Source: Streptomyces sp. NA02950
Lineage (GTDB): Bacteria > Actinomycetota > Actinomycetes > Streptomycetales > Streptomycetaceae
DNA length: 64,000 nucleotides
Direction of reading: 5' to 3'
Assembly: GCF_013364155.1 (NCBI RefSeq)
Contig: NZ_CP054917.1
Span: forward strand, 1 to 64,000
The notes beneath the pieces are model-generated. The model searched no databases. It saw only the letters and a program-made list of their open reading frames with translations, and was not told the origin of the DNA. Made by a program: the position numbers and the translations under genes. Of this stretch, positions 1-64,000 are shown one piece after another (positions within the stretch are counted from its first letter, which is position 1; every line of letters begins with the position of its first letter).

Positions 1-282
1 CGGGGTGCCGTGTGACGGTGAGTTCCAGCAGCTGCTGGTTGACCTCGCCGATGTCCAGCACGTGCCAGCCCCTCGAGCGGGCCGAGTGTGTCCAGGGCGT
101 CCTCGGCCGCCTGGACGTGGGGGCGCTCGAGCTTGGGCGGGGGCAGCTGCTTGGCCTCGGCCAGCCGGTCGATGAGGGAGCGGATCGTGTACTGCAGGGC
201 CGGGCGCCATTCGACGCTCTGGGCGTGTGCCTCGGCCGGCGCGGGCGCAGGCGGCGAGGGCCGCCTCGGGGGTGACAGTCAC
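1..282 (-). pseudogene. Frameshifted or broken hypothetical gene, cut by the window edge
   Basis: Read on the minus strand, this stretch has strongly coding-like segments in three successive frames. It starts with a GTG that overlaps the stop of the upstream gene (GTGA). The first frame gives VTVTPEAALAACARAG. A second frame then gives AQSVEWRPALQYTIRSLIDR and the residues after it. A third frame gives GWHVLDIGEVNQQLLELTV up to the edge. All three segments have G or C at nearly every third codon position. Two single-base indels would join them into one protein. It may be a decaying gene, an assembly error, or a second gene starting at the GTG before LDIGEV. Function unknown. Confidence 0.4.
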
Positions 283-1340
283 CTGCTCTGCTCCGCAGTT
301 ACGGCACTCGGGCCCTGGCCCTGCTGCTCACGCTGGCGACCGGACTCGGTGATTTCCATGCGCAGGCTGAGGTGGGCGCCTTGGATGATGCGGAGATAGC
401 CGGCCTTCTCCAGGGCGTAGAAGGTGGTCTCCCGAGCGGAGTAGCCATCCCGTCCCCCCAGGGACCAGATGCCCTTGCGCTCGCCACGGTGTGGGGTGAC
501 CGGCTGTTCCAGCTGGGCCAGGGCCCGCAGGGCGCGCTGCGCGGCCGGCGACTCGGGGTCGGTCGCGGCGCGCGGCTTCTTCTGCTGGGCGCTGGCGTCC
601 AGCTCGGCCAGCAGCTTCCGCCCGGCCTCTGTCATGCGGACGGGTGCTGAGTCGTTCCCCTCATCGGTCACGAGGTTGTTTCCGGTGAGCGGGTAGAAGG
701 TGCGGGCGTTGAAGGTGCTGTAGGTGTTCGGGTGCAGGTACCGGCCGCGGGCGGCGTGCCGGAAGAGGACGCCCTTCCCGGTGTCGTACTTGGCGATCTC
801 GCGAAGGAGGCGCTCGGAGGCGGCGGGCAGAGTGATTTCGGCGGCTTCCGCCGGTACGGCGGGGGCCGGGGTGGTCTCTGCCGGACGGGCCGCCGGGGCC
901 GCGTCGGGCTTCGTCTCCGACTCCATGTAGGGGTGCCAGTGGGCGCGCTGGCGGTACTTGAGGTTCGCGGCTACGGGCGTCGGCCAGTCGAAGTGCTCCC
1001 GCCGCCGGGGCGAGGTCGGGTGCTTGTCCCAGTCAGGAGCACCGGTGTCATCGGCGAGCAGGGCCTCGACGAGGCACTCGCTGCACACGCCGGTCGCGTA
1101 GCCCTCCTTGTCGTTCTCCTGATCGGGGTGCAAGTGCAGGTGACGCCACGACGCCTCCCTCAGCAGGCGGGGCCAGCTGACGGCGCGCGCGACGCGCTCG
1201 AGGATCGCCTCCGCGGCGGCCTCGACCTCTTCGTACTTCTCGGTGGGCATGCTGACGCACTCGGCCAGGAGCCCGTTCCAGCGCTGCGCCCCCAGAACAT
1301 CCTGGGCGAGCACCTTGATGACGGCCTTGCGGTTGGGCAT
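279..1340 (-). CDS. Hypothetical protein with two winged-helix-like repeats
   Basis: A 353-residue protein of unknown function. The ATG is preceded by GGGAAG at good spacing, so it is preferred over the longer frame. An N-terminal region of about 135 residues contains a CSEC motif and is followed by an Ala/Pro-rich linker. Two C-terminal blocks of about 75 residues then resemble each other. Each has a helical start, an aromatic middle and an ending of the type RMTEAGRKLL or MEITESGRQR, the look of a winged-helix wing. A DNA-binding role is an inference from that pattern. It is the first gene downstream of the operator at 1424-1450 and is followed by a GTGA overlap. Confidence 0.75.
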   Translation of the reverse strand: MPNRKAVIKVLAQDVLGAQRWNGLLAECVSMPTEKYEEVEAAAEAILERVARAVSWPRLLREASWRHLHLHPDQENDKEGYATGVCSECLVEALLADDTGAPDWDKHPTSPRRREHFDWPTPVAANLKYRQRAHWHPYMESETKPDAAPAARPAETTPAPAVPAEAAEITLPAASERLLREIAKYDTGKGVLFRHAARGRYLHPNTYSTFNARTFYPLTGNNLVTDEGNDSAPVRMTEAGRKLLAELDASAQQKKPRAATDPESPAAQRALRALAQLEQPVTPHRGERKGIWSLGGRDGYSARETTFYALEKAGYLRIIQGAHLSLRMEITESGRQREQQGQGPSAVTAEQSR

Positions 1341-1414
1341 ACGACTTCCCTCGCGGCAGGGCTCCCGTCCCCGGCGAGCTGGGACGGGAGCAGGGTTGGG
1401 GTGGGTCACTCACC

Positions 1415-1450
1415 ACACTACTAAAACCCAATACGTAAGCAATAGGTTTC
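1415..1450 (-). promoter_or_regulatory. Shared operator/promoter, copy 1
   Basis: Dyad with left arm AAACCC, core AATACGTAAGCAA and right arm GGTTTC. Read on the minus strand the core supplies a -35 TTGCTT (1437-1442), followed after 16 bp by a -10 TAGTGT (1415-1420). It points at the gene starting at 1340. The same element recurs near 3.4, 14.2, 17.9, 25.8 and 39.2 kb. Confidence 0.85.
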
Positions 1451-1503
1451 ATGGATTGGGTTGCAGGCGAGACTTCTGCAACTCCCGGGACAGGGAGGCG
1501 AGT

Positions 1504-2586
1504 TCAGGCGTCGTCGCCGTCGGCGGGCAGCATTCCGTCGGCCAGGGAGCAGCCGTCACACCCGGCGCCGAGCGCGGGCAGGGTGCCCGGCCCCTGGTGG
1601 GGGCGCGGTTTGCGCTTGGGCGGCCGGGTGAGCGCGTCGCGCACGGCCGTCTCCAGGGCGTCGAAGTCGGCGGTGTCGTCGTCCAGGACCACGCCCGGGC
1701 CGGGTGCGCCGGGCCGCCGGGCCTCCTCGATGACGGAGACGATGGTGGTCGACGGGTTGAAGGGGATGCCCCGGGAGTGCTCGACCTCGGCGTACAGGGC
1801 GGCCAGCCGGGGCCGGCGGGCGACGGCGAGGAGCAGGTCGCGGCGGTTGCTGAAGACGCAGGCCGAGCAGGAGCAGCGGGTGCTGCCTGCCCAGTCCCCG
1901 GCGCCGGGGGCCGAGTCGTAGGCCCAGTGGTGGGGCCAGCCCTCGGCGTCGGTCCACTCCTTGACGAAGGCGGTGGTGTCGCCGTGCGCGGGCAGCCACT
2001 CGTCGACGATCCGGTGGGAGTTGTCGGTGGTGCGCTGCAGCACGGGCCGCTTGCGGCGGTCCGGGCTCTCGTCCGCGCGCAGCCCGAGGACGTTGAGCAT
2101 CCTGGCCGGCCTGCCGTGCGCCTTCTTGAAGTCGCGGGCGGCCTGGCTGAACGCGCCGAAGATGAGCTTGGTCTTCCAGTCCCCGGTGCAGAACCGGGCG
2201 CGGCCGAGCCAGGGCCAGTCCCCTCGTTCGGCGATGAACGTGAGCAGGTCGTACGGGACAGCGTCACGGTGGCGGCGCAGCTCGAGGTGGCGCTCGGGCG
2301 GGACGCCGAGCAACCGGGAGTGTTCGGCGGCCAGTTCGCCGACGCTCGGGTAGCGCACGCCGTCGACCGTGCAGGCCGGCCACTCCATCGGGCCGAGCGA
2401 GGCGTGGACGGTCCAGATCCGGTCCTCGACACCGGCCTGCCGCGCGGCGTCCCTGGTGACCGCGGCGGCCCGCAGGCCGTCCTTGCCGCCGGAGAGGTTC
2501 ACGATGAGGAAGTCCTGCTGTGCCGCCAGCTCCACCGGGTCGATTCCGGTGGAGCTGGCGGCGAACAGGTCCAGCTGGGCCGTCAT
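1504..2586 (-). CDS. PAPS-reductase/PP-loop family protein
   Basis: A 360-residue protein of the adenine nucleotide alpha-hydrolase superfamily that includes phosphoadenosine phosphosulfate reductase and DndC-like enzymes. The PP-loop SGGKDG is at residues 32-37, followed by RFCTGDWKT and a cysteine cluster CSCSACVF that may hold a metal or iron-sulfur cluster. A second CDGC motif is at the C terminus. Family members activate a substrate with ATP for sulfur transfer or reduction; the substrate here cannot be told. No dndA, dndB, dndD or dndE partners are seen, so it is not an obvious DNA phosphorothioation system. The start overlaps the upstream stop (ATGA). It is the last gene of a four-gene operon. 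Confidence 0.8.
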   Translation of the reverse strand: MTAQLDLFAASSTGIDPVELAAQQDFLIVNLSGGKDGLRAAAVTRDAARQAGVEDRIWTVHASLGPMEWPACTVDGVRYPSVGELAAEHSRLLGVPPERHLELRRHRDAVPYDLLTFIAERGDWPWLGRARFCTGDWKTKLIFGAFSQAARDFKKAHGRPARMLNVLGLRADESPDRRKRPVLQRTTDNSHRIVDEWLPAHGDTTAFVKEWTDAEGWPHHWAYDSAPGAGDWAGSTRCSCSACVFSNRRDLLLAVARRPRLAALYAEVEHSRGIPFNPSTTIVSVIEEARRPGAPGPGVVLDDDTADFDALETAVRDALTRPPKRKPRPHQGPGTLPALGAGCDGCSLADGMLPADGDDA

Positions 2587-2804
2587 GCCGCGTCCGGGTC
2601 GCCGAGGCGGATGTCCCAGTCGCCGCCGGGCAGGGGCCTCATCCAGCGGGCCAGGCATGCGCGGGCGAACTCGGCGTCCACCTCGCTGTCGCCCATCTCG
2701 CCCCAGAACTCGACGAGGTTGCCGGCCTGGGCGAGCAGGGCGCGGGCCACGAGCCTCTTCTTCTCGTTCACCCCGGGCGGCGGGGCGGGGGTCGGGGCGT
2801 TCAC
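2583..2804 (-). CDS. Small hypothetical protein
   Basis: 73 residues, GTG start overlapping the preceding stop and ATGA overlap with the following PP-loop gene, so it is translationally coupled on both sides. A Pro-rich first dozen residues lead into a helical, acidic body (GEMGDSEVDAEFARACL). No known domain was recognised. Its position suggests a helper of its neighbours, which is inference. Confidence 0.7.
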   Translation of the reverse strand: MNAPTPAPPPGVNEKKRLVARALLAQAGNLVEFWGEMGDSEVDAEFARACLARWMRPLPGGDWDIRLGDPDAA

Positions 2805-3169
2805 TCGCTGTCCTCCCGGAGGCGGCGAAGGTCGAGGGCCCATCCGATCTGGCCGGTGGCGCGCCGGGTGCCCAGGTGGATCACGCCGGGCATGTAGGCG
2901 TCGCGCAGGGGCCGCCAGTTGTGGAGGCGGTGCGCGTGCAGGGCCGCGATCAGGTCGAGGGCGAAGGGGCTGTGCGGGGCCTCGGAGCGGTAGACGGCCG
3001 TCTCGTGGCCGGGCTGGCCGCTGGCGACCTGGGTGTAGAGGCGTACCTCCTCCTGCCCGGTGGCCACGCTGAGGAGCAGCAGGGCGGTGTCCAGAGGTGC
3101 GGCGTCGGCGGGGAACTCGGCGGCGAGCAGGGCCCGCAGCCGGTCGGTGGGGGTCAGGGCGGCGGTCAC
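2801..3169 (-). CDS. Hypothetical protein
   Basis: 122 residues, GTG start in a GTGA overlap with the upstream gene and GTGA overlap with the next. An N-terminal helical segment (TPTDRLRALLAAEFPA) is followed by a hydrophobic LLLLSVAT strand and a Trp- and His-containing C-terminal half. No conserved family was recognised. It is the second gene of the operon driven from the operator near 3437. Confidence 0.75.
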   Translation of the reverse strand: MTAALTPTDRLRALLAAEFPADAAPLDTALLLLSVATGQEEVRLYTQVASGQPGHETAVYRSEAPHSPFALDLIAALHAHRLHNWRPLRDAYMPGVIHLGTRRATGQIGWALDLRRLREDSE

Positions 3170-3387
3170 CGGGCGGCCCGCCGCTCGACCATGTGCAGCA
3201 GCCAGTCGCGGCCGACGCGGGGGTCGTGGCCGCAGGTGCCGGCGACCTCGCCGTCCGGGCCGTTGGTGATGGAGAGGTACTTGCCCTGCTTGAGCTGGCC
3301 GACCGCGTAACGGATCCGGTCCTCCAGGCGCTCGCGGGCCATCCGTTCAGCGCCGGTCTCCAGCGCGCCGTCGGTGGTGGTCGTCAT
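3166..3387 (-). CDS. Small hypothetical protein, first gene of its operon
   Basis: 73 residues. The ATG at MTTTTDGALE is chosen because it follows GGAAGGGGCCCGGAG-like purine sequence; the upstream in-frame ATG lies inside the operator. The charged helical N terminus (ERMARERLEDRIRYAVGQLK) precedes a Gly/Cys-containing tail. Unknown function. It begins about 40 bp downstream of the -10 at 3428-3433 and overlaps the next gene by four bases. Confidence 0.75.
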   Translation of the reverse strand: MTTTTDGALETGAERMARERLEDRIRYAVGQLKQGKYLSITNGPDGEVAGTCGHDPRVGRDWLLHMVERRAAR

Positions 3388-3427
3388 CTCCGGGCCCCTT
3401 CCGGGCGGGTGTGTCTGCGTCGTCCAC

Positions 3428-3464
3428 ACCGTATTTGAAACCCAATACGTAAGCAATAGCTTTC
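3428..3464 (-). promoter_or_regulatory. Shared operator/promoter, copy 2
   Basis: Arms GAAACCC and GCTTTC around AATACGTAAGCAA. Minus-strand -35 TTGCTT (3451-3456), 17-bp spacer, -10 TACGGT (3428-3433). It drives the four genes from 3387 down to 1504. A divergent plus-strand gene (3619) lies on the other side, so the site could also affect that gene. Confidence 0.85.
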
Positions 3465-3618
3465 AAGGCGCTTTTGATCTTGACTCTCGGGGGCGATCAG
3501 AGCGTTCATGGAGGTGCCCGGGGAACACCGCGAAGCGCACGCGCCACGGGCACCGCAGCACCAGCTGCCCCCGGCCGGGGAGCTCCCGAATGCCCAACTC
3601 CGAAGAAACGAGGACGAC

Positions 3619-4203
3619 ATGACGACCACCCAGGCCCCGGCCGAGCTGACCACCGCGCAGGCCAAGGCGCTCGCCGCCCTGACCGAGCACCCCGGCGCCA
3701 CCGCCCGGGAGATCGCGGAGCACGCCGGGATCGGCGGCTCGACAGCGGGCAAGGCCCTCACCCACCTCGAGAGCCTGAACCTGGCCACCCGCGAGCACGG
3801 CGAGAACGTCGGCGGACGCGGCGGGCGGCGTACGGCGGACCGCTGGTACCCGGTCACGGCCGACGCCGAGCCCGAGGCACCTGCCGCCGACGAGCCGGAG
3901 ACCCCGGCCGAGGACGCGGCCGACACCGCGCCCGAGCCCGCCGAGGCCCCGGTCGCCGAGACCAAGACCGAGGCCGCCCCCAAGGCCAAGGCCCGCAACG
4001 GCAGCCGCCTGGGACGCGGCGACCTGCGGCAGATGGTCTACGAGTACCTCGAGGCCCACCCTGCCGACGAGATCGGCCCCTCGGGCCTGGCCAAGGCCCT
4101 CGGCCGCAGCGCCGGAGCGGTCGCCAACGCCCTGGCCAAGCTCGCCGACCACGGGCAGGCCGAACTGGTCAGCGACAGCCCGCGCCGCTACCGGCTGAAG
4201 TAG
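3619..4203 (+). CDS. Two-domain winged-helix DNA-binding protein
   Basis: 194 residues. The ATG follows GAAACGAGGACGAC. Residues about 8-70 form a MarR-like winged helix (TAREIAEHAGIGGSTAGKAL as the helix-turn-helix, RRTADRWYPV as the wing). An acidic Ala/Pro/Glu linker follows. A second winged helix near residues 135-194 has IGPSGLAKALGRSAGAVANA and ends RRYRLK. Such proteins bind DNA as regulators. It is transcribed divergently from the operator at 3437-3464, which makes it a candidate, unproven, regulator of the shared operator. A strong hairpin follows its stop. Confidence 0.8.
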   Translation: MTTTQAPAELTTAQAKALAALTEHPGATAREIAEHAGIGGSTAGKALTHLESLNLATREHGENVGGRGGRRTADRWYPVTADAEPEAPAADEPETPAEDAADTAPEPAEAPVAETKTEAAPKAKARNGSRLGRGDLRQMVYEYLEAHPADEIGPSGLAKALGRSAGAVANALAKLADHGQAELVSDSPRRYRLK

Positions 4204-4216
4204 CGCCCGCCGCCCG

Positions 4217-4246
4217 GGGCGCCCGCCGTACCAACGGCGGGCGCCC
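4217..4246 (+). terminator. Hairpin terminator after the winged-helix gene
   Basis: Perfect 12-bp stem GGGCGCCCGCCG / CGGCGGGCGCCC with a 6-nt loop, 13 bp after the stop at 4203. No U-tract, as usual in Streptomyces. Confidence 0.7.
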
Positions 4247-4272
4247 GGGCCCCCTACGACGAGGAGGTCCTC

Positions 4273-4470
4273 ATGGCCCGCATGCTCGCCAAGTCCACGC
4301 CCCGCCACGCGGGGCACGCGTGCCGCTACGCCGGACGCGGCTGCACCTGCTACTACTACGAGCCCGGCGCCCTGACCAACCCCCGCCAGCGCGCCAAGTT
4401 CCGGGGCTGGGAGCGGCGCCGTGCGCGCGCCGCCGAGAACCGGGCCTGGCGCGCGGCCCTGGCCAACTAG
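4273..4470 (+). CDS. Small Cys/Tyr-rich basic protein
   Basis: 65 residues with a clear GACGAGGAGG ribosome site. The sequence holds HACRYAGRGCTCYYYEPG and then a strongly basic Arg/Ala helix (KFRGWERRRARAAENRAWR). The Cys pattern may bind metal and the basic tail nucleic acid; both are inference. It lies between two strong hairpins, so it is probably expressed alone or by read-through from the winged-helix gene. Confidence 0.7.
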   Translation: MARMLAKSTPRHAGHACRYAGRGCTCYYYEPGALTNPRQRAKFRGWERRRARAAENRAWRAALAN

Positions 4471-4480
4471 CCATCCCGGC

Positions 4481-4519
4481 ACGGCCGGTCACCCCCGGAG
4501 CGGGGCGGTGACCGGCCGT
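4481..4519 (+). terminator. Hairpin terminator
   Basis: 13-bp stem ACGGCCGGTCACC / GGTGACCGGCCGT around a 13-nt loop, just after the stop at 4470. Confidence 0.7.
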
Positions 4520-4679
4520 CGTCGCGTCCGTTGCACGCGCCGCGCCCGCGGGCGCCCTCACCGGCTCCGGGGCCGACGCGGGGCCGTCCCCGGCGCCCGT
4601 TCGAGGTCCTGGAGTGCCGGGTGGAGATGCGCCGGCCGCGTACGACGCCGTGCGGCCGGCCTGGTGTGGGGAGCAACGA

Positions 4680-4714
4680 GCCGGGGCCCGCGCGCCGTTG
4701 CGGCGGGCCCCGGC
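4680..4714 (-). terminator. Hairpin terminator for the minus-strand gene ending at 4720
   Basis: 12-bp stem GCCGGGGCCCGC / GCGGGCCCCGGC immediately downstream of the stop of the 334-residue protein. Confidence 0.65.
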
Positions 4715-4719
4715 GGGTG

Positions 4720-5724
4720 TCACCGGGCCAGGACGAACACCTTCTCCCCGCCGATCAGCGGGGCGTCCTCGGGTCCGGCGATGTACGGGCTGATCCAGAT
4801 CGGCTTGTGCGTGCCGCGCGAGGGGTACCACTGGTCGCGCCAGTGGCCCTTGACGACCCAGCGGTGCTGGTACTCGCGGGTGCCGGGCCGCTCGGCCGGG
4901 TCGGCGCCCCGGTCGGTGCGGGCCCGGCGCAGCCGGATGAGGCGGACCTCGGTGCCGTAGTCGCGGTCGATGCGCTGGATCCGGCGGCGGGAGGCCCGGT
5001 CGGCGGCCACACGTTCGCTTGTCGCGAGGCTCTGGCCCATGAGCAGCCAGGTGGCCTGGATCAGCCGCAGGAGGGCGACGTCGCCTTCCGGGGTGTCGCT
5101 GAGGTCGGGAAGGCCCGGCTCGATCAGCGTGGTGCGCTGGTAGACGAAGCCGGTGGTCGGGTGGAGCGCGGCCATCTGCCCGGGCGCCACGTGCGCGAAC
5201 CTCGTCCGCAGCCACGCCTGGGTCTCGGCGAGGTCCGTGTCCGGCGGGTTCGTCTCCAGGTGGGCGTCGACCTGGTCGAGGTACTCGCGGGTGCCGCTCC
5301 AGTAGTCGATGGCCAGGTGGCCGAGCCAGGGCCCCCAAGTGACCAGGCGTACGGGCTGGTTGCCCGCCGCGGCGTAGCGCATCGGCGGGTCCTCGAAGGC
5401 GAGCATCCCGACCGGGGAGGGCAGGTCCTCCGGGCGCATCTCGAAGTCGGTGAGGCTCTGGGCGGCGTGGTGGGCGAGCGCCGTCATGTCGCTGGTGACG
5501 TAGTAGAGCTCGGCGGTGCGCAGTCCGGCGGCGGTGCGGGCGGCCAGGGCCTGGGTGGTGCTGACGCCGGGCGGCAGGAGGTCGTCGTACGCCGTGCGGG
5601 CGTCGGGCGTGCCCAGGCAGTACAGCCAGTTGGCCATGCCGTCGCGGCCGCGGTCGGCGGCCCAGGCGGCGAGGTCGGCGCGGACCTCGGGTATCTCTCG
5701 GGCGGTGGGAGTCGTGACGGCCAC
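4720..5724 (-). CDS. Actinobacterial plasmid/phage-type hypothetical protein
   Basis: 334 residues. The GTG at VAVTTPTAREI is chosen over longer frames because AAGGGGGACGG lies just upstream. The C-terminal half, with ERVAADRASRRRIQRIDRDYG, then VVKGHWRDQWYPSRG, then KPIWISPYIAGPEDAPL, resembles a family I associate with actinobacterial plasmids and integrated elements. Its biochemical function is not known to me. No signal peptide or membrane segment. It stands alone between a terminator hairpin and a HAD-like gene. Confidence 0.8.
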   Translation of the reverse strand: MAVTTPTAREIPEVRADLAAWAADRGRDGMANWLYCLGTPDARTAYDDLLPPGVSTTQALAARTAAGLRTAELYYVTSDMTALAHHAAQSLTDFEMRPEDLPSPVGMLAFEDPPMRYAAAGNQPVRLVTWGPWLGHLAIDYWSGTREYLDQVDAHLETNPPDTDLAETQAWLRTRFAHVAPGQMAALHPTTGFVYQRTTLIEPGLPDLSDTPEGDVALLRLIQATWLLMGQSLATSERVAADRASRRRIQRIDRDYGTEVRLIRLRRARTDRGADPAERPGTREYQHRWVVKGHWRDQWYPSRGTHKPIWISPYIAGPEDAPLIGGEKVFVLAR

Positions 5725-5959
5725 GGCCGTCCCCCTTTTCAAGATCGGCAACATCGGGGTGCCGTGACATTCGCGTGGATTGCCCGAGGTCATCCAGCGA
5801 TATGTGTGATGTGGCGATCTGCCGTGGGAGAACTGGGCGCAGCCGTCCGGCCGGGCCGCCGCCGGTGCCCCGGCGTGCGAGACTCGTGCGGCCCGGCCGC
5901 GCCCGTCGTGTGAAGCCGATGCCGGCCGGGCCCCGTTCGTCCCGGCCGGCCCATGGGGG

Positions 5960-6505
5960 TCAGGCCGCCGATGCCCCGCAGTGCGCGGCGAAGGCGGCGA
6001 TCGCGGCGAAGTCGTCGTCGCGCAGCCCGCGGCGGGGGTCGACCCAGTGCAGCAGCGCCGGGGCCGGGTGGTGCGCGGCGACGTACGCGCGGTCGCGGTC
6101 CGAGACCTCGTCGTCGACCCAGACGAAAGGCCGCTCGCCCGCGTACGCCAGGAGCGCCGGGAGTTTCCAGTGCAGGCCGTCGGCGCGGTCGTTGAGCAGG
6201 TCCGGGCCGAAGTCGACGTAGGGCAGGTCGGGCAGGCCGAGCACGGGCGCGATGAAGTCGCGGGCCTCCGCCATCCAGGTCGTGCCCCAGACCAGGTCCA
6301 CGTCCAGGTCGAGCAGGGCGGGCCCGTGGTCGGGGTTGAGCCAGACCCGCAGCGGCTTGACGTACGCCCTCGGCTTGCCGGGGTACCGGGCGTACAGGCT
6401 GGGCGGCTTCATGCGGTGGGTGGTGTACCCGGCGGGCCGCTTCTCCGGCTTCGCCCGCCATGGGTTGAGCGGCCCGTCCACGTCTAAGAATCCCACCGGC
6501 TTCAC
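5960..6505 (-). CDS. HAD-superfamily domain protein
   Basis: 181 residues. The N terminus FLDVDGPLNPW matches HAD motif I (DxDG, residues 8-11). WGTTWMAEA near residue 75 fits motif II (T/S). VWVDDEVSDRDRAY near residue 128 fits motif IV with its paired acidic residues. HAD enzymes are Mg-dependent phosphatases or phosphotransferases with an Asp nucleophile. The short length and lack of a large cap suggest a small soluble member; the substrate is unknown. The start was taken at MKPVGF. Confidence 0.85.
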   Translation of the reverse strand: MKPVGFLDVDGPLNPWRAKPEKRPAGYTTHRMKPPSLYARYPGKPRAYVKPLRVWLNPDHGPALLDLDVDLVWGTTWMAEARDFIAPVLGLPDLPYVDFGPDLLNDRADGLHWKLPALLAYAGERPFVWVDDEVSDRDRAYVAAHHPAPALLHWVDPRRGLRDDDFAAIAAFAAHCGASAA

Positions 6506-6596
6506 GGCGCTCTCCTCCCCGTCTGGGCTGGTCAGGTCGCAGGACCATAGCGTCCCGATGGGCTGCCCGTCCTCTCCTTTGACGCCCTAATCGATC

Positions 6597-6624
6597 TTGA
6601 CTTTACAACGTGCCGTTGTATTGT
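6597..6624 (+). promoter_or_regulatory. Promoter with TACAACG/CGTTGTA dyad, copy 1
   Basis: -35 TTGACT (6597-6602), 16-bp spacer, -10 TATTGT (6619-6624). The spacer contains the dyad TACAACG-TGC-CGTTGTA (6604-6620). The same dyad sits in the promoter of the gene at 57818, and the two promoters also share the downstream string GAAGAC. A common regulator is likely. Confidence 0.8.
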
Positions 6625-6664
6625 TGTGGGCGTAGGGAAGACCTCACCCACCGAGGAGAAGACG

Positions 6665-6913
6665 ATGCAGACCGAGACCGCTCTCGACCGGGCCAAGGGC
6701 GAGATCCTTTGCCACTACGACGCCTTCTACGGCGAGGACTACGACCAGGCCACCGCCCTGATGGACGCGGTGGTCACCGCCGCCCAGAGCGGCAGCCAGG
6801 GCGCCCTGGGCTCCGCCCGGTCGGAGTTCCACCTGCACTACAGAGCCCTGTACGGCGACGACTACACCCACCTCACCGGGCTGCTCGACGACCTGGTCGC
6901 CGCCGCTGCCTGA
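6665..6913 (+). CDS. Small acidic protein with an internal duplication
   Basis: 82 residues; ATG after GAGGAGAAGACG. The protein contains two similar halves, CHYDAFYGEDYDQATALMDAVV and LHYRALYGDDYTHLTGLLDD, each with an H-Y-x-A-x-Y-G-x-D-Y pattern. That suggests a duplicated helix-loop unit of unknown function. It is preceded by the TACAACG/CGTTGTA promoter and ends at a convergent hairpin, so it is a single-gene unit. Confidence 0.8.
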   Translation: MQTETALDRAKGEILCHYDAFYGEDYDQATALMDAVVTAAQSGSQGALGSARSEFHLHYRALYGDDYTHLTGLLDDLVAAAA

Positions 6914-6922
6914 CGGCACAGC

Positions 6923-6952
6923 GCCCCCGGAGCCCGCCCAGGGCCCGGGGGC
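6923..6952. terminator. Convergent hairpin
   Basis: GCCCCCGG / CCGGGGGC stem between the plus gene ending at 6913 and the minus gene ending at 6978; it can serve both. Confidence 0.55.
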
Positions 6953-6977
6953 CGCGGCGTTCCCGGCGCCGGGGCCG

Positions 6978-8006
6978 TCACGCGGTGCGGCGCCCGGCGA
7001 GCGCGGCCGGGCGGACGGTGCCGCGGCCGAAGCGCCGGTTGGCCTTGTCGACGGCCGTCTCGACGCGGCGGGCGTTCTCCTCGGTGGGGTCCAGGGAGAT
7101 CTGCTCGGCGACCTGGTCGGCGTCCAGGAGCTGCTCGGCGCGTACCGTCACGGCGCGCACCCGGGCCCGCTCGAGGTTGAGGCCGTTGAAGATCCGGTAT
7201 GCGCACTCGCGCAGGTCGGCGTCGTGCGCGGTGGCGGCCGGCAGCTTCCGGGAGCGGGAGAGCAGGGACCGGTCGGCGAGGCGCAGCTGGAGCTGCAGGG
7301 CGGTCGCGGCCTGGTCGCGTTCGCGCAGCCTCGCCCCGATGACGACGACCGCGTCGAGGATCGCGGTGCGGATGACGTCGCCGTCCAGGACGTCCCGGTC
7401 GAAGTGCCTGCTCTCGCCGGTGGAGCGGGGCAGCGCGGTCGGGGTGACGCGGCGGTGGTCCAGGCCCCGCGCACGCTGGTGCAGGAGGCGACCCTCCCGG
7501 CCGCCGAGGACGCGCTGGGTGGTGGCGACGGGCAGGGCGGCGAGCGTGCCGATGTAGTGGACGCCGAAGCTGCGCAGCGTCTCCGCCTGGCGCCGGCCGA
7601 TGCCGTAAAGGGCGTCGATGGGCAGCGGGTACAGGAAGTCGGCGACCGCGGCCGGGTCGTCGGCGACGAGCCGGATGCCGTTGCGGACGGGGTGGGCGGA
7701 GGCGGTCGCGGCCAGGGCCCAGTTCGCGGCCACGCCGACGTGGACGTCGACGCCGGTGAGGGCGAGGGTGCGCAGGCGGATGATCTCGGCGAGTTCGTAC
7801 GGGGTGCGCTGGTGCAGGCGCAGCACGCCGGCGACCTCGGCGAGGGCGGCGCCGGGCGGGATGACCTGGACGATCGGGGTGAGCGGCTCGAGGACGTCGA
7901 GCACGGCCCGGTACGCGGGCTCGGGGGTGCCGGGCGGGACGCGCAGGTGCAGCACGGTGGCCCGCCGGGCGGCGGCCTCGTAGCTGTGGGGCGCGTGCGT
8001 GCTCAC
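6978..8006 (-). CDS. Y-family DNA polymerase-like protein, catalytically degenerate (ImuB-like)
   Basis: 342 residues; GTG after GGTGGAGAGG. The overall order matches UmuC/DinB/ImuB. Near residue 90 is a palm segment (VHVGVAANWALAATAS). A helix-hairpin-helix thumb follows (LYGIGRRQAETLRSFGV). The last third is a little-finger domain. The acidic catalytic motifs are missing: the position of DMDxF reads VLHLRVPP, and the expected SxDE site near PGAALAEVAG has no DE pair. This is the pattern of ImuB, a non-catalytic partner of a damage polymerase. A LexA-box-like sequence lies just upstream, fitting SOS control. Confidence 0.8.
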   Translation of the reverse strand: MSTHAPHSYEAAARRATVLHLRVPPGTPEPAYRAVLDVLEPLTPIVQVIPPGAALAEVAGVLRLHQRTPYELAEIIRLRTLALTGVDVHVGVAANWALAATASAHPVRNGIRLVADDPAAVADFLYPLPIDALYGIGRRQAETLRSFGVHYIGTLAALPVATTQRVLGGREGRLLHQRARGLDHRRVTPTALPRSTGESRHFDRDVLDGDVIRTAILDAVVVIGARLRERDQAATALQLQLRLADRSLLSRSRKLPAATAHDADLRECAYRIFNGLNLERARVRAVTVRAEQLLDADQVAEQISLDPTEENARRVETAVDKANRRFGRGTVRPAALAGRRTA

Positions 8007-8020
8007 CTCTCCACCGTATC

Positions 8021-8032
8021 GAAACTCTGTTC
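8021..8032 (-). promoter_or_regulatory. Candidate LexA (SOS) box
   Basis: GAAACTCTGTTC matches the actinobacterial SOS consensus GAAC-N4-GTTC with one mismatch. It lies 15 bp upstream of the Y-family polymerase-like gene and is flanked by TC and TA. Confidence 0.5.
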
Positions 8033-8049
8033 TATTCGCGCGGTGGCGT

Positions 8050-8898
8050 TCAGCTGGTGCGCTTGTTGCGCAGGTGCGGGCCCACATAGCCGACGACCAC
8101 CACGCCGGACGCCCCCTTGCCGGCCACGTCGTCCAGGAAGTGCACCCGGGGACAGACGTTCCCGCGGGGGGCGAGCTTGAGGTGGGCCTGCATCTCGGCC
8201 TCGGTCCCCTCGAGCGCCGGGAAGATCCGCTCCTGGCCGTAGGCCGCCATGGTCGCGGACGTCTCGGTCATGGCGACCTGGCTCACCGGGTAGACCCGGG
8301 CGCCGGTCGGAGGGTTCCTGCAGAACTGGTGGAAGCCTCCGGTGAAGCCGTCCTTGCGGTGCGCGGCGTACGACTCCAGCGCGGCCAGCCCGCTCCACGC
8401 CTTGGCCGCCCAGGTGCGGGCCTCGGCCTGCTCGTCGAGCGCCAGCGCGATCCGCCGGTCCGCCGTCACCCGCACGTGCACGAGGGTGCCGAGCCGCTCC
8501 CACAGGTCGGCGAACGACGTCGGTAGTCCGGCCGGCGCCTCGGCCGCGGCGGCCACCTCCTCGTAGCGGCCCTGGCGCAGCAGCGCCTCCCGCAGCGCGT
8601 CGCCCTCGGCGCGGGCCCGCTCGAGTTCGCCCAAGGTCCCCAGGTGGTCCTCCAGTTCGGCGTCCCGCTCAGCCTGTACGGCCTGCAGCTGCTCGGTCAG
8701 CGACGCGGTCTCCTCCTCGGCCCGGCGCAGGGACTGGTCCGCCACCTCGAGCAGCTCGGTCAGCACGGCCACCTCCGCCTGCAGGTCGTCGCTCGCACCG
8801 GCGGGCGGCGCCGGGACCGACCGCAGCGCGGGCCGGCCGACGGGACGCGGGACAGGGCGAACGAGCCGGTGTGCAGGGCTGGTTGAGGAACCACTCAT
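8050..8898 (-). CDS. Coiled-coil hypothetical protein
   Basis: 282 residues. The ATG at MSGSSTSP is favoured over the TTG just before it because GGAGG is six bases upstream. Residues about 38-110 are a long heptad-rich coiled coil (LQAEVAVLTELLEVADQSL and following). The C-terminal domain of about 150 residues contains HRKDGFTGGFHQFC and ends in a compact strand-rich block (GVVVVGYVGPHLRN). It probably oligomerises and is cytoplasmic. It comes last in a long minus-strand run after a strong hairpin at 8983-9015, so its expression may be reduced. Confidence 0.75.
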   Translation of the reverse strand: MSGSSTSPAHRLVRPVPRPVGRPALRSVPAPPAGASDDLQAEVAVLTELLEVADQSLRRAEEETASLTEQLQAVQAERDAELEDHLGTLGELERARAEGDALREALLRQGRYEEVAAAAEAPAGLPTSFADLWERLGTLVHVRVTADRRIALALDEQAEARTWAAKAWSGLAALESYAAHRKDGFTGGFHQFCRNPPTGARVYPVSQVAMTETSATMAAYGQERIFPALEGTEAEMQAHLKLAPRGNVCPRVHFLDDVAGKGASGVVVVGYVGPHLRNKRTS

Positions 8899-8982
8899 CA
8901 ATGCCTCCAGTACAGGTCAGCGCGGCGAGCGCCGAGCGGGAGCGGGGACCGCGGCGAGGGCCTGCGGCCGGGCCTGGCATGG

Positions 8983-9015
8983 CTGTGGGCCGCCCCACAG
9001 CGGGGCGGCCCACAG
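8983..9015 (-). terminator. Hairpin terminator or attenuator
   Basis: 14-bp perfect stem CTGTGGGCCGCCCC / GGGGCGGCCCACAG with a 5-nt loop, 13 bp beyond the stop at 9028 on the minus strand. Confidence 0.7.
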
Positions 9016-9027
9016 GTCACAAGCCGG

Positions 9028-9762
9028 TCAGGATGCGAGAGGGAAGGCGTTGTCCAGGAACACGAAGATGTTGTGCGCGGCACGCCGGGTGCGACGGCTC
9101 TCGTTGTGGCTCTTGGTGACGGTGCGCATCTTGTCGAGCAGCGCCTCGCCCTGCACGATGTTGATCTCGCGGTCCTCGTCGTTGTGGTCCTGGTGGAACT
9201 GGACGTGTCCGTTGTTGTCGACCGTGGCGTCGTGCACGGGCAGCACCTGCGCGATGCCGGTGCTGCCCAGCTCCTTGCGCCGGTCCTTCAGCGCGTTGTC
9301 CACGGTGTCGGCGGCGTGCAGGACCCAGTCGACCGCGACGCTGGCGTCCGCGCCTCCGGCGTGCAGCTCGCCCGCGCCGTCCAGGAAGATGGTCGCGCCC
9401 TGGGGCCAGGCCCAGTTCATGACGACCACCACCAGGTGGGCGGTCGGCGGAACGCACAGGTGGTAGACGCGGTCCTCGTCCTGGCCGATGGCCCGGCCGT
9501 GCAGCAGGTACCAGCCCTCCCGGGTGAGCGGGGCGAGTTCCTGCGACGTGAGCTTGGTGAGCCGGGCGTTGGCCCGGGTGGCGCTGTCCGGCCGGCCGCT
9601 GCCGACCTTGCCCCCGGCGACGCCGGCCGCGCCCCCGATCAGCAGCGCCCAGCCCAGGCCGCCGGTGAAGGCGCCGACCAGGGCCCCGGCCGCGCCGGTG
9701 GCCACGCCGTACACGGCGGTGTTGACGACGCGCTCGGCGCGCGCCCGCATGGTGGTGCTCAC
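9028..9762 (-). CDS. Membrane-anchored hypothetical protein
   Basis: 244 residues, GTG start in a GTGA overlap with the NERD gene and a GGAGGCC ribosome site. Residues about 15-48 are a Gly/Ala-rich hydrophobic hairpin (TGAAGALVGAFTGGLGWALL) like a glycine-zipper membrane insert. The soluble C-terminal domain has HLVVVVMNWAWPQGATIFLD and a charged end. Coupling to a NERD-domain protein suggests a joint role, perhaps on nucleic acid at the membrane. This is inference only. Confidence 0.75.
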   Translation of the reverse strand: MSTTMRARAERVVNTAVYGVATGAAGALVGAFTGGLGWALLIGGAAGVAGGKVGSGRPDSATRANARLTKLTSQELAPLTREGWYLLHGRAIGQDEDRVYHLCVPPTAHLVVVVMNWAWPQGATIFLDGAGELHAGGADASVAVDWVLHAADTVDNALKDRRKELGSTGIAQVLPVHDATVDNNGHVQFHQDHNDEDREINIVQGEALLDKMRTVTKSHNESRRTRRAAHNIFVFLDNAFPLAS

Positions 9763-10430
9763 CGGCGGCCTCCTTCCACGTAGCGGGGCAGGAGCTGCTC
9801 GAGGACGCCGGCCACGTACGCGGCCCACTCCGGGTCGGGGGGGCCGGCCATCTCCCGCAGGACGCTCAACAGCCGGTCGGCGGGGACGACTTGGACCCCC
9901 TTGACGGTGAAGCCGTCGCCGGAGACGGGCGCGTTGTGCATGGCGATCAGCGGGGTGACCTCTACGGTGCGGTCGGTGCCGCGGCGGGCCAGCGCGTTGT
10001 GGAGGGACTGGTCGATCTGCGACGTCTCGAACAGGACGCTGCTGATGACGCGCGGGTACTTCTTGTCTCCGTGGGCCAGCTGGTCCTTGACCGCGTGCAC
10101 CACGGCGTGGCGGTGCCACAGCTTCGCGTCGACCGGGATCACCTTGCCGCTCGGCGAGATCAGGGCGATGTCCACGTTGGCGACGTCCAGGCCGGGGATG
10201 TGCCGGTCGAACAGGCCGAACCAGCCCTCCGGTGCCAGGGCGCGTACCAGTTCGGCGGTCCGGCGCTCCCCCTCGGCGCCGGCCTCCCAGTTCGCGGCTT
10301 CCTCCACGGCCTCCGCGGAGGGCTCGGCGCCGAAGCCGAAGTAGGCCCGGGTGCGGGCCCAAAGACCGGTGGGCTGGGCCGCCTGTAACGTCGCGTCGGC
10401 GCGGGCCTGCGCGGAGTTCCCGGCGCTCAT
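9759..10430 (-). CDS. NERD-domain (nuclease-related) protein
   Basis: 223 residues; ATG in an ATGA overlap with the preceding gene. Residues about 45-165 match the NERD domain. GAEGERRTAELV comes first, then VANVDIALISPSGKVIPVDAK, which holds the predicted D...D-x-K residues of a restriction-endonuclease-like fold. A helical segment with TSQIDQSL follows. NERD domains are predicted nucleases, often found with DNA-processing or membrane proteins. Here it is coupled on both sides (ATGA and GTGA) to a 268-residue Cys protein and a membrane-anchored protein. Confidence 0.85.
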   Translation of the reverse strand: MSAGNSAQARADATLQAAQPTGLWARTRAYFGFGAEPSAEAVEEAANWEAGAEGERRTAELVRALAPEGWFGLFDRHIPGLDVANVDIALISPSGKVIPVDAKLWHRHAVVHAVKDQLAHGDKKYPRVISSVLFETSQIDQSLHNALARRGTDRTVEVTPLIAMHNAPVSGDGFTVKGVQVVPADRLLSVLREMAGPPDPEWAAYVAGVLEQLLPRYVEGGRR

Positions 10431-11233
10431 CCGCTCGCCCCCAGGACCTCGAGGGCGTGCACCTGGTACAGGGTGATGCCGTGGCCGCGGAAGGCGACCT
10501 TGCCGGAGGCCCAGCCGCAGGTGCACGTCAGCTGCGCCGTGGAGTCGATGTTCTCCTTCGTCCAGGCGGGCTGGTGCTGGTGCTCCCCGGCCCACAGGCG
10601 AGAAGCATGGTCGGGGCAGCCGAAGCCGACAGCCGGGGCGGACTTCCAGCCTTCCGACTGCTCGCGGTCCTCCCCCGACCACGCCTTCACCAGGTCGACC
10701 TCGCGGGTGCAGCCGGGCAGGAAGCACACGCGCCGGGTGCTGCCGTGTTCCTCCCACTCCTTCCAGCTGGCACCGAGTCCGTTGATCAGGAGGGCGAGTG
10801 CGTCGTCGCCGAGCAGGATGCCGAGGTCGGCGATGCTGGTCGGTCGGCTCGTGTACGCGAACGCCGCCGCGGCTTCCTGCTTGGCGTCGGCAACCCACGC
10901 GTTGATGTCGGCGCCGGCGGGCTGGGCGATGTTCCGCTCGATCCGCAGGCCCACCCCCAGCGGGTGCGGCCCGTCGCCGGTCGGCCCGTGGTAGAACCCG
11001 GCAAACGCCGCCCCGTACTTCGGGTCGACGCCGTGCAGGAAGTGCAACATCCGGGCCGACAGCGCGGCGAGCTGGCCAGCGGTGGACTGCCAGCCGAAGG
11101 TTGCCGGGTTCACGGGCAGCGGCGACGCCCCGGCGCGCAGGTACATCCGGGCCAGGCCCTCGAGCGTCTCCGCGACGGAAGGGACATCCTCCTCATCCGT
11201 CTCGTGGGTCGTCAGGTCGGTTGCGTCGGTCAC
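10427..11233 (-). CDS. Cysteine-containing hypothetical protein
   Basis: 268 residues; the GTG at VTDATDLTTHE follows GAGGACACC. An N-terminal helical half of about 140 residues precedes a C-terminal region with possible zinc ligands: CFLPGC, then FGCPDHASRLW, then LTCTCGW. It ends four bases into the NERD gene. The family was not recognised. The coupling suggests it works with the NERD and membrane proteins. Confidence 0.75.
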   Translation of the reverse strand: MTDATDLTTHETDEEDVPSVAETLEGLARMYLRAGASPLPVNPATFGWQSTAGQLAALSARMLHFLHGVDPKYGAAFAGFYHGPTGDGPHPLGVGLRIERNIAQPAGADINAWVADAKQEAAAAFAYTSRPTSIADLGILLGDDALALLINGLGASWKEWEEHGSTRRVCFLPGCTREVDLVKAWSGEDREQSEGWKSAPAVGFGCPDHASRLWAGEHQHQPAWTKENIDSTAQLTCTCGWASGKVAFRGHGITLYQVHALEVLGASG

Positions 11234-11258
11234 GGTCGCGGTGTCCTCTCGTTCGTCG

Positions 11259-11816
11259 TCAGGCGCCGGACGGTGCGTACGGCACCAGCGGTGTCTTGTC
11301 GTGCAGGTACAAGGGGTGCAGGGGCTGGCCGGCCTTCGTGGTGCCAAAGCAGCGCAGCGCGATGCCCCGCCGCCCCAGCCGGGCGGCGACCTGGTCGGCG
11401 CGGCCGTGCAGGCCGCCGTGCGCGCCCCACGCGGCGATCACGAGGGACGACCTGGCGACGGTGCGGTCGATGAAGGAGTCGGCCAGCGCGCCGACCGGGT
11501 CGGGGTCCGTCTTCAGCGCGGCCGGGTCGGTCGCGCAGCGGGCGAACAGGTTGACCACCGCCAGCCCGCCGGCCTTCTCACGCCGCGCGAAGGAGATGCA
11601 GCGGGTGATGGTGGGGTCGTTGTCCCGGGCGCCCGCCGTCGAGGGGTTGAGCATCACAAACACGGCGAGCGGCAAAGCCGGGTCCCACAGCCGGGTCAGC
11701 AGGTAGCGGTAGGAGCGGTCGGCGGTGAAGACCGCCGTGCCCAGCGGCCGGTCCTCGAAGCCGTGGTCCTCGTCGACGACCAGGTCGGCGAGCGGCTCGG
11801 CCACGGCGGCCGTCAC
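11259..11816 (-). CDS. DUF1643 domain protein
   Basis: 185 residues; GTG in a GTGA overlap with the exonuclease gene. The body is typical DUF1643. It has a leading strand and then VFVMLNPSTAGARDNDPT, TRCISFAR, VVNLFARCATDP and a C-terminal LVIAAWG with a loop before RCFGTTKAGQPLHPLYL. Proteins of this family are widespread in phages and plasmids, and their reaction is unknown. The conserved Asn, Pro, Thr and Asp residues (NPSTA, DNDPT) suggest a nucleotide- or metal-dependent enzyme. Confidence 0.9.
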   Translation of the reverse strand: MTAAVAEPLADLVVDEDHGFEDRPLGTAVFTADRSYRYLLTRLWDPALPLAVFVMLNPSTAGARDNDPTITRCISFARREKAGGLAVVNLFARCATDPAALKTDPDPVGALADSFIDRTVARSSLVIAAWGAHGGLHGRADQVAARLGRRGIALRCFGTTKAGQPLHPLYLHDKTPLVPYAPSGA

Positions 11817-12577
11817 TGCGGGCACCAGCCGATGTGCCGCAGCGGCCCGATCCGGTCCTCCAGCTCCTGGCGCTCGACGGCCTCCTCCCGGGCCATGACC
11901 AGCTGGATGACGGCGTCGCTGCGGGGCGAGGTCAGGTACTCCACCCATGGGTCGCCGTCCTGGTCGACGTAGAGAGCGGCGTGGCCGTCGGACGGCGGAG
12001 GCGACATCTGCGACTGCTGGAAGCGCTGAAGTTTGTCGTGGTACCTGCGGTTGTAGCGGGCGTCGGCCAGAGCGTGGTGCTGGCCGGTGGTCTGGAAGAG
12101 CAGCTGCGGTGCTCCCAGGCGCCGACGCAGGGACTCCAGATCGTCGTACGGGACGCGCGGGATGCCGGGCGCCATCGTGTTCCAGTCGTTGCCGAAGAGG
12201 CGGTGCAGATAGGCGAGGTCGTCCTTGCCGTAGTTGGCGAGCAGCTGCGCCTCGGTCTCGCCGGGGAAGTACGCCTCGACCTCTTCGGCGATCTGCGCGG
12301 CCGACCTCGCGTACTGGAAGTCCGGGTGGTCCTTGTCCCAGGTGACGCTGGTGATCGTTCCGTCGGTCCAGCGAGTGACCTTGACCGGCAGATGCGGCAG
12401 GACGTGGTCGGGGATGAACGGGTGGTCTGCAACGGCGTCGAGGTCGGCGTCGAGGTTGACGGCGTAGTAGTCGGCGGCCGGGCTGGCGTTGTCCGTGAGG
12501 GCGAGCGCCAGCAGCCCGGACAGCGCCGGGTTGCGCGGGTCGAACTCCGTGTCGAGGTAGACGAAGCGGCTCGTCAT
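11813..12577 (-). CDS. Rv2179c-like 3'-5' exoribonuclease (DEDD fold)
   Basis: 254 residues; ATG after AAGGAGCC-like sequence. YLDTEF at residues 7-12 supplies the first acidic pair (DxE). A central Asp lies in the helical middle, and HHALADARYN near residue 185 supplies the His and last Asp of a DEDDh nuclease. The pattern is that of the actinobacterial polyadenylate-specific 3'-exoribonuclease family typified by Rv2179c. It likely trims RNA 3' ends in the cytoplasm. About 70 C-terminal residues extend beyond the usual core. It overlaps the DUF1643 gene by four bases. Confidence 0.75.
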   Translation of the reverse strand: MTSRFVYLDTEFDPRNPALSGLLALALTDNASPAADYYAVNLDADLDAVADHPFIPDHVLPHLPVKVTRWTDGTITSVTWDKDHPDFQYARSAAQIAEEVEAYFPGETEAQLLANYGKDDLAYLHRLFGNDWNTMAPGIPRVPYDDLESLRRRLGAPQLLFQTTGQHHALADARYNRRYHDKLQRFQQSQMSPPPSDGHAALYVDQDGDPWVEYLTSPRSDAVIQLVMAREEAVERQELEDRIGPLRHIGWCPQ

Positions 12578-12619
12578 CAGGGTGGTGGCTCCTTGTCGGT
12601 TGGGGCGAAGTGGTGCTGT

Positions 12620-12841
12620 TCAGCGGCGGCCGGCCGTCCAGCAGTCGGGGCAGATGTCCCGGCCGGGCTTCGGGCGGTGCCACCCGCCTTCCGTACGCAG
12701 CAGGCGGCGCAGCTCGGTGTGGTTGGCGACCCACACGGGCCAGTGGCCCTCGCTGTCGCACTGGGCGTCCGGTGCGGCGGGATCCTCCTCGTCGGGGATC
12801 GTCGCGTCGCACCGGACGACCAGGTACACGTCGGCGGTCAC
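12620..12841 (-). CDS. Small hypothetical protein
   Basis: 73 residues, GTG start two bases after the upstream stop. It has a strand-rich opening (ADVYLVVRCDATIPDEEDP), several Asp residues and three Cys, ending CPDCWTAGRR, which could help bind zinc. No recognised family. It lies between a 300-residue hypothetical gene and the exoribonuclease gene. Confidence 0.65.
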   Translation of the reverse strand: MTADVYLVVRCDATIPDEEDPAAPDAQCDSEGHWPVWVANHTELRRLLRTEGGWHRPKPGRDICPDCWTAGRR

Positions 12842-12843
12842 GG

Positions 12844-13746
12844 CTACTTGCTGTGCTCGAGGGCGCCGTGCGGGACGTAGCCCTTGCCGTCGCAGGCGGA
12901 GCAGGCGGCGACGCTGGCCTCAGCCACCTGCTCAAGCCAGTACTCGACCTGCTGCTCCCACTCGGCGAGCGCGGCGTCGTAGTTCTCCCCGTACACGGCG
13001 GCGGGCACCGGAAGGTCGACGCTGCGGTCGACGGTGACCTGGACGGTGCGCCCGGACTTCAGCGGCTGCCCCCTGCGCCCCGTGTTCCGGACGAAGGTGG
13101 TCCTGGGCTGGTCGTAGGGAACGCGGACCGTGATGTGCAGCCCGGGCCTGTCCTTGTAGTCGACGAAGCAGTACTTCACCCGCGGCATCGCCGTGATGAG
13201 CTTCTCCAAGTGCTGCTTCAGGCCCGGAATGTGGCCAGGGAAGAGGTGCCGGTACTCCGCACGCTGGGTCAGCTCGACAGGAAGGGCAGCGCGCCACTGC
13301 GGCTCGTCCGGCGCCGGGGGCTGGCGGCCCTCGAGCAGCATGAACGGCCCCTCGTAGACGTGTTCGACGGGCTCGAGGTCCTCGGTGACGCGCTCGTACA
13401 GGCCCCAGTACTCGTCATGGTCGCCGACGCGCTCGTTGAAGTCCTCGACGCTGAGCTCGGCCGGGTACCGCGTCGACAGCGCCGTGGGGTCGCTCAGCTT
13501 GTAGCGGAGCGTCTTGGGGTTCGGCTGGTAGACGGCGGTGATCCGCTGGGCGTGCCGGTCGGTGACGTACCAGTCGCCCTTGGCGTCGACGAGCGGCACC
13601 AGGCGGTTCATCGGCTCGCCGTCGGCGAAGATGCCGCTGCGCAGTCCGGGGCGCCGCTCGGGCTCGGGCAGGTAGTACGCGAACCGGCCGTCGGGCAGGC
13701 GCAGGGCGTAGCGGGGCAGGGTGGTCACGGGTGCGTGGCCTTTCAT
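12844..13746 (-). CDS. Hypothetical protein with C-terminal zinc motif
   Basis: 300 residues; the ATG overlaps the preceding stop (ATGA). A GTG six codons in, with AAAGG upstream, is an alternative. The first 90 residues are strand-rich with aromatic residues (YALRLPDGRFAYYLPEP). The middle is mixed. The end carries CSACDGKGYVPHG, a DnaJ-like CxxCxGxG half-motif. Function unknown; the motif hints at a metal-bound protein-interaction tail. Confidence 0.8.
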   Translation of the reverse strand: MKGHAPVTTLPRYALRLPDGRFAYYLPEPERRPGLRSGIFADGEPMNRLVPLVDAKGDWYVTDRHAQRITAVYQPNPKTLRYKLSDPTALSTRYPAELSVEDFNERVGDHDEYWGLYERVTEDLEPVEHVYEGPFMLLEGRQPPAPDEPQWRAALPVELTQRAEYRHLFPGHIPGLKQHLEKLITAMPRVKYCFVDYKDRPGLHITVRVPYDQPRTTFVRNTGRRGQPLKSGRTVQVTVDRSVDLPVPAAVYGENYDAALAEWEQQVEYWLEQVAEASVAACSACDGKGYVPHGALEHSK

Positions 13747-14081
13747 GTCGTTGCTGGAGCCGGGGCCAGGTGGCCGCCGATGAACGCCAGGAGCTGGACG
13801 GCGAGGCAGAGCAGTTCGAGGGCGCCGGCGAGCGCGGCCTGGATGACGTAGGCGAGTGCGCGGGTCGCGTCGGCGACCGCCTCGTACGGGTCGTCGTTCC
13901 CGACGCGGCCGAGCAGGGCCACGGTGAGGGTGTAGGCGAGGACCGCCAGGCCGGCCTGCCAGTACAGGTTCGCGCCCTGCTGCGCGGCGTAGCCGAAGGC
14001 CACACGTCCGACGATCAGGCCGCCGACCGCCATCAGCAGCGGTACGAAGTAGTCGGTGAAGCGGCGGACCTGCGACGTCAT
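13743..14081 (-). CDS. Small polytopic membrane protein
   Basis: 112 residues; ATG after GGAGGCTCCG. Three hydrophobic helices are visible: VPLLMAVGGLIVGRVAFGYA, WQAGLAVLAYTLTVALL, and a longer one from ALAYVIQAALAGALELL into LLAFIGG. A cytoplasmic acidic loop (GNDDPYEAVAD) separates the second and third. It is the first gene of the run under operator copy 3, with an ATGA overlap to the next. Similar to no family known to me. Confidence 0.8.
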   Translation of the reverse strand: MTSQVRRFTDYFVPLLMAVGGLIVGRVAFGYAAQQGANLYWQAGLAVLAYTLTVALLGRVGNDDPYEAVADATRALAYVIQAALAGALELLCLAVQLLAFIGGHLAPAPATT

Positions 14082-14187
14082 CGGAGCCTCCGTGGCCGAG
14101 AAGGGGGTGGCCGCGCCCCGCCTGGGGGGGGTGGCGAAGCGCGGCCGGTGCGTGGCCCCGGGGAGTTGGTGGGGCCGCGCAGGACAG

Positions 14188-14224
14188 ACACTAGCTGAAA
14201 CCCAATACGTAAGCAACGGGTTTC
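14188..14224 (-). promoter_or_regulatory. Shared operator/promoter, copy 3
   Basis: Arms GAAACCC and GGGTTTC around AATACGTAAGCAA. Minus-strand -35 TTGCTT (14211-14216), 17-bp spacer, -10 TAGTGT (14188-14193), then CTG. It heads the run of genes from 14081 down towards 9028. Confidence 0.88.
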
Positions 14225-14294
14225 AATGCTGAGGGGCGCAACCCGACCGGACCCCATGCCGGGACCCGGCCTGTTCCGCTCGAGATGCCGGCCG

Positions 14295-15191
14295 TTACGC
14301 GGAAGGCCCCTCGTCCGCCTTCGGCAGGGCCGTCGCCTGCTCCAACTCGCCCACGATGCGGGTCAGTTCGTTGCGATGGTGGGCCAGAGTCGACGCGAGC
14401 CGCACCGTGCGCTCGCGACCGCGCTGCTGCTCGATGTGGGGTTGCGCGAACGCGGCCAGGGCCTCGGCCGCCTCGTCGGTGGAGACGTACCGCCCCCACC
14501 CGCCGCTGCCGCTGAGCCGCCCGCCCAGCGCCTGCTCCAGACGCTTGAGGAGCGCGAGCTTCTCCTCGACGTGGGGGTTGCGGGCCGTGCCGCCCTCGTC
14601 GCGCACCCGCTGCAGCTCCGCGCGGTGCCGGTCGCCGAGTTCGTCGCGCTGGCGGCGCAGGGCGTTCATCCGCACGGTCTCGGTGTTGGTGAGCAGGGTG
14701 ACCAGCAGACCCGTCGTCAGCTCCGGGGTGCGCTTGGCGGGTTCGACGAGGACCTGGAAGCGCCGGCCGCGGGCCTTGGGCACCATCAGCCCCCACCCTT
14801 CGGGCAGCTCGTCCGGCCGGGCGACGGTGGTGTTGGGCACCACGAGCCAGAACCGCGAGCTGTACGGCCACCACGCCTCCGCCTTGCCCGGGTCGCGCAA
14901 CTCCCGGAGCCAGTCGGCGCGTTGGGTCTTGACCTCGCACACGTCGATCTCGCCGCCGCCCCGCGACGCCCACGTGGCGATGTGGACCGCGTCCGCCCGG
15001 CGGCCGGTGCGCTCGGGGGCGGTGACCTCGGTGAGGAACACGGCGCCCGGTATCTCCTCCCCCGGCTTGATGAAGTGGTCGCGCAGCATCCGGGTCAGCA
15101 CCTCGGTGGTGACGTCCGCGATGCCGTGCCGGCCTCCCCGGCCGGGCTGCGCCGGGACCGACAGCGCGGTCTGCCCGCCCGCGGCGCTCAC
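14295..15191 (-). CDS. MmcB-like DNA repair/nuclease-fold protein
   Basis: 298 residues, GTG start. Residues about 25-125 resemble the MmcB (formerly DUF1052) restriction-endonuclease-like fold. TEVLTRMLRDHF comes first, then RRADAVHIATW, then EIDVCEVKTQRADWLRELRD, in which the D...E-x-K residues are the predicted active site. KAEAWWPYSSRFWLVVP follows. The C-terminal half (residues about 170-298) is a charged helical extension with a coiled-coil look. MmcB-type proteins are linked to DNA damage repair with ImuB-like partners, which fits the degenerate Y-family protein 6 kb away. Confidence 0.7.
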   Translation of the reverse strand: MSAAGGQTALSVPAQPGRGGRHGIADVTTEVLTRMLRDHFIKPGEEIPGAVFLTEVTAPERTGRRADAVHIATWASRGGGEIDVCEVKTQRADWLRELRDPGKAEAWWPYSSRFWLVVPNTTVARPDELPEGWGLMVPKARGRRFQVLVEPAKRTPELTTGLLVTLLTNTETVRMNALRRQRDELGDRHRAELQRVRDEGGTARNPHVEEKLALLKRLEQALGGRLSGSGGWGRYVSTDEAAEALAAFAQPHIEQQRGRERTVRLASTLAHHRNELTRIVGELEQATALPKADEGPSA

Positions 15192-15240
15192 CGGGTGCGC
15201 TCCGGGGCTCGGGCCGGTAAGGCGGGCGGTCGCTGGGGTG

Positions 15241-15720
15241 TCATCGTGTCCTCTCCTTCTGTGGCGGCTGCTGGTCAGGCCCTGCCGCCCGCTCGCGGTA
15301 CTCGCGGACGTCGGCGGCGTGGGCGTCCTTGCAGGGCTGGCACGGCTCTTCGCAGTGGTAGAGGTGCCGGCGGTAGGCGGCCTCGGTGCCGCACGGCTTC
15401 GTCGTACGGCGGCGCTGTCGGCGCGCGGCGGACTCGAGGCGGCACGCCTCCCGGCACGACTCGCAGGCCGCTTCCCGGCGTCGGCGGTGGCGGCGGTAGC
15501 CGCGCATCGTGCCGTGCGGGAAGTCGTCGGCCGGCTCCGGGGGCAGCAGGTGCCGTTCGGCGACGGTGAGCAGGGTGGCGACCTGCCGGTCGGTGGCGGC
15601 GATGCCCATCCGGCGGGCGGCGTACAGCATCGCGTCCAGGGCCTGTTCGTGGCCGTACGTCTCGGCAGGCGGGGCGGGTGGTGCCGGGCCGGGGGCGCGC
15701 TCGAGGAGGGCGGTCGTCAT
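15241..15720 (-). CDS. Protein with duplicated Cys module (putative zinc knuckles)
   Basis: 159 residues; ATGA overlap with the preceding gene. After an N-terminal helical region, two copies of a short module appear: YRRHRRRREAACESCREAC near residue 80, and YRRHLYHCEEPCQPCKDAH near residue 120. Each has Tyr-x2-His then CxxC. Related Cys modules occur in the proteins at 21707, 34108 and 36688. Zinc binding and nucleic-acid contact are inferred. Confidence 0.75.
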   Translation of the reverse strand: MTTALLERAPGPAPPAPPAETYGHEQALDAMLYAARRMGIAATDRQVATLLTVAERHLLPPEPADDFPHGTMRGYRRHRRRREAACESCREACRLESAARRQRRRTTKPCGTEAAYRRHLYHCEEPCQPCKDAHAADVREYRERAAGPDQQPPQKERTR

Positions 15721-16163
15721 CGGCGATGCGCGGGGCAGTCGGCCACCGGGGCGTGCGGGGCGCACTCGTAGCCGTGCTCCGGGCAGGTGATGTCCTCCCA
15801 GCCCCTGCGCCAGGCCCGCTCGCTGAAGGTGGCCGGCGCCCATCCGGCGTTCGGGTGCCCGTGGCGCTTGAAGCCGAAGGCGCGCGGCTCGGTGGTGCCC
15901 GGATAGAGGGCGATGCCCTCGCAGCGGAAGGTGATGCCGTTGCGGACGTACAGGCGCTCGGGCTCGAAGAACTGCTCGTCGACGACGTCGTCGAGGTGGA
16001 GGAGCTGCCTGCCGAGGGCCTCGCGCTCCTGGTCGTCCAGGGCGAGCGCGGCGGGCTGGCCGTCGCTGGTCGTGCAGGGGATCCAGCTGGTGTCGTCCGT
16101 CCCGACCGGCGGGTAGACGTCCCTGTTCCAGCGCAGTTCGGTCACGGTGCTGGTGGTGGTCAC
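15717..16163 (-). CDS. Hypothetical protein
   Basis: 148 residues; GTG after GAAAGGGCC. The N-terminal part is strand-rich. A mid region ERLYVRNGITFRCEGIALY is followed by a Trp-rich segment (AWRRGWEDITCPEHGYEC) that may hold zinc with the C-terminal CPAHRR. Unknown family. The gene overlaps its downstream neighbour by four bases and is preceded by a hairpin at 16204-16236. Confidence 0.75.
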   Translation of the reverse strand: MTTTSTVTELRWNRDVYPPVGTDDTSWIPCTTSDGQPAALALDDQEREALGRQLLHLDDVVDEQFFEPERLYVRNGITFRCEGIALYPGTTEPRAFGFKRHGHPNAGWAPATFSERAWRRGWEDITCPEHGYECAPHAPVADCPAHRR

Positions 16164-16203
16164 GGCGATGGCCCTTTCGTGCGCGGGGAGTTGAGGACGA
16201 GGC

Positions 16204-16236
16204 CCGCTCCGGCCCGGGTGAGCGGGGCCGGAGCGG
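16204..16236 (-). terminator. Intercistronic hairpin
   Basis: 12-bp stem CCGCTCCGGCCC / GGGCCGGAGCGG between the stop at 16251 and the next start at 16163. It may terminate partially and tune downstream expression. Confidence 0.55.
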
Positions 16237-16250
16237 TCGGGCGGGGTGGT

Positions 16251-17042
16251 TCAGCCGACGCTGCTGAGGACGTTCTCGGCGAAGCGCAGCGCGGTGGCCC
16301 GGTCCATCTGGGCGGGCGGGTCCTGGTCGGTGGGCGCGGCGGCCCGGTCCAGGAGGGTGGCGAGGTGGCGCAGGGAGTTCGCGGCGGCGGCCAGGGTGGC
16401 GTCGTCGTCGCTGGGGCGGACGACCACCGCCAGGTTGTCGAGTCTGGGGTCCCGGCTGAGGCACAGCTCGCCGTTGATCTGCTCGACCAGGCCCCGGTCG
16501 GTGGCCGGGTCGCCGCTTGAGGCGAAGGTGATGCGGGCTCCCTCGTGCGTGGTGACCGCCTCGAGCGTCGCGGGGTCGACTTCGGCTTCGAAGTCCAGCA
16601 GCGCGTTGGCGGCGAGGCCGGTGAGCAGCGTGGCAGCGGTCGGCAGAGGCATGGGCGGAGCCTTTCGGACGTGTGGTGGGTGGAAGCGGCGGAACTGGTA
16701 GCGCACGGCGGCCTCGACGGCCAGGGCGACGGTCTGCCACCCGCACTTCGCGCACCAGGCGACGAACCAGGTGCCGGGCTGGGCCGGGTCGTCCGGGTCG
16801 GCGGAGGCGATGCGCGGCGTGTGGGTGCGGGTGGGGCGCCGGGTGAGGCGTCCGGCCCGTACGTCGTCGAGCGGGATCTCGAGCGCGGGTACGGAGCGGG
16901 TGGCACGGGTGGTGAAGACGTCCTTGCCGGGGAGGACTTCGGCGAGGGTGAGCTGCAGCGGGATCCCGGCGTGGTCGGTGTAGACGACGCGCATCCCGGG
17001 CTCGAGGGCGTCAGGGGTGAGCAGGAGCCGGTCGGTCGGCAT
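16251..17042 (-). CDS. Hypothetical protein, possibly two fused units
   Basis: 263 residues. The N-terminal half (residues 1-128) has AWCAKCGWQTVALAVEAAV, a CxxC-W-Q pattern also seen in short phage-type proteins. The second half starts at an internal Met (MPLPTAATLL, residue 131) with AAAGG just upstream of its codon. It is a helical domain with ITFASSGDPATDRGLVEQI. The internal ribosome site suggests either a fusion of two former genes or a second start giving a short product. Function unknown. Confidence 0.7.
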   Translation of the reverse strand: MPTDRLLLTPDALEPGMRVVYTDHAGIPLQLTLAEVLPGKDVFTTRATRSVPALEIPLDDVRAGRLTRRPTRTHTPRIASADPDDPAQPGTWFVAWCAKCGWQTVALAVEAAVRYQFRRFHPPHVRKAPPMPLPTAATLLTGLAANALLDFEAEVDPATLEAVTTHEGARITFASSGDPATDRGLVEQINGELCLSRDPRLDNLAVVVRPSDDDATLAAAANSLRHLATLLDRAAAPTDQDPPAQMDRATALRFAENVLSSVG

Positions 17043-17067
17043 CGGGAGAGAGGGTCCTTCGGGTCGG

Positions 17068-17101
17068 CCTGGGGCCGGGCCGGGTGCGGCCCGGCCCCAG
17101 G
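17068..17101 (-). terminator. Intercistronic hairpin
   Basis: 14-bp perfect stem CCTGGGGCCGGGCC / GGCCCGGCCCCAGG with a 6-nt loop, between the stop at 17119 and the next start at 17042. Confidence 0.6.
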
Positions 17102-17118
17102 GGAAGGCGGACGTCCCG

Positions 17119-17487
17119 TCAGCTGATGGGGACCAGGAGGGCGATCCGGCCGCCCTCGGCGCGACCGGGGCCGTTGAGGAGGGCCCTGACGACCTCGGCG
17201 TCGGCGGGGCCGTCCGTGGTGCCGAGGGCGACGAAGACCTTCAGCAGGAGGCGGACCTGGTCGCGGGTGTCGTCGCTGTTGGGCGGGTTCACCCCGGCGG
17301 TGCGGGCGGCGCTCGTGAAGTCCTCGGCGGTGAGCCGCTCGATCATGGCGGGGGTGGCCTGCTCGCCGAACTCGACGTACAGGGCCATGGCCATCTCGAT
17401 GGACTTGATCAGGCGGTTGTGGGCGATGCAGACCTGGCGCGAGGTGCCCTTGGGGTAGACGTCGCGGGCGGTGCGCAGTGCCGTCAT
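17119..17487 (-). CDS. Small helical hypothetical protein
   Basis: 122 residues; ATG after GACGGAGACCC. Mostly helical (NRLIKSIEMAMALYVEFGEQ), with alternating acidic and hydrophobic residues and no Cys or obvious catalytic motif. It lies between two intercistronic hairpins in the operon driven from operator copy 4. Unknown function. Confidence 0.75.
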   Translation of the reverse strand: MTALRTARDVYPKGTSRQVCIAHNRLIKSIEMAMALYVEFGEQATPAMIERLTAEDFTSAARTAGVNPPNSDDTRDQVRLLLKVFVALGTTDGPADAEVVRALLNGPGRAEGGRIALLVPIS

Positions 17488-17548
17488 GTGGGTCTCCGTC
17501 TCTCGGGGTTGAAGGTGAAGCGGGTGCCGACGTGGCTGGCGGTACGGG

Positions 17549-17572
17549 GGCCGGGGCCCGTGGGCCCCGGCC
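17549..17572 (-). terminator. Intercistronic hairpin
   Basis: 11-bp perfect stem GGCCGGGGCCC / GGGCCCCGGCC around a 2-nt centre, directly after the stop at 17580. Confidence 0.55.
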
Positions 17573-17579
17573 GGGCCGG

Positions 17580-17840
17580 TCAGGCGACCGGCGGGGTGAT
17601 CCGCACCTCGTAGCGGTTGGCGCGGACCTGGCTGGCCGCCGCGCGCTGGTTGGAGGCGCTGACCCCGGTGAGGCTGGCCGCGTGCGCGAGGTGCAGCTCC
17701 CGGCCCTGGTCGGCGTCGGGTTCGGCGAGGGCCTTCAGCTCGGCCTCTACGGAGGCGACCTGGTCGGTCGGTACGCCGTAGCGGACCGCGCCGGGGACCG
17801 TGTAGCCGTTGGTGTCGATCAGGCGCATCTCGTGCTGCAT
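17580..17840 (-). CDS. Small hypothetical protein, first gene of operon
   Basis: 86 residues; ATG at MQHEMRLID after AGGAGCTGGC. A compact strand-helix start (RLIDTNGYTVPGAVRYGVPT) is followed by a helical segment (QVASVEAELKALAEPDADQG) and Asn/Arg-rich end. Unknown. It begins about 45 bp downstream of the -10 of operator copy 4. Confidence 0.75.
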   Translation of the reverse strand: MQHEMRLIDTNGYTVPGAVRYGVPTDQVASVEAELKALAEPDADQGRELHLAHAASLTGVSASNQRAAASQVRANRYEVRITPPVA

Positions 17841-17883
17841 GCCAGCTCCTTGGGTGTTTCGCGTGTCTTTGTCGGCACCCCAG

Positions 17884-17919
17884 ACACTACGCGAAACCCA
17901 ATACGTAAGCAATAGATTC
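17884..17919 (-). promoter_or_regulatory. Shared operator/promoter, copy 4
   Basis: Arms GAAACCC and AGATTC (weakest right arm) around AATACGTAAGCAA. Minus-strand -35 TTGCTT (17907-17912), 17-bp spacer, -10 TAGTGT (17884-17889) followed by CTG. It heads the genes from 17840 down to 14295. Confidence 0.87.
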
Positions 17920-17937
17920 AAGGGTTTCGGGGCATGC

Positions 17938-17966
17938 AAAAAGGCGGCCTCCGCGGGGAGACCGCC
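17938..17966 (-). terminator. Rho-independent terminator
   Basis: On the minus strand, GGCGG-T-CTCC, a short loop and GGAG-G-CCGCC are followed by TTTTT. It lies after the stop at 18036 and before operator copy 4, and ends the 14-gene operon from 25773. Confidence 0.8.
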
Positions 17967-18035
17967 CTGGTCAGAAGCTTGCTGGCGCGGGAGGCCGGCC
18001 ACCGGGGCGGGCCCCGACAGACGGCCGTCGCCGCC

Positions 18036-18971
18036 TCACGCGGCGTTCGCCGCCTGGTCCCGCAGGAGTTCGCTCGGCGAGATGTACACCCGCCGCCACG
18101 GCGGGGTGCGGCCTGCCTCCCGCTCCTTGGCCTTGGCCCGCTCCCAGGCTCGGGAGACCGCGGCCTCCGTCGCCTCGAGGCGCTCCGCCACCTGCGCGAC
18201 CGTCAGGTCCGTCCACTCCATGAGGTGGACGAGGACCTCCCTGCGGGACGCCGCGTCCAGGATGACCGACTCCCCCAGCAGGAACCGGTCCGCGAGGTTC
18301 TCCCCCTGCCCGAGCAGCGACACCCGAGCATCGGTCTGCGGCAGCGCGGAAGGGTTGTCGATGAGGTCGTCGTCCCACGCGAGCGGCCCGTGAAAGCCAG
18401 CGGCCTGTGCCGTTCGGCGGACCCGCTCGGCAACCCAGGCCCGGATGCCGTGGTCCTCGGGACGCTCGTTCCACAGCTCGTCGTACAGCTGCACCACCGT
18501 CTTCGCCAGCGGCACCGAGGTCCGTGCGAAGTTCAGCGAGTTCCTGAAGGAGCAGTACGGTCGTCCGGCCCGCTCGGCCAGCATCGCCCGCGACCATCCG
18601 CCGACCGCGAGCGCCTCGACACGACGCCGTGTCCCGGTCGGGTCGACGGTGGCGCTGTCGGGGAAGTCCTCCAGCTTCGGCCAGAACCCCAGGACCGCCT
18701 CACCGATCTCCCGGGTGACCTTCTCCCCCGGCCCGTAGCCGTAGGTACCGGCCGTCACGTGGCGCAGCGCCTGGGGCTGAAGTCCCAGGGCCTGTTCAAC
18801 TCCCTTGATCGGCATGCCCAGTTCGGCCAGCGCCCGCAGGTGTGCGCGGACCGGCTCGGCGGGCATGAACGGGTCCCACTGCCCGTAGGCGATCAGGCGC
18901 CGCCGCCGGGCGGCCCAGCGGGCGTGTGCCGCCCGCTCGGCCGGCCCGCGGGTGGGGGTCGCCGTGCTCAC
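18036..18971 (-). CDS. Putative HTH regulator, paralogue of the protein at 36688
   Basis: 311 residues; GTG in a GTGA overlap with the WhiB-like gene. It contains at least two helix-turn-helix-like segments: AELGMPIKGVEQALGLQPQ near residue 52, and a sigma-like one near the C terminus (TVAQVAERLEATEAAVSRAW). The block GPLAWDDDLIDNPSALP matches SPLAWDDESIDDPAAVP of the 36688 protein, and both have a WDPFMPAEPVRAHLRAL-type segment. It is therefore a duplicated plasmid regulator family. Both copies lie close to a WhiB-like gene. Direct targets unknown. Confidence 0.75.
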   Translation of the reverse strand: MSTATPTRGPAERAAHARWAARRRRLIAYGQWDPFMPAEPVRAHLRALAELGMPIKGVEQALGLQPQALRHVTAGTYGYGPGEKVTREIGEAVLGFWPKLEDFPDSATVDPTGTRRRVEALAVGGWSRAMLAERAGRPYCSFRNSLNFARTSVPLAKTVVQLYDELWNERPEDHGIRAWVAERVRRTAQAAGFHGPLAWDDDLIDNPSALPQTDARVSLLGQGENLADRFLLGESVILDAASRREVLVHLMEWTDLTVAQVAERLEATEAAVSRAWERAKAKEREAGRTPPWRRVYISPSELLRDQAANAA

Positions 18972-19606
18972 GCAGCCACCTCCAGCGACTGCACCGCGCG
19001 CGTGGACGTGCCGACGTGGACGCCGAGGTACTCCGCGACGTCGATGTGCCGGGCGCCGCTTCCGCGCAGGCGCCTGATCTCGTCGGCGTGGTCGTCGCGC
19101 AGCCGCTGCCACAGCGGGCGCCGGTCCCGGGAGGCGCGCCGGGCCAGGGCCTTGCCGCTGCCCCCGACCCACCACAGCGCGACCCGCACCGTGATCGCGT
19201 CCACCGTCAGGCCCTCGCCGGTGAGGATCTCCGCCATCCGCCGCGGCGCGTGACCGCCGTTGCGCAGCTTGTGCAGCCGGTAGCGCCAGCTCGGCGAGAG
19301 GAGCTGCTCGGCGCGCTCCAAGTCGGGGCGCTCACCGATGAGTTCGGCGACCTTCAGCACGCGTCGCTGGGCCTCGTCCAGGCCGCCGACCATGCCCTCC
19401 GTCTCGGCGATGCCGCCCGCGGCACGGTCGGTGAGGCACGCGACGCGGACCGGGCAGGTCAGGCAGATCTCCCGGGCGCGGGCCTGCGCCGCCGGGCCGG
19501 GCTCGAAGAAGTCGTCGGCGTTGGTGGTGTGGCAGGCGCTGCGCTGCGCCCAGTGGCTGCCCTTGGCCGCGGCGGGGCGGCCGGTGAGGACGGCGGCGGG
19601 GGTCAT
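18968..19606 (-). CDS. WhiB-like iron-sulfur regulator with C-terminal HTH extension
   Basis: 212 residues; ATGA overlap with the RusA-like gene. The four WhiB cysteines are C25, C48, C51 and C57 (CX2CX5C spacing), followed by GMVGG in place of the usual G-[VI]-W-G-G turn. About 130 further residues contain two HTH-like segments (APRRMAEILTGEGLTVDAIT, then RHIDVAEYLGVHVGTSTRAV). WhiB proteins bind a 4Fe-4S cluster and modulate sigma factor or DNA binding. The lost Trp and the extension make this an unusual member. Confidence 0.85.
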   Translation of the reverse strand: MTPAAVLTGRPAAAKGSHWAQRSACHTTNADDFFEPGPAAQARAREICLTCPVRVACLTDRAAGGIAETEGMVGGLDEAQRRVLKVAELIGERPDLERAEQLLSPSWRYRLHKLRNGGHAPRRMAEILTGEGLTVDAITVRVALWWVGGSGKALARRASRDRRPLWQRLRDDHADEIRRLRGSGARHIDVAEYLGVHVGTSTRAVQSLEVAA

Positions 19607-20049
19607 GCTGCTGCTCCCAGGGGGTCGAGAAGGGTGAGGTGGTCGGGGGCCATCTGGGTAAGGTCCGTGACCACGAGGACGAGTTGGGGGCCGGTCTTGA
19701 GGACCTCGCCGAGGCGCATGTCGGGGCCGATGACGCGGGTGGCGTCGTCGTCGGTGAGCACGCCGGCGTCGACGACTCCGTCGAGCGCGGCCTTCGCCGA
19801 GGGGTACCAGTTGCCCGGGTCGCGGCGACGCCGGTCCTTCGCCCGCAGGTAGCAGGTGACGTAGGCGCGCTCGAGGTGCGGCACACGGGCGACCTGGGCC
19901 GCGATGCGGGCGGCCTGCCGCAGGGCGCGGGTCCGATCCGAGCGCTGTAGGTGGTGCAGCCGCTCGTTGCTGGTCATCAGGGTGAGCCCGGTAGGCAGTT
20001 CGATGCGCCAGGTGCGCGCAGGACCGGGAGTCAGTTCCGTCACGGTCAT
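19603..20049 (-). CDS. RusA-like Holliday-junction resolvase
   Basis: 148 residues; ATGA overlaps on both sides. The segment DRRRRDPGNWYPSAKAALDG near residues 75-95, then DAGVLTDDDATRV, matches the RusA fold. It has an Asp pair, Asn, Lys and a second Asp pair that coordinate Mg and cut four-way junctions. Such enzymes are common early genes of phages and plasmids. Here it is embedded between WhiB-like and Gp37/Gp68-like genes. A role in resolving replication or recombination intermediates is expected from the family. Confidence 0.85.
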   Translation of the reverse strand: MTVTELTPGPARTWRIELPTGLTLMTSNERLHHLQRSDRTRALRQAARIAAQVARVPHLERAYVTCYLRAKDRRRRDPGNWYPSAKAALDGVVDAGVLTDDDATRVIGPDMRLGEVLKTGPQLVLVVTDLTQMAPDHLTLLDPLGAAA

Positions 20050-21254
20050 CGGCCCGCCTCCGCTCGGGCAGCCGCCGGACGCACCTCGGGGAACTCCTGG
20101 TGGACGCGGCCGTCGAGTTCGTGGCCCGCCGCCTTCTTGCCGACGCTGTAGAGCTGGGTGAGGTTGGCCCGCTGGTGCCCGGCCCGGATGGCTTCGCCGT
20201 AGCGGGGGCCGTCCGGGTAGGCCAGGTCGCCGGGGGCGTACACCGTGCCGTCGTTGGCGAGGGTCACGCCCTGGCCGCGGGCGCCGCGCACGATCCGGCC
20301 CTCGCCGTCCAGCGGCGCCTCGAGGCCCCACTGTCCCCACTGTTTGAACCAGTAGCGCACCCCGGAGTGGGCGCACTGGTCGCGCAGGAGGCGGAACCAG
20401 TCGGGGTGCGCCGGGCGGGCACCCGGGCCGGACTCGCCGCCGGCGACCACCCAGTCGAGCCGGGGGCCGGTGACGAGCGGGTGCATCACCAGGCCGGTGC
20501 CCGTGGTGTACCCCTCGCCCAGGCCAGGGCGTCCGTCGAGCCAGTAGGTCAGCTTCCTGCGCCCGCCGTCCGGGTGCACAGGGCCGCAGAGGTCGATCGG
20601 GCCGAGCAGCGGTTCGGCGCTTATCCACCGTACGGCGGCCGGGGTCTCGAGGAGGGCGGGGATCCGCATGTCGGCCGTCTTCTGATCTTCCACGGACACG
20701 CCGAGCCAGAGGTTGGGCAGCTGCCGGAGCTGGTCGAAGGTGGCGGGGTCGCAGACGCTGGCGCCTTCCTCGATCCACTCCTCGGCGCCGCGGTGCCGGT
20801 AGGCGTCCTGGCGTGCGTGCCGCCCGACTTCCTGCCAGAACTCGCGCTTGCCGAGCAGGGACCGCATCCGGCCGTGCCGCTTGGTGAGGACCTGGTACGT
20901 GTGCCGGGGCGTCACGGCGATGACCGCGAAGATGCGGGCGATGAATTCCTCGGGAACCTGCTCGTGGAACAGGTCGCTCTGCGAGTTGACGAACACCCGC
21001 AGCGGCTTGCGCCACCTCAGCGGATCGGTGAGACGGTCCTCCACCAGGTTGACCTGGCCGGTCCAGTCGAGGCGCCCATCGGTCGTGTGGACGGTTCCGG
21101 CGTACGCCGCTGCGATCTTCGGGTTGGGGTTGTAGGTCCGGATGTTCGCGGTACGGATCGCGTAACAGCCGTCGCAGCCGGACGAGACTCGGGTGCAGCC
21201 GATGATGGGGCCCCACGTCTTGTTCGCCCACTCAATGGCGGTGTTCGTCGACAC
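20046..21254 (-). CDS. DUF5131 / phage Gp37-Gp68 family protein
   Basis: 402 residues, GTG start that overlaps the upstream ASCH gene by 23 bases. The N terminus has IEWANKTWGPIIGC followed by a CX7CX2C cluster (GCTRVSSGCDGCYA) that resembles an iron-sulfur site of radical-SAM-like enzymes. FVNSQSDLFHEQVPEEF, QVLTKRHGRM, LWLGVSVEDQ, RWISAEPLLGPIDL and VVAGGESGPGARP follow. This motif order is diagnostic of the family found in phages and mobile elements. The substrate is not established; a nucleic-acid or nucleotide modification is often suspected. Confidence 0.92.
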   Translation of the reverse strand: MSTNTAIEWANKTWGPIIGCTRVSSGCDGCYAIRTANIRTYNPNPKIAAAYAGTVHTTDGRLDWTGQVNLVEDRLTDPLRWRKPLRVFVNSQSDLFHEQVPEEFIARIFAVIAVTPRHTYQVLTKRHGRMRSLLGKREFWQEVGRHARQDAYRHRGAEEWIEEGASVCDPATFDQLRQLPNLWLGVSVEDQKTADMRIPALLETPAAVRWISAEPLLGPIDLCGPVHPDGGRRKLTYWLDGRPGLGEGYTTGTGLVMHPLVTGPRLDWVVAGGESGPGARPAHPDWFRLLRDQCAHSGVRYWFKQWGQWGLEAPLDGEGRIVRGARGQGVTLANDGTVYAPGDLAYPDGPRYGEAIRAGHQRANLTQLYSVGKKAAGHELDGRVHQEFPEVRPAAARAEAGR

Positions 21255-21714
21255 GGCTGTCCTCCTCCTTGGGGAGTGTGTGGCTCAGGAACGAGAGGTC
21301 GAGGTCAGGCCGCGGGTGCCACAGGCTGAGCGAGCCGGTGTAGGGGATCGGCTCGATGGCGCGCAGGTCGGCGATCTGCCAGTGGAAGATCGGGTCCAGG
21401 ACCGTGGGGTCACCCCAGGGGGCGCAGCAGCCGCCCTTCTCCTCGTGGCATTCGGCCAGCCGTCCGTACGCGACGATCGCGCCAGTGACGAAGTCGTCGA
21501 GGTCGGGTACGTCGGGAAGCGCGGTGATCCGCGGATCGCTCAGGGCGTCGCGGTCGACCTTCTGGCCGGCGTGCAGCAGCACCGTGGCGCCGAGCAGGGC
21601 GGGCGGGATGGGCCAGGTCCGGTTCTCGATGTTCTTGCCGCCTGGCTGCAGCAGCGCCCAGGGCCAGGGCTGTTTTACCGTCAGGCCGCGTACGGCGGGG
21701 GCGAGTTCAGGCAT
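21232..21714 (-). CDS. ASCH-domain protein
   Basis: 160 residues; ATG at MPELAPAVRG. GLTVKQPWPWALLQPGGKNIENR is the classical ASCH start, with the conserved W-A-x-x-x-x-G-x-K-x-x-E pattern, followed by strands (ATVLLHAGQK, GAIVAYGRLAECH). ASCH proteins have a PUA-like fold, bind RNA or modified nucleosides, and some are amidohydrolases. It overlaps both neighbours, so it is co-translated with the Gp37/Gp68-like protein, and a shared nucleic-acid substrate is plausible. Confidence 0.88.
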   Translation of the reverse strand: MPELAPAVRGLTVKQPWPWALLQPGGKNIENRTWPIPPALLGATVLLHAGQKVDRDALSDPRITALPDVPDLDDFVTGAIVAYGRLAECHEEKGGCCAPWGDPTVLDPIFHWQIADLRAIEPIPYTGSLSLWHPRPDLDLSFLSHTLPKEEDSRVDEHRH

Positions 21715-22252
21715 GGGTGAACTCCCTGGCTGCGTAGGCGAGCAGCTGCTCGGCGGTGTCCTCGGTGACGTACAGCCGGGTGCCGATCTGCGCCGGGGTG
21801 AGGCCGAGGTGGGCGAGCGCGACCGCTTCGGTCGCCCAGACCCGCACCCGGTCGGCGACCGGCACGTAGGAGCGTCCGACGCTCAGGGCTTGGCCCTTGG
21901 CGCGCTGCGCGTGGCGATCGCGGTGGGCGTCGTACGCCGTGACGCAGCGGTGGCAGTAGCAGCCGTGCGTCGGGACCCCGGCGGTGGTGCCGTGCCACTT
22001 CTCCTTGCCGGTGTACAGGCTGCGGCCCTCGCGGGATGGGGGCAGCCAGTCCTCCGCCAGTTCGGTCACCTTCCGCGGGGCGCTGGCCTCGGTGACCTGC
22101 TCGGGGCACGGTTGAGGGCAGCCCGCGCACAGCGTGGCTGCCGTACGGCGGGCGGCGGCCTGGGCTTCGGACCCCTCGTCCTCGAACAGGGCGTCCCACA
22201 CGTCGAGTCGGTCCGTGCACGGCAGGGTGACGGCGACGGTCGCGGCCGTCAC
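21707..22252 (-). CDS. Protein with Cys module and C-terminal HTH
   Basis: 181 residues; GTG in a GTGA overlap. The first 50 residues carry a WhiB-like arrangement (PCTDRLDVWDALFEDEG, then LCAGCPQPC). The middle has HGTTAGVPTHGCYCHRCVTA, the recurring C-x-C-x2-C module. The end is a LuxR-like HTH (LTPAQIGTRLYVTEDTAEQL). It looks like a DNA-binding regulator using metal-bound segments. It overlaps the ASCH gene by eight bases. Confidence 0.75.
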   Translation of the reverse strand: MTAATVAVTLPCTDRLDVWDALFEDEGSEAQAAARRTAATLCAGCPQPCPEQVTEASAPRKVTELAEDWLPPSREGRSLYTGKEKWHGTTAGVPTHGCYCHRCVTAYDAHRDRHAQRAKGQALSVGRSYVPVADRVRVWATEAVALAHLGLTPAQIGTRLYVTEDTAEQLLAYAAREFTHA

Positions 22253-22509
22253 GATCGCTTCCCGTGGGTGCACGTGCCCTGGAAGCAGGGCAGGGCACGC
22301 TCGCGCCACTCCTGCTTCGTCAGGCGCTCCATGGTCCATCCTTCGGCCGCTTCCCGGCGCCGGTCGGCGACCTTGGGGACGAACTGCTTGTGGGCGTCCT
22401 CGGCGAGCGGGCCGATCTCGTCGACGTAGGAGGAACTCTGGGCGCAGCCCTGGGGGTCGAAGCGCACCCAGTGATCGCTCCCAGTGGCGGTGCTGGTCGC
22501 GCTGGTCAC
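22249..22509 (-). CDS. Small hypothetical protein
   Basis: 86 residues, GTG start in a GTGA overlap with the preceding gene and GTGA overlap with the next. It has a Ser/Asp-rich N terminus, a helical centre (DAHKQFVPKVADRRREAAEG) and an end containing CFQGTCTHGKR, which could bind metal. No family recognised. It is one of a chain of coupled genes from 23869 to 18036. Confidence 0.7.
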   Translation of the reverse strand: MTSATSTATGSDHWVRFDPQGCAQSSSYVDEIGPLAEDAHKQFVPKVADRRREAAEGWTMERLTKQEWRERALPCFQGTCTHGKRS

Positions 22510-23309
22510 TGCTCACCGCCCGGCCGCTGAGGGCTCTGGCTGTTCTGCAGCGCCTCGATCTCCTTGTCGAGGCGGATCCCCTCGAGGCCGGCGACCTCTT
22601 CGCCGAGGGTGAGCGCGGCGTCCATGGTGTGCGCGTACGCCGCGGCGGCGCCGAGGTCGCTGATGTAGTGCCAGTCCCCGTCGTGCCAGGCCCGCTTGCC
22701 GGTGAAGGCGCCGTCGGTGATGGCCCAGCGGTCGTCGTACGGGCCCGGGCCGCGCTCGACGGTCACCTCGGCGTACCCGCCGAGCCGGTTCTTCACCGGG
22801 ATCCGGAACTCGCGCACCAGCTGCAGCCGGGCGTCCAGCTCCTCGGCGCGGTCGGCGAGCCAGGCGATCGACTCGGCGAGGGGGGCGTCCGGGTCGGTGG
22901 GGACCCGGCGCGGCTGCCCGGCCGGGGCGATCACCTCGCCGACGGCGTCCAGCGTCTGCTCGGCCGTCTCGGCGCGCTGGTGCTGCTCGGCGACGATGTC
23001 GAGCAGGCGGGGGACGTCGGTGCGGGAGTGCGCCATGAACGTGCCGTCGGACAGGAGCTGCGCGTAGTCCTGCTCCTCGGTCCAGTCGTCATGGTCGTCG
23101 ATGTTGTCGATCGGTTCCTCGTCGAGGCGGGCGATCTGACGGCGGCACCGGTAGCCGGTGTCGGTCTCCTGCAGGCCGGCGACCACCTCGACCATCGTGC
23201 CCTGGTCGTAGACACCCCAGTCGCCGTCGGTGGCGGCGGCCTGCCGGGCGTCGACCTCGGTGAGGTAGGCGGCGTGCCGGGCGGGGTAGGTCCGGGAGTT
23301 CTCGGTCAT
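22506..23309 (-). CDS. Hypothetical protein with helical centre
   Basis: 267 residues; ATGA overlap. The N-terminal strand-rich region of about 100 residues (GDWGVYDQGTMVEVVAGL) and the acidic stretch DEEPIDNIDDHDDWTEEQDY precede a helical centre (QHQRAETAEQTLDAVGEVI). A C-terminal domain follows with VTVERGPGPYDDRWAITDG. Its size and acidic nature resemble phage-type DNA mimics or structural accessory proteins, but no family is recognised. Confidence 0.75.
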   Translation of the reverse strand: MTENSRTYPARHAAYLTEVDARQAAATDGDWGVYDQGTMVEVVAGLQETDTGYRCRRQIARLDEEPIDNIDDHDDWTEEQDYAQLLSDGTFMAHSRTDVPRLLDIVAEQHQRAETAEQTLDAVGEVIAPAGQPRRVPTDPDAPLAESIAWLADRAEELDARLQLVREFRIPVKNRLGGYAEVTVERGPGPYDDRWAITDGAFTGKRAWHDGDWHYISDLGAAAAYAHTMDAALTLGEEVAGLEGIRLDKEIEALQNSQSPQRPGGEQ

Positions 23310-23869
23310 GCGGTGAGGTCCTCGTCTCCGGTGCACTCCTCGGCCTCGCGGCGCACCGCCGCCAGGTCGTCGGGGTGCTTGAGGGGCTTGGTGTGGATGT
23401 GGTCGTGGCGGCAGCGGCTGCGGGCGTGCAGGCAGCCGTCGGTGAAGTGCAGGTCGGTGAAGTCGTCGACGAGCGCGATGGCGTTGCCGTCCTCGTCGCC
23501 GGTCCAGTCGCCCGGCTCGACGGGCACGTTGTCGTGGCCGGCCGTGCCCCAGACGAGCGTGGTGTTGGTCCACGCCTCGTATGCGGCGGCCTGGCCGGGG
23601 CTCTGCTCGGACAGGTCGGGCGTGGGGGCCTCGAGCGGGTTGAGCGGGCCGGCCTGGTCCACGCGCAGGCGGGCGGCGAAGTCCGCGCTCGCGGCGGCGG
23701 TCAGCAGCGCCAGGCCGAGCTCCTGAAGCGCGTATGGGTCGCCCTCGATGGCGCCGAACGGACCGGTGACGACTCCCTGGTACATGCCGTGCTGGCCGGG
23801 CCGGGTGTCGACCTCGTAGTGCTCGTCCCGGTCGGGGTCGAGCGCGGTCACGGAGATGGTGCCGTTCAT
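23306..23869 (-). CDS. Hypothetical acidic protein
   Basis: 187 residues; ATGA overlaps on both sides. The N terminus TISVTALDPDRDEHYEVDTR is strand-rich. The centre is helical. The C-terminal third contains DGCLHARSRCRHDHIHTKP, a Cys/His-rich stretch that could hold metal. Strongly acidic overall. Unknown function; translationally coupled to the 267-residue and 106-residue genes. Confidence 0.75.
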   Translation of the reverse strand: MNGTISVTALDPDRDEHYEVDTRPGQHGMYQGVVTGPFGAIEGDPYALQELGLALLTAAASADFAARLRVDQAGPLNPLEAPTPDLSEQSPGQAAAYEAWTNTTLVWGTAGHDNVPVEPGDWTGDEDGNAIALVDDFTDLHFTDGCLHARSRCRHDHIHTKPLKHPDDLAAVRREAEECTGDEDLTA

Positions 23870-24186
23870 CCCTCTCCCCCGCTCGGGCTCAGGGTGCCGG
23901 AGCGGCCGGCGTCGATGACCTTGGCCGCGGCGGCCACCTCGGAGGCGATGTGCAGTTCCTGGGCCAGGCGGGCGAGTTCGGTGGCGTCGCCCTCGAGGAC
24001 GACGCCGCCGAAAGTCAGCCGGCCGAGGTAGTTGCCGTCCCAGTCCGGGACCGTCTCGGCGTCGATGGCGGTGTCGTCGTGCAGGCGGACGTAGACCGGG
24101 GCGGGCTGGCTCGGCTTCGGCATCAGCAGCCGGTCGGCGAGGCGCTGCAGTTGGTGCTGCAGGCGGCGGAGCAGGCGCGTGTACAT
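23866..24186 (-). CDS. Small hypothetical protein
   Basis: 106 residues; ATG at MYTRLLRRL after GAGGAGATC, which rules out the longer frame. A basic amphipathic N-terminal helix (LLRRLQHQLQRLADRLL) leads into strands (VYVRLHDDTAI, YLGRLTFGGVVLEGD) and a helix. Possibly a small nucleic-acid- or membrane-associated protein. No family recognised. Confidence 0.75.
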   Translation of the reverse strand: MYTRLLRRLQHQLQRLADRLLMPKPSQPAPVYVRLHDDTAIDAETVPDWDGNYLGRLTFGGVVLEGDATELARLAQELHIASEVAAAAKVIDAGRSGTLSPSGGEG

Positions 24187-24208
24187 GGGGCGGTGATCTC
24201 CTCGGCGG

Positions 24209-24451
24209 TCAGGCCCGGCCGCGGCGGGTACGGAAGGCGGTCTCCACACGGCGGTCGAAGTCCAGGCCGGCGCGGTAGCCGTCGGCGTACTCGGCGTCGG
24301 CGAACTCCGTGATCCAGGCCAGGCGGACGGCGACGACGTCCGCCGCGGTGTTCGCGGCGTCGTCGCGGCCGGCCTCCAGGCCCGAGACGTACGGCGGCAG
24401 CGCGTCGACGGCGGCCGGGGCGGTGGTGGTGTTCACGGTCGGGGTGCTCAT
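24209..24451 (-). CDS. Small hypothetical protein
   Basis: 80 residues; ATG after AGGAGCC. A Thr/Ala/Pro-rich leader is followed by YVSGLEAGRDDAANTAADVV and a segment EFADAEYADGYRAGLDFDRR, rich in A-x-Y-x-D-G-Y-x-A-G pattern residues seen in short phage-type proteins. Unknown function. It has its own ribosome site and 22-bp gaps, so it is co-transcribed but not coupled. Confidence 0.72.
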   Translation of the reverse strand: MSTPTVNTTTAPAAVDALPPYVSGLEAGRDDAANTAADVVAVRLAWITEFADAEYADGYRAGLDFDRRVETAFRTRRGRA

Positions 24452-24472
24452 GGCGTGGCTCCTGTGTCGGCT

Positions 24473-24739
24473 TCAGGGGCGGACGGTGTGGTTGGCCAGT
24501 CCGCGCGCCCAGGCGAGGCGCGCGCGGTGCAGGTCCGGGTCGGTGCGCAGGGTCGAGGCGGCGTCGGCGATGTACACGGCGGCGACCTCGCGGTCGAGGG
24601 AGGCGAGCTGCAGCTCCGTGTGGCGGGCGGCCTGGAGCGCGGTGGCCTGGTCGACGGGCTTGGTGTGGTCGAGGGCAGCCAGGTACAGGGACATGACGGT
24701 CCGGCAGGTGCCGGGGGTGGTGCGTCGGGCGGTGAGCAT
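24473..24739 (-). CDS. Small helical hypothetical protein
   Basis: 88 residues; ATG after ACAGGAGACCC. Almost entirely helical (VMSLYLAALDHTKPVDQATA, then LQLASLDREVAAVYIADAA), ending in ARGLANHTVRP. No known domain. It belongs to the 14-gene operon headed by operator copy 5. Confidence 0.72.
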   Translation of the reverse strand: MLTARRTTPGTCRTVMSLYLAALDHTKPVDQATALQAARHTELQLASLDREVAAVYIADAASTLRTDPDLHRARLAWARGLANHTVRP

Positions 24740-24803
24740 GGCGGGGTCTCCTGTCCGCCGGTGCTCGGGTCGGCCGCCGCTCGGCCGCCGACTCGGGCTC
24801 CGG

Positions 24804-25220
24804 TCAGGCGGCGGCCGTGGCGGCCTGCGGGTCGAGGGCCTCGGCGGTGCGCAGCAGGCGGCCCATCACCTGGGTGCGGGTGGGCGGCTGCGCCTGCCGG
24901 AACGGGGCGGTCGCGGCCCAGTGGGAGACGCGGTCGATGACCTCGTCGGGGCCGTCCGTCTCTGGCATGGTCACCTCGGGGCCGAGGGCGTCGTACACGG
25001 CGCGGATCGCGGCCATCGCCCAGGCGCTGCTCTTGATGGCCTCGGTGGCGGCGACGGTGTCGGTGCGGAAGACCTCCGGCAGGACGCAGGTGGCGCCCTG
25101 GTACAGCGCGGCGCAGAGGTCGAGGGAGCCGTCCGGGCCGACGTAGCTGTCGTCGCCGGTGTACAGGCCGTGCTTCTCGATCAGTTCGACGGCGCGGCGC
25201 AGGTGGTCGGCGGTCTTCAT
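24804..25220 (-). CDS. DUF6197-like small hypothetical protein
   Basis: 138 residues; ATG at MKTADHLRRAVEL after TGGAGAGG. The pattern is a helical start LRRAVELIEKHGLYTGDDSY, then SLDLCAALYQGATC, then AAIRAVYDALGP and DEVIDRVSHW. It matches the short actinobacterial family in which a leading helix is followed by C-A-x-A-L/I and a terminal A/V-I-D-R-V-S/L-x-W. That family (DUF6197) has no known function. Assignment is by remembered pattern. Confidence 0.65.
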   Translation of the reverse strand: MKTADHLRRAVELIEKHGLYTGDDSYVGPDGSLDLCAALYQGATCVLPEVFRTDTVAATEAIKSSAWAMAAIRAVYDALGPEVTMPETDGPDEVIDRVSHWAATAPFRQAQPPTRTQVMGRLLRTAEALDPQAATAAA

Positions 25221-25267
25221 GGCGGGGCCTCTCCAGCCGTGGTGGGGCGGACGTGCGCGGTTGGTGC

Positions 25268-25374
25268 GGCCGGACGCGCGGGTGGGTGCCGCCGCGCGTC
25301 CGGCCTGGAGGGTCCGGCTCGGCCCCCGGGATCCCCCCGGGGGGTGGAGGCTCAACCGGGCGGGGCCGAGCCGG
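25268..25374 (-). terminator. Pair of strong hairpins
   Basis: Two stems in series downstream of the gene ending at 25390. The first is GGCCGGACGCGCG / CGCGCGTCCGGCC (25268-25305). The second is CCGGCTCGGCCCC / GGGGCCGAGCCGG (25314-25326 with 25362-25374), enclosing a C-run/G-run hairpin. This probably sets the level of the remaining operon genes. Confidence 0.6.
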
Positions 25375-25389
25375 AGTTTGGGTGGGCCG

Positions 25390-25773
25390 CTAGTCCCAGC
25401 GGGACTCGAAGGTGGTGTCGTCGCGGCCGTAGTTCTCGTCGTTGGCCAGGGACCAGGCGTGGGCGTGCTCGCCGCAGAGCGTGAGGCCCTCGGCCTCCTT
25501 CGCGTGGTCCGCGTTGAAGATCAGGCCGCATTCGTTGCACTCGGCGATCTCGGCCGTCGCGGGGAGGCTGATCCGGGCGTTCTGTGCCGCCTGCTGCGCG
25601 ATCGCCAGCCGCTCGACCTTGTCGCTGAGGCCGCCGTCGACGGTGGCGGCGCCGCCCTCGTAGCCGAGGAGTGCCATCAGGGCCCAGTGCAGGTCCTGGT
25701 CGTCCTTGCTGAGCTCGGCCAGGTTGCGCTCGGCGGGCAGCCCGATCGTGCGGTCGGGGGCTATGACAGCCAT
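25390..25773 (-). CDS. Hypothetical protein with zinc-ribbon-like motif, first gene of operon
   Basis: 127 residues; ATG after GGATCGAGGATT. A helical N-terminal 75 residues precede AECNECGLIFNADHAKEAEG, LTLCGEHAHAW and an acidic aromatic end (YGRDDTTFESRWD). The CxxC plus C-x2-H arrangement is a plausible zinc site. It lies about 45 bp downstream of the operator copy 5 -10 and is separated from the next gene by two strong hairpins, so it may be the most expressed gene of this run. Confidence 0.75.
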   Translation of the reverse strand: MAVIAPDRTIGLPAERNLAELSKDDQDLHWALMALLGYEGGAATVDGGLSDKVERLAIAQQAAQNARISLPATAEIAECNECGLIFNADHAKEAEGLTLCGEHAHAWSLANDENYGRDDTTFESRWD

Positions 25774-25818
25774 CGAATCCTCGATCCGTAGCGGGGGTGT
25801 TCTCTGTCGGCGCTCCAG

Positions 25819-25854
25819 ACACTACGGGAAACCCAATACGTAAGCAAGGGGTTT
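25819..25854 (-). promoter_or_regulatory. Shared operator/promoter, copy 5
   Basis: Arms GAAACCC and GGGGTTT around AATACGTAAGCAA. Minus-strand -35 TTGCTT (25842-25847), 17-bp spacer, -10 TAGTGT (25819-25824) followed by CTGG. It heads about fourteen genes from 25773 to 18036. Confidence 0.88.
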
Positions 25855-25871
25855 GGATTGGGTGGACATGA

Positions 25872-25900
25872 AGAAACCCCCTCCGGGACTCCGGAGGGGG
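25872..25900 (-). terminator. Rho-independent terminator
   Basis: Perfect 10-bp stem CCCCCTCCGG / CCGGAGGGGG with a 4-nt loop, followed on the minus strand by TTTCTT. It ends the gene starting at 26215. Confidence 0.85.
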
Positions 25901-25963
25901 CGGTCGGGCGGCGGCAAGCCTACGAGACGTCAGGGAGCGGGCCAGGAGGGCGGGTTGGACCGG

Positions 25964-26215
25964 CTAGCTGTCCGCCTCCGCGTTCTCGTCCTGGCGCTCG
26001 CCGTGCAGGACGAGCATGTCGGACAGGGACACGAGGTGCCGGCGGCCTCGCTTCCAGATCCTCACGCCGGCGGCCTCCGCGTCGCGCCTGAGCGTGGAGT
26101 GCGAGACGGGATGACCGGTCGGCTGGAAGAACGCGGCTGCGGTGAAGAAGTCGACGAGGTCGTCCGGCGGAGGGGTGGGGGGCTGGGAGGACTGCATTAC
26201 ATAACCCGTCATCAA
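25964..26215 (-). CDS. Small MerR/excisionase-type DNA-binding protein
   Basis: 83 residues. DLVDFFTAAAFFQPTGHP is followed by SHSTLRRDAEAAGVRIWKRG and RRHLVSLSDMLVL. This is the winged-helix layout of AlpA/excisionase or MerR-like helix-turn-helix proteins, in which a turn is followed by a short basic wing. Such proteins bend DNA for recombinases or act as local regulators. No ribosome site is clear; an internal ATG six codons in (MQSSQPP) is also possible. It is isolated by terminators on both sides. Confidence 0.7.
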   Translation of the reverse strand: MMTGYVMQSSQPPTPPPDDLVDFFTAAAFFQPTGHPVSHSTLRRDAEAAGVRIWKRGRRHLVSLSDMLVLHGERQDENAEADS

Positions 26216-26219
26216 GTCC

Positions 26220-26245
26220 GCGGCCCGCCCGGGCTGGCGGGCCGC
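26220..26245 (-). terminator. Hairpin terminator
   Basis: 10-bp perfect stem GCGGCCCGCC / GGCGGGCCGC, 6-nt loop, just beyond the stop at 26267. Confidence 0.65.
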
Positions 26246-26266
26246 GTAAGGGGCATCGGCTGGGTG

Positions 26267-26839
26267 CTAGCTGGCGATCCGCTGGACGCGCCGGCTCGCG
26301 CGCTCGGCAGCGAGCTGGGCCAGCGTCCACATCCGCGGCTGCCCCCGATCGGCGCAGTAACGGTTGACGCACATGGCGGCCTTGTGCGTGACCACCCAGA
26401 TCAGCCCCCAGGTGCGGCAGGCCGGGCAGGGCTCGCGCCGGATGACCTCGGTGTCCCCCATCAGCAGCGCCGAGGAAACGGCGTGCCGCCACTCCATCGC
26501 GACCAGGTACTCCTGCCAGTCGATGCCGAGGTCTTCGGCCTGGACCCGGGCCCGCTCGTACGCGGCGGCGCGGCTGGGCTGTCCGGGATCGACGGGCTGC
26601 GCGGGGGCTTGGCGGGCCGCTGCGATGAAGTCGGCGACCTCGCCGTCACAGGCGGCCAAGTGGTCCAACACCAGGGTGTTGGCTGGGGCGTTGCTGTGGA
26701 CCCGGGTGGCTGAGCGGCCGAGACTCGGTCCGGCGGCGGTCGAACCCGCGCGCTTCCAGTCGGCGCTGTCCAGTTCGTCGAGAAGGTCCGCTGGCTCCTG
26801 AACCCCGGTTTCCGGCCGCGCAGCCGCTGGCCCGATCAT
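26267..26839 (-). CDS. Hypothetical protein with zinc-ribbon motif
   Basis: 190 residues from the ATG preceded by GGGGGTGGGGAAC; an ATG five codons earlier is an alternative. The N-terminal half is low-complexity and acidic, followed by a helical region (HLAACDGEVADFIAAARQAP). The C-terminal part has EPCPACRTWGLIWVV, then MCVNRYC, a four-Cys zinc ribbon, and a basic helix ERASRRVQRIAS. A role in DNA or RNA binding is plausible. It lies next to the partition genes but has its own promoter region. Confidence 0.75.
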   Translation of the reverse strand: MIGPAAARPETGVQEPADLLDELDSADWKRAGSTAAGPSLGRSATRVHSNAPANTLVLDHLAACDGEVADFIAAARQAPAQPVDPGQPSRAAAYERARVQAEDLGIDWQEYLVAMEWRHAVSSALLMGDTEVIRREPCPACRTWGLIWVVTHKAAMCVNRYCADRGQPRMWTLAQLAAERASRRVQRIAS

Positions 26840-27027
26840 GTTCCCCACCCCCATGGAGCGCCCGGCCCCGGGGCGTGCAGAGGGACGCGGCAGGGCGGAG
26901 CTACGCAATGATCTGTAAGCGTTCTCTAAGCAGCCATCATGTCACGGGCACATGCGTTCGGTAAGAAATTACCTGCGCGTATTCAGCACTGGCCTGCACT
27001 GTTACAGAACGGGGACAAGACGTGGCC

Positions 27028-27390
27028 TCATCGACCTGACGGGGAGTCCCCCACGAAGTCCGGTGCACGGACCGCCTCAACGGCGAGCCCCGACAGATAG
27101 GTCGCCTGCGAGTCGCTCAACACGCCGGCGGCGCGGGCCCCGTCTATCAGCAGGCCGAATCCAGCCGCCGTGATGCGGTGCGCCTCGGCCGTGGCCGGGT
27201 CGGTCAGGGTGCGACCCATGTCCCCGAAGATCTTCTCCCACCAGGCGGCGACCTGGAGGTCGGTGGGACGACCGTCGCCACCGGCGCTCGCCACCGGCCG
27301 GAGCGGGATCACGGCTGCCTCCGGGGAAGGCTGGCGGATCACGCCGTGCTCCTTGCCAGGTTCGTCTCGCGCGGCCAGGCTGGGGCCCAT
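27028..27390 (-). CDS. Small hypothetical protein beside the partition locus
   Basis: 120 residues; ATG after AAGGTGGAGTA. The body is helical (LQVAAWWEKIFGDMGRTLTD, then AHRITAAGFGLLIDGARAAG) and acidic at the end. No known motif. It lies downstream of the 570-bp non-coding region next to parA and points the same way, and could be a plasmid-maintenance factor, but nothing in the sequence proves this. Confidence 0.75.
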   Translation of the reverse strand: MGPSLAARDEPGKEHGVIRQPSPEAAVIPLRPVASAGGDGRPTDLQVAAWWEKIFGDMGRTLTDPATAEAHRITAAGFGLLIDGARAAGVLSDSQATYLSGLAVEAVRAPDFVGDSPSGR

Positions 27391-27791
27391 TACTCCACCT
27401 TCTTCCGGCAGGCTTCTTCGGGTTCACACGGTTCGGCCGCCGGTGGCCTCCGTGCCGAGCCAGAGTGTCAAGATCCACCTGGATGCACCAGGGGGCAGGG
27501 TCAACTTGTCAACAAAGTGATGTTCGGGGCAAGGACCTCGTGACGCTCTCCGGCAGATATGTGGGGGCGCCCCCACGTACGTGAGCTGCCGCGTCCGATG
27601 TTGCCGACAAAGAACACGCACCGCCGTACGAAGGGGCGCCAGAGACCCACCAGGGAGGTGCGCACACCCCCCGGTGACACGGGGAGTGTATCGCGCGTTG
27701 GTTCCAACCAACACTGATCTTTGGTTTTGTGATGGTTGAGAGTGGGGAAACACGGCGAACACGCCGCCCGGCCTCTCCCCCGGCCGCCGGA

Positions 27792-27810
27792 GTGATTGCC
27801 CCGCAATCAC
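27792..27810 (+). repeat. Partition-site palindrome, copy 1
   Basis: GTGATTGCCCCGCAATCAC, 8-bp arms with CCC centre. First of three copies downstream of parA. Confidence 0.85.
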
Positions 27811-27880
27811 CGAACTCCCCGCCCTTGCCGCGGACTGCGCCACGGCCCGGCCGCCGAAACGACCGGGCCGTGGCGCGTGC

Positions 27881-27899
27881 GTGATTGCGGGGCAATCAC
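27881..27899 (-). repeat. Partition-site palindrome, copy 2
   Basis: GTGATTGCGGGGCAATCAC: same arms, GGG centre, so opposite orientation to copy 1; 70 bp further on. Confidence 0.85.
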
Positions 27900-27941
27900 T
27901 TCCTCGTCCTGCAGGCGACGTTCGCCCCTCTCCCCCCGTGG

Positions 27942-27960
27942 GTGATTGCCCCGCAATCAC
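27942..27960 (+). repeat. Partition-site palindrome, copy 3
   Basis: CCC-centre copy ending four bases from the parA stop. Confidence 0.85.
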
Positions 27961-27964
27961 CCGC

Positions 27965-28816
27965 CTACTTCGAGATCCGCTTGAATCCCAGGCCCTTGGC
28001 CACCGAGAGGTAGTCGGCGGTGGCCTCGCCGGCGCGGTCGAAGTAGAGCAGCGGCTTCTGGTGGGCGTATGACTCCGGGATCTTCGTCGAGCGGCGGATG
28101 CCCGGCAGGACCAGGTCCCCGTATGCCTCCTCCACCATCTTCTTGCCGTCGTCCCAGACAGCTCCCTGGGAGCGGGTGGTGGGAACGTCCACCAGGAGCA
28201 CGCCGACCAACTCGGCGTGGGCTCCGTACTCGCCCCAGGTCTCCTTCACCAGCTCGATCTTCTGCTCGATGCGGGTGAGGCCGCGGAGTTCCTTCAGGCC
28301 GGGCTTGATGCATGCGACGATCTCGTCACTGGCCAGGATGGCGCCGATCACGACCAGGCCGAGGTTCCCGGGGCAGTCGATGATGATGACGTCGTAGTCG
28401 CCCTTGATGGGGGCGAGCAGGTTCTTCAGCCACAGCTCGCGGGCCATGGCCGTCGTCAGATGCTGCTCGGCGTTCTCCATCTCGTGCGATCCGAGCACCA
28501 GATACAGGTTGTCGATGACCTTCGTGTCGGGCCCGCCGAGCGGACCGGCGAGGGCCGGCACGATCGCCTCCGAGAGCTTCACGCTCTTGTCGGTGAGGCA
28601 GTCATAGATGGTCTTCTGGTCCTCGAGCTGGTCGGGGAAGGCGTAGCCGAGCTGGTACGACGCGTCGCACTGGTCATCGCCGTCGACGACCAGAACCTTC
28701 CAGCCGAACTCGGCCAGCTGCGCGCCGAGGTTCACGCCTGAGGTGCTCTTGCCGGACCCCCCGACCTGGTTGGTCATCGAGATGATCCGGGGAACGCGTT
28801 CTGCCTGGACGGTCAT
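27965..28816 (-). CDS. parA: ParA-family partition ATPase
   Basis: 283 residues; ATG at MTVQAERVPRI after GGAGATCTCC. The P-loop TNQVGGSGKST is at residues 15-25, followed by switch residues in VVDGDDQCDAS and Walker B VIIIDCPGNLGL near residue 135. This is the cytoplasmic ATPase that moves plasmid copies with ParB bound to parS. Oddly, the signature Lys of the deviant Walker A (usually KGG) is Val18, while the catalytic K23 remains. Palindromes flank it at 27942 and 28830; the latter lies just 14 bp upstream of the start, so ParB may repress it. Confidence 0.93.
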   Translation of the reverse strand: MTVQAERVPRIISMTNQVGGSGKSTSGVNLGAQLAEFGWKVLVVDGDDQCDASYQLGYAFPDQLEDQKTIYDCLTDKSVKLSEAIVPALAGPLGGPDTKVIDNLYLVLGSHEMENAEQHLTTAMARELWLKNLLAPIKGDYDVIIIDCPGNLGLVVIGAILASDEIVACIKPGLKELRGLTRIEQKIELVKETWGEYGAHAELVGVLLVDVPTTRSQGAVWDDGKKMVEEAYGDLVLPGIRRSTKIPESYAHQKPLLYFDRAGEATADYLSVAKGLGFKRISK

Positions 28817-28829
28817 GGAGATCTCCACA

Positions 28830-28848
28830 GTGATTGCCCCGCAATCAC
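28830..28848 (+). repeat. Partition-site palindrome, copy 4
   Basis: CCC-centre copy 14 bp upstream of the parA start, positioned to act as operator as well as ParB site. Confidence 0.85.
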
Positions 28849-28984
28849 GCACGGGATCCTGGCGGGGGAGTGGCGGAGCACCAGGAGGCATCGTGCCGGC
28901 GTGTGAAGGGCTGAGTGAGTACGAGTTCCTGCCGTGTCGTCCGCCTGAGCCGTCAGGTCCGCTGACGGAACATCGGGGAGTGAA

Positions 28985-29003
28985 GTGATTGCCCCGCAAT
29001 CAC
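28985..29003 (+). repeat. Partition-site palindrome, copy 5
   Basis: CCC-centre copy between parA and parB, in the non-coding gap. Confidence 0.85.
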
Positions 29004-29089
29004 CCGCGTGCGCGGGGCCGACGCGGTGAGAGCGTGGCAGGCACGGTAGGAAGGGGAATGCTGGGGCGCACGTTATCGCGCCAGGCAGG

Positions 29090-29134
29090 AAAAACGCCAG
29101 TCGCCCCGCCGAGAAATCACTCGACGAGGCGACT
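29090..29134 (-). terminator. Terminator after parB
   Basis: Minus-strand stem AGTCGCC / GGCGACT enclosing a longer loop, followed a few bases later by TTTTT. It separates parB from parA. Confidence 0.65.
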
Positions 29135-29153
29135 CGTGGAAAGCGGCGGCGCT

Positions 29154-30416
29154 TCAGTCGCTCAGGATGAGCTCCTGCAGCTCCTCGAACTCGGCAGGGG
29201 AGAGGCGCTCCTTGAGACCGGTGTAGATGTCCTTCACCGTGGTCACGGCGATGACGCCCCGGTCCGAGACCGTGGCAACCGTCCCCGCAGGCTGCTGATT
29301 CTCCGTTTCGGCGGACGACTGCGCACCCCCGTTGGAGCCGGTGGTGGTGGTATCCGGCAGGTTCTGTGGCGGCTCTCCGGTTCCCGTCTCGGGCTTCTCG
29401 GAGGAATCCCCGGTCTGCTCGCCCTCCCCTGTCTCGGTGTTCCGCTGGGAGGGGAACGTGTTCTGCTCGGTGCCCGCGGGCTTGTTCTCCCCGCCGCCTT
29501 CAGCGCCGTTGCCGGACTCCTGCTGCTGGCCGGTGCCGCCGTCCCCAGTGGTCTCCGGCTGGGACTGCTGCGCGGAGCCGCTCTCGCCGGCCCCGGTCTC
29601 CTGCTGGTTGGTGCCGGACTCCGGCTCCTTGGTCTGCTCGGACGGAAGTTGCTGCTGCTCCAGCGGCACCTTGCTCTTGACGATGACCTCGGCGTCGTCG
29701 AAGGACAGCGTGCCGTCGACGTACGCCTGCTGGAGGTCCTCGCGCAGGCCGGCGAGAACGGTGGCGGCCTCCTTGATGGGCAGCAGCCGTTCCCCGCCGA
29801 ACTCGAACTCGAGGCCCCGCTGCCGGCACCAGTGGTCGATGACCGCCTGCTGCAGCGGCTCGATGAGGCTCAGGAGCTTGATCTTGTGGGAGATGGCCGT
29901 CTGCGACGTCCCCTTCCCGAGGCGCTTCGCGAGCTCCCGCTGAGAGATGCCCAGCTCGTCGAGCGCAGCCTGGTAGTCGGCACCCTGCTCAATGGGGTCC
30001 AGTCCCAGCCGCTGCTCGTTCTCCTTCATCGCGGCGATCCGCAGCGAGCCGTTCTCCGACACGGTCTTGCGGATGAAGACCGGCACCTTCTCCAGCCCCC
30101 GCAGTTTCGCGGCGGCCAGTCGGCGGTGGCCGTGCAGAACGACGAAGGGCTTGCCGGACTTCGCGACGTGCTCGCGGTGCTTCGGATAGTGCTTGACGTA
30201 CGCCTCGGCAGTGACGACGGTCAGCGCCTGGACGACTCCGTCTTCGTCGTAGGAGTCGGCAAGCCCCTCGACGTTACGGAGCCGCTTGCGGCCGTTCTCT
30301 GGGCTGGGCAGCAGGTCCTCAACGGGAAGTTCAGACGTCCCCTTGTTGAACAGGCGCTGTTGTTCTGCTGCCGCTCGGTGGGTACCGAGACTGACGTTGT
30401 TTGGCATTCCGGCCAT
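29154..30416 (-). CDS. parB: ParB-family centromere-binding protein
   Basis: 420 residues; ATG at MAGMPNN after GGAGACCCG. Near residue 30, VEDLLPSPENGRKRL begins the ParB N-terminal domain. HGHRRLAAAKL is the CTP-binding/arginine patch (box II). MKENEQRLGLDPIEQG follows. The HTH is ISQRELAKRLGKGTSQTAIS near residue 165. A low-complexity Gln/Glu/Gly/Thr linker of about 130 residues then joins a short C-terminal dimerisation segment (DIYTGLKERLSPAEFEELQ). It probably binds the 19-bp palindromes around this locus. The long linker is unusual. parA and parB are in separate units, the parA gene being downstream of a terminator. Confidence 0.93.
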   Translation of the reverse strand: MAGMPNNVSLGTHRAAAEQQRLFNKGTSELPVEDLLPSPENGRKRLRNVEGLADSYDEDGVVQALTVVTAEAYVKHYPKHREHVAKSGKPFVVLHGHRRLAAAKLRGLEKVPVFIRKTVSENGSLRIAAMKENEQRLGLDPIEQGADYQAALDELGISQRELAKRLGKGTSQTAISHKIKLLSLIEPLQQAVIDHWCRQRGLEFEFGGERLLPIKEAATVLAGLREDLQQAYVDGTLSFDDAEVIVKSKVPLEQQQLPSEQTKEPESGTNQQETGAGESGSAQQSQPETTGDGGTGQQQESGNGAEGGGENKPAGTEQNTFPSQRNTETGEGEQTGDSSEKPETGTGEPPQNLPDTTTTGSNGGAQSSAETENQQPAGTVATVSDRGVIAVTTVKDIYTGLKERLSPAEFEELQELILSD

Positions 30417-30586
30417 CGGGTCTCCGGGGGAGGTGGTGCTGATGTAGTGGGTCTCAGCCGCGAGCTTATCCGTCGGCACGGGGCGGCCGGAGGGGTGGCG
30501 TCCGATACGGGCGCGCACTGTGTCCGAGATGAGCAGAAATGCACCCTGCGGCGGTGGGTCCGGCGGGAAGTCGTGGACGGCGCAAG

Positions 30587-30605
30587 GTGATTGCGGGGCA
30601 ATCAC
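30587..30605 (-). repeat. Partition-site palindrome, copy 6
   Basis: GGG-centre copy upstream of parB; it also holds the stop codon of the small gene at 30602. Confidence 0.85.
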
Positions 30606-30850
30606 TGCGGAGCGAGATCGGCGGCCTCGGCTGGCTCGTCCGCGCTCAGTATGCCCTCTGCAGCGGCGCGTTGGGGCGCAGACACCGCGACGAGGTAGAC
30701 CGGCTCCTGGAATATCTGCTCCGGGATGGCCGGCCGGGGGTAGGTGTCGCGCGGCCGGGGTGATTGCGGGGCAATCACTGCACCGGGACGGCGGGGGTCA
30801 TGCAACGGCGCGTTCTGCACTCGGGGTCCTTCTCTCTCGGCCCGCGTCAT
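30602..30850 (-). CDS. Small hypothetical protein spanning partition sites
   Basis: 82 residues; ATG overlaps the stop of the DciA gene (TGATG). The reading frame passes through palindrome copy 7, giving VIAPQS, and its stop lies in copy 6. The rest (QIFQEPVYLVAVSAPQRAAA) looks coding. It may be a real small protein or a decayed one tolerated because the palindromes must be kept. No function known. Confidence 0.55.
   Translation of the reverse strand: MTRAEREGPRVQNAPLHDPRRPGAVIAPQSPRPRDTYPRPAIPEQIFQEPVYLVAVSAPQRAAAEGILSADEPAEAADLAPQ
30760..30778 (-). repeat. Partition-site palindrome, copy 7
   Basis: GGG-centre copy inside the small gene at 30602-30850. Confidence 0.85.
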
Positions 30851-31635
30851 CAAGGCGCGGGGTCGCTGGGTGTGGAAGCACGGGCTGCGGCGGCCTTCTG
30901 CCGCCGGGCCTCTCGCAGGGCCCGGGCGTGGGTGTCGGCCTTGCGCGCCCTGTCCTCCTCGAGGCTCTGCTGCAGGTACTGCGCCTCGACGTGGTCGTCC
31001 GGGTCCGCCTGGATCCGCATCCGGGTGAGCGGCACGTACGGGGTGCCGCGGGCCGCGTCGCGCTGGGCCTTCTCTTCCCGCAGCCGCTCCCGGACCTGGG
31101 CGTAGTCGGACGTCGGTTGAGTCCCGGGCGGCTGGGAGCGGGTCGGCGGGGAAGGCGCGGGCTCGGCAGCGGACGGTTCCGGTGCGGACGCCGGTCGGTG
31201 GACTCCCTTGCGGACCTTGATGGTGGTGAGCGTGCCCGGCTTCAGCGCACGGTTCACGTCGTCGCACAGCTGCCGGGAGACCAGTGACAGCATCCGTGCC
31301 CAGGAGTCCGACTCGCACACGACGGTCAGGGTCTTCGTCGTCTCGTCGTACTTCACGGCGTGCCAGTGGGCTGCGCGGTCCTCGCCGATGATCGACGGCC
31401 ACTGGTTGAGGAGGCTGCCGCCGTCGGCGGCTTCTTCCCAGCCGTTGTCGACGAGCCACTGCTTCCAGATGCTGCCCAGGGACAACGGGTCGCGTCCGTC
31501 GTAGCGGCGCCGGCGTATGGTCCGCTTCGGCTTGGGCGCCTGCTGATTCCCCTGCCGACGGGCCGCCTCCTTCGCCTGGCGCAGGGCAATGCGTGCCAGG
31601 TCGGCACCGCTTGCGGGAGGCACATCCGTCGTCAT
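30850..31635 (-). CDS. DciA-like (DUF721) replicative-helicase loader
   Basis: 261 residues; ATGA overlap with the upstream gene. Residues about 45-140 match DUF721. SIWKQWLVDNGWEEAADGGS is followed by WPSIIGEDRAAHWHAV, LTVVCESDSWARMLSLV and CDDVNRALKPGTLTTIKV. DciA proteins of actinobacteria load DnaB-type helicase; chromosomal copies lie beside recF and gyrB. A plasmid copy next to a candidate initiator suggests a plasmid-specific loading step. The C-terminal third is a charged linker and coiled region (YLQQSLEEDRARKADTHA). Confidence 0.85.
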   Translation of the reverse strand: MTTDVPPASGADLARIALRQAKEAARRQGNQQAPKPKRTIRRRRYDGRDPLSLGSIWKQWLVDNGWEEAADGGSLLNQWPSIIGEDRAAHWHAVKYDETTKTLTVVCESDSWARMLSLVSRQLCDDVNRALKPGTLTTIKVRKGVHRPASAPEPSAAEPAPSPPTRSQPPGTQPTSDYAQVRERLREEKAQRDAARGTPYVPLTRMRIQADPDDHVEAQYLQQSLEEDRARKADTHARALREARRQKAAAARASTPSDPAP

Positions 31636-31949
31636 CGCGCCCCCGGGAGTGATTGCCCCGCAATCACCTCGGCCGACGCGGGGGAGGGTGATTGCCCCGC
31701 AATCACTCCGGGCCCGGCCTCCGGGTCGCCCTCCAGGGCTCGAGGTGATTGCGCGGCAATCACCGGCGGCGGGGCTGCGGCCAGCACGGTGGGGCAGCGC
31801 CACTCGCTCCGGCAGGCCGAGCACACGGTCCGCCCCTCGGTTTCGACGGGGACGTGCAGGGCGAGCGCGGCACGCAGGCGGCCCAGTTCGGCGAGAAGGT
31901 CGTCCAGATCAGGGTCCGTTATCGAGCTGGCCGTGAGGTGGCGGGACAT
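31632..31949 (-). CDS. Small Cys-containing protein with palindrome-encoded tail
   Basis: 105 residues; ATG after CAGGAGAGAC. Residues 1-60 look genuine: LDDLLAELGRLRAALALHVP, then TVCSACRSEWRCP, a possible zinc knuckle. The last 45 residues read through three palindrome copies (VIAAQSP, VIAGQSP, VIAGQSL), so the C-terminal tail is a by-product of DNA sites. It is coupled to the DciA-like gene by ATGA and lies 23 bp after the candidate initiator. Confidence 0.7.
   Translation of the reverse strand: MSRHLTASSITDPDLDDLLAELGRLRAALALHVPVETEGRTVCSACRSEWRCPTVLAAAPPPVIAAQSPRALEGDPEAGPGVIAGQSPSPASAEVIAGQSLPGAR
31649..31667 (+). repeat. Partition-site palindrome, copy 8
   Basis: CCC-centre copy in the 3' end of the small gene at 31632. 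Confidence 0.85.
31688..31706 (+). repeat. Partition-site palindrome, copy 9
   Basis: CCC-centre copy, 20 bp after copy 8. Confidence 0.85.
31745..31763. repeat. Partition-site palindrome, copy 10 (variant centre)
   Basis: GTGATTGCGCGGCAATCAC; intact arms, GCG centre. Confidence 0.8.
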
Positions 31950-31972
31950 GTGGAGTCTCTCCTGACGCGCTG

Positions 31973-33325
31973 TCAGTGCAGGCGGATGCGGGGGTTGTTG
32001 GCGTTGGCGTGGAGCTTCTGGCACAGGTCGACCAGCTCCGGCCCGTACAGCGCGACCGCGACCTGCGGGCCGGCCAACTCGTACGTGGCCAGCACCAGCC
32101 CGGGGTCGCCGTCGTACTTGTAGGCGGCCCACGCCTCGGCCCGCATTCGCTTACGGGTCTCTTCGTCGAGGTCCTCGAGGCCCGCACACTGCGGGTAGTC
32201 GTCGTCCTCGGCCTGCCGCTCGCGGGTCTCCTGCACCGCCGCGGCGAAGTCGGGATTCGGCGCGACCGCGTTGGCCCAGTCCTGCTGCAGCTGGGCATCG
32301 CCTTCGCGGACGGCCCGCTCCCGCAGCAGCCAGCTAGCGATGTACGTGTGGGGCCGGGTCGGCCGCCAGTCCAGGCCGGCCACGACCGAGGGCGAGATGT
32401 CCCGCAGCCAGACGTCGACCTGCTGCTCGGTGCATCCCTCGGCGAGCTTGTCGACCAGCACCCACGACAACTCGCTGATCTTGGCTCGCTGGGTCCAGTT
32501 GTGCAGCGGGCGCAGTCGGCGAGCGAGACGGTCGGCGGCCTGGAACAGGGCAGCGGTCACCTTGTGGCCCAGGGTGCTCGTCTTCGGCGGCTTGATCCTC
32601 GAGGCCCGCGCGCTGCGCGTAGCTTTCTCTTTCCCACCATCAACATCAGCAGGTACGTGGGCGGAACCACCACGAGAAGGGGGCGCAAGGCGCCCCGCAG
32701 CCGACTCCTTCGCCTTCGCCACAGCCTGCTCCCGGCCGGCCTCCGTGAAGCCGATGACCGTCGCCTCGTAGCCGGTGCCTCGTAGCCGGTGGCCCTTGGC
32801 GGCGTCGTACGCGAGCGGGATGGTCGCGCCGTAGATCGTGGCGGTGGCGGTGTACTTCCGGCCCGGCAGACGCAGGTTGCGCTTGGAACCGTGCTCGAGC
32901 CAGACCAGGGCGCCGAGTTCGCGGAGGTACGCCACGTGCCGCTTCACCGTGGACTTGTCCACCTTCAGCTTGGCCGCGGTGCCCAGGAGGTCGTACAGGA
33001 CGATGCCCCGCCGGTAGTCCATGCGGGCGGCCAGGTCCATCGCCACGCGCATTGTGGTGAGGGTGGCCTTCGGGTGGAGCTTCGCTTCGAAGATCAGCCA
33101 GTCCAGCGCGACCAGCCAGTCGCGCGGCTCGCAGCGGCGCGAGGCGGTGTGCATGACGTCCTGGGCGCTGCCGCGGACCAACTCGAAGCGGTCGCGCGCG
33201 GCCTCGGCCGACGGCGTGGAGGGGTCAGGTTTGGGCGCAGATGTGTCGCCCGCAGGGGTGGTGAAGGGCTCGACACTCCCCATTTGGGCAGGGTCGAGCT
33301 GACAAACGGCAGCGCTGTGCTGCAT
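31973..33325 (-). CDS. Winged-helix protein, candidate plasmid replication initiator
   Basis: 450 residues from the ATG at MQHSAAVCQL (a start eleven codons earlier is possible). Near residue 125, RGIVLYDLLGTAAKLKVDKS, then TVKRHVAYLRELGALVWLE and RKYTATATIYGATIPLAYD, form a winged helix with a long wing. Charged linkers follow. The C-terminal helical region has ISELSWVLVDKLAEGCTEQQ and THTYIASWLLRER-like helices. Layout and position (rep-like HTH upstream of DciA, next to parAB and palindromes) fit an initiator of actinobacterial plasmids. No primase or helicase motif is seen, so this is inference; it could be a regulator. Confidence 0.6.
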   Translation of the reverse strand: MQHSAAVCQLDPAQMGSVEPFTTPAGDTSAPKPDPSTPSAEAARDRFELVRGSAQDVMHTASRRCEPRDWLVALDWLIFEAKLHPKATLTTMRVAMDLAARMDYRRGIVLYDLLGTAAKLKVDKSTVKRHVAYLRELGALVWLEHGSKRNLRLPGRKYTATATIYGATIPLAYDAAKGHRLRGTGYEATVIGFTEAGREQAVAKAKESAAGRLAPPSRGGSAHVPADVDGGKEKATRSARASRIKPPKTSTLGHKVTAALFQAADRLARRLRPLHNWTQRAKISELSWVLVDKLAEGCTEQQVDVWLRDISPSVVAGLDWRPTRPHTYIASWLLRERAVREGDAQLQQDWANAVAPNPDFAAAVQETRERQAEDDDYPQCAGLEDLDEETRKRMRAEAWAAYKYDGDPGLVLATYELAGPQVAVALYGPELVDLCQKLHANANNPRIRLH

Positions 33326-34107
33326 TATGGGCTCGTCGTCCTCTCCGGAGGGCGGCAAAACGAGACCCCTCCTGGGGGCTCATTTGCCTTTCGAAGCACG
33401 AAGGGGGCGTGAAAACGGCCTCTCGGAAGTGCTTCTGAAGGTGGGTGTTTGAGCAGTAACCCGCCCCTGTGATGGGCGGTGAAGTCCCGAACGGCCGAGT
33501 AGCGACCGGGCGATCGGGCCCTAGTGGGAAGTGCAGGCGGGCACCTGAACTGACCACCGTTGGAAGTGGCCGCGCGTGGCTCGACTGGTTGACGGGCAAT
33601 CAACTGGTCGGCGAACAGCGGCCGGCGGAGGGTTCCGTGATTGCGGGGCAATCACCTCCGCGGCAGACCTACGTCATGCCAGCCCCCCTTCGGGGGAGGA
33701 CCTGGCCATCCCTTTTCCGCTGCGAGATCACGCCGAAGACGGCGCCGCCGGTGCGGAATCGAGGAAGAAGAACAGTCCGAGACATGCCAAGACCTGCCCT
33801 CGGGCGTGGCGCGTATGCGCTGCCCGGGTGGGTCCTCATGTGCCGTGCACTGGATGCACGGGTACGATGGCTCATGCCTCGGCCGTCCCAACACGGTCTC
33901 GGCGCTTTTTCGGCCCTCGTTACCCCGGCGTCCACTCCGGGGGTGGCGGGGGCCATAAGCGTTTTCGGACTAGTGCGGCCACCGGATCCGTGATCCCCAA
34001 ATATGGCCAGGGCTGAGCCTACCTCTGCGACCGCGTGGATTGCGACCACCTTCACTCCGACGTGTCGCATCGACTTTTCGCAGGTGTTCACGGCGTTTTC
34101 CTTCCTG
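33326..34107. other. Non-coding region, candidate origin
   Basis: About 780 bp with no convincing gene (frames here lack third-position GC bias). It contains palindrome copy 11 (33637-33655), a small C5-TTCG-G5 hairpin near 33681-33695, and repeated short T-rich words (GCTTTTTCGG, GCGTTTTCGG, GACTTTTCGC, GCGTTTTCC) between 33900 and 34100. The drop in GC with recurring TTTTCG words, upstream of the candidate initiator, is origin-like but unproven. Confidence 0.4.
33637..33655 (-). repeat. Partition-site palindrome, copy 11
   Basis: GGG-centre copy upstream of the candidate initiator. Confidence 0.85.
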
Positions 34108-34557
34108 TCAGGCTGCCGCAGCGGCAGGGGCGTTGGTGGTGTCGCCGGTCGCGGCGCGACGGCGGTTGCGGGCCTGGGTGCCGGCGGCCCGGCAGGGCTC
34201 GCAGGGGCAACGGCGCTTGGTGTAGCTCGACTCCGTGCCGTGCTGGTCGACCTGGAGCTCCGGCCCGGCCGCGCGCCGCGCCTGCTTGCCTGCTTTCTGA
34301 GCGAGCGTCAGGGCTGCCGCGAACACCGAGTCGTGCTGGCGCAGGTTGTACACCGGGGTCCTCGACAGCCCGGCCGATGCTGCGGCCTCGGCCACCGTGG
34401 CACCCCGGCTGATGTCGGTGAGCAGCTGCTCGATCTGCTCCGGGTTGGTCAGGGCCGGCGGCCGGCCCCGGCCGCGCCGCACCGGTACAGCGGGTGCGGC
34501 GGTGCGCGGCTCGTCGTCCGCGGGCGCCGGGCGCAGGGGGAGGAGGGCCGTCGTCAC
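34108..34557 (-). CDS. HTH protein with C-terminal Cys module
   Basis: 149 residues; GTG in a GTGA overlap with the WhiB-like gene. After a Pro-rich leader, NPEQIEQLLTDISRGATVAE, then AAASAGLSRTPVYNLRQHD is a resolvase-type HTH (residues about 40-75). The end has GTESSYTKRRCPCEPCRAAG, the recurring C-x-C-x2-C module, and an Ala tail. A DNA-binding regulator is likely. It is the last gene of the operon from operator copy 6. Confidence 0.8.
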   Translation of the reverse strand: MTTALLPLRPAPADDEPRTAAPAVPVRRGRGRPPALTNPEQIEQLLTDISRGATVAEAAASAGLSRTPVYNLRQHDSVFAAALTLAQKAGKQARRAAGPELQVDQHGTESSYTKRRCPCEPCRAAGTQARNRRRAATGDTTNAPAAAAA

Positions 34558-35144
34558 GCGGCGGCCTCCAGCTCGGGGCCGGACGGCCGCTCGCCGGAGA
34601 TTCGCTTGGCGGCCTCCTCGAGGAGCGCGGGCACCGTCAGCTCGTCGGAGTGGAAGCCGAGCTGCTCGCACATCTGGGCGTACACCCAGCGGACGTTGGG
34701 GTAGGGCCGCTTCATCGTCTCGGCCGCGGCCCGCAGGTCCGGCTGCTCGGCCAGGGCCTGCAGCAGTGACGCCTGCGCCGGGGAGGGCTCCCAGTTCTCC
34801 GTCGGCTGGGGCCGCTTGTCGCCCTGGCGGGCGAGCCGGGCGCGCCGCTTCTTCTGTGCCCGGCGCTCCGCACGGCGTTCGTCGGCGGTCATCCCGCCCC
34901 ACACGCCGTCGGACTCCCACCATCCGCTGCCGCCGAGGGCGTAGGCGCGGCAGGCCGCCAGGACCGGGCAGCCGCTCAGGCAGACCTTCTTGGCGTCCCG
35001 CTCGTTGGCGGCACCGGGCGTGTAGAAGAGGTCCGGGTCGATGACGAACTCGCCGAGTTCGTCGGTGACCGCGCACAACCGCAGCGGCCAGTTCGGGTGG
35101 GCTTCGAGTTCGGAGAGGGCGGCGTTCTGGTCGGGGCTGAGCAT
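34554..35144 (-). CDS. WhiB-like iron-sulfur regulator with extension
   Basis: 196 residues; ATG after GAGTGAGGATC. Cysteines C24, C55, C59 and C65 precede GVWGGM (residues 80-85), the WhiB turn. The middle pair is CX3C instead of the normal CX2C, an oddity that could affect the 4Fe-4S cluster. A basic segment (RRAERRAQKKRRARLARQG) suited to DNA binding follows, then about 90 residues with an HTH-like stretch (PNVRWVYAQMCEQLGFHS). It probably regulates plasmid or host genes in response to redox or NO, as known for the family. Confidence 0.88.
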   Translation of the reverse strand: MLSPDQNAALSELEAHPNWPLRLCAVTDELGEFVIDPDLFYTPGAANERDAKKVCLSGCPVLAACRAYALGGSGWWESDGVWGGMTADERRAERRAQKKRRARLARQGDKRPQPTENWEPSPAQASLLQALAEQPDLRAAAETMKRPYPNVRWVYAQMCEQLGFHSDELTVPALLEEAAKRISGERPSGPELEAAA

Positions 35145-35152
35145 GTCGATCC

Positions 35153-35365
35153 TCACTCCTCGCGGGCCTGCGCCCGGATAATCACGTCGGTGGCCTCGGC
35201 GACGACGAGCGTCGCGGCCAGCTCGGACCGGGTCCGGCGGTGCACAGCACGCTCGAGGACCCGCTCCAGCCGTTCGCCGGCCAGGGCCTGGTCGACCCGG
35301 CGGCGGTGCCACCACAAGACGGCAGCACCGGTGAGCGCCGCGGCGGCAAGGCAGCGGATGCGCAT
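35153..35365 (-). CDS. Small membrane-anchored protein
   Basis: 70 residues; ATG after GGAGGTGAACTCCC. The N terminus RIRCLAAAALTGAAVLWWHR is a short hydrophobic anchor. The rest is a charged helix (ALAGERLERVLERAVHRRTR). Unknown function, possibly a small coiled partner at the membrane. It lies eight bases before the WhiB-like gene. Confidence 0.65.
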   Translation of the reverse strand: MRIRCLAAAALTGAAVLWWHRRRVDQALAGERLERVLERAVHRRTRSELAATLVVAEATDVIIRAQAREE

Positions 35366-35422
35366 GGGAGTTCACCTCCGTCCACGGCGCGGTCGGGGCC
35401 AGGGCGACCCGGCGGGCGGCGG

Positions 35423-36688
35423 TCATGCCGCCAGCCCGAGGGGTTCGAGTTCCTGGCCGGTGATGAATTCGAAGGCCATCGCCCCCAGGTCGCGGGCGAT
35501 GTTGCCGGTGACGGCATTGCCGACCATCGAGATCAGCTGCTTGTCGCGGTCCTGCTTCTTCTCGGCGGTGGCGATCAGCTCGTAGTCGGCGGGGAAGGTC
35601 ATGGCGACCTTCCGTTCGTCGATCGTCACGAGCCGGGCGTGCCGATCGCGGACGTCGGCAGCGGTTCCGCTGACCCACAGGTGGTGGTTGCCGCCTGCGG
35701 TCAGCGTTGACAGGGGCCGGCTGGTGGGCCGGTGCGTGGAGCCGCCACCCCGCAGCTCGGCGATGAACGGGGCGCCGCCGTACTTGAGGTGCCCGTCCTG
35801 GATCTTTCGCCAGGTGTTCGCGTTGTGCGGGCGGAGGTAGCGGTCGCCGATCAGCGGGCCGGGGTTGGAGAAGTCCAGGACCTCGGCGATCGGGCGCAGC
35901 GCGTACGGCTCCAGGTCCACGGTGGCGCACGCCTTGTGAGGGCAGCGCCAGGTGTACTGGGAGATGTACTTGCCCCACGGCCGCTGCGGCGAGCAGGAGT
36001 CCGTCAGCTTCCAGCTCTGCAGCGCCTGCACCTTCCCGTGCCGGGCGCACACCACGAGCGGGCGCATCCACTTGTCGAAGTTCGGCGTGCGGCCGACGGA
36101 CTCGTGCCACAGCACGACGTACATGCGGTCCCGGCTGGTGTGCGCGGCCGGCCCGTAGGCGGCGGCGTGCGCAGAGTTCGCGTAGACGATGCGGTGGCGG
36201 TAGCCCCACGCACGCAACTGGGCGAGCCACGCGTTGAAGGCGGCGCCCTTGTTGTGCTTCGGCCCCCACAAGCGAGCCTCGACCACGTTCTCCACGACGA
36301 TGAACAGGTACTGGTGGAACTCAGCGAACCTCGGGACACAGTGCATGGTGGCCCGCGAGCGGATGGCGGTTTCGTCGGCGCCGGTCGTGGAGAACAGGCC
36401 GTCGACGAACTCGCCCTGCAGCCGCGGCTGGCCCTGCGCGACGGTGTGGTGAGTGCATTCCGGGCTCGACCACAGCGCGTGGGTCCGCGGCCACGCCGAC
36501 GGCACCACCTGCGAGAGGTCTGCCAGGTGCACCCGGACATGCTGGTGGTTGGCCTTGTAGGTGGCCGTGCAGTGTGCGGCGTGGTTGCCGGCCTGGACGA
36601 CGACCGTGCCGGGCACCTGCTCGAGGCCCCCGGGCACACCCCCGCCCCCGCCGAACTGGTCGCTCCACGTCACGGCGAACGCTGCCAT
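35423..36688 (-). CDS. C5 cytosine-specific DNA methyltransferase
   Basis: 421 residues; ATG shares one base with the stop of the preceding gene (TGATG). Motif I is QFGGGGGVPGGLEQ (residues 11-24). Motif IV is SSPECTHHTVAQG, where PEC replaces the usual PCQ around the catalytic Cys. Motif VI is VENVVEARLW, motif VIII RDRMYVVLW, and motifs IX-X end GNAVTGNIARDLG. A Cys-containing insert (CARHGKVQALQSWKLTDSC, then CPHKAC) could be a zinc ribbon in the target-recognition part. No restriction enzyme is nearby, so it is probably an orphan methylase for protection or regulation. Confidence 0.9.
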   Translation of the reverse strand: MAAFAVTWSDQFGGGGGVPGGLEQVPGTVVVQAGNHAAHCTATYKANHQHVRVHLADLSQVVPSAWPRTHALWSSPECTHHTVAQGQPRLQGEFVDGLFSTTGADETAIRSRATMHCVPRFAEFHQYLFIVVENVVEARLWGPKHNKGAAFNAWLAQLRAWGYRHRIVYANSAHAAAYGPAAHTSRDRMYVVLWHESVGRTPNFDKWMRPLVVCARHGKVQALQSWKLTDSCSPQRPWGKYISQYTWRCPHKACATVDLEPYALRPIAEVLDFSNPGPLIGDRYLRPHNANTWRKIQDGHLKYGGAPFIAELRGGGSTHRPTSRPLSTLTAGGNHHLWVSGTAADVRDRHARLVTIDERKVAMTFPADYELIATAEKKQDRDKQLISMVGNAVTGNIARDLGAMAFEFITGQELEPLGLAA

Positions 36689-37521
36689 CAGGCCGCCTCC
36701 GCTCGCCGGTTGGCCCGCGCGAACGCCTGGTCGACCGCGGCCTTCGTGACCCCGATCCGCTCGGCGGCCTGCTGCCGGGTGTACCCGCACGTCTCCATCA
36801 GCCAGGAGATGTCCTCGACGAGCGCGGCCGTCCGGGTCGCGCGGGCTCCGAGGTCGGGGACTGCCGCCGGGTCGTCGATCGACTCGTCGTCCCAGGCGAG
36901 GGGGGAGGGCCATCCGGCTGCCGCGGCGCGCGCCAGGGTACGGGTGATGCCGCGGGCGGTGGCGCCGAAGGCGCGCGGGTCCGCGTTCCACGCCCGGTCG
37001 TACAGGGCGGCCACCCGCTGAGCCATGCCCACGGTGACGGTGGCCTGGCTGAGCATGGTGTGGAAGTTCATCGGGTGCATATCCAGCTCACCGGCCAGCA
37101 CCGCGTTGGGGAAGCCCATCGCCCCCAGCGCCCGCACGCGCCGTAATGAGCCGGTGGCGTCGATCGGTATCCGGGAGGGCGGCGCCGCCGGGTCGGCACG
37201 CAGGACCAGGAGCGCCCGGGCGTGGTGGGCGCGGATCTGCTGGGAGGGCGCCCTCCCCAGTGAGGGCCGGCCGTACAGCAGTCGCTCGAGGACGCCGTGC
37301 GACATGCAGGCGGCCGTGGCGAGGTGACGGCGCTGCATCCCGGCCTCCATGAGCCCCCGCACGTGGGTACGCACAGGCTCGGCGTCGACATACGGCTGCC
37401 ACCGCCGAAGGATGATCTGCTTCTGCCGGTTGGCGACGTACGCGGCGTTGGCAGCGCGGCAGATCGGGCACCGGCACCCCTCGCGCTTGTACTTCGCGTA
37501 ACCGTGCTCGCGGTCGGCCAC
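36688..37521 (-). CDS. Cys-module/HTH protein, paralogue of the protein at 18036
   Basis: 277 residues; the GTG shares a base with the preceding TAG. An N-terminal module HGYAKYKREGCRCPICRAAN (C-x-C-x2-C) is followed by WQPYVDAEPVRTHVRGLMEA and two HTH-like segments. SPLAWDDESIDDPAAVP mirrors GPLAWDDDLIDNPSALP of the 18036 protein. The C terminus has TRQQAAERIGVTKAAVDQAF, a sigma-like HTH. Likely a DNA-binding regulator. The paralogue lacks the N-terminal Cys module. Confidence 0.8.
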   Translation of the reverse strand: MADREHGYAKYKREGCRCPICRAANAAYVANRQKQIILRRWQPYVDAEPVRTHVRGLMEAGMQRRHLATAACMSHGVLERLLYGRPSLGRAPSQQIRAHHARALLVLRADPAAPPSRIPIDATGSLRRVRALGAMGFPNAVLAGELDMHPMNFHTMLSQATVTVGMAQRVAALYDRAWNADPRAFGATARGITRTLARAAAAGWPSPLAWDDESIDDPAAVPDLGARATRTAALVEDISWLMETCGYTRQQAAERIGVTKAAVDQAFARANRRAEAA

Positions 37522-38468
37522 TACGCCGCCCCCTGCTGGGCGTTGGCCTGCTGGCTGCGGGCGTACGCCCGGGAGAGCCGGAAGGAGACGAGGTCGCCGA
37601 GGGTCGTCAGCTTCCCCTGGTGGTCGATGGCGGCCATGCCCGCCGCCCGGCACTCCTGGATCTCGCGGGCCAGCTCGGACAGCGACTCGTACGTGGCCTC
37701 GCCGTCGTACGCGCGGTGCAGCATGTCGGTGCGCGGAGCACGGTCGACTCCTTCGTCGGCCCACTTCCTCAGCGCGGCCCCGACGGCGACGGCGTCCGTG
37801 AGGACCTCGTCGGCGAGGGCGGGCGCGGCGGACTTGGTGACCACCATCTCGTGGGTCGGCAGCAGGGACGCCGCGAAGTCGACGTCGTACTCGAGGCCGT
37901 CGCGGGCCTCGGCGCGCATACTCACCCGGGTGGGCACCGTGCGCCCGGCGGCGTCGGTGGCCAGAACGGCTTCCAGGCGGTTACGCAGGACGCCGATGAC
38001 GTGGCCGGGGAAGCACTGCACCGCCTCGATCATCTGCCGTTCCACGGGCCGGACTTCGTCCCAGGCCGCATCCCTGCCGCCCTTGCCGCCGCGCTGGGCG
38101 ACCTGGTCGCGGACGCCCTCGGGGCCGCTCCAGAACGCGGACCAGCTGGCGAGCACGACCACGTCGTATGAGGCTGCGGCGTACAGCGCCAGGCAGAGGT
38201 CCTTCGGGTCGAACGAGGTCATCTCCGTGACGTCGAACGTGACCTCGTCGGCGTACTGCCGGGACCTGCCACGCTCGGTGTCGATGACCGCGATGGTGTC
38301 GCCCAGGGCGGAGGCCATCCGCAGAGCGGAGATCAACCGGTTGGAACCAGGCGGGCCGTCGAGGAGCGCACGTACGGGACGGGCTTCCTTCGCGGCCTGC
38401 GCGAACTGAAATTGGGTGTGCGGAACCAGGCCGCCCGCGGATGCGGGGGCCTCGGCGGCGGTCGCCAT
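37521..38468 (-). CDS. RecA-like P-loop ATPase fold with degenerate Walker A
   Basis: 315 residues. LLDGPPGSNRLISALRMASA at residues about 35-54 aligns with the Walker A of phage Sak4-type/RecA-like ATPases, but GSGKT reads GSNRL, losing the Lys. DTIAVIDTERGRSRQYADE follows as in Sak4, then a Walker B-like YDVVVLASWSAFW and RNRLEAVLATDAAGRTVPTR. Sak4 proteins assist single-strand annealing. The lost Lys suggests loss or change of ATP use. The C-terminal end is helical. It is the second gene under operator copy 6. Confidence 0.7.
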   Translation of the reverse strand: MATAAEAPASAGGLVPHTQFQFAQAAKEARPVRALLDGPPGSNRLISALRMASALGDTIAVIDTERGRSRQYADEVTFDVTEMTSFDPKDLCLALYAAASYDVVVLASWSAFWSGPEGVRDQVAQRGGKGGRDAAWDEVRPVERQMIEAVQCFPGHVIGVLRNRLEAVLATDAAGRTVPTRVSMRAEARDGLEYDVDFAASLLPTHEMVVTKSAAPALADEVLTDAVAVGAALRKWADEGVDRAPRTDMLHRAYDGEATYESLSELAREIQECRAAGMAAIDHQGKLTTLGDLVSFRLSRAYARSQQANAQQGAA

Positions 38469-38554
38469 GAGGTGGGTCTCCTATGCGGTTGTTCTGTCGC
38501 GGAGGGCCGGGCCGGTGTCGGCTTCCAGCCCGCAGGGCGCCCCCGCGCGGCGTC

Positions 38555-39097
38555 TTACTCCTGGTCCAGCTCGCCGGCCAGGTAGTCCTCACGCAGGTAC
38601 TGGGTGATCACCCGGGACGGATTGACGAGGAACTTCAGGCGCTCCTTGTCGGCCTTGCAGCGGGCCTCGATCGGCGCCCAGTCGTCGTCGCTCATGCGCA
38701 GGCTGGCGCTCGGCAGCGACTTGACCGGCTTCTCGCCCGCCGCCCGGCGCGGTGCCCGCACCGGTTTGACCGGCGTGATGCCGCCCTCGAGGTACTTCGT
38801 GAACCCGCCGCGCAGCACGTCGGCGAGGCTGCGGTGTTCGCGCTTGGCCTTCTTCTCCGCCGCGTCCTTCACGTCCTGCGGGATGTACAGCGGCCGGGAC
38901 GGCAGGTCTCCCGAGTCGTCGCGCACCGCCCACACCGCGCGGCCGGCGGCCCGGGCGAGCGCGCCGAACGCATCGGCGCTGCCCTCGAGCACCCCGAAGT
39001 CGGTCTTCAACTTGGCGACGCCGCCCTCGGCGATCACCTCGTAGGACGTCTTGTCGGTCAGGCGGAACACGGGGACGGAGGGCTGCTCGTCAGCCAC
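38555..39097 (-). CDS. Putative ribbon-helix-helix-like protein, first gene of operon
   Basis: 180 residues; GTG at VADEQPSVPVF after GAGGATCAACC. Two similar units, PLYIPQDVKDAAEKKAKREH and the residues after it (near residue 75), and SLRMSDDDWAPIEARCKADK and after (near 130), each start with a short strand and continue as two helices ending in YLEGG or YLREDY. This fits a duplicated RHH-type unit. DNA binding is plausible; it might act on the operators, being the first gene behind copy 6. Confidence 0.7.
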   Translation of the reverse strand: MADEQPSVPVFRLTDKTSYEVIAEGGVAKLKTDFGVLEGSADAFGALARAAGRAVWAVRDDSGDLPSRPLYIPQDVKDAAEKKAKREHRSLADVLRGGFTKYLEGGITPVKPVRAPRRAAGEKPVKSLPSASLRMSDDDWAPIEARCKADKERLKFLVNPSRVITQYLREDYLAGELDQE

Positions 39098-39234
39098 GGC
39101 GGTTGATCCTCTCGACGGCGGGCCGCGCCGGACCCTGACCGGCGCGTCGGCGTACGACATGTACGACCTCACTTTCGCAGAACCGTGCCGGAGGTCCCGG
39201 TGGTGCGTGCTGCACCAACCGTCCCGGCGGCCCC

Positions 39235-39271
39235 ACGATAACTAAAACCCTATACGTAAGCAATGGGTTTT
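39235..39271 (-). promoter_or_regulatory. Shared operator/promoter, copy 6
   Basis: Arms AAAACCC and GGGTTTT around TATACGTAAGCAA (one core change). Minus-strand -35 TTGCTT (39258-39263), 17-bp spacer, -10 TATCGT (39235-39240). It heads the genes from 39097 to 34108; the plus-strand genes begin just beyond it, so it may act divergently. Confidence 0.85.
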
Positions 39272-39340
39272 GGGTATGGTGTGGTCGTCCGGCACGTCGA
39301 CTACGAAAGGAGGACAGGGCCGCTCCGCCCGAATCCGCCA

Positions 39341-39721
39341 ATGCCCACCATGCCATTCAGCGAGTTCTTCGCGAACCTCATCGCGGAACACGCCACCGAT
39401 CCGCCCGCTCCGGAGCCAGTGCCGCCGCCGGCCGTGACGGTCGAACTGGTCCCCGTTGATCCTGACGTGCCCAGCGCCCACGTCGCCTACGCCTTCAACC
39501 CGCACGAGGGCGCCCGCTCCCAGGCCAACTACCACCTGCGCCTGGACCAGGATCTCAACGCCGGGCGCCTGGTACGCAAGAGGGGCGACGCCCTGTGCAA
39601 GCCGCAGGCGAAGTTCTGGGGGCTGGAGCCCACCCGGCCGGCCGACCGCCGCGCCCCCTCCTGCCCGACCTGTATCGAGCGAGCCGAGCGCTACGGCATC
39701 ACCGTCCGGCAGGCCGCATGA
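39341..39721 (+). CDS. Small hypothetical protein with Cys pair
   Basis: 126 residues. The start is uncertain: GAAAGGAGG lies 28 bases upstream of the ATG (MPTMPF), farther than usual. A Pro-rich segment (DPPAPEPVPPPAVTVELVPV) separates an N-terminal helix from a region with AFNPHEGARSQANYHLRLDQ. The end has ALCKPQAKFWG and CPTCIERAERYG, possibly a zinc knuckle. It is the first of ten overlapping plus-strand genes and overlaps the next by four bases. Confidence 0.7.
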   Translation: MPTMPFSEFFANLIAEHATDPPAPEPVPPPAVTVELVPVDPDVPSAHVAYAFNPHEGARSQANYHLRLDQDLNAGRLVRKRGDALCKPQAKFWGLEPTRPADRRAPSCPTCIERAERYGITVRQAA

Positions 39722-39966
39722 GCCAGACCGAGCAGGAGACGGCCAAACCGAAGCGGCACCGGTGGGACAAGATCAACGACTACCGCAAGCGGTGCGGGGA
39801 CTGCGGCATGCTCGCCGACCGCCGCCCGCACCCCTACCGCCGCCAGTGGTGGACCGAGTGGACGCTGGGCGAGAAGTCCTGGAACACGCTCCAGGGCGAC
39901 AAGACCCCGCCCTGCCAGCCCAAAGACGAAGACCGCCAGCCCCAAGACGAGGCGGCGGCCCAGTAG
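39718..39966 (+). CDS. Small basic protein with CGDCG motif
   Basis: 82 residues; ATGA overlap. KRHRWDKINDYRKRCGDCGM, then HPYRRQWWTEWTLGEKSWNT gives a short Cys-containing domain with many aromatics, then PPCQPKDE. The pattern occurs in short proteins of actinobacterial mobile elements. Unknown function; metal binding is possible. Confidence 0.72.
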   Translation: MSQTEQETAKPKRHRWDKINDYRKRCGDCGMLADRRPHPYRRQWWTEWTLGEKSWNTLQGDKTPPCQPKDEDRQPQDEAAAQ

Positions 39967-40038
39967 TTCACACCGCGTACGGCGCGGCCAGCGTAACCGA
40001 TCTTCATTTCACAGCACAGCCCCAAAATCCCCACAGGC

Positions 40039-40057
40039 GTGATTGCCGCGCAATCAC
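40039..40057. repeat. Partition-site palindrome, copy 12 (variant centre)
   Basis: GTGATTGCCGCGCAATCAC; intact arms, CGC centre. It lies 31 bp upstream of the DUF4326 start and 6.4 kb from copy 11, away from the partition cluster. Confidence 0.8.
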
Positions 40058-40088
40058 CCCACCCGCCCCAGCAGAAACGGAGACCCAG

Positions 40089-40556
40089 TTGAGCACCCCC
40101 GCCCTGCCCGTGAGGAGGAAACGCGAGCGCACCGAGGGCTGGCGCAAGGGCGACGGTGTCATCGTCGACCGCACCACCCGGGACTTCGGCAACCCCTTCA
40201 CGCTCGACTGGGCCTACACGCTGAAACTGGCCGAGCGCGGCGACCGCGCCAAAGCGCACGAGGCCGTCGTCGACCTGTACCGCAAGTGGCTGGCCGGCGA
40301 CCGCACCTACTTCAACGACGCCGAGTACGACCTGCAGCGCGACCGCGTCCTCGACCGCCTGGAAGAGCTGCGCGGCAAGGACCTCATCTGCCCCTGCGAA
40401 CTGGGCCTGGCCTGCCACGCCGACGTGCTCATGCAGTGGGCCAACGCCGACCCGGCCGAGACCGCGCGGTACGTCACCCTCGCCCGGCGCCGCGTCGACC
40501 GCTCGAGGGCCCGGCGCGGCGAGACCCCGCTGCAGCACCTGCGGGACGCTGCGTGA
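40089..40556 (+). CDS. DUF4326 domain protein
   Basis: 155 residues; TTG start (LSTPALPVRRK) with GGAGACCCAG upstream. Residues about 22-130 match DUF4326: DGVIVDRTTRDFGNPF, then VVDLYRKWLAGDRTYF and a terminal CPCELGLACHADVLMQWAN, with a C-x-C...C-H signature. Function unknown; members occur in phages and plasmids. It overlaps the next gene by four bases (GTGA). Confidence 0.9.
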   Translation: MSTPALPVRRKRERTEGWRKGDGVIVDRTTRDFGNPFTLDWAYTLKLAERGDRAKAHEAVVDLYRKWLAGDRTYFNDAEYDLQRDRVLDRLEELRGKDLICPCELGLACHADVLMQWANADPAETARYVTLARRRVDRSRARRGETPLQHLRDAA

Positions 40557-40945
40557 CCGCCGTCGCGGCGGTCGTGCCGAGCATGCCCGAGGCCGACGCG
40601 GCCTGGATCCGCGACCACGTCCTTGCCCCGCTGGAGATCCCGCCCGCGGAAACCGAATGCCCCTGCCAGATCACCTCCAACGCCTGCCGGTACGACCGGC
40701 ACGGCGAGTGCGGCCACGAACAGTGGATCGCCTGGGGCGGCTACGAGCACGAGACCGTCATCGGCCAGGGCTTCGGCCCCTTCCCCTGCCGCGGGAGCTT
40801 CCCTCTCGGCAGTACCGCCACCGTCTACCTCGCCGACCGGCGCTGCCGCGTCCGGTGCAACTGCCGCTGCCACCAGCCCCCGCCCGAGCCCAGCTCCACT
40901 CCCACCCACACCGAGCAACTCGATCTGTTCACGGAGGAGTTATGA
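40553..40945 (+). CDS. Cysteine-rich hypothetical protein
   Basis: 130 residues; GTG in a GTGA overlap. Residues about 35-55 (ECPCQITSNACRYDRHGECG) and 98-108 (RCRVRCNCRCHQ) hold ten Cys and His, consistent with two zinc sites. WIAWGGYEHETVIGQGFGPF lies between. The end is PTHTEQLDLFTEEL, a LFTEEL-type tail. It overlaps the next gene by four bases. Unknown family. Confidence 0.75.
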   Translation: MTAVAAVVPSMPEADAAWIRDHVLAPLEIPPAETECPCQITSNACRYDRHGECGHEQWIAWGGYEHETVIGQGFGPFPCRGSFPLGSTATVYLADRRCRVRCNCRCHQPPPEPSSTPTHTEQLDLFTEEL

Positions 40946-41733
40946 GCAAACGACCGGTCACCCACTACATGGCCACCCGCCCCGACGGGACGGTCCACCC
41001 CAGCTGCGAGTACCTCGCCCGGTACGCCCGCGAGCACGGCGAGCCCGTCACGACCGTCAACCTCGCCGACCACGTCGGCCAGACCATCGACCACCCCAGC
41101 CCCGGCAAGAAGTGGTACACCGACGCCCCGTTCTCGTACTTCCACATGTACACCAAGCCCGGCGAGATCCTGGAGCGCATCGAGGAGGGCTGGCCGATCC
41201 GGCTGTTCGTCGTACAGCCGCGCGGAGAGACCGGCAACTGGGGCGAGGGCCACTACCCGTACTGGCTGATGTCCCACCAGGTCCACGTCGTAGCGGAGAC
41301 CGACGCCTGGCGTGCCTTCGGGCACCGCGGCGAAAAGGTCCTCAACACCATCGCGCAGGTGCCCGACCTCGCCCGGCAGTGGGCCGAAGCGTGGGCCGCC
41401 GACCCCGACGGCGCCCGCCGCCAGTACGCCGCCTGGGACGAGCGCCTGGACGACACCCGGGCCGTGACCGACTGGGCGCACTGGAAGGCGCGGTACTCCC
41501 GACGCGCGGCCGGCCTCAAGACGGCCTACACGCTCGCCTCGGCCGCCGCGGAGAAGGCCGCGACCGACGCCGGCGCCGACACGGACGTCGTCGCCGCGAT
41601 CAGCCTGCGCGCCCGGTGCCTGGTCGCCGGTCAGCTCCTCCACGACCGGATCTGCTCGGGCGAGTACGAGAAGTCGATCCGCGCGCTGCTGCTCGGCACC
41701 CAACTCGACACCCCCACCCCCGTCGCTGCCTGA
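40942..41733 (+). CDS. Hypothetical protein
   Basis: 263 residues; ATG after GGAGGAGT and overlapping the preceding stop. Residues 40-110 carry TVNLADHVGQTIDHPSPGKK, then WPIRLFVVQPRGETGNWGEG. The C-terminal half is helical and Ala-rich (AAEKAATDAGADTDVVAAIS). No family recognised. It ends the first coupled block; a strong hairpin follows. Confidence 0.75.
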   Translation: MSKRPVTHYMATRPDGTVHPSCEYLARYAREHGEPVTTVNLADHVGQTIDHPSPGKKWYTDAPFSYFHMYTKPGEILERIEEGWPIRLFVVQPRGETGNWGEGHYPYWLMSHQVHVVAETDAWRAFGHRGEKVLNTIAQVPDLARQWAEAWAADPDGARRQYAAWDERLDDTRAVTDWAHWKARYSRRAAGLKTAYTLASAAAEKAATDAGADTDVVAAISLRARCLVAGQLLHDRICSGEYEKSIRALLLGTQLDTPTPVAA

Positions 41734-41757
41734 TCAACCCGTCGGACCTCCCACCAA

Positions 41758-41783
41758 GGCCGCCGCCATCGAGGGCGGCGGCC
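41758..41783 (+). terminator. Hairpin between plus-strand genes
   Basis: 10-bp stem GGCCGCCGCC / GGCGGCGGCC, about 25 bp past the stop at 41733. Confidence 0.6.
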
Positions 41784-41804
41784 CCGCCTGCACCAAGGAG
41801 CACC

Positions 41805-42425
41805 ATGCCCCGACCCCTGGCCCGGATCCACCGGTCCATTCGCGCCCAGACGATCGGGAACCTCCTGATCAAGTCCAGCGGCGGCCGACTCCAGCGCCGG
41901 AAGAAGGTGGGGATCGGCCGCACCGGCACCCGATCCCCGCGCTGCTCCGGCTTCCTCGCCTCCCAGCAGCACGGCGCCCTGGTCCAGGTGCACTACGTCC
42001 ACGACGAGGGCGACGGCACCGAGACCAGCGAGCGCATCGAGGCCGACCGGGACCGCGAGATCCAGGCCCTCCTGCTGGACGCGGGCTACACCGCCGAGAT
42101 CCTCGACAACCCGAACCCCGGCGCCGTCGGCGTCCACGTCCGGCGCCTGGACGAGCCCACCGAGGAGGAGTGGCAGGCCCTGCGCCTCATCGCCGACCGC
42201 CAGGTCACCCACCGCCCGGGCGCCTCCAGCGTCACCGGCCTCGCCGACCCGGACCTCTTCCAGACGCTGTTCCTCTCCCACCTGGCCACCACCACCCGCG
42301 AGTCCGACGCCACCGGCGCCACCTTCGTACGCCTCACCGAGGCCGGCGAAGCCCTCCTCGCTGACCGCCTCACCACCGGTACCGGGGAGACCATGGTGCA
42401 GGTGCTCGAATCCAAGGAGGGCTGA
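41805..42425 (+). CDS. Hypothetical protein
   Basis: 206 residues; ATG after AAGGAGCACC. A basic N terminus (RIHRSIRAQTIGNLLIKSSG, then RLQRRKK) is followed by strands (ALVQVHYVHDEGDGTETSER) and a segment with EEWQALRLIADRQVTHRPGA. The C terminus is winged-helix-like (TFVRLTEAGEALLADRL). It may bind DNA. Ends two bases before the next gene. Confidence 0.75.
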   Translation: MPRPLARIHRSIRAQTIGNLLIKSSGGRLQRRKKVGIGRTGTRSPRCSGFLASQQHGALVQVHYVHDEGDGTETSERIEADRDREIQALLLDAGYTAEILDNPNPGAVGVHVRRLDEPTEEEWQALRLIADRQVTHRPGASSVTGLADPDLFQTLFLSHLATTTRESDATGATFVRLTEAGEALLADRLTTGTGETMVQVLESKEG

Positions 42426-42427
42426 GC

Positions 42428-43243
42428 GTGGGAGCGCTGAACCTGATCCCCTACGAGCCGCCGAAGAAGGACCCGTCGACGAAGACCGGCGGCCGGGACG
42501 GCGGCGGCTTCGCTGAACTCGCCCACCAGATCTACCAGGACGAACGGGCCGACGCAGACTCGCGCCGGCTCCTCCTCGCGTTCGCGTACGTCATCACCAT
42601 GCTGCCCAAGCCGGCCAACGGGAAGGAGCAGTTCGCGAACATCCGCGAGGCCCTCGGCCGCGACGAACGGCACCGCTACACCGACCCGCTGCGCGCGCTC
42701 ATCGAACACGACCGGCCCCGCTACGTTCCCCCGGACGAGCGCCCCGGCGGCTACGAGGCGTCCAAGCGGACCTGCGTCGGCCCCCGCGTCCGCCCGTACA
42801 AGGAACGCCTCTACAGGGCCGAGCAGATGTCCCTGCCCGCCAGGGTCGAGCAGGAGAAGCGGGACGCCGAGGACTTCCGCAACACCGAGAACGTCTGCGG
42901 CGCACCCGGTAAGGACCGCGTCCTGGAGAAGCTGCCCGGGACCGGCTGGTACCGGTGGCACTGGTTCTGCCAGCGGCACCGCGACCACGCCGCCCGCGTC
43001 CGCGCCCAGGTCCAGGAGCAGAACGAGCGAGCGCCCGAGCCGATCCCGAACGCCGGCGGCCTGCTGCCCTGTTACTACGAGGCCGACTGGGTCCGTCTGT
43101 ACCGGCACTACACCTGGGAGGGCTGGGAGCCGCCCGTGTACGGCGTCCGCGCCGACGACTGGCCCGTCCCCGGGAAGGAACCCGTGCCCCCGCGGGCGCG
43201 ACTGCGGCTGGTCATCAGCAGCGACGAACCGGAGGACGCCTGA
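42428..43243 (+). CDS. Hypothetical protein with Cys/His motif
   Basis: 271 residues; GTG after AAGGAGGGCTGAGC. Residues 10-115 are mixed (LNLIPYEPPKKDPSTKTGG, then SRRLLLAFAYVITMLPKPAN). The middle has NVCGAPGKDRVLEK, WHWFCQRHRDHAARVRAQV and CYYEADWVRLYRHYTWEGW, a scattered Cys/His set that could bind zinc. Function unknown. Confidence 0.75.
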   Translation: MGALNLIPYEPPKKDPSTKTGGRDGGGFAELAHQIYQDERADADSRRLLLAFAYVITMLPKPANGKEQFANIREALGRDERHRYTDPLRALIEHDRPRYVPPDERPGGYEASKRTCVGPRVRPYKERLYRAEQMSLPARVEQEKRDAEDFRNTENVCGAPGKDRVLEKLPGTGWYRWHWFCQRHRDHAARVRAQVQEQNERAPEPIPNAGGLLPCYYEADWVRLYRHYTWEGWEPPVYGVRADDWPVPGKEPVPPRARLRLVISSDEPEDA

Positions 43244-43245
43244 CC

Positions 43246-43980
43246 ATGCGCATACCCGTGAGCTTCCTGCACCAGTGGCGCCCCCAACAGCCGCACAGGC
43301 GGGGATACCTGCCCGGCGACGGGGTCATGCCGTACCTGAAGGAGACCAACCACTCCACCCGCATCCGGCCGGGCACCATCATCGTGTTCGGGGAGCGGAA
43401 GGCGTACGAAGTCGTCGAGGTGAACGAGCGGCCGGTGGATCTGTGGCCGGAGCACTTCCAGCAGGAGTGGGCACGGTTCACCCAGTGGTGGGCGGAGCAG
43501 GTCGTGTCCGGCCGGGAGATGGGCGATCAGCCCGAGCGCGCCACCTGGGAGCACCGCCCCCTGGTCCTCGTCATACGCCCCGCCGACCAGCCCACCGCGA
43601 AGCCGAAGCACTACGCCGTACGCGCCAGCCGCCCGTTCTTCGTCCTGGATGAGCACTACAGCGTCTGCCGTCTGTGCAACGAGATCCCGCCGTGCACCCA
43701 CGTCACCACCGAGGCCATGGTCGACCTCGAGATGGCCAACACCGACCGGCTCATGGCGATCCCGGCCGGCCACTGCCTTGGCTGCGGCGAAGCCATCACG
43801 GCCCGGATGAAGGCCGTACGGTTCCCCGGCCCCAACCTCTGGCGCCCCGACCTCGGTTCCGACTCCGCCGTCTTCCACGCCCGCAGCACCTGCGACGAGT
43901 ACGTGTCCGCCTACCGGCGCCAGTGGGAGGAGAAGGGCCACGACGAGCTGCAGCCCCAACTCCCCGAGGACAGCCCGTGA
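43246..43980 (+). CDS. Hypothetical protein with zinc-ribbon motifs
   Basis: 244 residues; ATG two bases after the preceding stop. The first 140 residues include IRPGTIIVFGERKAYEVVEV. Two Cys groups follow: YSVCRLCNEIPPCTHVTTE, and GHCLGCGEAITARMKAVRFP. The arrangement resembles short zinc-ribbon proteins of phages. It overlaps the kinase-like gene by four bases. Confidence 0.78.
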   Translation: MRIPVSFLHQWRPQQPHRRGYLPGDGVMPYLKETNHSTRIRPGTIIVFGERKAYEVVEVNERPVDLWPEHFQQEWARFTQWWAEQVVSGREMGDQPERATWEHRPLVLVIRPADQPTAKPKHYAVRASRPFFVLDEHYSVCRLCNEIPPCTHVTTEAMVDLEMANTDRLMAIPAGHCLGCGEAITARMKAVRFPGPNLWRPDLGSDSAVFHARSTCDEYVSAYRRQWEEKGHDELQPQLPEDSP

Positions 43981-44507
43981 CGCCCGCGGCGCCCGGCCCG
44001 TGCGTGCTGCTCATGGCTCCCAGCGGCGCGGGGAAGTCCACGCTCGCCGAGCAGTTGGCGCGCGAGCTGGGCGCGGCCGTCGTCAGCTACGACGCCCATC
44101 AGCGGCGGATGCCCGGGGACACCGGCGTCGAAGCGGTGACCGAGGACGCACTGACGGCGGCATGGGCGGAACTGGCGACCCACTGCGCGGCCGGGACGCC
44201 GGTGGTCGTGGACGGAACCCACTCGCAGCCGGAGCGCCGCGCCCGCGTCCACGCGATCGCGACCGCGCACGGCCGCGCCACGATCCTCCTTGTGCTGATG
44301 GTGCCGCTGACGGAGTGTCTGGCCCGGCAGCAGTCGCGAGGCCGGAAGGTCCCGGCCGCCGACGTGACCCGCCAGCACACGGCCATTACCACCGCCCTGC
44401 CCACCCTCGACGCCGAGGGCCACGCGGCCGTGATCCGGCTGGACGACGCCGTGCTCACCGACGCGTGCCGGGCCGCCATCCACGCCCCGCGGCGGCTGTC
44501 GCGATGA
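43977..44507 (+). CDS. Polynucleotide-kinase-like P-loop kinase (AAA_33)
   Basis: 176 residues; GTG in a GTGA overlap. The P-loop APSGAGKSTLA is at residues 14-24, followed by VVSYDAHQRRMPGDTGVEAV, VVVDGTHSQPERRARVHAI and LVLMVPLTECLARQQSRGRK. This is the layout of T4 PNK-like and related small kinases, with D in the phosphate-acceptor helix. It probably phosphorylates nucleic-acid 5' ends or a small metabolite. Coupled at both ends to small Cys proteins. Confidence 0.85.
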   Translation: MTPAAPGPCVLLMAPSGAGKSTLAEQLARELGAAVVSYDAHQRRMPGDTGVEAVTEDALTAAWAELATHCAAGTPVVVDGTHSQPERRARVHAIATAHGRATILLVLMVPLTECLARQQSRGRKVPAADVTRQHTAITTALPTLDAEGHAAVIRLDDAVLTDACRAAIHAPRRLSR

Positions 44508-44710
44508 CCACCCAGCGCGACGACCAGACGAGCCTGCCCATCCCCGTCACCCGCGACCGGCCCGTCGTGAAGTGCCTCGACTGCAAGACCCCGCTCACCA
44601 ACCGCAAGTCCCGCCTCTGGGGCCGGGGCGAGAAGTGTCGGCACGACCTGACCTCGGCCCCCAGCCCGGGCCGCTTCGACGTCGAGCAGGACGAACTCCC
44701 AGACGCGTGA
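44504..44710 (+). CDS. Small zinc-knuckle-like protein
   Basis: 68 residues; ATGA overlap with the kinase-like gene. VVKCLDCKTPLTNRKSRLWG continues to RGEKCRHD and an acidic end (FDVEQDELPDA). CxxC plus a later C-x-H could bind zinc, and similar short proteins accompany phage nucleases. It ends the plus-strand run that starts at 39341. Confidence 0.72.
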   Translation: MTTQRDDQTSLPIPVTRDRPVVKCLDCKTPLTNRKSRLWGRGEKCRHDLTSAPSPGRFDVEQDELPDA

Positions 44711-44921
44711 TGCGGCACGTACTAAGGGACGGCACGTTCATCCTGGCCGAGGCATATAGTCGCTCCTGGCGGCGCACGACCGTCGGCATCCGTGATGGGA
44801 TCGAGAGCCCACGCCAGATCCCGGCATCCGGACAGGTTGTCTCTGACACATCGTGCGATGACCAGCGTCCGCTCATGAGCGGTACGCGCGTGGGGCGTAC
44901 CGGCATGGAGTGATGGACCTG
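44711..44921 (+). other. Intergenic region with promoter-like sequences
   Basis: No convincing gene. GGCATATAGTCG at about 44752-44763 offers a -10 (TATAGT), and GGTACGCGCG nearer the next gene is another possible element. It probably holds the promoter of the 422-residue gene. Confidence 0.4.
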
Positions 44922-46190
44922 ATGTCCAAGAACCGCGCCCGCGACCGGGCAGCCAAGGCAGAGATGGAACGCACCGGCGCCCGCCGCGCCAAAGCCGTCC
45001 GCAAGGTCGACACGACCGGCCAGGACAGCCCGTACCCCGTCAGCCTGGTCGACGACAACGGTGAACGTTGGTACCTGCAGTCCGGGCAGGCCAACGCCTA
45101 CGGCACCCGCAGCCTCGACTGGAGCGAGTCCCGCACGTACGAGGAGATCACCGAGCAGGCCGGGCCCGTCCGGCACATCGACGTCCCCGCCGACGACGAC
45201 TTCCCGCGCATCCGCCAAGCGCTCACGGACGCGGGGCCGACTGCGCTGTCCACCCTCATCGCCGCCCTGCACGCTGCGGCGACCGCCGCCGAGGAAGCCA
45301 CCGGCCGGCCGGAGGACCTGGTCGCTGGCCGCCCCGGCTCCACCGAGTCGGTGATCGTGCTGCAGATGACCCTGGACGTCGGCCCCCGCGTACCCGCCAC
45401 GTCCATCGACCCGGCCTCCCTCGAAGTCATCGCGCCGATCCTCACCCGCTGGGTGACCGGGGAGACCGTCGTCGAGGTGGCCGAGAACCTGGCGCACGTC
45501 CTCGGCGGGCTTGTCGACGGGCTCGGCTGGCACGGCATCACCGACCCGTGGACCCGCCGCAACGTCGCGCCGTACGCCAGCTGGGCCACCAGCCACAGCA
45601 GCAACCCGGTGGGGGCGCACCGGGCCCGTGCCGCCGCGGAACTCCTCGATGAGGCCGAGGAAACCGTCGCCTCGACCGCGTTCCTGCTGGACGCCTCCAT
45701 GCCCAGCGAGCCAGACCCCGGCCTGGTCGGCGACTCCACCATGGAGCAGCTCTTCGCCGCCCTGGTCGCCCGCGCCCTGCACACCTTGGACCGCGACGGC
45801 GCCGAATACCCGGCCCGCGCTGACGTGTTCGTCCTGCCTCCCGGCATCACGGACCGGCCCGACGACGCTCCGCCCGGCTGGCGTCGTGTCGCCGCCTTGG
45901 TCGTGGTGACCGCCCGCCGACCGTGGGAACTCGACGAAGACGAGGACCAGCGCGTCATCACCGACGCCTTCCGGGCAGTACGAGACGCTCTCAACCGCTA
46001 CTGGCCGGGCCTGCCCGAAGAACACGAGCACGCCGCGCTGTCCCTGGACATGCTGGCCGCGCTGCGTGGCCAGTTCACCGCCGAGGCCGTGCGCGAGGTG
46101 TACCGGGACCTGGTCGGCTCGGCCGTGTACCACACGTACACCCTGGGAGCCGACCCGGAGTTGGATCCCAGCGGTCAGCCCCCCGCCTGA
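44922..46190 (+). CDS. Large hypothetical protein
   Basis: 422 residues from the ATG at MSKNRARDRAAKAEM; GTG and ATG codons 9-12 bases earlier also lie near GGAG. A basic N terminus is followed by an aromatic stretch (GERWYLQSGQANAYGTRSLD) and a mostly helical body rich in Ala and Leu, with FVLPPGITDRPDDAPPGWRR in the last third. Its start resembles that of the 252-residue protein at 46911 (basic start, then W-x-T-D/E segment), hinting at a common plasmid origin. Function unknown. Confidence 0.78.
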   Translation: MSKNRARDRAAKAEMERTGARRAKAVRKVDTTGQDSPYPVSLVDDNGERWYLQSGQANAYGTRSLDWSESRTYEEITEQAGPVRHIDVPADDDFPRIRQALTDAGPTALSTLIAALHAAATAAEEATGRPEDLVAGRPGSTESVIVLQMTLDVGPRVPATSIDPASLEVIAPILTRWVTGETVVEVAENLAHVLGGLVDGLGWHGITDPWTRRNVAPYASWATSHSSNPVGAHRARAAAELLDEAEETVASTAFLLDASMPSEPDPGLVGDSTMEQLFAALVARALHTLDRDGAEYPARADVFVLPPGITDRPDDAPPGWRRVAALVVVTARRPWELDEDEDQRVITDAFRAVRDALNRYWPGLPEEHEHAALSLDMLAALRGQFTAEAVREVYRDLVGSAVYHTYTLGADPELDPSGQPPA

Positions 46191-46197
46191 CCCCACG

Positions 46198-46235
46198 GGG
46201 CCGGGTGCCGACGGGGGATGCAGCACCCGGCCCCG
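46198..46235 (+). terminator. Hairpin terminator
   Basis: 12-bp perfect stem GGGGCCGGGTGC / GCACCCGGCCCC just after the stop at 46190. Confidence 0.7.
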
Positions 46236-46320
46236 CACCGACCGTACAGCTTGTGCATCGCCGAGAGCTGTACTTGCCGACTTGGACTTCACGATGACTC
46301 GACACCCGTACGCTTCTGCC

Positions 46321-46914
46321 ATGCGCCGCGACATCTACACGCCGGTCAACGCCGAGGACGAGTTCGACCGCGCCGTGGCGCGGCGGAACGGAATCCGGCT
46401 CAGCATGTACGCGGACGCGCTCCGCTACAGCCGCGACCCCGACGCCATGATCTGGCACGACGCGCTCAAGTGGTCCGTGGCCGCGCATAGCGACGGCCCG
46501 CCCACTGAGGCAGCGCATCGCACGCTTGAGGACCGGTTCGGCCCCCGCCTCGATAGCAGCAGCGACCCGGAGGCCCCGGTCTGGTCCGACGCGCTCCGCT
46601 GGGCGGCGCAGTACTTCCGCGGCGAGCCCACGGCGCCGAAGGAGTTCTTCGACCGGTTCGCCGTGGCGCCGGCGTACCAAGGCGGCGAGCCGCCCGCGGA
46701 AGCCCTCGTCGTGTACCAGACCGTCCGGGCCGCCGTTGAACTTGCCAGGCTCGCCGAGGCGATGACGGCCGCCGGGCAGCACTCGGCGCCGATCGCACGT
46801 CAGGCCGAGCAACTGCGTGCCAGCGCCCGCCAGCAGGCCGAGGAGCTGGGCATGCGCGGCCTGCTGCAAGAAGTCGACCGCCGTCTGGGCAATGACTCGA
46901 CGGCGGCAGCGTGA
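46321..46914 (+). CDS. Hypothetical protein, probably leaderless
   Basis: 197 residues from the ATG at MRRDIYTPVNAED. A start 27 bases upstream exists, but its codons have low third-position GC, and a -10 TACGCT lies six bases before the chosen ATG. The body has two similar units, LRYSRDPDAMIWHDALKWS and SSDPEAPVWSDALRWAAQYF, each D-P-x-A-x-x-W-x-D-A-L. That is a repeat of a small helical motif. The rest is Ala-rich helix. Unknown function. Confidence 0.75.
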   Translation: MRRDIYTPVNAEDEFDRAVARRNGIRLSMYADALRYSRDPDAMIWHDALKWSVAAHSDGPPTEAAHRTLEDRFGPRLDSSSDPEAPVWSDALRWAAQYFRGEPTAPKEFFDRFAVAPAYQGGEPPAEALVVYQTVRAAVELARLAEAMTAAGQHSAPIARQAEQLRASARQQAEELGMRGLLQEVDRRLGNDSTAAA

Positions 46915-47669
46915 GTAAGACTCCCGTCGCCAACCGCTCCAGTCGCCTGCGTCGACTCGCCGGCACTCTGGGCGAGAAGTACCAGCTCGACTGGAGTCGA
47001 GGCGAGCACATCGAGCCCGAATACGACGACGCCCGCCGGGAGTGGACGTACCGCTGGACCGACGGCCCCACCGTCGAGCAGATACGGCGCGCCGCCCGCA
47101 AGGCTGACCGGGAGGCCACCGATGGCCTGGTCTACCGGCGCGAACTGTCCCAGCAGACCGTCGCGCTCGGGGCCATCCGGCTGGCCATGGACCCCGCCAC
47201 CGGGGTCGACTTCCGCGACCGCCCGTCCATCACACCCAGCGCCGTCGCGGAACTGTGGCGCACCGTCTCCAAACCGCACCCGCGCGACGCTCGCGAGACG
47301 GCGATGGTCACTGCGATCCTTGCGGAGGCCAACGGCGACCGCGGCCGTAACTGGGCGCAGGACTACGACATCTGCAAGCTCGTCCAGGAACAGGGCCTGG
47401 CCACTTTCCTGCGACGTGCTGGCGTCGAGCTGAGCCCGATCGAGCGGCTGACCGAGCGCTATGCCCCGCCCCGTGCATCCCTGGCCTGGTCGCACCGCCT
47501 CGTTCCGATGACGGCCCTGGAGGCGTTCAGTGCTGTCCAGGCCAATCCGACGGCGAGAGCCGACGCCGTGGCGGACGCGTTGACCCTGCTGCCGACACTG
47601 CACGCCGAACTCGACCAGGCCGCCGCCGAGCTGCAGAGCAGGGTCACTGGCGAAGGGGCGGCCTCGTAG
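46911..47669 (+). CDS. Hypothetical protein
   Basis: 252 residues; GTG in a GTGA overlap. Starts SKTPVANRSSRLRRLAGTLG, then WTYRWTDGPTVEQIRRAARK. A helical body follows, with ELWRTVSKPHPRDARETAMV and an Ala/Leu-rich end. It is coupled to the 197-residue gene. Its 3' end overlaps a convergent minus-strand gene by 26 bases, so antisense effects are possible. Confidence 0.75.
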   Translation: MSKTPVANRSSRLRRLAGTLGEKYQLDWSRGEHIEPEYDDARREWTYRWTDGPTVEQIRRAARKADREATDGLVYRRELSQQTVALGAIRLAMDPATGVDFRDRPSITPSAVAELWRTVSKPHPRDARETAMVTAILAEANGDRGRNWAQDYDICKLVQEQGLATFLRRAGVELSPIERLTERYAPPRASLAWSHRLVPMTALEAFSAVQANPTARADAVADALTLLPTLHAELDQAAAELQSRVTGEGAAS

Positions 47670-47898
47670 TCTCGCCCCCGTTGGCGCCCGGACCGAGCCG
47701 GTGCCTGCCCCGCTCGTCAATGACGACGGGCGGGCAGTCGGGACAGGAGAAGAGATTCAGCGTGCCGATCCAGCGCCATCCCGCCTCCCACAAGGGGCGG
47801 TACTGCGCCGGCGCAGGCTTCGCGGTGCTCGCGCCGCAGGCGCCGCACTTCAGCATGTCGGCAGCCGCGGCCGTGACCTCCTGGGTGGTGACACTCAT
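47644..47898 (-). CDS. Small zinc-ribbon protein, leaderless
   Basis: 84 residues. The -10-like TAGTCT is six bases upstream of the ATG, so translation is probably leaderless. DMLKCGACGASTAKPAPAQY, then LFSCPDCPPVVIDERG gives two CxxC pairs. It may bind DNA, RNA or a protein partner. It converges with the 252-residue gene. Confidence 0.75.
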   Translation of the reverse strand: MSVTTQEVTAAAADMLKCGACGASTAKPAPAQYRPLWEAGWRWIGTLNLFSCPDCPPVVIDERGRHRLGPGANGGETTRPPLRQ

Positions 47899-48009
47899 GC
47901 AGGGAGACTAGCGGTCTCCGCGGGAGGCGCTTCCGGCCGGTCATCTGCGGCGTAGCATGATCGCCGCGGTGAAACGGCCGCGCCCAGCACGAGGAGGAGG
48001 TCCCTTCCG

Positions 48010-48597
48010 GTGGACTGGCTCATCGCCGCCGCTCAGCAGCCCAGCACGAGCACCAGCCCTGTCTGGCTCGCACCTCTCCTGGGCGGCGTCGGAGCGGTAT
48101 TGGGCGGCAGCCTGACCTCAATGGTCGCCTGGCGCGTTCTGTCCGACACGAAGCAGGCCCGCAAGCGCGCCGAGGAGAAGGAGGCGGCGGCGACCATCAC
48201 TGCCGCACTGCTGGAGGTGCGCCAGATCTACCGGAACACCGATGTCGGGTCCGGGCCGGCGCCCGAGGACTTCGAATACTGGTCGGATTACCTCCTCTCG
48301 AAGCTCGGCAAGGCGGAGGTCGCCGTCATGGCGTTCCGCAGCGAGGCTCTGCGTACGCGCCTCACCGCTTCGCTGGATCTGCTGATCTGGGGATCCCACG
48401 ACGCGCGACTGCTGTACGAGACCCGCCTCGGCAGTTCACGCGCGGTGGCGTACGCGGCGCACCAGGACGCGATGGCCTGCCTCGGCGCGACGCTGCGCGG
48501 GGAGAAGCTGCCCGAGGCGACAAAGGCGTGGAAGGAGGCCGACGGCCATATGCAGTGGATGGCCGAGGAAGAACGACGGGCCACAGAAGAGGAATAG
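48010..48597 (+). CDS. Single-pass membrane protein with helical domain
   Basis: 195 residues; GTG after GAGGAGGAGG. Residues about 17-42 are a membrane helix (VWLAPLLGGVGAVLGGSLTS, then MVAWRVL). The remainder is cytoplasmic, mostly helical and charged (TKQARKRAEEKEAAATITAA), ending in an acidic tail (EEERRATEEE). Unknown family; the layout resembles small membrane-tethered effectors. Confidence 0.78.
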   Translation: MDWLIAAAQQPSTSTSPVWLAPLLGGVGAVLGGSLTSMVAWRVLSDTKQARKRAEEKEAAATITAALLEVRQIYRNTDVGSGPAPEDFEYWSDYLLSKLGKAEVAVMAFRSEALRTRLTASLDLLIWGSHDARLLYETRLGSSRAVAYAAHQDAMACLGATLRGEKLPEATKAWKEADGHMQWMAEEERRATEEE

Positions 48598-48619
48598 CGC
48601 CCGGCACCAGGCAGCGGGG

Positions 48620-49174
48620 TCAGAAGGCCGCGGCCGGCTGCTGCCCGGACGGCCACGTGCAGCCCTCGCACCGCCCGTTGCGGTCGTGGCCCGCCGTCTC
48701 CCAATGCGTGTGCTTCAGCCGCCAGAACGCCTCCCGGTACGCCTCCCGGGCCCGCCGGCACCATTCCCGCTCCGCGGCGTCGAGGTGAGACCAGCACGCC
48801 CCCGGGTCGTCGACCTCGACGAAGCCCTCTGGCCACTCCGCAGCCTGCCGCGTGCAGGCCCGGCCGTCCTGCCGGGCCCGCACGCACAGTGGCTTCTCGA
48901 GGCCGAGCCGTCCTCCCCACGGCGGGGCGTGGAAGCGTACCCACTCCGCTGGCAGCGTCCGTACGACGCCCGGCGGCGGCAGCCGCACGTCCAGGTGCAG
49001 TCGGCCGCGGACGGCCCCCTGCCCTGCGGGCTCGTGGTCGACGGGCACACCGGTCGACGCCCACGTTCCGGTCAGCCGCTCGGCGATGGTCTGCAAGGTC
49101 GCTGCGTCGCTGGCCACGATGTCGACCACGGCCAACCCGGGCGCGGACACGAGCGAGGGGGTGATGTCTCCCAT
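48620..49174 (-). CDS. DUF6207 family protein
   Basis: 184 residues; ATG 49174. The N terminus matches DUF6207. PGLAVVDIVASDAATLQTIA is followed by RLTGTWASTGV and GRLHLDVRLPPPG, a short strand-helix unit found in many Streptomyces proteins. The C-terminal 110 residues are unlike that family, with Cys residues (GRCEGCTWPSGQ) and Trp-rich helices. Function unknown. Confidence 0.75.
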   Translation of the reverse strand: MGDITPSLVSAPGLAVVDIVASDAATLQTIAERLTGTWASTGVPVDHEPAGQGAVRGRLHLDVRLPPPGVVRTLPAEWVRFHAPPWGGRLGLEKPLCVRARQDGRACTRQAAEWPEGFVEVDDPGACWSHLDAAEREWCRRAREAYREAFWRLKHTHWETAGHDRNGRCEGCTWPSGQQPAAAF

Positions 49175-49486
49175 GCCGTACGAGACCCCAACCGACGGTC
49201 TGCGGTTGCTGTCACCCGGCAGGGTTCACCCGGCCGAGTGCACGCGAACGGGCCGAGGGCCGAAGTGCCCGCCACGGCGCGGGGCTTGTCCACTACCCTG
49301 GTGTCTGGTCGCCCGGCTGCGGACGGCCCTGGCCCGAGTAGTCCGGCCCGTGACCGGATGGCGACGACAGCCCGAACCCGCTCAGCGGGAATCTGCGGCA
49401 GTGAATCGACAGTGTCCGCTTCCAGGCTCGCCCTGTACGCCAGGCGTGCCCGGGTCACGGGGCCGTGCGCGCAGCGAGGGGACCAA
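49175..49486. other. Intergenic region
   Basis: 311 bp between divergent genes without a credible coding frame. CTACCCTGG near 49293 may be a -10 for the plus-strand gene starting at 49487. Nothing else recognised. Confidence 0.35.
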
Positions 49487-50512
49487 GTGGGAGCCAAGAA
49501 CCAGGCGTTGAAGAACGCCGCCCGCCGACGCGCGGAGGAGACCGGCCAGTCGTACGAGGCCGCGCTGAAGGACGTGCGTCGCGAGTACGAGCGCGGCGGC
49601 CTCGGCGAGGACGACCACCAGGAGCCGATGGGCTTCGACGAGGCGGCCGACGCCGACGAGCACCGACCGCGGACCGGAACCACCGGCTACTTCGTGGCCT
49701 GGGGGGTGCAGGAACTCCTCGGTACGGAGCAAGTCCGTGAGGTCGTCGAGCACGGCGAGAAGTGCGGCCAGCCCGGCGCCGCCGACCCGATCCTGTGCCA
49801 CCTGTGCGACCGGCGGATTGACGTCACCCGGGAGCCGGAAGTCCACCTGGGCCTGGCGCTGATCGAGGTCCCGGTCCCCGGCCGGCCGCGCCCCAAGGAG
49901 ACAATGGTGCCGGTGTGGACGCACGAGCAGTGTGGCCGGACCCGCGTCTGGGCCTGGTCCCAGCTCTCCCTGGAGCGGCGTCGGCGCGGCCTTCCTGTGG
50001 ACACGGCGTCCCTGCCGCCCAAGCAGCGCCGGCGGGGCGCCCGCACGGTGGAGGACTACTACGTGTTCACCCAGCCGGAGAACAGCCCGCCCCTCTTCTA
50101 CCTCCAGCCCGGCAGCCCGCACCGCCACGGCCCGGCCGGGTTCCGCGCGGACCGGCTCAGCGACGGCCTGCCCGCGCTGGACCTCTCCCGGGAGGAGGCC
50201 CGCGCGCTGCCGGAGTGGTCGATCGCCGCCGACGACACCGGCCTGCTGCACATCGCCCGGCAGGGCACCGGCCGCTGGTACCAGCCGCCCGCCCCGTGGA
50301 CGCCCTCCGCCGACTGGCTTGCCGCCGCGCACTACCACCGCAGCGCCATCGTCCTGACCGCCCCGGCCGACACGGTGCCCACCGAGCAGCTGGAGGCCAG
50401 CACGGGCGACCTGAGCATCCTGCTCGACGCCGGCCGCCTCGAGGTGCTGTTCGGTGCCCGCATGACCGTCGACTTCGTCCCGGCCGCGGCGACCGGCGAG
50501 GGCGCCCGGTGA
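49487..50512 (+). CDS. Hypothetical protein with Cys motifs
   Basis: 341 residues; GTG after GAGGGGACC. A helical basic start (AKNQALKNAARRRAEETGQS) is followed by an acidic stretch, then EKCGQPGAADPILCHLCDRR and HEQCGRTRVW, which can provide four zinc ligands. The last half has VEDYYVFTQPENSPPLFYLQ and a strand-rich domain. It overlaps the next gene by four bases. Function unknown. Confidence 0.75.
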   Translation: MGAKNQALKNAARRRAEETGQSYEAALKDVRREYERGGLGEDDHQEPMGFDEAADADEHRPRTGTTGYFVAWGVQELLGTEQVREVVEHGEKCGQPGAADPILCHLCDRRIDVTREPEVHLGLALIEVPVPGRPRPKETMVPVWTHEQCGRTRVWAWSQLSLERRRRGLPVDTASLPPKQRRRGARTVEDYYVFTQPENSPPLFYLQPGSPHRHGPAGFRADRLSDGLPALDLSREEARALPEWSIAADDTGLLHIARQGTGRWYQPPAPWTPSADWLAAAHYHRSAIVLTAPADTVPTEQLEASTGDLSILLDAGRLEVLFGARMTVDFVPAAATGEGAR

Positions 50513-50967
50513 CCGCGCGGGAGCTGTACGGGTCCGTGTACGAGGGCGTGCCCGACTCCACGGCCGTGCCCACCGGACTGCCGACAATGGACGGCACCCT
50601 GCCCGCGCTGATCCTCATCCCGAACGCCGACGTCACCGACGCTGAGGTCCGCGACTTCACCGCCCGGCACCGGTTCGCCTCCCGGGAGGAGACCGCCCGC
50701 GCTGCCGACTCCCAGGCCCGCTGGTCGCTGGAACCCGACGGCCGCGTGAGCATCACGTTCCTGTCCGACGAGGGGGCCGCCCGGATCGTGCTGCCGGCCG
50801 ATCCCCGGATCACGAACTGGACGTCCTTCGCCCGGCTGAGCGGCGGCAGCATCTCCGTGATGCTGCTCCCCGGCCTGGAGTCGGCGGACCTGCAGACGAT
50901 CGGCCGGCACCTCGCCCGGCCCGACGGCGAGTACTGGCACCTCAGCGTCGGCTGCATCCCCGCCTGA
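50509..50967 (+). CDS. Hypothetical protein
   Basis: 152 residues; GTG in a GTGA overlap. A strand-rich protein (GTLPALILIPNADVTDAEVR, then RVSITFLSDEGAARIVLPAD), with PGLESADLQTIGRHLARPDG near the end. No recognised family. Probably works with the 341-residue protein, judging only by coupling. Confidence 0.72.
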   Translation: MTARELYGSVYEGVPDSTAVPTGLPTMDGTLPALILIPNADVTDAEVRDFTARHRFASREETARAADSQARWSLEPDGRVSITFLSDEGAARIVLPADPRITNWTSFARLSGGSISVMLLPGLESADLQTIGRHLARPDGEYWHLSVGCIPA

Positions 50968-51055
50968 CGCCCACTGTCGATCACCACGCCACTGTCAGTG
51001 GCGCCCGGCATGCTGAACGTGCCCAGCTTCGGCCACGAGTAGGGGAAGGAACGCG

Positions 51056-52564
51056 ATGACGGACACCGTGCTGGAGACGGCTACGGATGAGACGCTGCCG
51101 GAAGCCCTCGGCGCATGGCGGCTCGCCGAACTCCTGGCCGAGCGCCTCGACGCGAAGGTGACATCCGCCGACATCGAGGAGCTCGTCGCGCGCGGCCACC
51201 TGAAGGTCGCCGACTACTTCAAGCGGCGCCCGATCTACGCCGTGGCCGATGCACTCGCCCTCGACGCCGACCTCGTCCGCCGGGTCGTCACCGACCGCAC
51301 CGAGTGGCAGGCGGCCTCCCTCACACGGGACGAGGCCAGCGCCCGGATCGGCTGGCACTGGCGCGACATCCAGCGCATGGGCAGCGAAGGCCGCGTCACC
51401 GTCGGCAAGGACGGCCGCTATCTGACCGCCGACATCGACCGGTTGCCCGTCGAGGCCGACGGCGAGCAGTTCATCACCGCCCAGGCCGCCGCCGACGTCC
51501 TGGAGATCCGGCACCCGGCCGACTGGCGGTACGTAGAGGCCGCCGGGTGGGTACGGCCCGCGGACACGTACGAGCGCGAGGTCGGCCGGCACCGCACGGT
51601 CACGGTCGCGTTGTTCAGGCTGGCCGATGTACGAGCCGTACGGGAGATGCCCGGTGTGGACTGGGAATCGGCCCGGGGACTGCCCAAGGGGACGCCCTCC
51701 CCCTTGCGGGAGTACGCCCGGCTCGCCCCCACCCGCGCTGCCGTCGTGAAGGGGTTCGCGCAGGCCCTGGCCGACCGGCACGGCGTCGAGGTCTGGGCGT
51801 GGAACTCGCCCTATTCCGGGGCCTGGGAGCTGGACTGGGCACGTATCGACGGCGCCCCGACCAAGGACCAGGTCCGCCAGGAGCTGGCCGACGACCCCCA
51901 AGCCGCCTCCTACGCCGGCGAGATCACCCTCTGCCCGACATGGGGGCGCATCACCCGCAAGGCCCGCGAACTGCTGCAGCCCGACGTCGCTGTAATCCTT
52001 GATACAGAGACCACGAAGCTCTACGGGCAGACCGTCGAGATCGCGGTGATCGATGCGGCGACCGGGAAAAAGCTCATGGACACGCTCGTACGCCCGACCG
52101 AGAAGATCAGCCTCGGTGCGTACTGGGTGCATGGCATCTCCGATGACGATGTGGCCGACGCCAGGCCGTGGGAGAAGGTACTGCCCCGGCTGCGGAAGGT
52201 CACCAAGGACCGCGTCATCTGTGCCTACAACAGCGAGTTCGACTCGTCCGTCGTGGTCGGCGACACCCGCCGCGCCGGCAAGAAACCGCTCCACCTCGCC
52301 GACGACGCGAACTGGTACTGCCTGATGGAGGCGTACGCCCAATGGCTGGGCTCCTCCCGGTGGCGGCGCCTGGGCGGAAGTCACCGGGCAGCTGGCGACT
52401 GTGCCGCCGCGCGCGACGTGCTGGTGCGCATGTCCAAGGGCCGCGGCACCGCCTTCACCCCGCAGCAGCCCGGGCCCGGCGACCCGGTGCCCGGGCCGCC
52501 CGCCCAAACCGCCCTGGCCGCCACCGTGCCCGGACAGCTGGCCAGTGAGACGGCGCCCGCGTAG
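51056..52564 (+). CDS. HTH-DnaQ-like 3'-5' exonuclease fusion
   Basis: 502 residues; ATG after GGGGAAGGAACGCG. The first 200 residues hold HTH-like units (EALGAWRLAELLAERLDAKV, then LTRDEASARIGWHWRDIQRM, then ITAQAAADVLEIRHPADWR). From about residue 310 a DEDDh exonuclease follows. AVILDTETTKLYGQ gives D316 and E318. HGISDDDVADARPWEKVLPR, YNSEFDSSVVVGDTRRA, and HRAAGDCAAARDVL (His and last Asp) complete it. It is likely a DNA or RNA 3' end-trimming enzyme guided by DNA binding. Codons around D316 (GTA ATC CTT GAT ACA) are AT-richer than neighbours, possibly a junction. Confidence 0.8.
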   Translation: MTDTVLETATDETLPEALGAWRLAELLAERLDAKVTSADIEELVARGHLKVADYFKRRPIYAVADALALDADLVRRVVTDRTEWQAASLTRDEASARIGWHWRDIQRMGSEGRVTVGKDGRYLTADIDRLPVEADGEQFITAQAAADVLEIRHPADWRYVEAAGWVRPADTYEREVGRHRTVTVALFRLADVRAVREMPGVDWESARGLPKGTPSPLREYARLAPTRAAVVKGFAQALADRHGVEVWAWNSPYSGAWELDWARIDGAPTKDQVRQELADDPQAASYAGEITLCPTWGRITRKARELLQPDVAVILDTETTKLYGQTVEIAVIDAATGKKLMDTLVRPTEKISLGAYWVHGISDDDVADARPWEKVLPRLRKVTKDRVICAYNSEFDSSVVVGDTRRAGKKPLHLADDANWYCLMEAYAQWLGSSRWRRLGGSHRAAGDCAAARDVLVRMSKGRGTAFTPQQPGPGDPVPGPPAQTALAATVPGQLASETAPA

Positions 52565-52628
52565 CCGTTCCCGAACCGACACCCCAACCCCGTTGCACCA
52601 GCGGGGCGATACACGGGAACCTGGTCGG

Positions 52629-52743
52629 GCGCGAGGCTCTGCGCACCACGGGAGCGGGACCGGGCGGGTCTGCCGAGGCAGCCGCCACTGCAGCGGTCTC
52701 CGGTGTCACCGAGGGGTTCGAATCCCCTGCTGGGGCCTCGCGC
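52629..52743 (+). ncRNA. tRNA-like structured element
   Basis: Outer stem GCGCGAGGC / GCCTCGCGC (52629-52637 with 52735-52743). Inside, T-arm AGGGG-TTCGAAT-CCCCT (52711-52727) is perfect. A variable-arm-like hairpin CGGTG/CACCG lies before it, and a possible anticodon-like stem GCCGC/GCGGT with loop CACTGCA before that. The spacing does not fit a standard cloverleaf: six extra bases separate T-arm and outer stem, and no U33 is present. It could be a decayed class II tRNA, an attachment-site remnant or a tRNA-mimicking RNA. Confidence 0.4.
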
Positions 52744-52817
52744 GTACCTCTTTCTGGCACCCGCCGGTAAATCCCTGCCCCGCCCACCCCGCGTGGCGTA
52801 GCCTGGGCACACACCGA

Positions 52818-52891
52818 CGCGCGGTGGAGCAGCTCGGTAGCTCGCTGGGCTCATAACCCAGAGGTCGCTGGTTCAAATCCGGCCCGCGCTA
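52818..52891 (+). tRNA. tRNA-fMet (CAU), initiator type
   Basis: A 74-nt cloverleaf ending at the discriminator A. Acceptor CGCGCGG pairs with CCGCGCT, leaving base 1 (C) unpaired with base 72 (U), and the anticodon stem CTGGG/CCCAG has three consecutive G:C pairs beside CTCATAA. Both are initiator features. The T-loop is TTCAAAT and D-loop GCTCGGTAG. CCA is not encoded; the next bases are CGAG. A terminator hairpin follows at 52898. Confidence 0.93.
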
Positions 52892-52897
52892 CGAGAT

Positions 52898-52928
52898 CCG
52901 GCCCCCCAACATCATGTTGGGGGGTCGG
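52898..52928 (+). terminator. Terminator after the tRNA
   Basis: Perfect stem GGCCCCCC-AAC / GTT-GGGGGG around ATCAT with CCG/CGG extension, starting six bases after the tRNA end. Confidence 0.85.
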
Positions 52929-52947
52929 AGTTGTCAGGTGGCGATTC

Positions 52948-53217
52948 CTACGCGCTGACCGTGGCCGTCGCGGATGCAGAGGTCGCGATGCGCATCCCAC
53001 TGCCGTCGTACTCCACGACTTCGCCCGGCAGGATCAACAGCCCCGGCTCGCCGTCCTCCCACGCCGAACCAACCCGGCGCACCTGTACCGCCGGGCCCCG
53101 CGCGCCGGCCATGAACACCGTCGGGTCGACCTCCCAGCCGTGCTGAGCAAGCCACGCCTCCAGAGCCGCGGAGTCCTCGCTGCTCGCCCCCCGCGGCCAC
53201 TCGTACGTACACGTCAC
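52948..53217 (-). CDS. Small hypothetical protein
   Basis: 89 residues; GTG at VTCTYEWPRG after GGGGGAACGG. Compact helix-strand body (SSEDSAALEAWLAQHGWEVD, then PGLLILPGEVVEYDGSGMRI). Pairs in style with the 85-residue protein at 53421. Unknown; it lies between the tRNA and recombinase genes and points at the tRNA terminator. Confidence 0.68.
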   Translation of the reverse strand: MTCTYEWPRGASSEDSAALEAWLAQHGWEVDPTVFMAGARGPAVQVRRVGSAWEDGEPGLLILPGEVVEYDGSGMRIATSASATATVSA

Positions 53218-53420
53218 TGCCGTTCCCCCAGTCCGTAAGCGGATCCGCGGCCGATCCTGCCATCGCGCACCGACAGGCCAGCCGACACCGCCTGCCGCCC
53301 TACACCCCGCAATGCCTGCGAACAGGAGGAGAATCCGGGGCCTCTGTGCCGCATTCGCAGGCGTGTCCGCGCGGCGGTGCCTTCGAAACATCGGCCCGAC
53401 AGCTGTGGCGGGCGATCGGT

Positions 53421-53678
53421 TCACGCTTCCCGGTGGATCACCAGGCCGCCGTCCTTCGTCCAGGTCCGCAGCGGTTCCCGCACCCCGCCGGCCTCCGCCC
53501 ACAAGGTGATCGTCACCCCGGCCATGCTGCCGTGCGAGCCCACGAAGCCGAGGAACTTCTCCAACGCCACGGCGCCGTCCGTCCACGTGCCCGTCACGGC
53601 CGGGCCGTCCTTCCGGAAGGTCACCGCGACATGGAACTCCTCGGCCTCGACCGGCTGTCCGGGGGCGGGACCGATCAC
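53421..53678 (-). CDS. Small hypothetical protein coupled to the recombinase
   Basis: 85 residues; GTG in a GTGA overlap with the recombinase stop. Strand-rich (EEFHVAVTFRKDGPAVTGTW, then GVTITLWAEAGG). Tyrosine recombinases are often followed by a small accessory protein; this could be one, but no motif proves it. Confidence 0.68.
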   Translation of the reverse strand: MIGPAPGQPVEAEEFHVAVTFRKDGPAVTGTWTDGAVALEKFLGFVGSHGSMAGVTITLWAEAGGVREPLRTWTKDGGLVIHREA

Positions 53679-54862
53679 TGCTGGGCCGCCTCGGCGCGCC
53701 GCTTCTCCGCCACCTTGTGCCAGGGGTTCTCCGCCCTCGTCTGGGCGCGGTCCAGGTACTCCTTCTTGACCGTGGCGGAGCCCTCTTTCCACCGGCCCTG
53801 CTTGGTCGGGTCCCCGCCCGCGTCCGCGATCTCCTGAGCGCCGCCGCGCCGCAGCCCGTGCGCGGTGATCTTGTGCCAGTCCTTCAGGCCCGCCTTGTAC
53901 GCCCGGCCGCGTACCCAGTCGTTGACGGCGTCGCCGGTGACGTAGTCGCCCCGCAGGGTCGCCGTGGACCGGTTCTGTAGCGTGCCGGCCGACGTCAGGG
54001 CGCGCAGCAGCGGTCCGTTGCGGACGCCGAGGCGGTGCAGGCAGTTCAGCCAGTCCCGTACGGCCTCCACCGGGTCGTAGAGCGGGTTGTCCGGGTCCGC
54101 GGGGATCCACGTCTCCTGGCCCTCGGCCGCCTGGTCTGTTTTGGAGAAGGCGACCCACTCGGCGATGCCGTCCTCCTCGACCTCCACGTCCTCGATGTCC
54201 AGGTCGGCCAGCTCGATACGCCGGTTGAGCGCGGCCCGGCCGATCAGCAGCGCGCACCGGTCCCGCAGGCCGATCGGGTGGCGCAGGTCGCAGGTGCCGA
54301 CCATGGCCTCCAGCATCGGCCGGGTGATGGGCGGCGCCTTGCGGACCCGGTTGCGCTTGCCCCAGTCCTTGCGGTGCTCGTTGAGCATGCCGCGGGCCTC
54401 GGTGTTGTCCGGCTTCAGGTCCGGCGGCATCCAGGTCCGGACGCCGCTCATGTAGGTGCTGATGGTGTTCGGGGACATGTCCCGGGCGATCATCCCGGCG
54501 ACCCACTCGACGTACGTCGCCGTCGTGCACGGCCGGGCGACTCGCCCCATGGCCTCGCACCACTCGGCGAACAGGCGCCGCTGGTTGGTGTAGTTGCGGT
54601 TGGTGTTCTTCGGCTTGGACTTGTTCTGCAGCCGCTCGGCGGTCGCCGGGGACACCTCGAAGTCGCGCCGCGTGTACGAGGGGGCGTCTGCCCGGGTCGC
54701 CAGGTCCTGGCCGGGGTAGAGGATCGTGTGTCGGTCCACCGGGGGCTTGGCGGGTGCCGCCGGGGTGAGGGTGGTGGGCAGCAGTTCGTCGTCGACGATC
54801 TCGGCGTCGACCACCTCGACGACTTCGAGGTCTGCGCCTTCGGTGTCGTGGGCCGTGGTCAT
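53675..54862 (-). CDS. Tyrosine recombinase / integrase
   Basis: 395 residues. A core-binding domain (residues about 85-180) has NRNYTNQRRLFAEWCEAMGR. The catalytic domain has R214/R215 (ALNRRIELADLDI), K241 (FSKTDQ), H335-x2-R338 (TAHGLRRGGAQEIADAGG), W358 (QGRWKEG) in place of the usual H/W, and Tyr369 (VKKEYLDR). It performs site-specific recombination, for integration, dimer resolution or excision. The Arg/Lys/His/Arg/Trp/Tyr set is complete. An acidic 60-residue N-terminal leader precedes it. The initiator tRNA about 1 kb downstream may mark an attachment site. Confidence 0.92.
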   Translation of the reverse strand: MTTAHDTEGADLEVVEVVDAEIVDDELLPTTLTPAAPAKPPVDRHTILYPGQDLATRADAPSYTRRDFEVSPATAERLQNKSKPKNTNRNYTNQRRLFAEWCEAMGRVARPCTTATYVEWVAGMIARDMSPNTISTYMSGVRTWMPPDLKPDNTEARGMLNEHRKDWGKRNRVRKAPPITRPMLEAMVGTCDLRHPIGLRDRCALLIGRAALNRRIELADLDIEDVEVEEDGIAEWVAFSKTDQAAEGQETWIPADPDNPLYDPVEAVRDWLNCLHRLGVRNGPLLRALTSAGTLQNRSTATLRGDYVTGDAVNDWVRGRAYKAGLKDWHKITAHGLRRGGAQEIADAGGDPTKQGRWKEGSATVKKEYLDRAQTRAENPWHKVAEKRRAEAAQQ

Positions 54863-55009
54863 GGCGTCACCGAGCCGCGGCCGGGGCGGGAGCGACGGGC
54901 ATGGGTGGGCAGCCTTTCGGGAGCGGGCGGCGCCGGGAGCAGGCGCTTCCTTACTAGTTGATCACTGTTTGTGCTGGTAAGCGGTGTGTTGGGCGGCACA
55001 CCGCGCCGG

Positions 55010-55375
55010 TCAGTGTGTTGCGCTGGGGTCCCGGTTCTCCTCCACGACCAGGTCCCGCCAGGTCGGGGCGAACTCGGCGGTGTAGTCCGGGTGTTCGTGC
55101 CAGCGCCGGGCGATGTGGCGCAGCATCTCCCACGCCTCCTCCGCGCGGGTCTGCCGCACCGCCTGGTCGGTGTGTGTCCGGATGCCGGTGCGCATCAGGT
55201 CGCCGGCGGCTGCTGCCCGGCTGGCCAGGTACTGCAGGGCGTCCAGCGCGAGTGCGGTATCGCTCCCGGCAGGCACGCCGCGGCGGGCTTCCTCCAAGCG
55301 GGCCTGAACGAAGGAGTCGATGCGGTCGTACAGCTCCGGGAGCATCGGGTGCCGTACGTCGGCGGAGGCGGCCAT
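55010..55375 (-). CDS. Small hypothetical helical protein
   Basis: 121 residues; ATG at MAASADVRHP after GGGGAGTTGAGC. Helical throughout (LYDRIDSFVQARLEEARRG, then YLASRAAAAGDLMRTGIRTH). The C-terminal part is acidic, with Trp and His. It is two bases downstream of the previous gene in a four-gene operon (56806 to 55010). Unknown function. Confidence 0.75.
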   Translation of the reverse strand: MAASADVRHPMLPELYDRIDSFVQARLEEARRGVPAGSDTALALDALQYLASRAAAAGDLMRTGIRTHTDQAVRQTRAEEAWEMLRHIARRWHEHPDYTAEFAPTWRDLVVEENRDPSATH

Positions 55376-55377
55376 GC

Positions 55378-55974
55378 TCAACTCCCCTCCGGCTGGGCCT
55401 GGTCGGTTGGGTGGCCGATGGACGGCTCGCGCTGGGTGAGGACGACGGCGACGGACTCGAGCACCCGCCAGGCGAGGTGGTGCAGTTCGCCATCGTGTCC
55501 GGTGATGCTGTCCGCCGACCCGGCCTCCCGGCTGTCGAGGGCCAGGCGCAGCGCGTCGGACGTCATCGCGAGGCGCCCCAGGGCCTGGTCCTCGTCGTAC
55601 GCGGCCGGGGTGGGATCGTCGGGGAGCCCCTCGAGAAGCCGCCGCAGGTCGGCGTCGGGGACCGTGGTCGTCGGCCGGTTGTCGAGCAGGGCGCCGCGGA
55701 GCGTCTCGGCGAGGGGGACCGCCCGCGGCGGGATGCGGTCCGGGTCGGCGCGGCGCGCGGCGAGGAAGCGGCTGAAGACATCGGGGTCGAAGGTCATGGG
55801 CAGTCCTTGTTCGGCCGCCGCCAGCGCCGCGGCGGAAATGCCGTGGGCGTGGCGGCAGTTGGGGTCCTGGCAGGCGTGCAGGTCGCCCGCGGGCCAGTAA
55901 TACAGCGGGGTGCCGTGGACGGGGCAGCGGCAGGCAGCGCCGCACCAGTGAGTCTGGCGTACGGCGGCCGTCAC
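55378..55974 (-). CDS. Hypothetical protein with N-terminal Cys/His motif
   Basis: 198 residues; GTG in a GTGA overlap. HWCGAACRCPVHGTPLYYWP and ACQDPNCRHAHG near the N terminus contain several Cys and His, a likely zinc site. The rest is helical and acidic (LAETLRGALLDNRPTTTVPD). No family known to me. Coupled to neighbours. Confidence 0.75.
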   Translation of the reverse strand: MTAAVRQTHWCGAACRCPVHGTPLYYWPAGDLHACQDPNCRHAHGISAAALAAAEQGLPMTFDPDVFSRFLAARRADPDRIPPRAVPLAETLRGALLDNRPTTTVPDADLRRLLEGLPDDPTPAAYDEDQALGRLAMTSDALRLALDSREAGSADSITGHDGELHHLAWRVLESVAVVLTQREPSIGHPTDQAQPEGS

Positions 55975-56459
55975 CGGGAGCCCGAGGCGATGTTCTGGGC
56001 GCCGGCCACGCCCTCGCTCAGTGCGGTGAGTTCGCGGCGTACGTCCTCGTGCTCGGCGGTGCCCACCAGTGCGGCGGACAGCATCTGCGCGACCGGGTCA
56101 GTGGTCGGGTGCTCGCCCCGGTGGATGGCGCGCAGCCGGTGGAGGCTGACGACGTCCCAGGCGCGGTCGCTGGACTCCCGTACGGCCTCGGTCGCCTCAC
56201 GCGCGGTCTGGAGTGAGCGCAGGAAGTCGACCAGGTCGTGGCTCTGGAGGTGCTCGCGCACCCTGGTCTCCAGCTCGGCCGGGTCGCTGGGGTGGGTGAC
56301 GGGGTCGTCGTGGTGCCAGTCGCAGTCGTCCAGCGGGCAGGCGACGCAGGTCCAACCGGCGCTGAACAGGGCCCGGCTGTAGTGCGGGGCCCGGCCGCGG
56401 TCGGCTTTCCACCTGCCGGCGTGCTCGGCCGCCTGGAGCGCGGCGGTCGCGTCGCTCAT
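55971..56459 (-). CDS. Hypothetical protein with Cys/His motif
   Basis: 162 residues from the ATG at MSDATAALQ, about ten bases after AAGGAG; an ATG 18 bases upstream (MKEHAE) is also possible. WTCVACPLDDCDWHHDDPVT gives CxxC and WHH, a possible metal site, followed by a long helical domain (QTAREATEAVRESSDRAWDV). It overlaps the next gene by four bases. Unknown. Confidence 0.72.
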   Translation of the reverse strand: MSDATAALQAAEHAGRWKADRGRAPHYSRALFSAGWTCVACPLDDCDWHHDDPVTHPSDPAELETRVREHLQSHDLVDFLRSLQTAREATEAVRESSDRAWDVVSLHRLRAIHRGEHPTTDPVAQMLSAALVGTAEHEDVRRELTALSEGVAGAQNIASGSR

Positions 56460-56473
56460 CTCGGCGTGCTCCT

Positions 56474-56806
56474 TCATTCGGGGGCGGGAAGGCCGACGAG
56501 GTGGCGTGGAGGCTCGTCGTCGCCGTAGGCCAGGGCGAGTTGGTGGATGACGGCGGTGAGGCCGGGCAGCAGGGTCCGCGCACCGCTCTCGTTGGGCAGG
56601 GTGAAGCCCTCGAGGTCGAAGTTCAGCGCCCAGGACTGCAGGAAGCTGTCGTCGCGCCGGGCCTGGGCGGAGGCCGCCTTGTACAGGTCGAGGATGCGCA
56701 GCACCGCCTTGTGCAGCTCGGGCGCCTCGCCGGCCGGGGTGTTGGCGATCGTCTCGCGCAGCCAGGCGGCGGTCTCGGCCGTCCGGTCCGGCAGGGGGTC
56801 CGTCAC
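56474..56806 (-). CDS. Small hypothetical protein, first gene of operon
   Basis: 110 residues, GTG start. Helical (RTAETAAWLRETIANTPAGE, then AVLRILDLYKAASAQARRDD), with a strand-loop end (NFDLEGFTLPNESGARTLLP). The perfect palindrome at 56882-56905 lies upstream, making it the likely operator of this operon. Confidence 0.75.
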   Translation of the reverse strand: MTDPLPDRTAETAAWLRETIANTPAGEAPELHKAVLRILDLYKAASAQARRDDSFLQSWALNFDLEGFTLPNESGARTLLPGLTAVIHQLALAYGDDEPPRHLVGLPAPE

Positions 56807-56881
56807 TGCATCTCCATTCGCTTCGCGGGGGCCGTGCGTGGCCGCCGGTCCCCCGCGCAGAATCGCTCTGGGACAAGCAGC

Positions 56882-56905
56882 CTCGTATAAGGGAATTTAT
56901 ACGAG
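56882..56905. promoter_or_regulatory. Palindromic operator upstream of the 56806 operon
   Basis: CTCGTATAA-GGGAAT-TTATACGAG: perfect 9-bp arms, AT-rich against the GC-rich surroundings. It sits between the small membrane gene (56911-57051) and the operon starting at 56806, fitting a binding site for a dimeric repressor. Confidence 0.7.
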
Positions 56906-56910
56906 CCTGA

Positions 56911-57051
56911 TTACGGCTTGGTGCCGAACAGGGCCTCCAACACGCGTAAGGCCCGCTCGCGCACCGCCGGATCCGGATGCGACACCGCCACCACCAGGAC
57001 CAGCGCGACGGTGAAGGGCAGAACGGCCAGGGCGGAAGGTGTGATCTCCAT
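56911..57051 (-). CDS. Small single-pass membrane protein
   Basis: 46 residues, MEITPSALAVLPFTVALVLV and then a charged helix (PAVRERALRVLEALFGTKP). A -10 TACGTT lies seven bases before the ATG, so it is probably leaderless. The single helix plus amphipathic tail resembles toxin or regulatory micro-proteins; no match can be made. It precedes the palindromic operator. Confidence 0.6.
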   Translation of the reverse strand: MEITPSALAVLPFTVALVLVVAVSHPDPAVRERALRVLEALFGTKP

Positions 57052-57253
57052 GCCGTCGAACGTAGGGTGCGGTGCTGTCGCGCTGGAAGACGTGCAGCTG
57101 TAGCGAGTTGTAGCGGAATACGCGCTACAGCTGTCGCGCAGTTGCGCGACACCGGAATTCACCCGATCGGGGCGCGCGCCGTGGGCTGACGCAGCCGCCG
57201 GGCGTCAGTAGCCTGGCAACGCCAGGCCCCGCTCGGGCCACCGGGCACCAAGT

Positions 57254-57502
57254 TCACCGTCGGGAACTCGCGTCGGTCCGCCGCGGCGGCAGCGGGAACA
57301 CGGCCGGCACGATGCGGAACAGCGCCACCGGCCACGCCACCAGCAGCAGGGCCACCAGGCCGGGCAGGTTGTGCTCCAGGCCCCACAGGTCCGGGCTCGA
57401 ACTCGCCGATCCCGCCGGGCGGTTCTTCACGAAGAACACGGTGACGGCCGACATCACCAGCCAGTTGGCGAGCCAGAGCATCAGCAGCGCGGAAGGCGTC
57501 AT
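57254..57502 (-). CDS. Small two-helix membrane protein
   Basis: 82 residues. Helices LLMLWLANWLVMSAVTVFFV and PGLVALLLVAWPVALFRIVP are separated by a Ser-rich loop; the tail is basic (PPRRTDASSRR). A -10 TAGGTT lies six bases upstream of the ATG, so it is probably leaderless. Function unknown. Confidence 0.65.
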   Translation of the reverse strand: MTPSALLMLWLANWLVMSAVTVFFVKNRPAGSASSSPDLWGLEHNLPGLVALLLVAWPVALFRIVPAVFPLPPRRTDASSRR

Positions 57503-57750
57503 GGGATGAACCTACCCGCGCTGGCGCCTGCTGTGGCCCTTGCCGTACAGGTGGGTTGGAGCCACCCGATTGGGTGTCCGCTCCGGCACTCGCGAAGATC
57601 GAAAAGCCGCTGGCGGCTCTCTCGCGGCCTGGCAGTCCCTCCGGCACCGCGCCATACCGGCGACTGCGAGTTCGGCCGCGCACGGTGCCGTTCTGGAGGC
57701 CGATTTTCGCCCGATTCCCCGAAATTGATCTTTCCGGCGCGGGGCTCGAC

Positions 57751-57779
57751 TTCCACATTACAACGTTGCGTTGTAATGT
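57751..57779 (+). promoter_or_regulatory. Promoter with TTACAACG/CGTTGTAA dyad, copy 2
   Basis: -35 TTCCAC (57751-57756), 17-bp spacer, -10 TAATGT (57774-57779). The spacer contains ATTACAACG-TTG-CGTTGTAAT, a perfect 21-bp dyad (57757-57777), the same as at 6604-6620. Confidence 0.82.
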
Positions 57780-57817
57780 TGGGCTTAGCGAAGACAGATC
57801 GACGCAAGGAGCACCCG

Positions 57818-58141
57818 ATGGAGACTCAGCACTGCCCCTCGACGTACAGCCGGGAGCGGGAGGACGACCGCACCACCTACACCTGCATCCGGGAGGCGGG
57901 GCACCCCGGAACGCACAAGGCGGGTCTCACCGAGATGGTCACCTGCTACTCGGCGTACCGCGAGCCCATCCAGGTCGAGGCGGAGATCGGCTGGGCGGAC
58001 TGGGAGGCGTTCCTCGCGGCGCAGCGCACCGCGCCCGACGACCGGCTGCTGGAGCTCGGCGCGGCTCTGGTCGACAAGCACGACTTCTACGAGGACATGC
58101 TCACCCGGCAGCCTCGCTACGCGGCGCTGACCTCCGCCTGA
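57818..58141 (+). CDS. Small hypothetical protein
   Basis: 107 residues; ATG after AAGGAGCACCCG. THTYTCIREAGHPGTHKAG-like His/Cys region (RTTYTCIREAGHPGTHKAGL) is followed by a helical acidic end (ADWEAFLAAQRTAPDDRLLE). The regulatory dyad in its promoter is shared with the gene at 6665, 51 kb away. Function unknown; possibly one of two outputs of a common regulator. Confidence 0.8.
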   Translation: METQHCPSTYSREREDDRTTYTCIREAGHPGTHKAGLTEMVTCYSAYREPIQVEAEIGWADWEAFLAAQRTAPDDRLLELGAALVDKHDFYEDMLTRQPRYAALTSA

Positions 58142-58247
58142 TGACCCCGTACCCGCGGCGGTGCCCCGACGACCACGTCGGGGCACCGCCGTTGCCGATG
58201 AACGGGCCGCCCCGGATCTCACGCACTGGTCCACGGCGTCGAGCCCG

Positions 58248-58266
58248 GTGATTGCGGCGCAATCGC
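58248..58266 (+). repeat. Degenerate partition-site palindrome
   Basis: GTGATTGCGGCGCAATCGC: one changed base in the right arm and a GGC centre. It is 18 kb from the nearest intact copy and may be a relic or a chance match. Confidence 0.4.
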
Positions 58267-58346
58267 AGGTCGCCCGCCGTGGCGAACTCTGCGCCCTCCT
58301 CTGGGAGTACGCCGCGCGAAACCACGATGACCTTCCCAAGAACAAG

Positions 58347-59183
58347 CTACTTCGACCACCCGGGCCCGGTGCCCGCTGCGGGAGCACCCACCTCCAAGTG
58401 GTCAACGCCTTGACCACCCTCGGCCAGGGCGCGCCGCACCAGAGGCAGCGACAGTACTCCGCAGGTCCGCCGGCCCAGCTCGCGCTTCCCCGCGCCCGCC
58501 GCGTGTTCGGCGCGCAGCGCTTCGCCGAGGCGCTCGAGGGCCCGAGCCTCTGCGTCCCGTGCCGCCCGAACCTCCTCCAGAGCTTCGTCCACGCTCAGTG
58601 GGTGGTCAACGCCTTCACCACCCGCTTCCTGCACCGTTTCTGGCCCCTGGCCCTTCTCCGGTGCGCCGCGTCCCGGCGGATCATCCCGGCCCTTAAAGGG
58701 CCCGTACCGGAAGCGCCGCTCGCCGGTCAGCTCTTCTTCGTGGGCGTCGACCAGCTTCCGCAGCCGGGTCTCGTACCAGTCGGTGAAGATGTCCTCCACC
58801 TCCCAGTCCCGCGCCCGCGGCCATCCGGCGTCCTCCTCCAGGGCAGCCATGAACGCCTTGTAGAGCGGATGTCCCCACTGGCGCGGGTGCTTACCGCAGT
58901 CCTGCTCACATACCGCACACAGCACCGGCCACGGGTCCTTGAAGACGCCCTGGGGGAAGTCGTCGGACATCACCGATACGGCCAGCACCCCGGCCTCGGG
59001 GCGCGCGGCATCGACGAGGATCTGCATCGACGGACCGGGCAGCCACGCCTGCACCAAGGTGCCCCCGCACTTTGGGCAGTACGGAACCGATGGATCCAGG
59101 CCGCGGCGGCGGCGCACCTCCGCCCCTGCGCTCGCTTGCCTCCCACGCCGCTTCGACCTCTTCCGCGCCCGCGCCTTCGCCAT
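58347..59183 (-). CDS. Hypothetical protein with zinc-ribbon N terminus
   Basis: 278 residues; ATG after GGAGGTGGCCG. A basic leader (AKARARKRSKRRGRQASAGA) is followed by VPYCPKCGGTLVQAWLPG and LCAVCEQDCGKHPRQWGHPL, two CxxC pairs. A helical region holds DWEVEDIFTDWYETRLRKLV. The C-terminal 90 residues are charged, coiled-coil-like (EEVRAARDAEARALERLGEA). Function unknown; nucleic-acid binding is plausible. Confidence 0.78.
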   Translation of the reverse strand: MAKARARKRSKRRGRQASAGAEVRRRRGLDPSVPYCPKCGGTLVQAWLPGPSMQILVDAARPEAGVLAVSVMSDDFPQGVFKDPWPVLCAVCEQDCGKHPRQWGHPLYKAFMAALEEDAGWPRARDWEVEDIFTDWYETRLRKLVDAHEEELTGERRFRYGPFKGRDDPPGRGAPEKGQGPETVQEAGGEGVDHPLSVDEALEEVRAARDAEARALERLGEALRAEHAAGAGKRELGRRTCGVLSLPLVRRALAEGGQGVDHLEVGAPAAGTGPGWSK

Positions 59184-59233
59184 CGGCCACCTCCGGCGCC
59201 ACAGCCTAGAAGCCTGTCGCCGTCCGGACGGCC

Positions 59234-59848
59234 ATGATGGGGGACGTGAACCCCCGTGACCTCGAACTCACCCTCGCCGCCGCCCGCGCGGTCGGACCCT
59301 GCCCGCCCGGCGAGGAGGCCGCGTGGACCGAGCAGGTCCGCGCCCGGGCGGTCCACCTCTACACCCTCGCCGACACCGTCAGCGGAGACCTCCAACGCCT
59401 CGACTCCGCAAAGCAGTTCACGGCCACCCTGCTGACCGTGCGCGTCGAGGCCACCAGCACCCGCGGCATCCTCGTCGTACGCAACACCTCCGGCGAACTC
59501 GAGCGCCTGCGCACCGACCGCGGCGACAGCGACGCCGGCCGGGCGATGATTGAGCGGGCCCGGGCCCTGGTGGGGCACCGGCTGCGGGTGTACCGCCTCA
59601 ACGAACAGATGGCCTCCAACGCCAAGCTGCAGGTCCGCACCGTCGTCCACCTCACCGACCACGGCCCGGACACCGACCCGATCCACGAGCACAGCGCCAA
59701 GGACAACGTGCTGGCCGCCGCCGAGGGCGACAAGGACGCCGCCCGCCGGGCCTGGCAGGACGCCGGGCTGCCCGAGACCGGCTCGGTGTCCGTGTCCCAA
59801 CTCGCCGCCGCCCTGGCCCAGCTTCCCGCCGCGGAGGACACACCGTAG
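59234..59848 (+). CDS. Hypothetical protein
   Basis: 204 residues from the first ATG; a GTG five codons on is preceded by GGGGGAC and is an alternative. Helical N-terminal region (WTEQVRARAVHLYTLADTVS), strands (TATLLTVRVEATSTRGILVV), then RMASNAKLQVRTVVHL-like and an Ala-rich tail (DKDAARRAWQDAGLPETGSV). No family recognised. It converges on the DUF317 gene through a large hairpin. Confidence 0.74.
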   Translation: MMGDVNPRDLELTLAAARAVGPCPPGEEAAWTEQVRARAVHLYTLADTVSGDLQRLDSAKQFTATLLTVRVEATSTRGILVVRNTSGELERLRTDRGDSDAGRAMIERARALVGHRLRVYRLNEQMASNAKLQVRTVVHLTDHGPDTDPIHEHSAKDNVLAAAEGDKDAARRAWQDAGLPETGSVSVSQLAAALAQLPAAEDTP

Positions 59849-59872
59849 AGCCGGACCCGGCCCTACGATGGC

Positions 59873-59915
59873 GGCCTGGGTCCGGCCCCGATACCTGCGG
59901 GGCCGGACCCAGGCC
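59873..59915. terminator. Bidirectional hairpin terminator
   Basis: 17-bp perfect stem GGCCTGGGTCCGGCCCC / GGGGCCGGACCCAGGCC with a 9-nt loop, between convergent genes ending at 59848 and 59930. Confidence 0.85.
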
Positions 59916-59929
59916 GTTGTTGCCGGGCG

Positions 59930-60319
59930 TCAGGCCGCCGCGGACGCGCCCTCGCCCGGGGCTGCGACCGGCCCGCGGTCGACGCCGGCGGGGGCGACCA
60001 GGCGCTCGAGGAAGGCGCCGATCAACTCGACGGGCACCTCGCCGGTGAAGGTCGCCGTCCAGAAGCGGGGCTTGGCGAGGACCGCGTGTCCCGGCTCGCC
60101 GGGCAGGAAGCCGACCGCCTGGACCTTCCACAGGACGTCGGTGGTGGCGTACTCGGCGGCCTCGGGCTGGAACACCAGCCGGGCCTGCCCGCCGGGAGCC
60201 ACGACCTGGGTGTTGGAGGACGGGTCGGTGTGCGGGGTCCAGCCGGCCGCTGTCAGGACGTTGAACGCGACCGCGGGGTCGCCTTCGTCCGCCAGGAGCG
60301 CCGGGACGTTCGTCGTCAT
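59930..60319 (-). CDS. DUF317 domain protein
   Basis: 129 residues; ATG at MTTNVPALLA with AAGGAACGG upstream. The core VAFNVLTAAGWTPHTDPSSN, then RLVFQPEAAEYATTDVLWKV and FWTATFTGEVPVELIGAFLE matches DUF317, a Streptomyces-specific family with W...P and a terminal helix. Function unknown. The single copy here is short; chromosomal forms often have two units. Confidence 0.8.
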   Translation of the reverse strand: MTTNVPALLADEGDPAVAFNVLTAAGWTPHTDPSSNTQVVAPGGQARLVFQPEAAEYATTDVLWKVQAVGFLPGEPGHAVLAKPRFWTATFTGEVPVELIGAFLERLVAPAGVDRGPVAAPGEGASAAA

Positions 60320-60746
60320 GCCGTAAGTCCGTTCCTTCGGGGCGGGCGGAATTACCCGCCGCGTTTTCGGGTGGCCAGGAACGTAGCTCGCCCTCGGGAA
60401 CAACATCAACGGCCTCTGAAAAAACGTGAATTCGGCATTCTACGGGGATATCGAGTGCTCTTTCGGACGCGGCCTCGCCGCCCGCGCCCAGGCTCGTCAC
60501 CACAGGTGGATGGCCTACGGCCGTCACCCCCGACAGCTTCCCCAGGTTCATCCTGTCCCAGGTTCGTCGGCAACCGTTTCCACCCGTGGGCCGCTGGAAT
60601 TTTCCACCCGTGGCCGCGCCGAAACCCCCGTACTCAGCCCCTGCTCCTCGGCTTTAGCGAGCCCACTTCTGAGAAAAAAGCGGAGCCAGCGCCAAGGCGG
60701 CCCGAAACCCGTTGAGCTGCCCGCCGCACCAGTGCCAAGGTGGCTC
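60320..60746. other. Intergenic region with direct repeats
   Basis: 427 bp without a credible gene. TTTCCACCCGTGG occurs twice (60577-60589, 60601-60613), 24 bp apart, and CCCAGGTTC twice just before. An AT-richer stretch GAAAAAACGTGAATTCGGC is near 60419. These lie upstream of the AbiV-like gene and may be regulatory. Confidence 0.45.
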
Positions 60747-61490
60747 ATGAGCAAGAAGAACGTCCGGGTGCCGGACGACAGCGAACTCGTCCGGCTGGCT
60801 GCCGCGGCATGTGAGAGCGCCGCGAGCAAGCTGGAGGCGGCCACGCTGCTGCTGGGAGCGGAGCAGTGGGCGGAGGCGTTCTACAACGCCGCCCTCGGCT
60901 TCGAAGAACTGGGCAAGGCGCACCTGTGCCTGACCGTGGTGATGATCCCCACCCAGTACCGCAGCGACGTGACGCCTCGGGAGTTCTCCGAGATGTTCAA
61001 CGGCCACGGCGCCAAGGCGGCCTTCGGGCACCTCGTGCTGCGCAGCCTGGTCGACCGGGACGCACCGGTCGCCGTGACCGACATGCTGGCCGAGGCCGAA
61101 GCGGCGGCCGCGCAGACCAACACCACCAAGTTCCGGGGCCTGTACGTCGACCTGGGCGCAGACGGCACGCTGCTGCACCCGAGCGACGTCGTGGAGAGCG
61201 ACGCCCGCTGGATGGTCGACCGACTGCAGACACTGCACGAGTGGATGGGCCCGATGTGCGCCGAGGCCGGCCGGGACCCCGACTTCCTGGCGTTCTTGGT
61301 CCAGTTCCGGGAGAACATTGACGCCGACGCGATCGCGGACGCCCTCGTGGCCGACCCGGAAGACTGGCTGCGCCAGCTGCGCGCTGCGGTCCAGGCCCCG
61401 TTCACGGCACTGCCGTCCTGGATGTCCGACGCCCTCCTGGCTCTCCCAGGTACGGCAGAGCTGTCACGCAGCGAGGCCGCGCAGCCCTGA
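60747..61490 (+). CDS. AbiV-family abortive-infection protein
   Basis: 247 residues; ATG at MSKKNVRVPD with AAGG upstream. Residues 20-100 match the AbiV/HEPN-like fold. Helices SAASKLEAATLLLGAEQWAE and AFYNAALGFEELGKAHLC contain the conserved E-E-L-G-K (53-57), and FNGHGAKAAFGHL contains H87 and K90. AbiV proteins abort phage infection by blocking translation or other host functions. A longer C-terminal half (about 140 residues) extends beyond the core. The HEPN pair lies immediately downstream on the other strand. Confidence 0.8.
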   Translation: MSKKNVRVPDDSELVRLAAAACESAASKLEAATLLLGAEQWAEAFYNAALGFEELGKAHLCLTVVMIPTQYRSDVTPREFSEMFNGHGAKAAFGHLVLRSLVDRDAPVAVTDMLAEAEAAAAQTNTTKFRGLYVDLGADGTLLHPSDVVESDARWMVDRLQTLHEWMGPMCAEAGRDPDFLAFLVQFRENIDADAIADALVADPEDWLRQLRAAVQAPFTALPSWMSDALLALPGTAELSRSEAAQP

Positions 61491-61503
61491 CGGTGCCGGG
61501 CCG

Positions 61504-62352
61504 CTACTGGTCCGCTTCCTCAACGCCGCAGAACTGCTCGAACAGCAGCGGGGACCCGAGCGCGGTGGCGGTGAGCTTGCGGTGCGCGGCCTCGAGCGTG
61601 CGTACGGCGGCGGGCAGCCCGGCCGGGGGCGCGGGCTTGCCGCCGCGCGGCCGGCCGGGGGCGGTGGTGACCCACAGCTCCTCGACGTTGCCGCCCTTGA
61701 GGACCTTCAGGTGCCCGGCGGTCAGCGCCTGGTGGGTGGCCTTCCAGCGGGCCAGGGCGCCGCGGGAGACGGCGTCGATCGGGTACCAGTCCTCGCCGAC
61801 CCGGGCGCGCGGCAGGGAGCGCTCCAGCTCGAGGTCGGTCAGCCGCATCGGGTGCAGGGCGCTTATCCCCTGACCGGTGCACACGGCGAGCGCGATCAGG
61901 GCGACGGAGCGTTCCCAGGTCGACTCGAGCATCCCGGCCGGGTGGTGCCCGGACAGCAGCCGCAGGGTGCGGTGGGCCTCGGTGGGGGTGAGTCGGTCGG
62001 CGAACTCCGGCGCCGGCGGCTGCAGCTCGAGGGGTTGGCCGCAGTAGCGGGAGAAGGTGTTGACCGAGCTGGTGCGCGCGGCCATGGAGTTGACGGAGGC
62101 CCGGGCGGTTGGGCCCTCGAGGCCGGGGCGGCGCCGGGTCAGGCCGCGCTGGGCGTCGGTGAGCCAGGCGAGGGCATTCTCCTCGTCCAGGAGGTCCTCG
62201 GTGGCCACCGTACTGACGGCGCCGTCGCCCTGGTCGGCGACCCAGGCCACGTACTCGTCGAGGAAGGCGCGGCGCTGGCGCCGGGTGGCTTCGGCGCGCA
62301 GGGTGTCCACGAACGCGGCGACGGCCGCGGTGGCGCGGCGGGGAGGCGTCAC
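61504..62352 (-). CDS. Recombinase-core-like partner of the HEPN protein
   Basis: 282 residues; GTG in a GTGA overlap with the HEPN gene. The first 100 residues resemble a SAM-like integrase N domain (VAAFVDTLRAEATRRQRRAF, then TSSVNTFSRYCGQPLELQ). The C-terminal half has a tyrosine-recombinase-like RLLSGHHPAG...IALAVCTGQGISALHPMRL stretch, but the catalytic Arg of that position is absent and no HxxR or Tyr was found. It is probably a non-catalytic relative. Coupling suggests it is the antitoxin, sensor or DNA-binding partner of the HEPN protein. Confidence 0.55.
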   Translation of the reverse strand: MTPPRRATAAVAAFVDTLRAEATRRQRRAFLDEYVAWVADQGDGAVSTVATEDLLDEENALAWLTDAQRGLTRRRPGLEGPTARASVNSMAARTSSVNTFSRYCGQPLELQPPAPEFADRLTPTEAHRTLRLLSGHHPAGMLESTWERSVALIALAVCTGQGISALHPMRLTDLELERSLPRARVGEDWYPIDAVSRGALARWKATHQALTAGHLKVLKGGNVEELWVTTAPGRPRGGKPAPPAGLPAAVRTLEAAHRKLTATALGSPLLFEQFCGVEEADQ

Positions 62353-63083
62353 AGCTTGTCCCACCCCAGGTCGCGGTGTACCTGCCGGACGGCCCGGGCG
62401 GTGGGCGCGATGAAGGTGTGCAACAGGCGCAGGGCGCCGTCGCACTGGGCGCCGACGGCCGCGAGGTCGCGGTGCCGGCGGCCGCGGCTGCCCTTGCCGG
62501 AGGGGTCGACGAGGTCGAGCTCGTGGACGACCTCGTGGCGGGCGTTGAAGAAGGGCTGGTGGCCTTTGAGTATGGCGTCGTCGAGGGCGGGATCTTTCTT
62601 CAGGCCGAGGGCGTTGCGGCAGCGGGTGAGGTCGGCTGCGCCCTGGATGCTCGAGCCGGCCAGGTCCTCGACGTAGAGGTCGATTAGGGCGGAGCGCGGG
62701 TCGATGTCGACCACGGCCTTCTTGGTGGCCTGGGTCATCTCGCCGGTCAGGCGGCTGGACATGAAGTGGCTGACGAAGGCTCCGTGCGCGTCGCCCGCGG
62801 TGGACAGCAGGGTGGGCAGCGAGTCGCGCAGCAGGGTGCGCAGGCAGGCGTCGATGCCGGCCGCGGTGAACACGATGGCGGCGCGGACCTGGTCGCGGTG
62901 GGCCTCGGAGATGGGGCCGCGGGGGTCGTTCTGCGCGCTGCGCAGTTCGTTGAGGGTGGTGAACAGTCCGGCGACGGACTTGTGCGTGGCGACGAGCCGG
63001 GCCCAGCTGCGTTCGACTTCGGGCGGGCAGCCGTGCGGCTTGCGGGGCAGGTTGGTCAGCTCGACGAGCGTCAGTTTCGACAA
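62349..63083 (-). CDS. HEPN-type putative RNase toxin
   Basis: 244 residues; TTG start with AAGGAGAAGACG upstream. It is helical throughout. The motif NARHEVVHELD carries R182-x4-H187, the RX4-6H signature of HEPN ribonucleases, near the C-terminal third. A second helix, DQVRAAIVFTAAGIDACLRT, corresponds to the first HEPN helix pair. HEPN toxins cut RNA on phage infection or other stress. The overall length exceeds a minimal HEPN. It is first in a two-gene operon behind the 33-bp repeat at 63147. Confidence 0.6.
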   Translation of the reverse strand: MSKLTLVELTNLPRKPHGCPPEVERSWARLVATHKSVAGLFTTLNELRSAQNDPRGPISEAHRDQVRAAIVFTAAGIDACLRTLLRDSLPTLLSTAGDAHGAFVSHFMSSRLTGEMTQATKKAVVDIDPRSALIDLYVEDLAGSSIQGAADLTRCRNALGLKKDPALDDAILKGHQPFFNARHEVVHELDLVDPSGKGSRGRRHRDLAAVGAQCDGALRLLHTFIAPTARAVRQVHRDLGWDKL

Positions 63084-63146
63084 CGTCTTCTCCTTGCGCC
63101 GTTCTCCGCGTGGTGCCCGCGGCCTCTCCGCCTCGAAGTATGAGGT

Positions 63147-63374
63147 GTGTCCGACCGCCGTGTCACTAAATAACAGCAAGTAGCTGGCGATCACGGGGCC
63201 CGGTCCTCCAGCTAGCCCATCGTTTCGGTTCGTGTCGAACCGAGTCGTACGTGCCGGTCCGGTACGGACAATGCGGCCTTCCGGCCTCCCGGCACGCGCT
63301 CCCCCACCGACGCCGACTCTGTCATCTGCGGGTTCGGCTGTTTGCTGTTATTTAGATACACGACGGTCGGACAC
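63147..63374. promoter_or_regulatory. Divergent control region with 33-bp inverted repeat
   Basis: Arms 63147-63179 and 63342-63374 match at 30 of 33 positions as inverted copies, so the same element faces outward to each side. Its strongest part is TTGCTGTTATTTAG (AT-rich) and the other end GTGTCCGACCG. One arm precedes the HEPN operon start by about 64 bp, the other the small gene at 63468 by about 94 bp. This looks like a shared operator for both. Confidence 0.7.
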
Positions 63375-63467
63375 AGGGCGCCTGCCGCTGTTGCCGCTCG
63401 GCTCGGCAGTCGGGCACCCCAAGGAAGTGCCGTACGCGAGCGGGCTCCGGTCACTACGCTCAGGCCC

Positions 63468-63662
63468 GTGACCGAGCGACCCGTCGAGAACGTCGACAAC
63501 CGCCCCACGGCGATCGAGCCCAAGCAGAGCGACGCCGTGGAGGACGCCCACTTCCGCCGGCGTCTGCGCGCCACCATGGAACGGCCCCAGACACGCCCGC
63601 CGCTCCTGACCCTCGAAGACGTCCGCGCCCTCGAGGACGCTCCCCCGCCGCAGCGTCCGTGA
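63468..63662 (+). CDS. Small hypothetical protein, leaderless
   Basis: 64 residues; GTG seven bases after a -10 TACGCT. Basic and acidic helical segments (EPKQSDAVEDAHFRRRLRAT) with Pro-rich ends. It is the divergent partner of the HEPN operon and could be its regulator or antitoxin, which is speculation from position. Confidence 0.6.
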   Translation: MTERPVENVDNRPTAIEPKQSDAVEDAHFRRRLRATMERPQTRPPLLTLEDVRALEDAPPPQRP

Positions 63663-63744
63663 TCTTCCCGTCGCCTGACACTGGTGAGTGGTTTCGCGGG
63701 GAACGCCGCCGCGCCGCCCGGGCACTGCCCTAGCCTGCTGTGCC

Positions 63745-64000
63745 ATGGACATCGAGCTGACTGACGATGAGCACCTGCGGGCACTGGCCGCGCTGGAGGC
63801 CGTCGTGGGAAACGACGACGATGCCCTGGCAGTCCTGGCAGGCGGTGCCGGCGAACGGCCGCTGCCAGCGCTGCTGGCCGCCTACGGACAGCACACCCTC
63901 CACCGCGTCGTGATCGCCGCATTCGGCATCGACGCCACCATGGACTACGACGAAACGGGCCGACTGGTATCGGAGATCAACAGCGACCCGGTGGCCCCCC
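63745..64000 (+). CDS. Hypothetical acidic protein, cut by the window edge
   Basis: At least 85 residues, no stop before the edge. ATG eight bases after -10 TAGCCT, so probably leaderless. Starts MDIELTDDEHLRALAALEAV, later ALLAAYGQHTLHRVVIAAFG. Helical and acidic. The open frame runs to the last base with steady third-position GC. Function unknown. Confidence 0.65.
   Translation, partial: MDIELTDDEHLRALAALEAVVGNDDDALAVLAGGAGERPLPALLAAYGQHTLHRVVIAAFGIDATMDYDETGRLVSEINSDPVAP

Follow-up and report, generated by a model that had tools for sequence, protein, structure and literature searches.

The window analysed here, a stretch of 64,000 nucleotides, is part of C2, a 151,949-bp replicon (NZ_CP054917.1) of Streptomyces sp. 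NA02950. Six copies of one element, motif A, were found in this window, all intergenic, in the same orientation and with their TTGCTT 69-166 bp from the start of a minus-strand gene as placed by our own gene caller (Table 1). The core AATACGTAAGCAA is exact at 1430, 3444, 14204, 17900 and 25835 and carries one mismatch at 39251. At up to 3 mismatches the window contained these six matches and no others, and none of 100 shuffled sequences reached six (mean 1.01). TTGCTT doubles as a -35 element, followed after 16-17 bp by a -10 of TAGTGT in four copies, TACGGT in one and TATCGT in one. A sequence-only reading had described six copies, each heading minus-strand genes and supplying the -35 of a promoter with this spacer and a TAGTGT-like -10, and both descriptions were borne out in 6/6 copies. 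A generic sigma-70 scan requiring TTGACA/TATAAT-like hexamers listed 0/6 of these promoters. As the same reading had proposed, the whole replicon was also scanned. At up to one mismatch the two-contig genome yielded 8 matches, all on C2 and 0 on the 9.6-Mb contig. In total C2 carries 8 strong and 2 degenerate copies, those beyond the window lying at 140,353 and 149,146 (strong) and at 71,041 and 117,938 (degenerate).

Table 1. Motif A copies and associated features of the window
Feature	Position	Strand	Description
A operator, 28-bp imperfect dyad	1423..1450	-	TTGCTT = -35; -10 TAGTGT at 1415-1420, 16-bp spacer; heads gene 279-1340
A operator/promoter	3437..3464	-	-10 TACGGT, 17-bp spacer; heads genes 3387 to 1504
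A operator/promoter	14197..14224	-	-10 TAGTGT, 17-bp spacer; heads genes 14081 down to 4720, three plus-strand genes among or beyond them
A operator/promoter	17893..17920	-	-10 TAGTGT, 17-bp spacer; heads genes 17840 down to 14295
A operator/promoter	25828..25855	-	-10 TAGTGT, 17-bp spacer; heads genes 25773 down to 18036
Terminator-like hairpin	25876..25901	-	belongs to the upstream block, directly ahead of the 25.8-kb operator; one among 12 such hairpins in 20 kb (6.1 in shuffles)
g40, 77-aa protein	25964..26197	-	HTH by our own reading; last gene of the block of the 39.2-kb copy; rival candidate regulator; 0 Pfam families
Palindrome TGATTGCNNNGCAATCA cluster, parS-like	27793..33654	.	among parA, parB, dciA and rep-like genes; distinct from A
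g52, predicted tandem ribbon-helix-helix (Arc-like) protein, 180 aa	38555..39097	-	opens the block of the 39.2-kb operator; favoured candidate regulator
A operator/promoter	39244..39271	-	-10 TATCGT, 17-bp spacer; heads the g52...parB, parA...g40 block

Judged by its genes, C2 is a Streptomyces phage-plasmid of the ZL12/pCQ4 class. In the orthologue comparison its major capsid protein matched those of ZL12 and pCQ4 at 52% and 69%; the portal and terminase matched those of pCQ4 at 57% and 58%, and ParA and ParB matches are encoded on C2. The replicon forms its own contig, and g192 and g0 are adjacent in the relative M, which spans the C2 ends, as in a circular replicon. Capsid-matching plasmid records numbered 45, of which 35 were from Streptomyces. 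ZL12 (pZL12), pCQ4, pSLE1 and pSAM1 (4/4) resemble C2 in having a matching capsid and a g52 orthologue with a dyad upstream, and pCQ4 additionally shares the portal, terminase and par/dciA/rep genes. However, the C2 group is larger than these four (C2, 152 kb; U, 142 kb; D, 140 kb; M contig, 111 kb) and differs from them in spelling its operator its own way and in carrying a second dyad class, B. No operator or repressor of the ZL12/pCQ4 class was found in the literature; the pZL12 paper lay outside the search, which would have overlooked any operator reported in it. The search found no work on phage-plasmids, Streptomyces and ribbon-helix-helix (RHH) proteins together, nothing related by title for the motif A core, and no title or abstract start naming this operator. 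A pIJ101 protein is reported to bind a conserved palindrome (PMC4170104).

Motif A proved larger than first described. It is a 28-bp imperfect dyad, the inner half of which forms the -35 of a TTGCTT-N16-18-TANNNT promoter, with TANNNT at that spacing in 25/27 A sites of C2, D and U. Of the inverted GAAACC/GGTTTC arms originally reported, GGGTTT was present in 27/27 of these sites, but the opposite AAACC arm was present in only 13/27 (4/6 in the window), leaving the arms uneven. The symmetry reaches into the presumed core and is best when centred on the junction of bases 6 and 7 of TTGCTTACGTAT; pairing there averaged 8.1 of 14, compared with 6.0 at the second-best centre, and an equally good arm-to-arm resemblance was obtained in 0/500 permutations. 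The half-sites are of two types, GCAATRGGTTTC and GTATTGGGTTTC, and bases 4-10 and 14-19 are conserved in 27/27 sites. Occlusion usually acts at sites overlapping the -35 and spacer, and a dyad overlapping the -35 and spacer, as read here from sequence, is the layout expected of a repressor site.

The scan of other elements, likewise proposed at the outset, recovered the same motif in the relatives D, M and U. At up to 3 mismatches there were 9 sites in D, 9 in M (plus one on another contig) and 8 in U; M, being near-identical to C2, was left out of counts. D and U proteins are mostly about 50-95% identical to those of C2. Most copies have the same 13-bp core, as would be expected of recent duplications of one promoter fragment with no common regulator, but this explanation is hardly credible, since beyond the dyad and -10 the C2 copies have little sequence in common, and D and U retain the set at corresponding sites. 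Among sampled Streptomyces genomes, 3/199 matched the core at up to one mismatch, namely C2's own and two with single hits lacking arms. A genome scan returned 22 stretches, 12 of them from S. muensis and S. diastatochromogenes; S. sp. MUM 2J and nine others, each a single hit lacking arms and -10, were discarded together with four virus contigs. Motif A itself was absent at up to 3 mismatches from pCQ4, CP109240 and the Kitasatospora plasmid (Kit).

More distant elements were compared through g52, using C2 and 21 elements with an orthologue of this gene. Weak hits (G023, G032, G516, G530 and G539) were left out, and G333, with a weak match (3e-4) and an upstream region unlike the others, was dropped. 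By inspection, a dyad or dyad core in a lineage-specific spelling was present upstream of g52 in 21/22 elements, three of which (CP107843, G251 and G319) had a poor second arm. Outside the C2 group, such sites preceded g52 in pCQ4, CP109240, Kit, G313, G388, G378, G318, G280, G344 and the same three elements. G295 had no clear dyad upstream of g52, and a different TTGC motif is present there three times. Six elements fetched later, ZL12 included, had the dyad in 6/6 cases by eye and 5/6 by an automated rule. Just behind g40, the position of the 25.8-kb operator in C2, a dyad was found in 14/15 elements. Sites or half-sites of the same type occurred at least three times in 17/22 elements (for example, 4 in ZL12, 5 in CP058980 and 8 in the Kitasatospora plasmid); fewer than three copies were seen in the remaining five, pSAM1, pSLE1, CP032230, G280 (a partial contig) and G295.

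The spelling of these sites, which form a family centred on TTGC/GCAA, varied by lineage. The inner bases of one arm read GTAT in C2, D and U, GAAG in Kit, and ACAA in G313 and pSAM1. The ZL12 half-sites GCAATACGTTTC and GCAATAGGTTCC are both one base of 12 away from GCAATAGGTTTC of the 1.4-kb copy. The half-sites of Kit showed weak similarity to those of A (p 0.35 and 0.03). A plain palindrome score singled out just 5 of the first 16 upstream regions, the arms of many lineages being imperfect. A TTGC-N0-7-GCAA rule with 3 of 5 flanking pairs found zero sites in pSAM1, G319, G313 and G295, and its only hits in C2, D, U and Kit were parS-like or unrelated. The presence of differently spelled dyads at matching places in related virus-plasmids makes motif A look like a diversifying on/off control. 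Quite improbably, A could instead be a promoter class through which a phage-specific activator or sigma factor turns blocks on: its conservation from the -35 through the spacer exceeds the need of a host promoter, and sigma genes are annotated in CP058980 (sigma-70 family) and ZL12 (sigma-H). However, dyad symmetry, near-perfect in pCQ4, CP109240, G313 and G388, together with the host-type -10, argues for a host promoter overlain by a dimeric protein.

Motif A is not the only repeated element of C2. Dyad class B has 14 hits heading other genes; it was rejected as a relative of A, the half-sites being dissimilar. A was also rejected as a ParB/parS site because the separate palindrome TGATTGCNNNGCAATCA clusters at parAB, an arrangement common to pCQ4. 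The proposal of a phage or plasmid operator-promoter regulon is well supported by the retention of A in relatives and by the respelled dyads at matching places, but the accompanying idea of a single switch goes too far, given dyad B.

Behind the six window sites our gene caller placed 50 minus-strand and 3 plus-strand genes, rather than the roughly forty first estimated. The block of the 39.2-kb copy contains parA, parB, dciA and a rep-like gene, and parA/parB and the rep-like gene are set in it with gaps of 326-1,294 bp, enough to accommodate promoters of their own. With these genes in the g52-headed block, the description of the A regulon as an early-gene programme is unproven, and a plasmid copy-number or maintenance circuit of the KorA/KorB or omega type, in place of a lysogeny switch, might be considered. 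Such a circuit, which is compatible with the repressor reading, appears somewhat unlikely, as the controlled genes scanned were mostly without a match or had phage-type matches. WhiB genes also lie within the controlled blocks. Since no A copy directly precedes the structural block, neither the lysogeny-switch nor the maintenance reading explains everything. The notion that a terminator precedes every A copy was not supported, with hairpin energies upstream of ten A sites (-15 to -36) overlapping the background (mean -21.7); of these hairpins, the 25.9-kb one alone was called as a terminator.

Motif A is probably read by the Arc-like product of the first controlled gene, g52, as judged from its position and predicted structure. 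This gene is first behind an operator in 21/22 elements, and its product matches the 'Arc-like repressor' family phrog_6506. The AlphaFold2 model (mean pLDDT 76, pTM 0.56) contains two RHH repeats (E67-70 H74-86 H91-103; E131-134 H137-154 H160-172), and the nearest folds were F-plasmid relaxosome chains, AvtR and single-chain Arc. Pfam found nothing in the window g52 and RHH_1 in 1/25 family members (E 0.0023); by sequence, one PDB chain only was matched (E 0.58). A tblastn search of a phage collection gave no match to g52, though a profile comparison identified an orthologue in ZL12, which is part of that collection. Two regulators had been named from the sequence alone. That at 38555, g52, is now favoured. 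The winged-helix gene at 3619 is MarR-like, and tblastn located it in D, M and U; pCQ4, CP109240 and the searched half of the Kitasatospora plasmid gave no match.

The same regulon might have another reader, namely g40, a GntR protein (C2 72,878-73,558) or a WhiB protein, which we consider unlikely. By tblastn g40 was found in 15/20 elements, and in 14 of these 15 an operator lies just behind it, but it is never the first gene behind a C2 copy and is blank in Pfam. Operator distance correlated with g52 distance across 20 elements (rho 0.26, p 0.004) and across 16 non-redundant elements (rho 0.21, p 0.05), the half-sites in these tests being hand-picked. It also correlated with g40, g41, a tail protein, the portal and one of two WhiB proteins (p 0.035), and in the same 15 elements g40 tracked operators as well as g52 (rho 0.364 vs 0.357). 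GntR distances did not follow the operators (rho -0.02, 12 elements). Covariation was thus rejected as proof for g52, being non-specific.

Cluster A mycobacteriophages such as L5 and Bxb1 offer a close parallel: asymmetric 13-mer stoperators, more than 20 per genome and mostly off promoters, are bound by an HTH-containing repressor monomer, and diverged site/repressor pairs make relatives heteroimmune (PMC6550527, PMC9283540). Both systems repeat one site genome-wide, oriented with transcription, and have diverged site/repressor pairs among relatives, in the present case putative ones. In contrast, the sites here are not asymmetric 13-mers mostly outside promoters; they are dyads of 28-33 bp, 8-10 in C2, with 6/6 window copies in promoter position and an RHH candidate regulator. 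Arc and Mnt are RHH proteins of P22, and TraY of F is the tandem-RHH protein of the relaxosome. Unlike these and AvtR, another RHH protein, g52 and its relatives have two or apparently four repeats per chain, an extra N-terminal part and element-wide sites. KorA/KorB of IncP and omega of pSM19035 are autoregulated control proteins near par genes that act on several promoters; by layout, the g52 block with its rep and par genes would fit such a regulon.

We favour, as fairly probable, the reading of A as the operator-promoter of an element-wide, autoregulated regulon of the tandem-RHH repressor g52, covering about 50 window genes and using lineage-specific operators. The main sigma factor of the host would read the A promoter, and g52 would bind A and shut its own and the other A promoters; in this way it would set, in the plasmid state, both replication/partition and the expression of early genes. 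Each g52 chain may place its two RHH repeats as a pseudo-dimer on one asymmetric half-site, so that two chains fill the dyad, whereas one chain of the longer, apparently four-repeat version in relatives would suffice. Changes in the middle of the half-site by lineage, with operator positions kept, would leave lineages mutually blind, like heteroimmune phages.

More tentatively, and with slightly less than even confidence, we suggest that Streptomyces phage-plasmids share an undescribed immunity or incompatibility code that acts across the whole element. In it, a single-chain repressor of two or four RHH repeats would recognise dyads of asymmetric half-sites, approximately GCAA-N5-T(A)TG or TTTC, that double as the -35, with N5 rewritten at kept positions to give many orthogonal pairs. 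If so, this code would supply the missing switch of the common phage-plasmids with this capsid, and would provide natural matched protein/operator pairs for studying the evolution of repressor specificity as well as orthogonal promoter-embedded operators for use in Streptomyces. Tandem RHH chains would then serve as master regulators of phage-plasmids.

The six copies of the operator-promoter dyad (A) that the sequence-only reading had placed at 1.4, 3.4, 14.2, 17.9, 25.8 and 39.2 kb were all recovered: AATACGTAAGCAA was found exactly at five of them and with a single mismatch at the sixth, each time as a minus-strand promoter. Allowing three mismatches revealed no further match in the window, and allowing one mismatch revealed none on the other of the genome's two contigs. 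The window spans bases 1-64,000 of C2, a contig of 151,949 bp; the remainder of C2 contains two more strong copies and two degenerate ones (see table). All window copies were intergenic, with a minus-strand gene start 69-166 bp away, and the 39 kb behind them contained 50 minus-strand and three plus-strand genes as called by a hexamer model. The structural region of C2 (about 82-103 kb) yielded no A copy, which makes A unlikely to be the late switch.

The architecture of A was examined in 27 sites gathered at up to three mismatches from C2 and two close relatives, the S. diastatochromogenes element (D) and an IMG/VR record (U). Bases 4-10 and 14-19 of TTGCTTACGTATWGGGTTT were invariant, and TTGCTT was followed after 16-18 bp by TANNNT in 25 sites. 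Symmetry is best about the junction of bases 6 and 7, which gives a 28-bp imperfect dyad (halves GAAACCTATTGCTT and ACGTATTGGGTTTT in the 1.4-kb copy) with a mean pairing of 8.1/14, compared with 6.0 at the runner-up centre. Outward from the centre, the two arms follow the patterns AAGCAAYRGGTTTC and ACGTATTGGGTTTC; the left one is loosely kept, with AAACC in 13 of the 27 sites, and the profiles of the two arms fit each other better than all 500 column permutations. The inner half of one arm is the -35 of the promoter, an overlap that would account for the asymmetry and single direction of the operator here and would put a bound repressor in the classical position for occlusion.

The same sites were present in close relatives of C2. 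At up to three mismatches, the elements of S. muensis (near identical to C2), D and U carried nine, nine and eight A sites, respectively, with one additional site on a different S. muensis contig. Despite the divergence of D and U (protein identity mostly about 50-95%, some lower), sites including the degenerate 117,938 copy have similarly flanked counterparts there. IMG/VR holds a record with the length and A sites of C2. The C2 capsid shares 52% identity with its counterpart in Streptomyces phage ZL12 (alias plasmid pZL12) and 69% with the one in pCQ4. C2 and pCQ4 further have portal, terminase, parA, parB and a DciA-like gene in common. Since the S. muensis sequence continues across the contig ends, C2 is circular or circularly permuted. 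According to PMC4487206, pSLE1 is a syntenic homologue of pZL12, and the title cited there for pZL12 refers to a plasmid/lytic phage cycle.

More distant phage-plasmids carried dyads of different spelling. A scan for 14-bp arms with at least 13 paired bases returned 0-7 long dyads in each of 16 elements; in pCQ4, CP109240, G313 and G388, one preceded the orthologue of g52, the predicted tandem ribbon-helix-helix gene favored as regulator, by 148-213 bp. CATACTCCATTGCG-NNN-CGCAATGGAGTATG occurred four times in pCQ4 and five times in CP109240, and a Kitasatospora plasmid had eight CATAAACAACTTNC...GCAAGTTGTTTATG-like sites; the next gene past each site is on the minus strand. The spellings CCATAACCTATTG...CAATAGGTTATGG (G313), CCATATTCTGTTGC...GCAACAGAATATGG (G388), CTTACCTGTTGC...GCAACAGGTAAG (G378) and CCCATTGCTTAGCAAT (G318) recurred with variations. 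Common to these spellings are an inside GCAA, about five variable bases and an outside T(A)TG or TTTC. In G378, the g52 orthologue is broken across two reading frames (contig C2 of that genome, about 74,888-75,600), and the operator-like dyad upstream persists.

In six further phage-plasmids taken from the capsid-match list, g52 orthologues were assigned by gene order, and all matched the g52 profile (E 8e-23 to 7e-11). By eye, all six had a TTGC/GCAA-type dyad within 260 bp upstream; an automated core rule found it in five, pSAM1 reading TTGC...ACAA. Copies numbered four in ZL12, four in CP109520 and five in CP058980, compared with 0-1 in Markov-shuffled copies. The ZL12 half-sites GCAATACGTTTC and GCAATAGGTTCC are one base in 12 off GCAATAGGTTTC of the 1.4-kb window copy. 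Several g52 orthologues (e.g., in ZL12, pSAM1 and CP109520) have an extra half-site-like GCAAT word shortly before their ribosome-binding site. In CP107843, pSAM1, pSLE1 and CP058980, a small WYL-domain-annotated gene is transcribed away from the g52 orthologue, which raises the possibility that the dyad region acts on both.

When C2 and 21 other elements were inspected (S. muensis excluded), 21 of the 22 had a dyad or its core upstream of g52, with a poor second arm in CP107843, G251 and G319; G295 had none there, and a different TTGC motif recurs three times in that element. A looser automated rule devised after the sites were known (TTGC-N1-8-GYAW within 700 bp) matched 14 of the first 16 elements (13 at the dyad, that of the Kitasatospora plasmid elsewhere) compared with 3-13% of random stretches. 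A plain palindrome score picked out only five of these 16 upstream regions, and the core rule applied to the later six elements, which is stricter, found no site anywhere in pSAM1, G319, G313 or G295. At least three same-type sites or half-sites were seen in 17 of the 22 elements, and fewer were seen in pSAM1, pSLE1, CP032230, G280 and G295. Just behind the small gene g40 is a second conserved position, that of the 25.8-kb window copy; 14 elements out of 15 (all but CP032230) have a dyad there, often followed by TANNNT. We consider it moderately probable that A is the operator-promoter of an element-wide repressor regulon read by g52, a confidence slightly lowered by the elements with a poor second arm and by the five in which recurrence was not seen.

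If g52 reads the dyad, operator and g52 divergences should correlate. With hand-picked half-sites, they did (rho 0.26, p 0.004 in 20 elements; rho 0.21, p 0.05 in 16 non-redundant ones). Operator divergence was also tracked by g40 (rho 0.36), a tail protein (0.29), g41 (0.23), the portal (0.21) and one WhiB protein (0.21); no correlation was found for capsid, terminase, GntR, ParA, ParB, DciA, the rep-like protein or the other WhiB protein (p 0.09-0.54). The test is therefore non-specific, and g40, which equaled g52 on the identical 15 elements, is a real rival as reader of the dyad.

The regulon had been proposed to be a single switch, a description that proved too strong. A second, 29-bp dyad (B), about CAACNTTACAACG-NNN-CGTTGTATAGTTG, is common to C2, D and U, with 14 matches in each at up to nine mismatches (0-1 in shuffles) and none in the six other elements scanned. 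Most B copies hold a TATAGT-like -10 within the dyad. C2 therefore carries two or more operator systems, A and B among them. A further palindrome, TGATTGCNNNGCAATCA, clusters around parA, parB, dciA and the rep-like gene, is common to pCQ4, CP109240, U and the Kitasatospora plasmid, and probably forms a parS array.

Positions of repeated elements and neighboring features in the window and elsewhere on C2
Feature	Window	Elsewhere on C2	Remark
A, strong copies beyond the window		140,353; 149,146	
A, degenerate copies		71,041 (plus strand); 117,938	
g52	38555-39097 (minus)		Arc-like product
g40	25964-26197 (minus)		
B copies	6598-6626; 57753-57781	103,136-112,845; 140,858-150,553	12 of 14 lie elsewhere, at 103-113 and 140-151 kb
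Small HTH-like gene (by eye)		103,315-103,569	First gene behind 103.1-kb B copy
TGATTGCNNNGCAATCA	27793-33654; 40040; 58249	149,214	
GCCGACAAC(G)-like sequence	about 25797-25812; 17862-17877		Just past -10 in transcript leaders; common to copies in C2, pCQ4, Kitasatospora plasmid, G313, G388, G378
Gad1 (Gabija anti-defence 1)-like	12844-13746		Weak Pfam match, under cut-off
Y-family (IMS) DNA polymerase-like gene	6978-8006		Within predicted A-controlled block
Lone tRNA gene	52818-52891 (plus)		Beyond A-headed region
Cytochrome-P450-like gene (by eye)		116,530-117,717	Behind degenerate A copy 117,938; no tblastn match in D, S. muensis element or U

Neither multi-site repressor regulons nor heteroimmunity is new in kind. 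A literature search whose coverage did not extend to the paper on pZL12 itself returned no tandem ribbon-helix-helix, promoter-embedded, lineage-rewritten operator set for this class of phage-plasmid. Two functions are conceivable for the proposed A regulon. It may serve lysogeny and immunity, the analogy being with cluster A mycobacteriophages, in which sites and repressors have diverged into heteroimmune groups (PMC6550527, PMC9283540). Alternatively, because parA, parB, dciA and the rep-like gene belong to the block behind the 39.2-kb copy, the regulon may serve plasmid maintenance.
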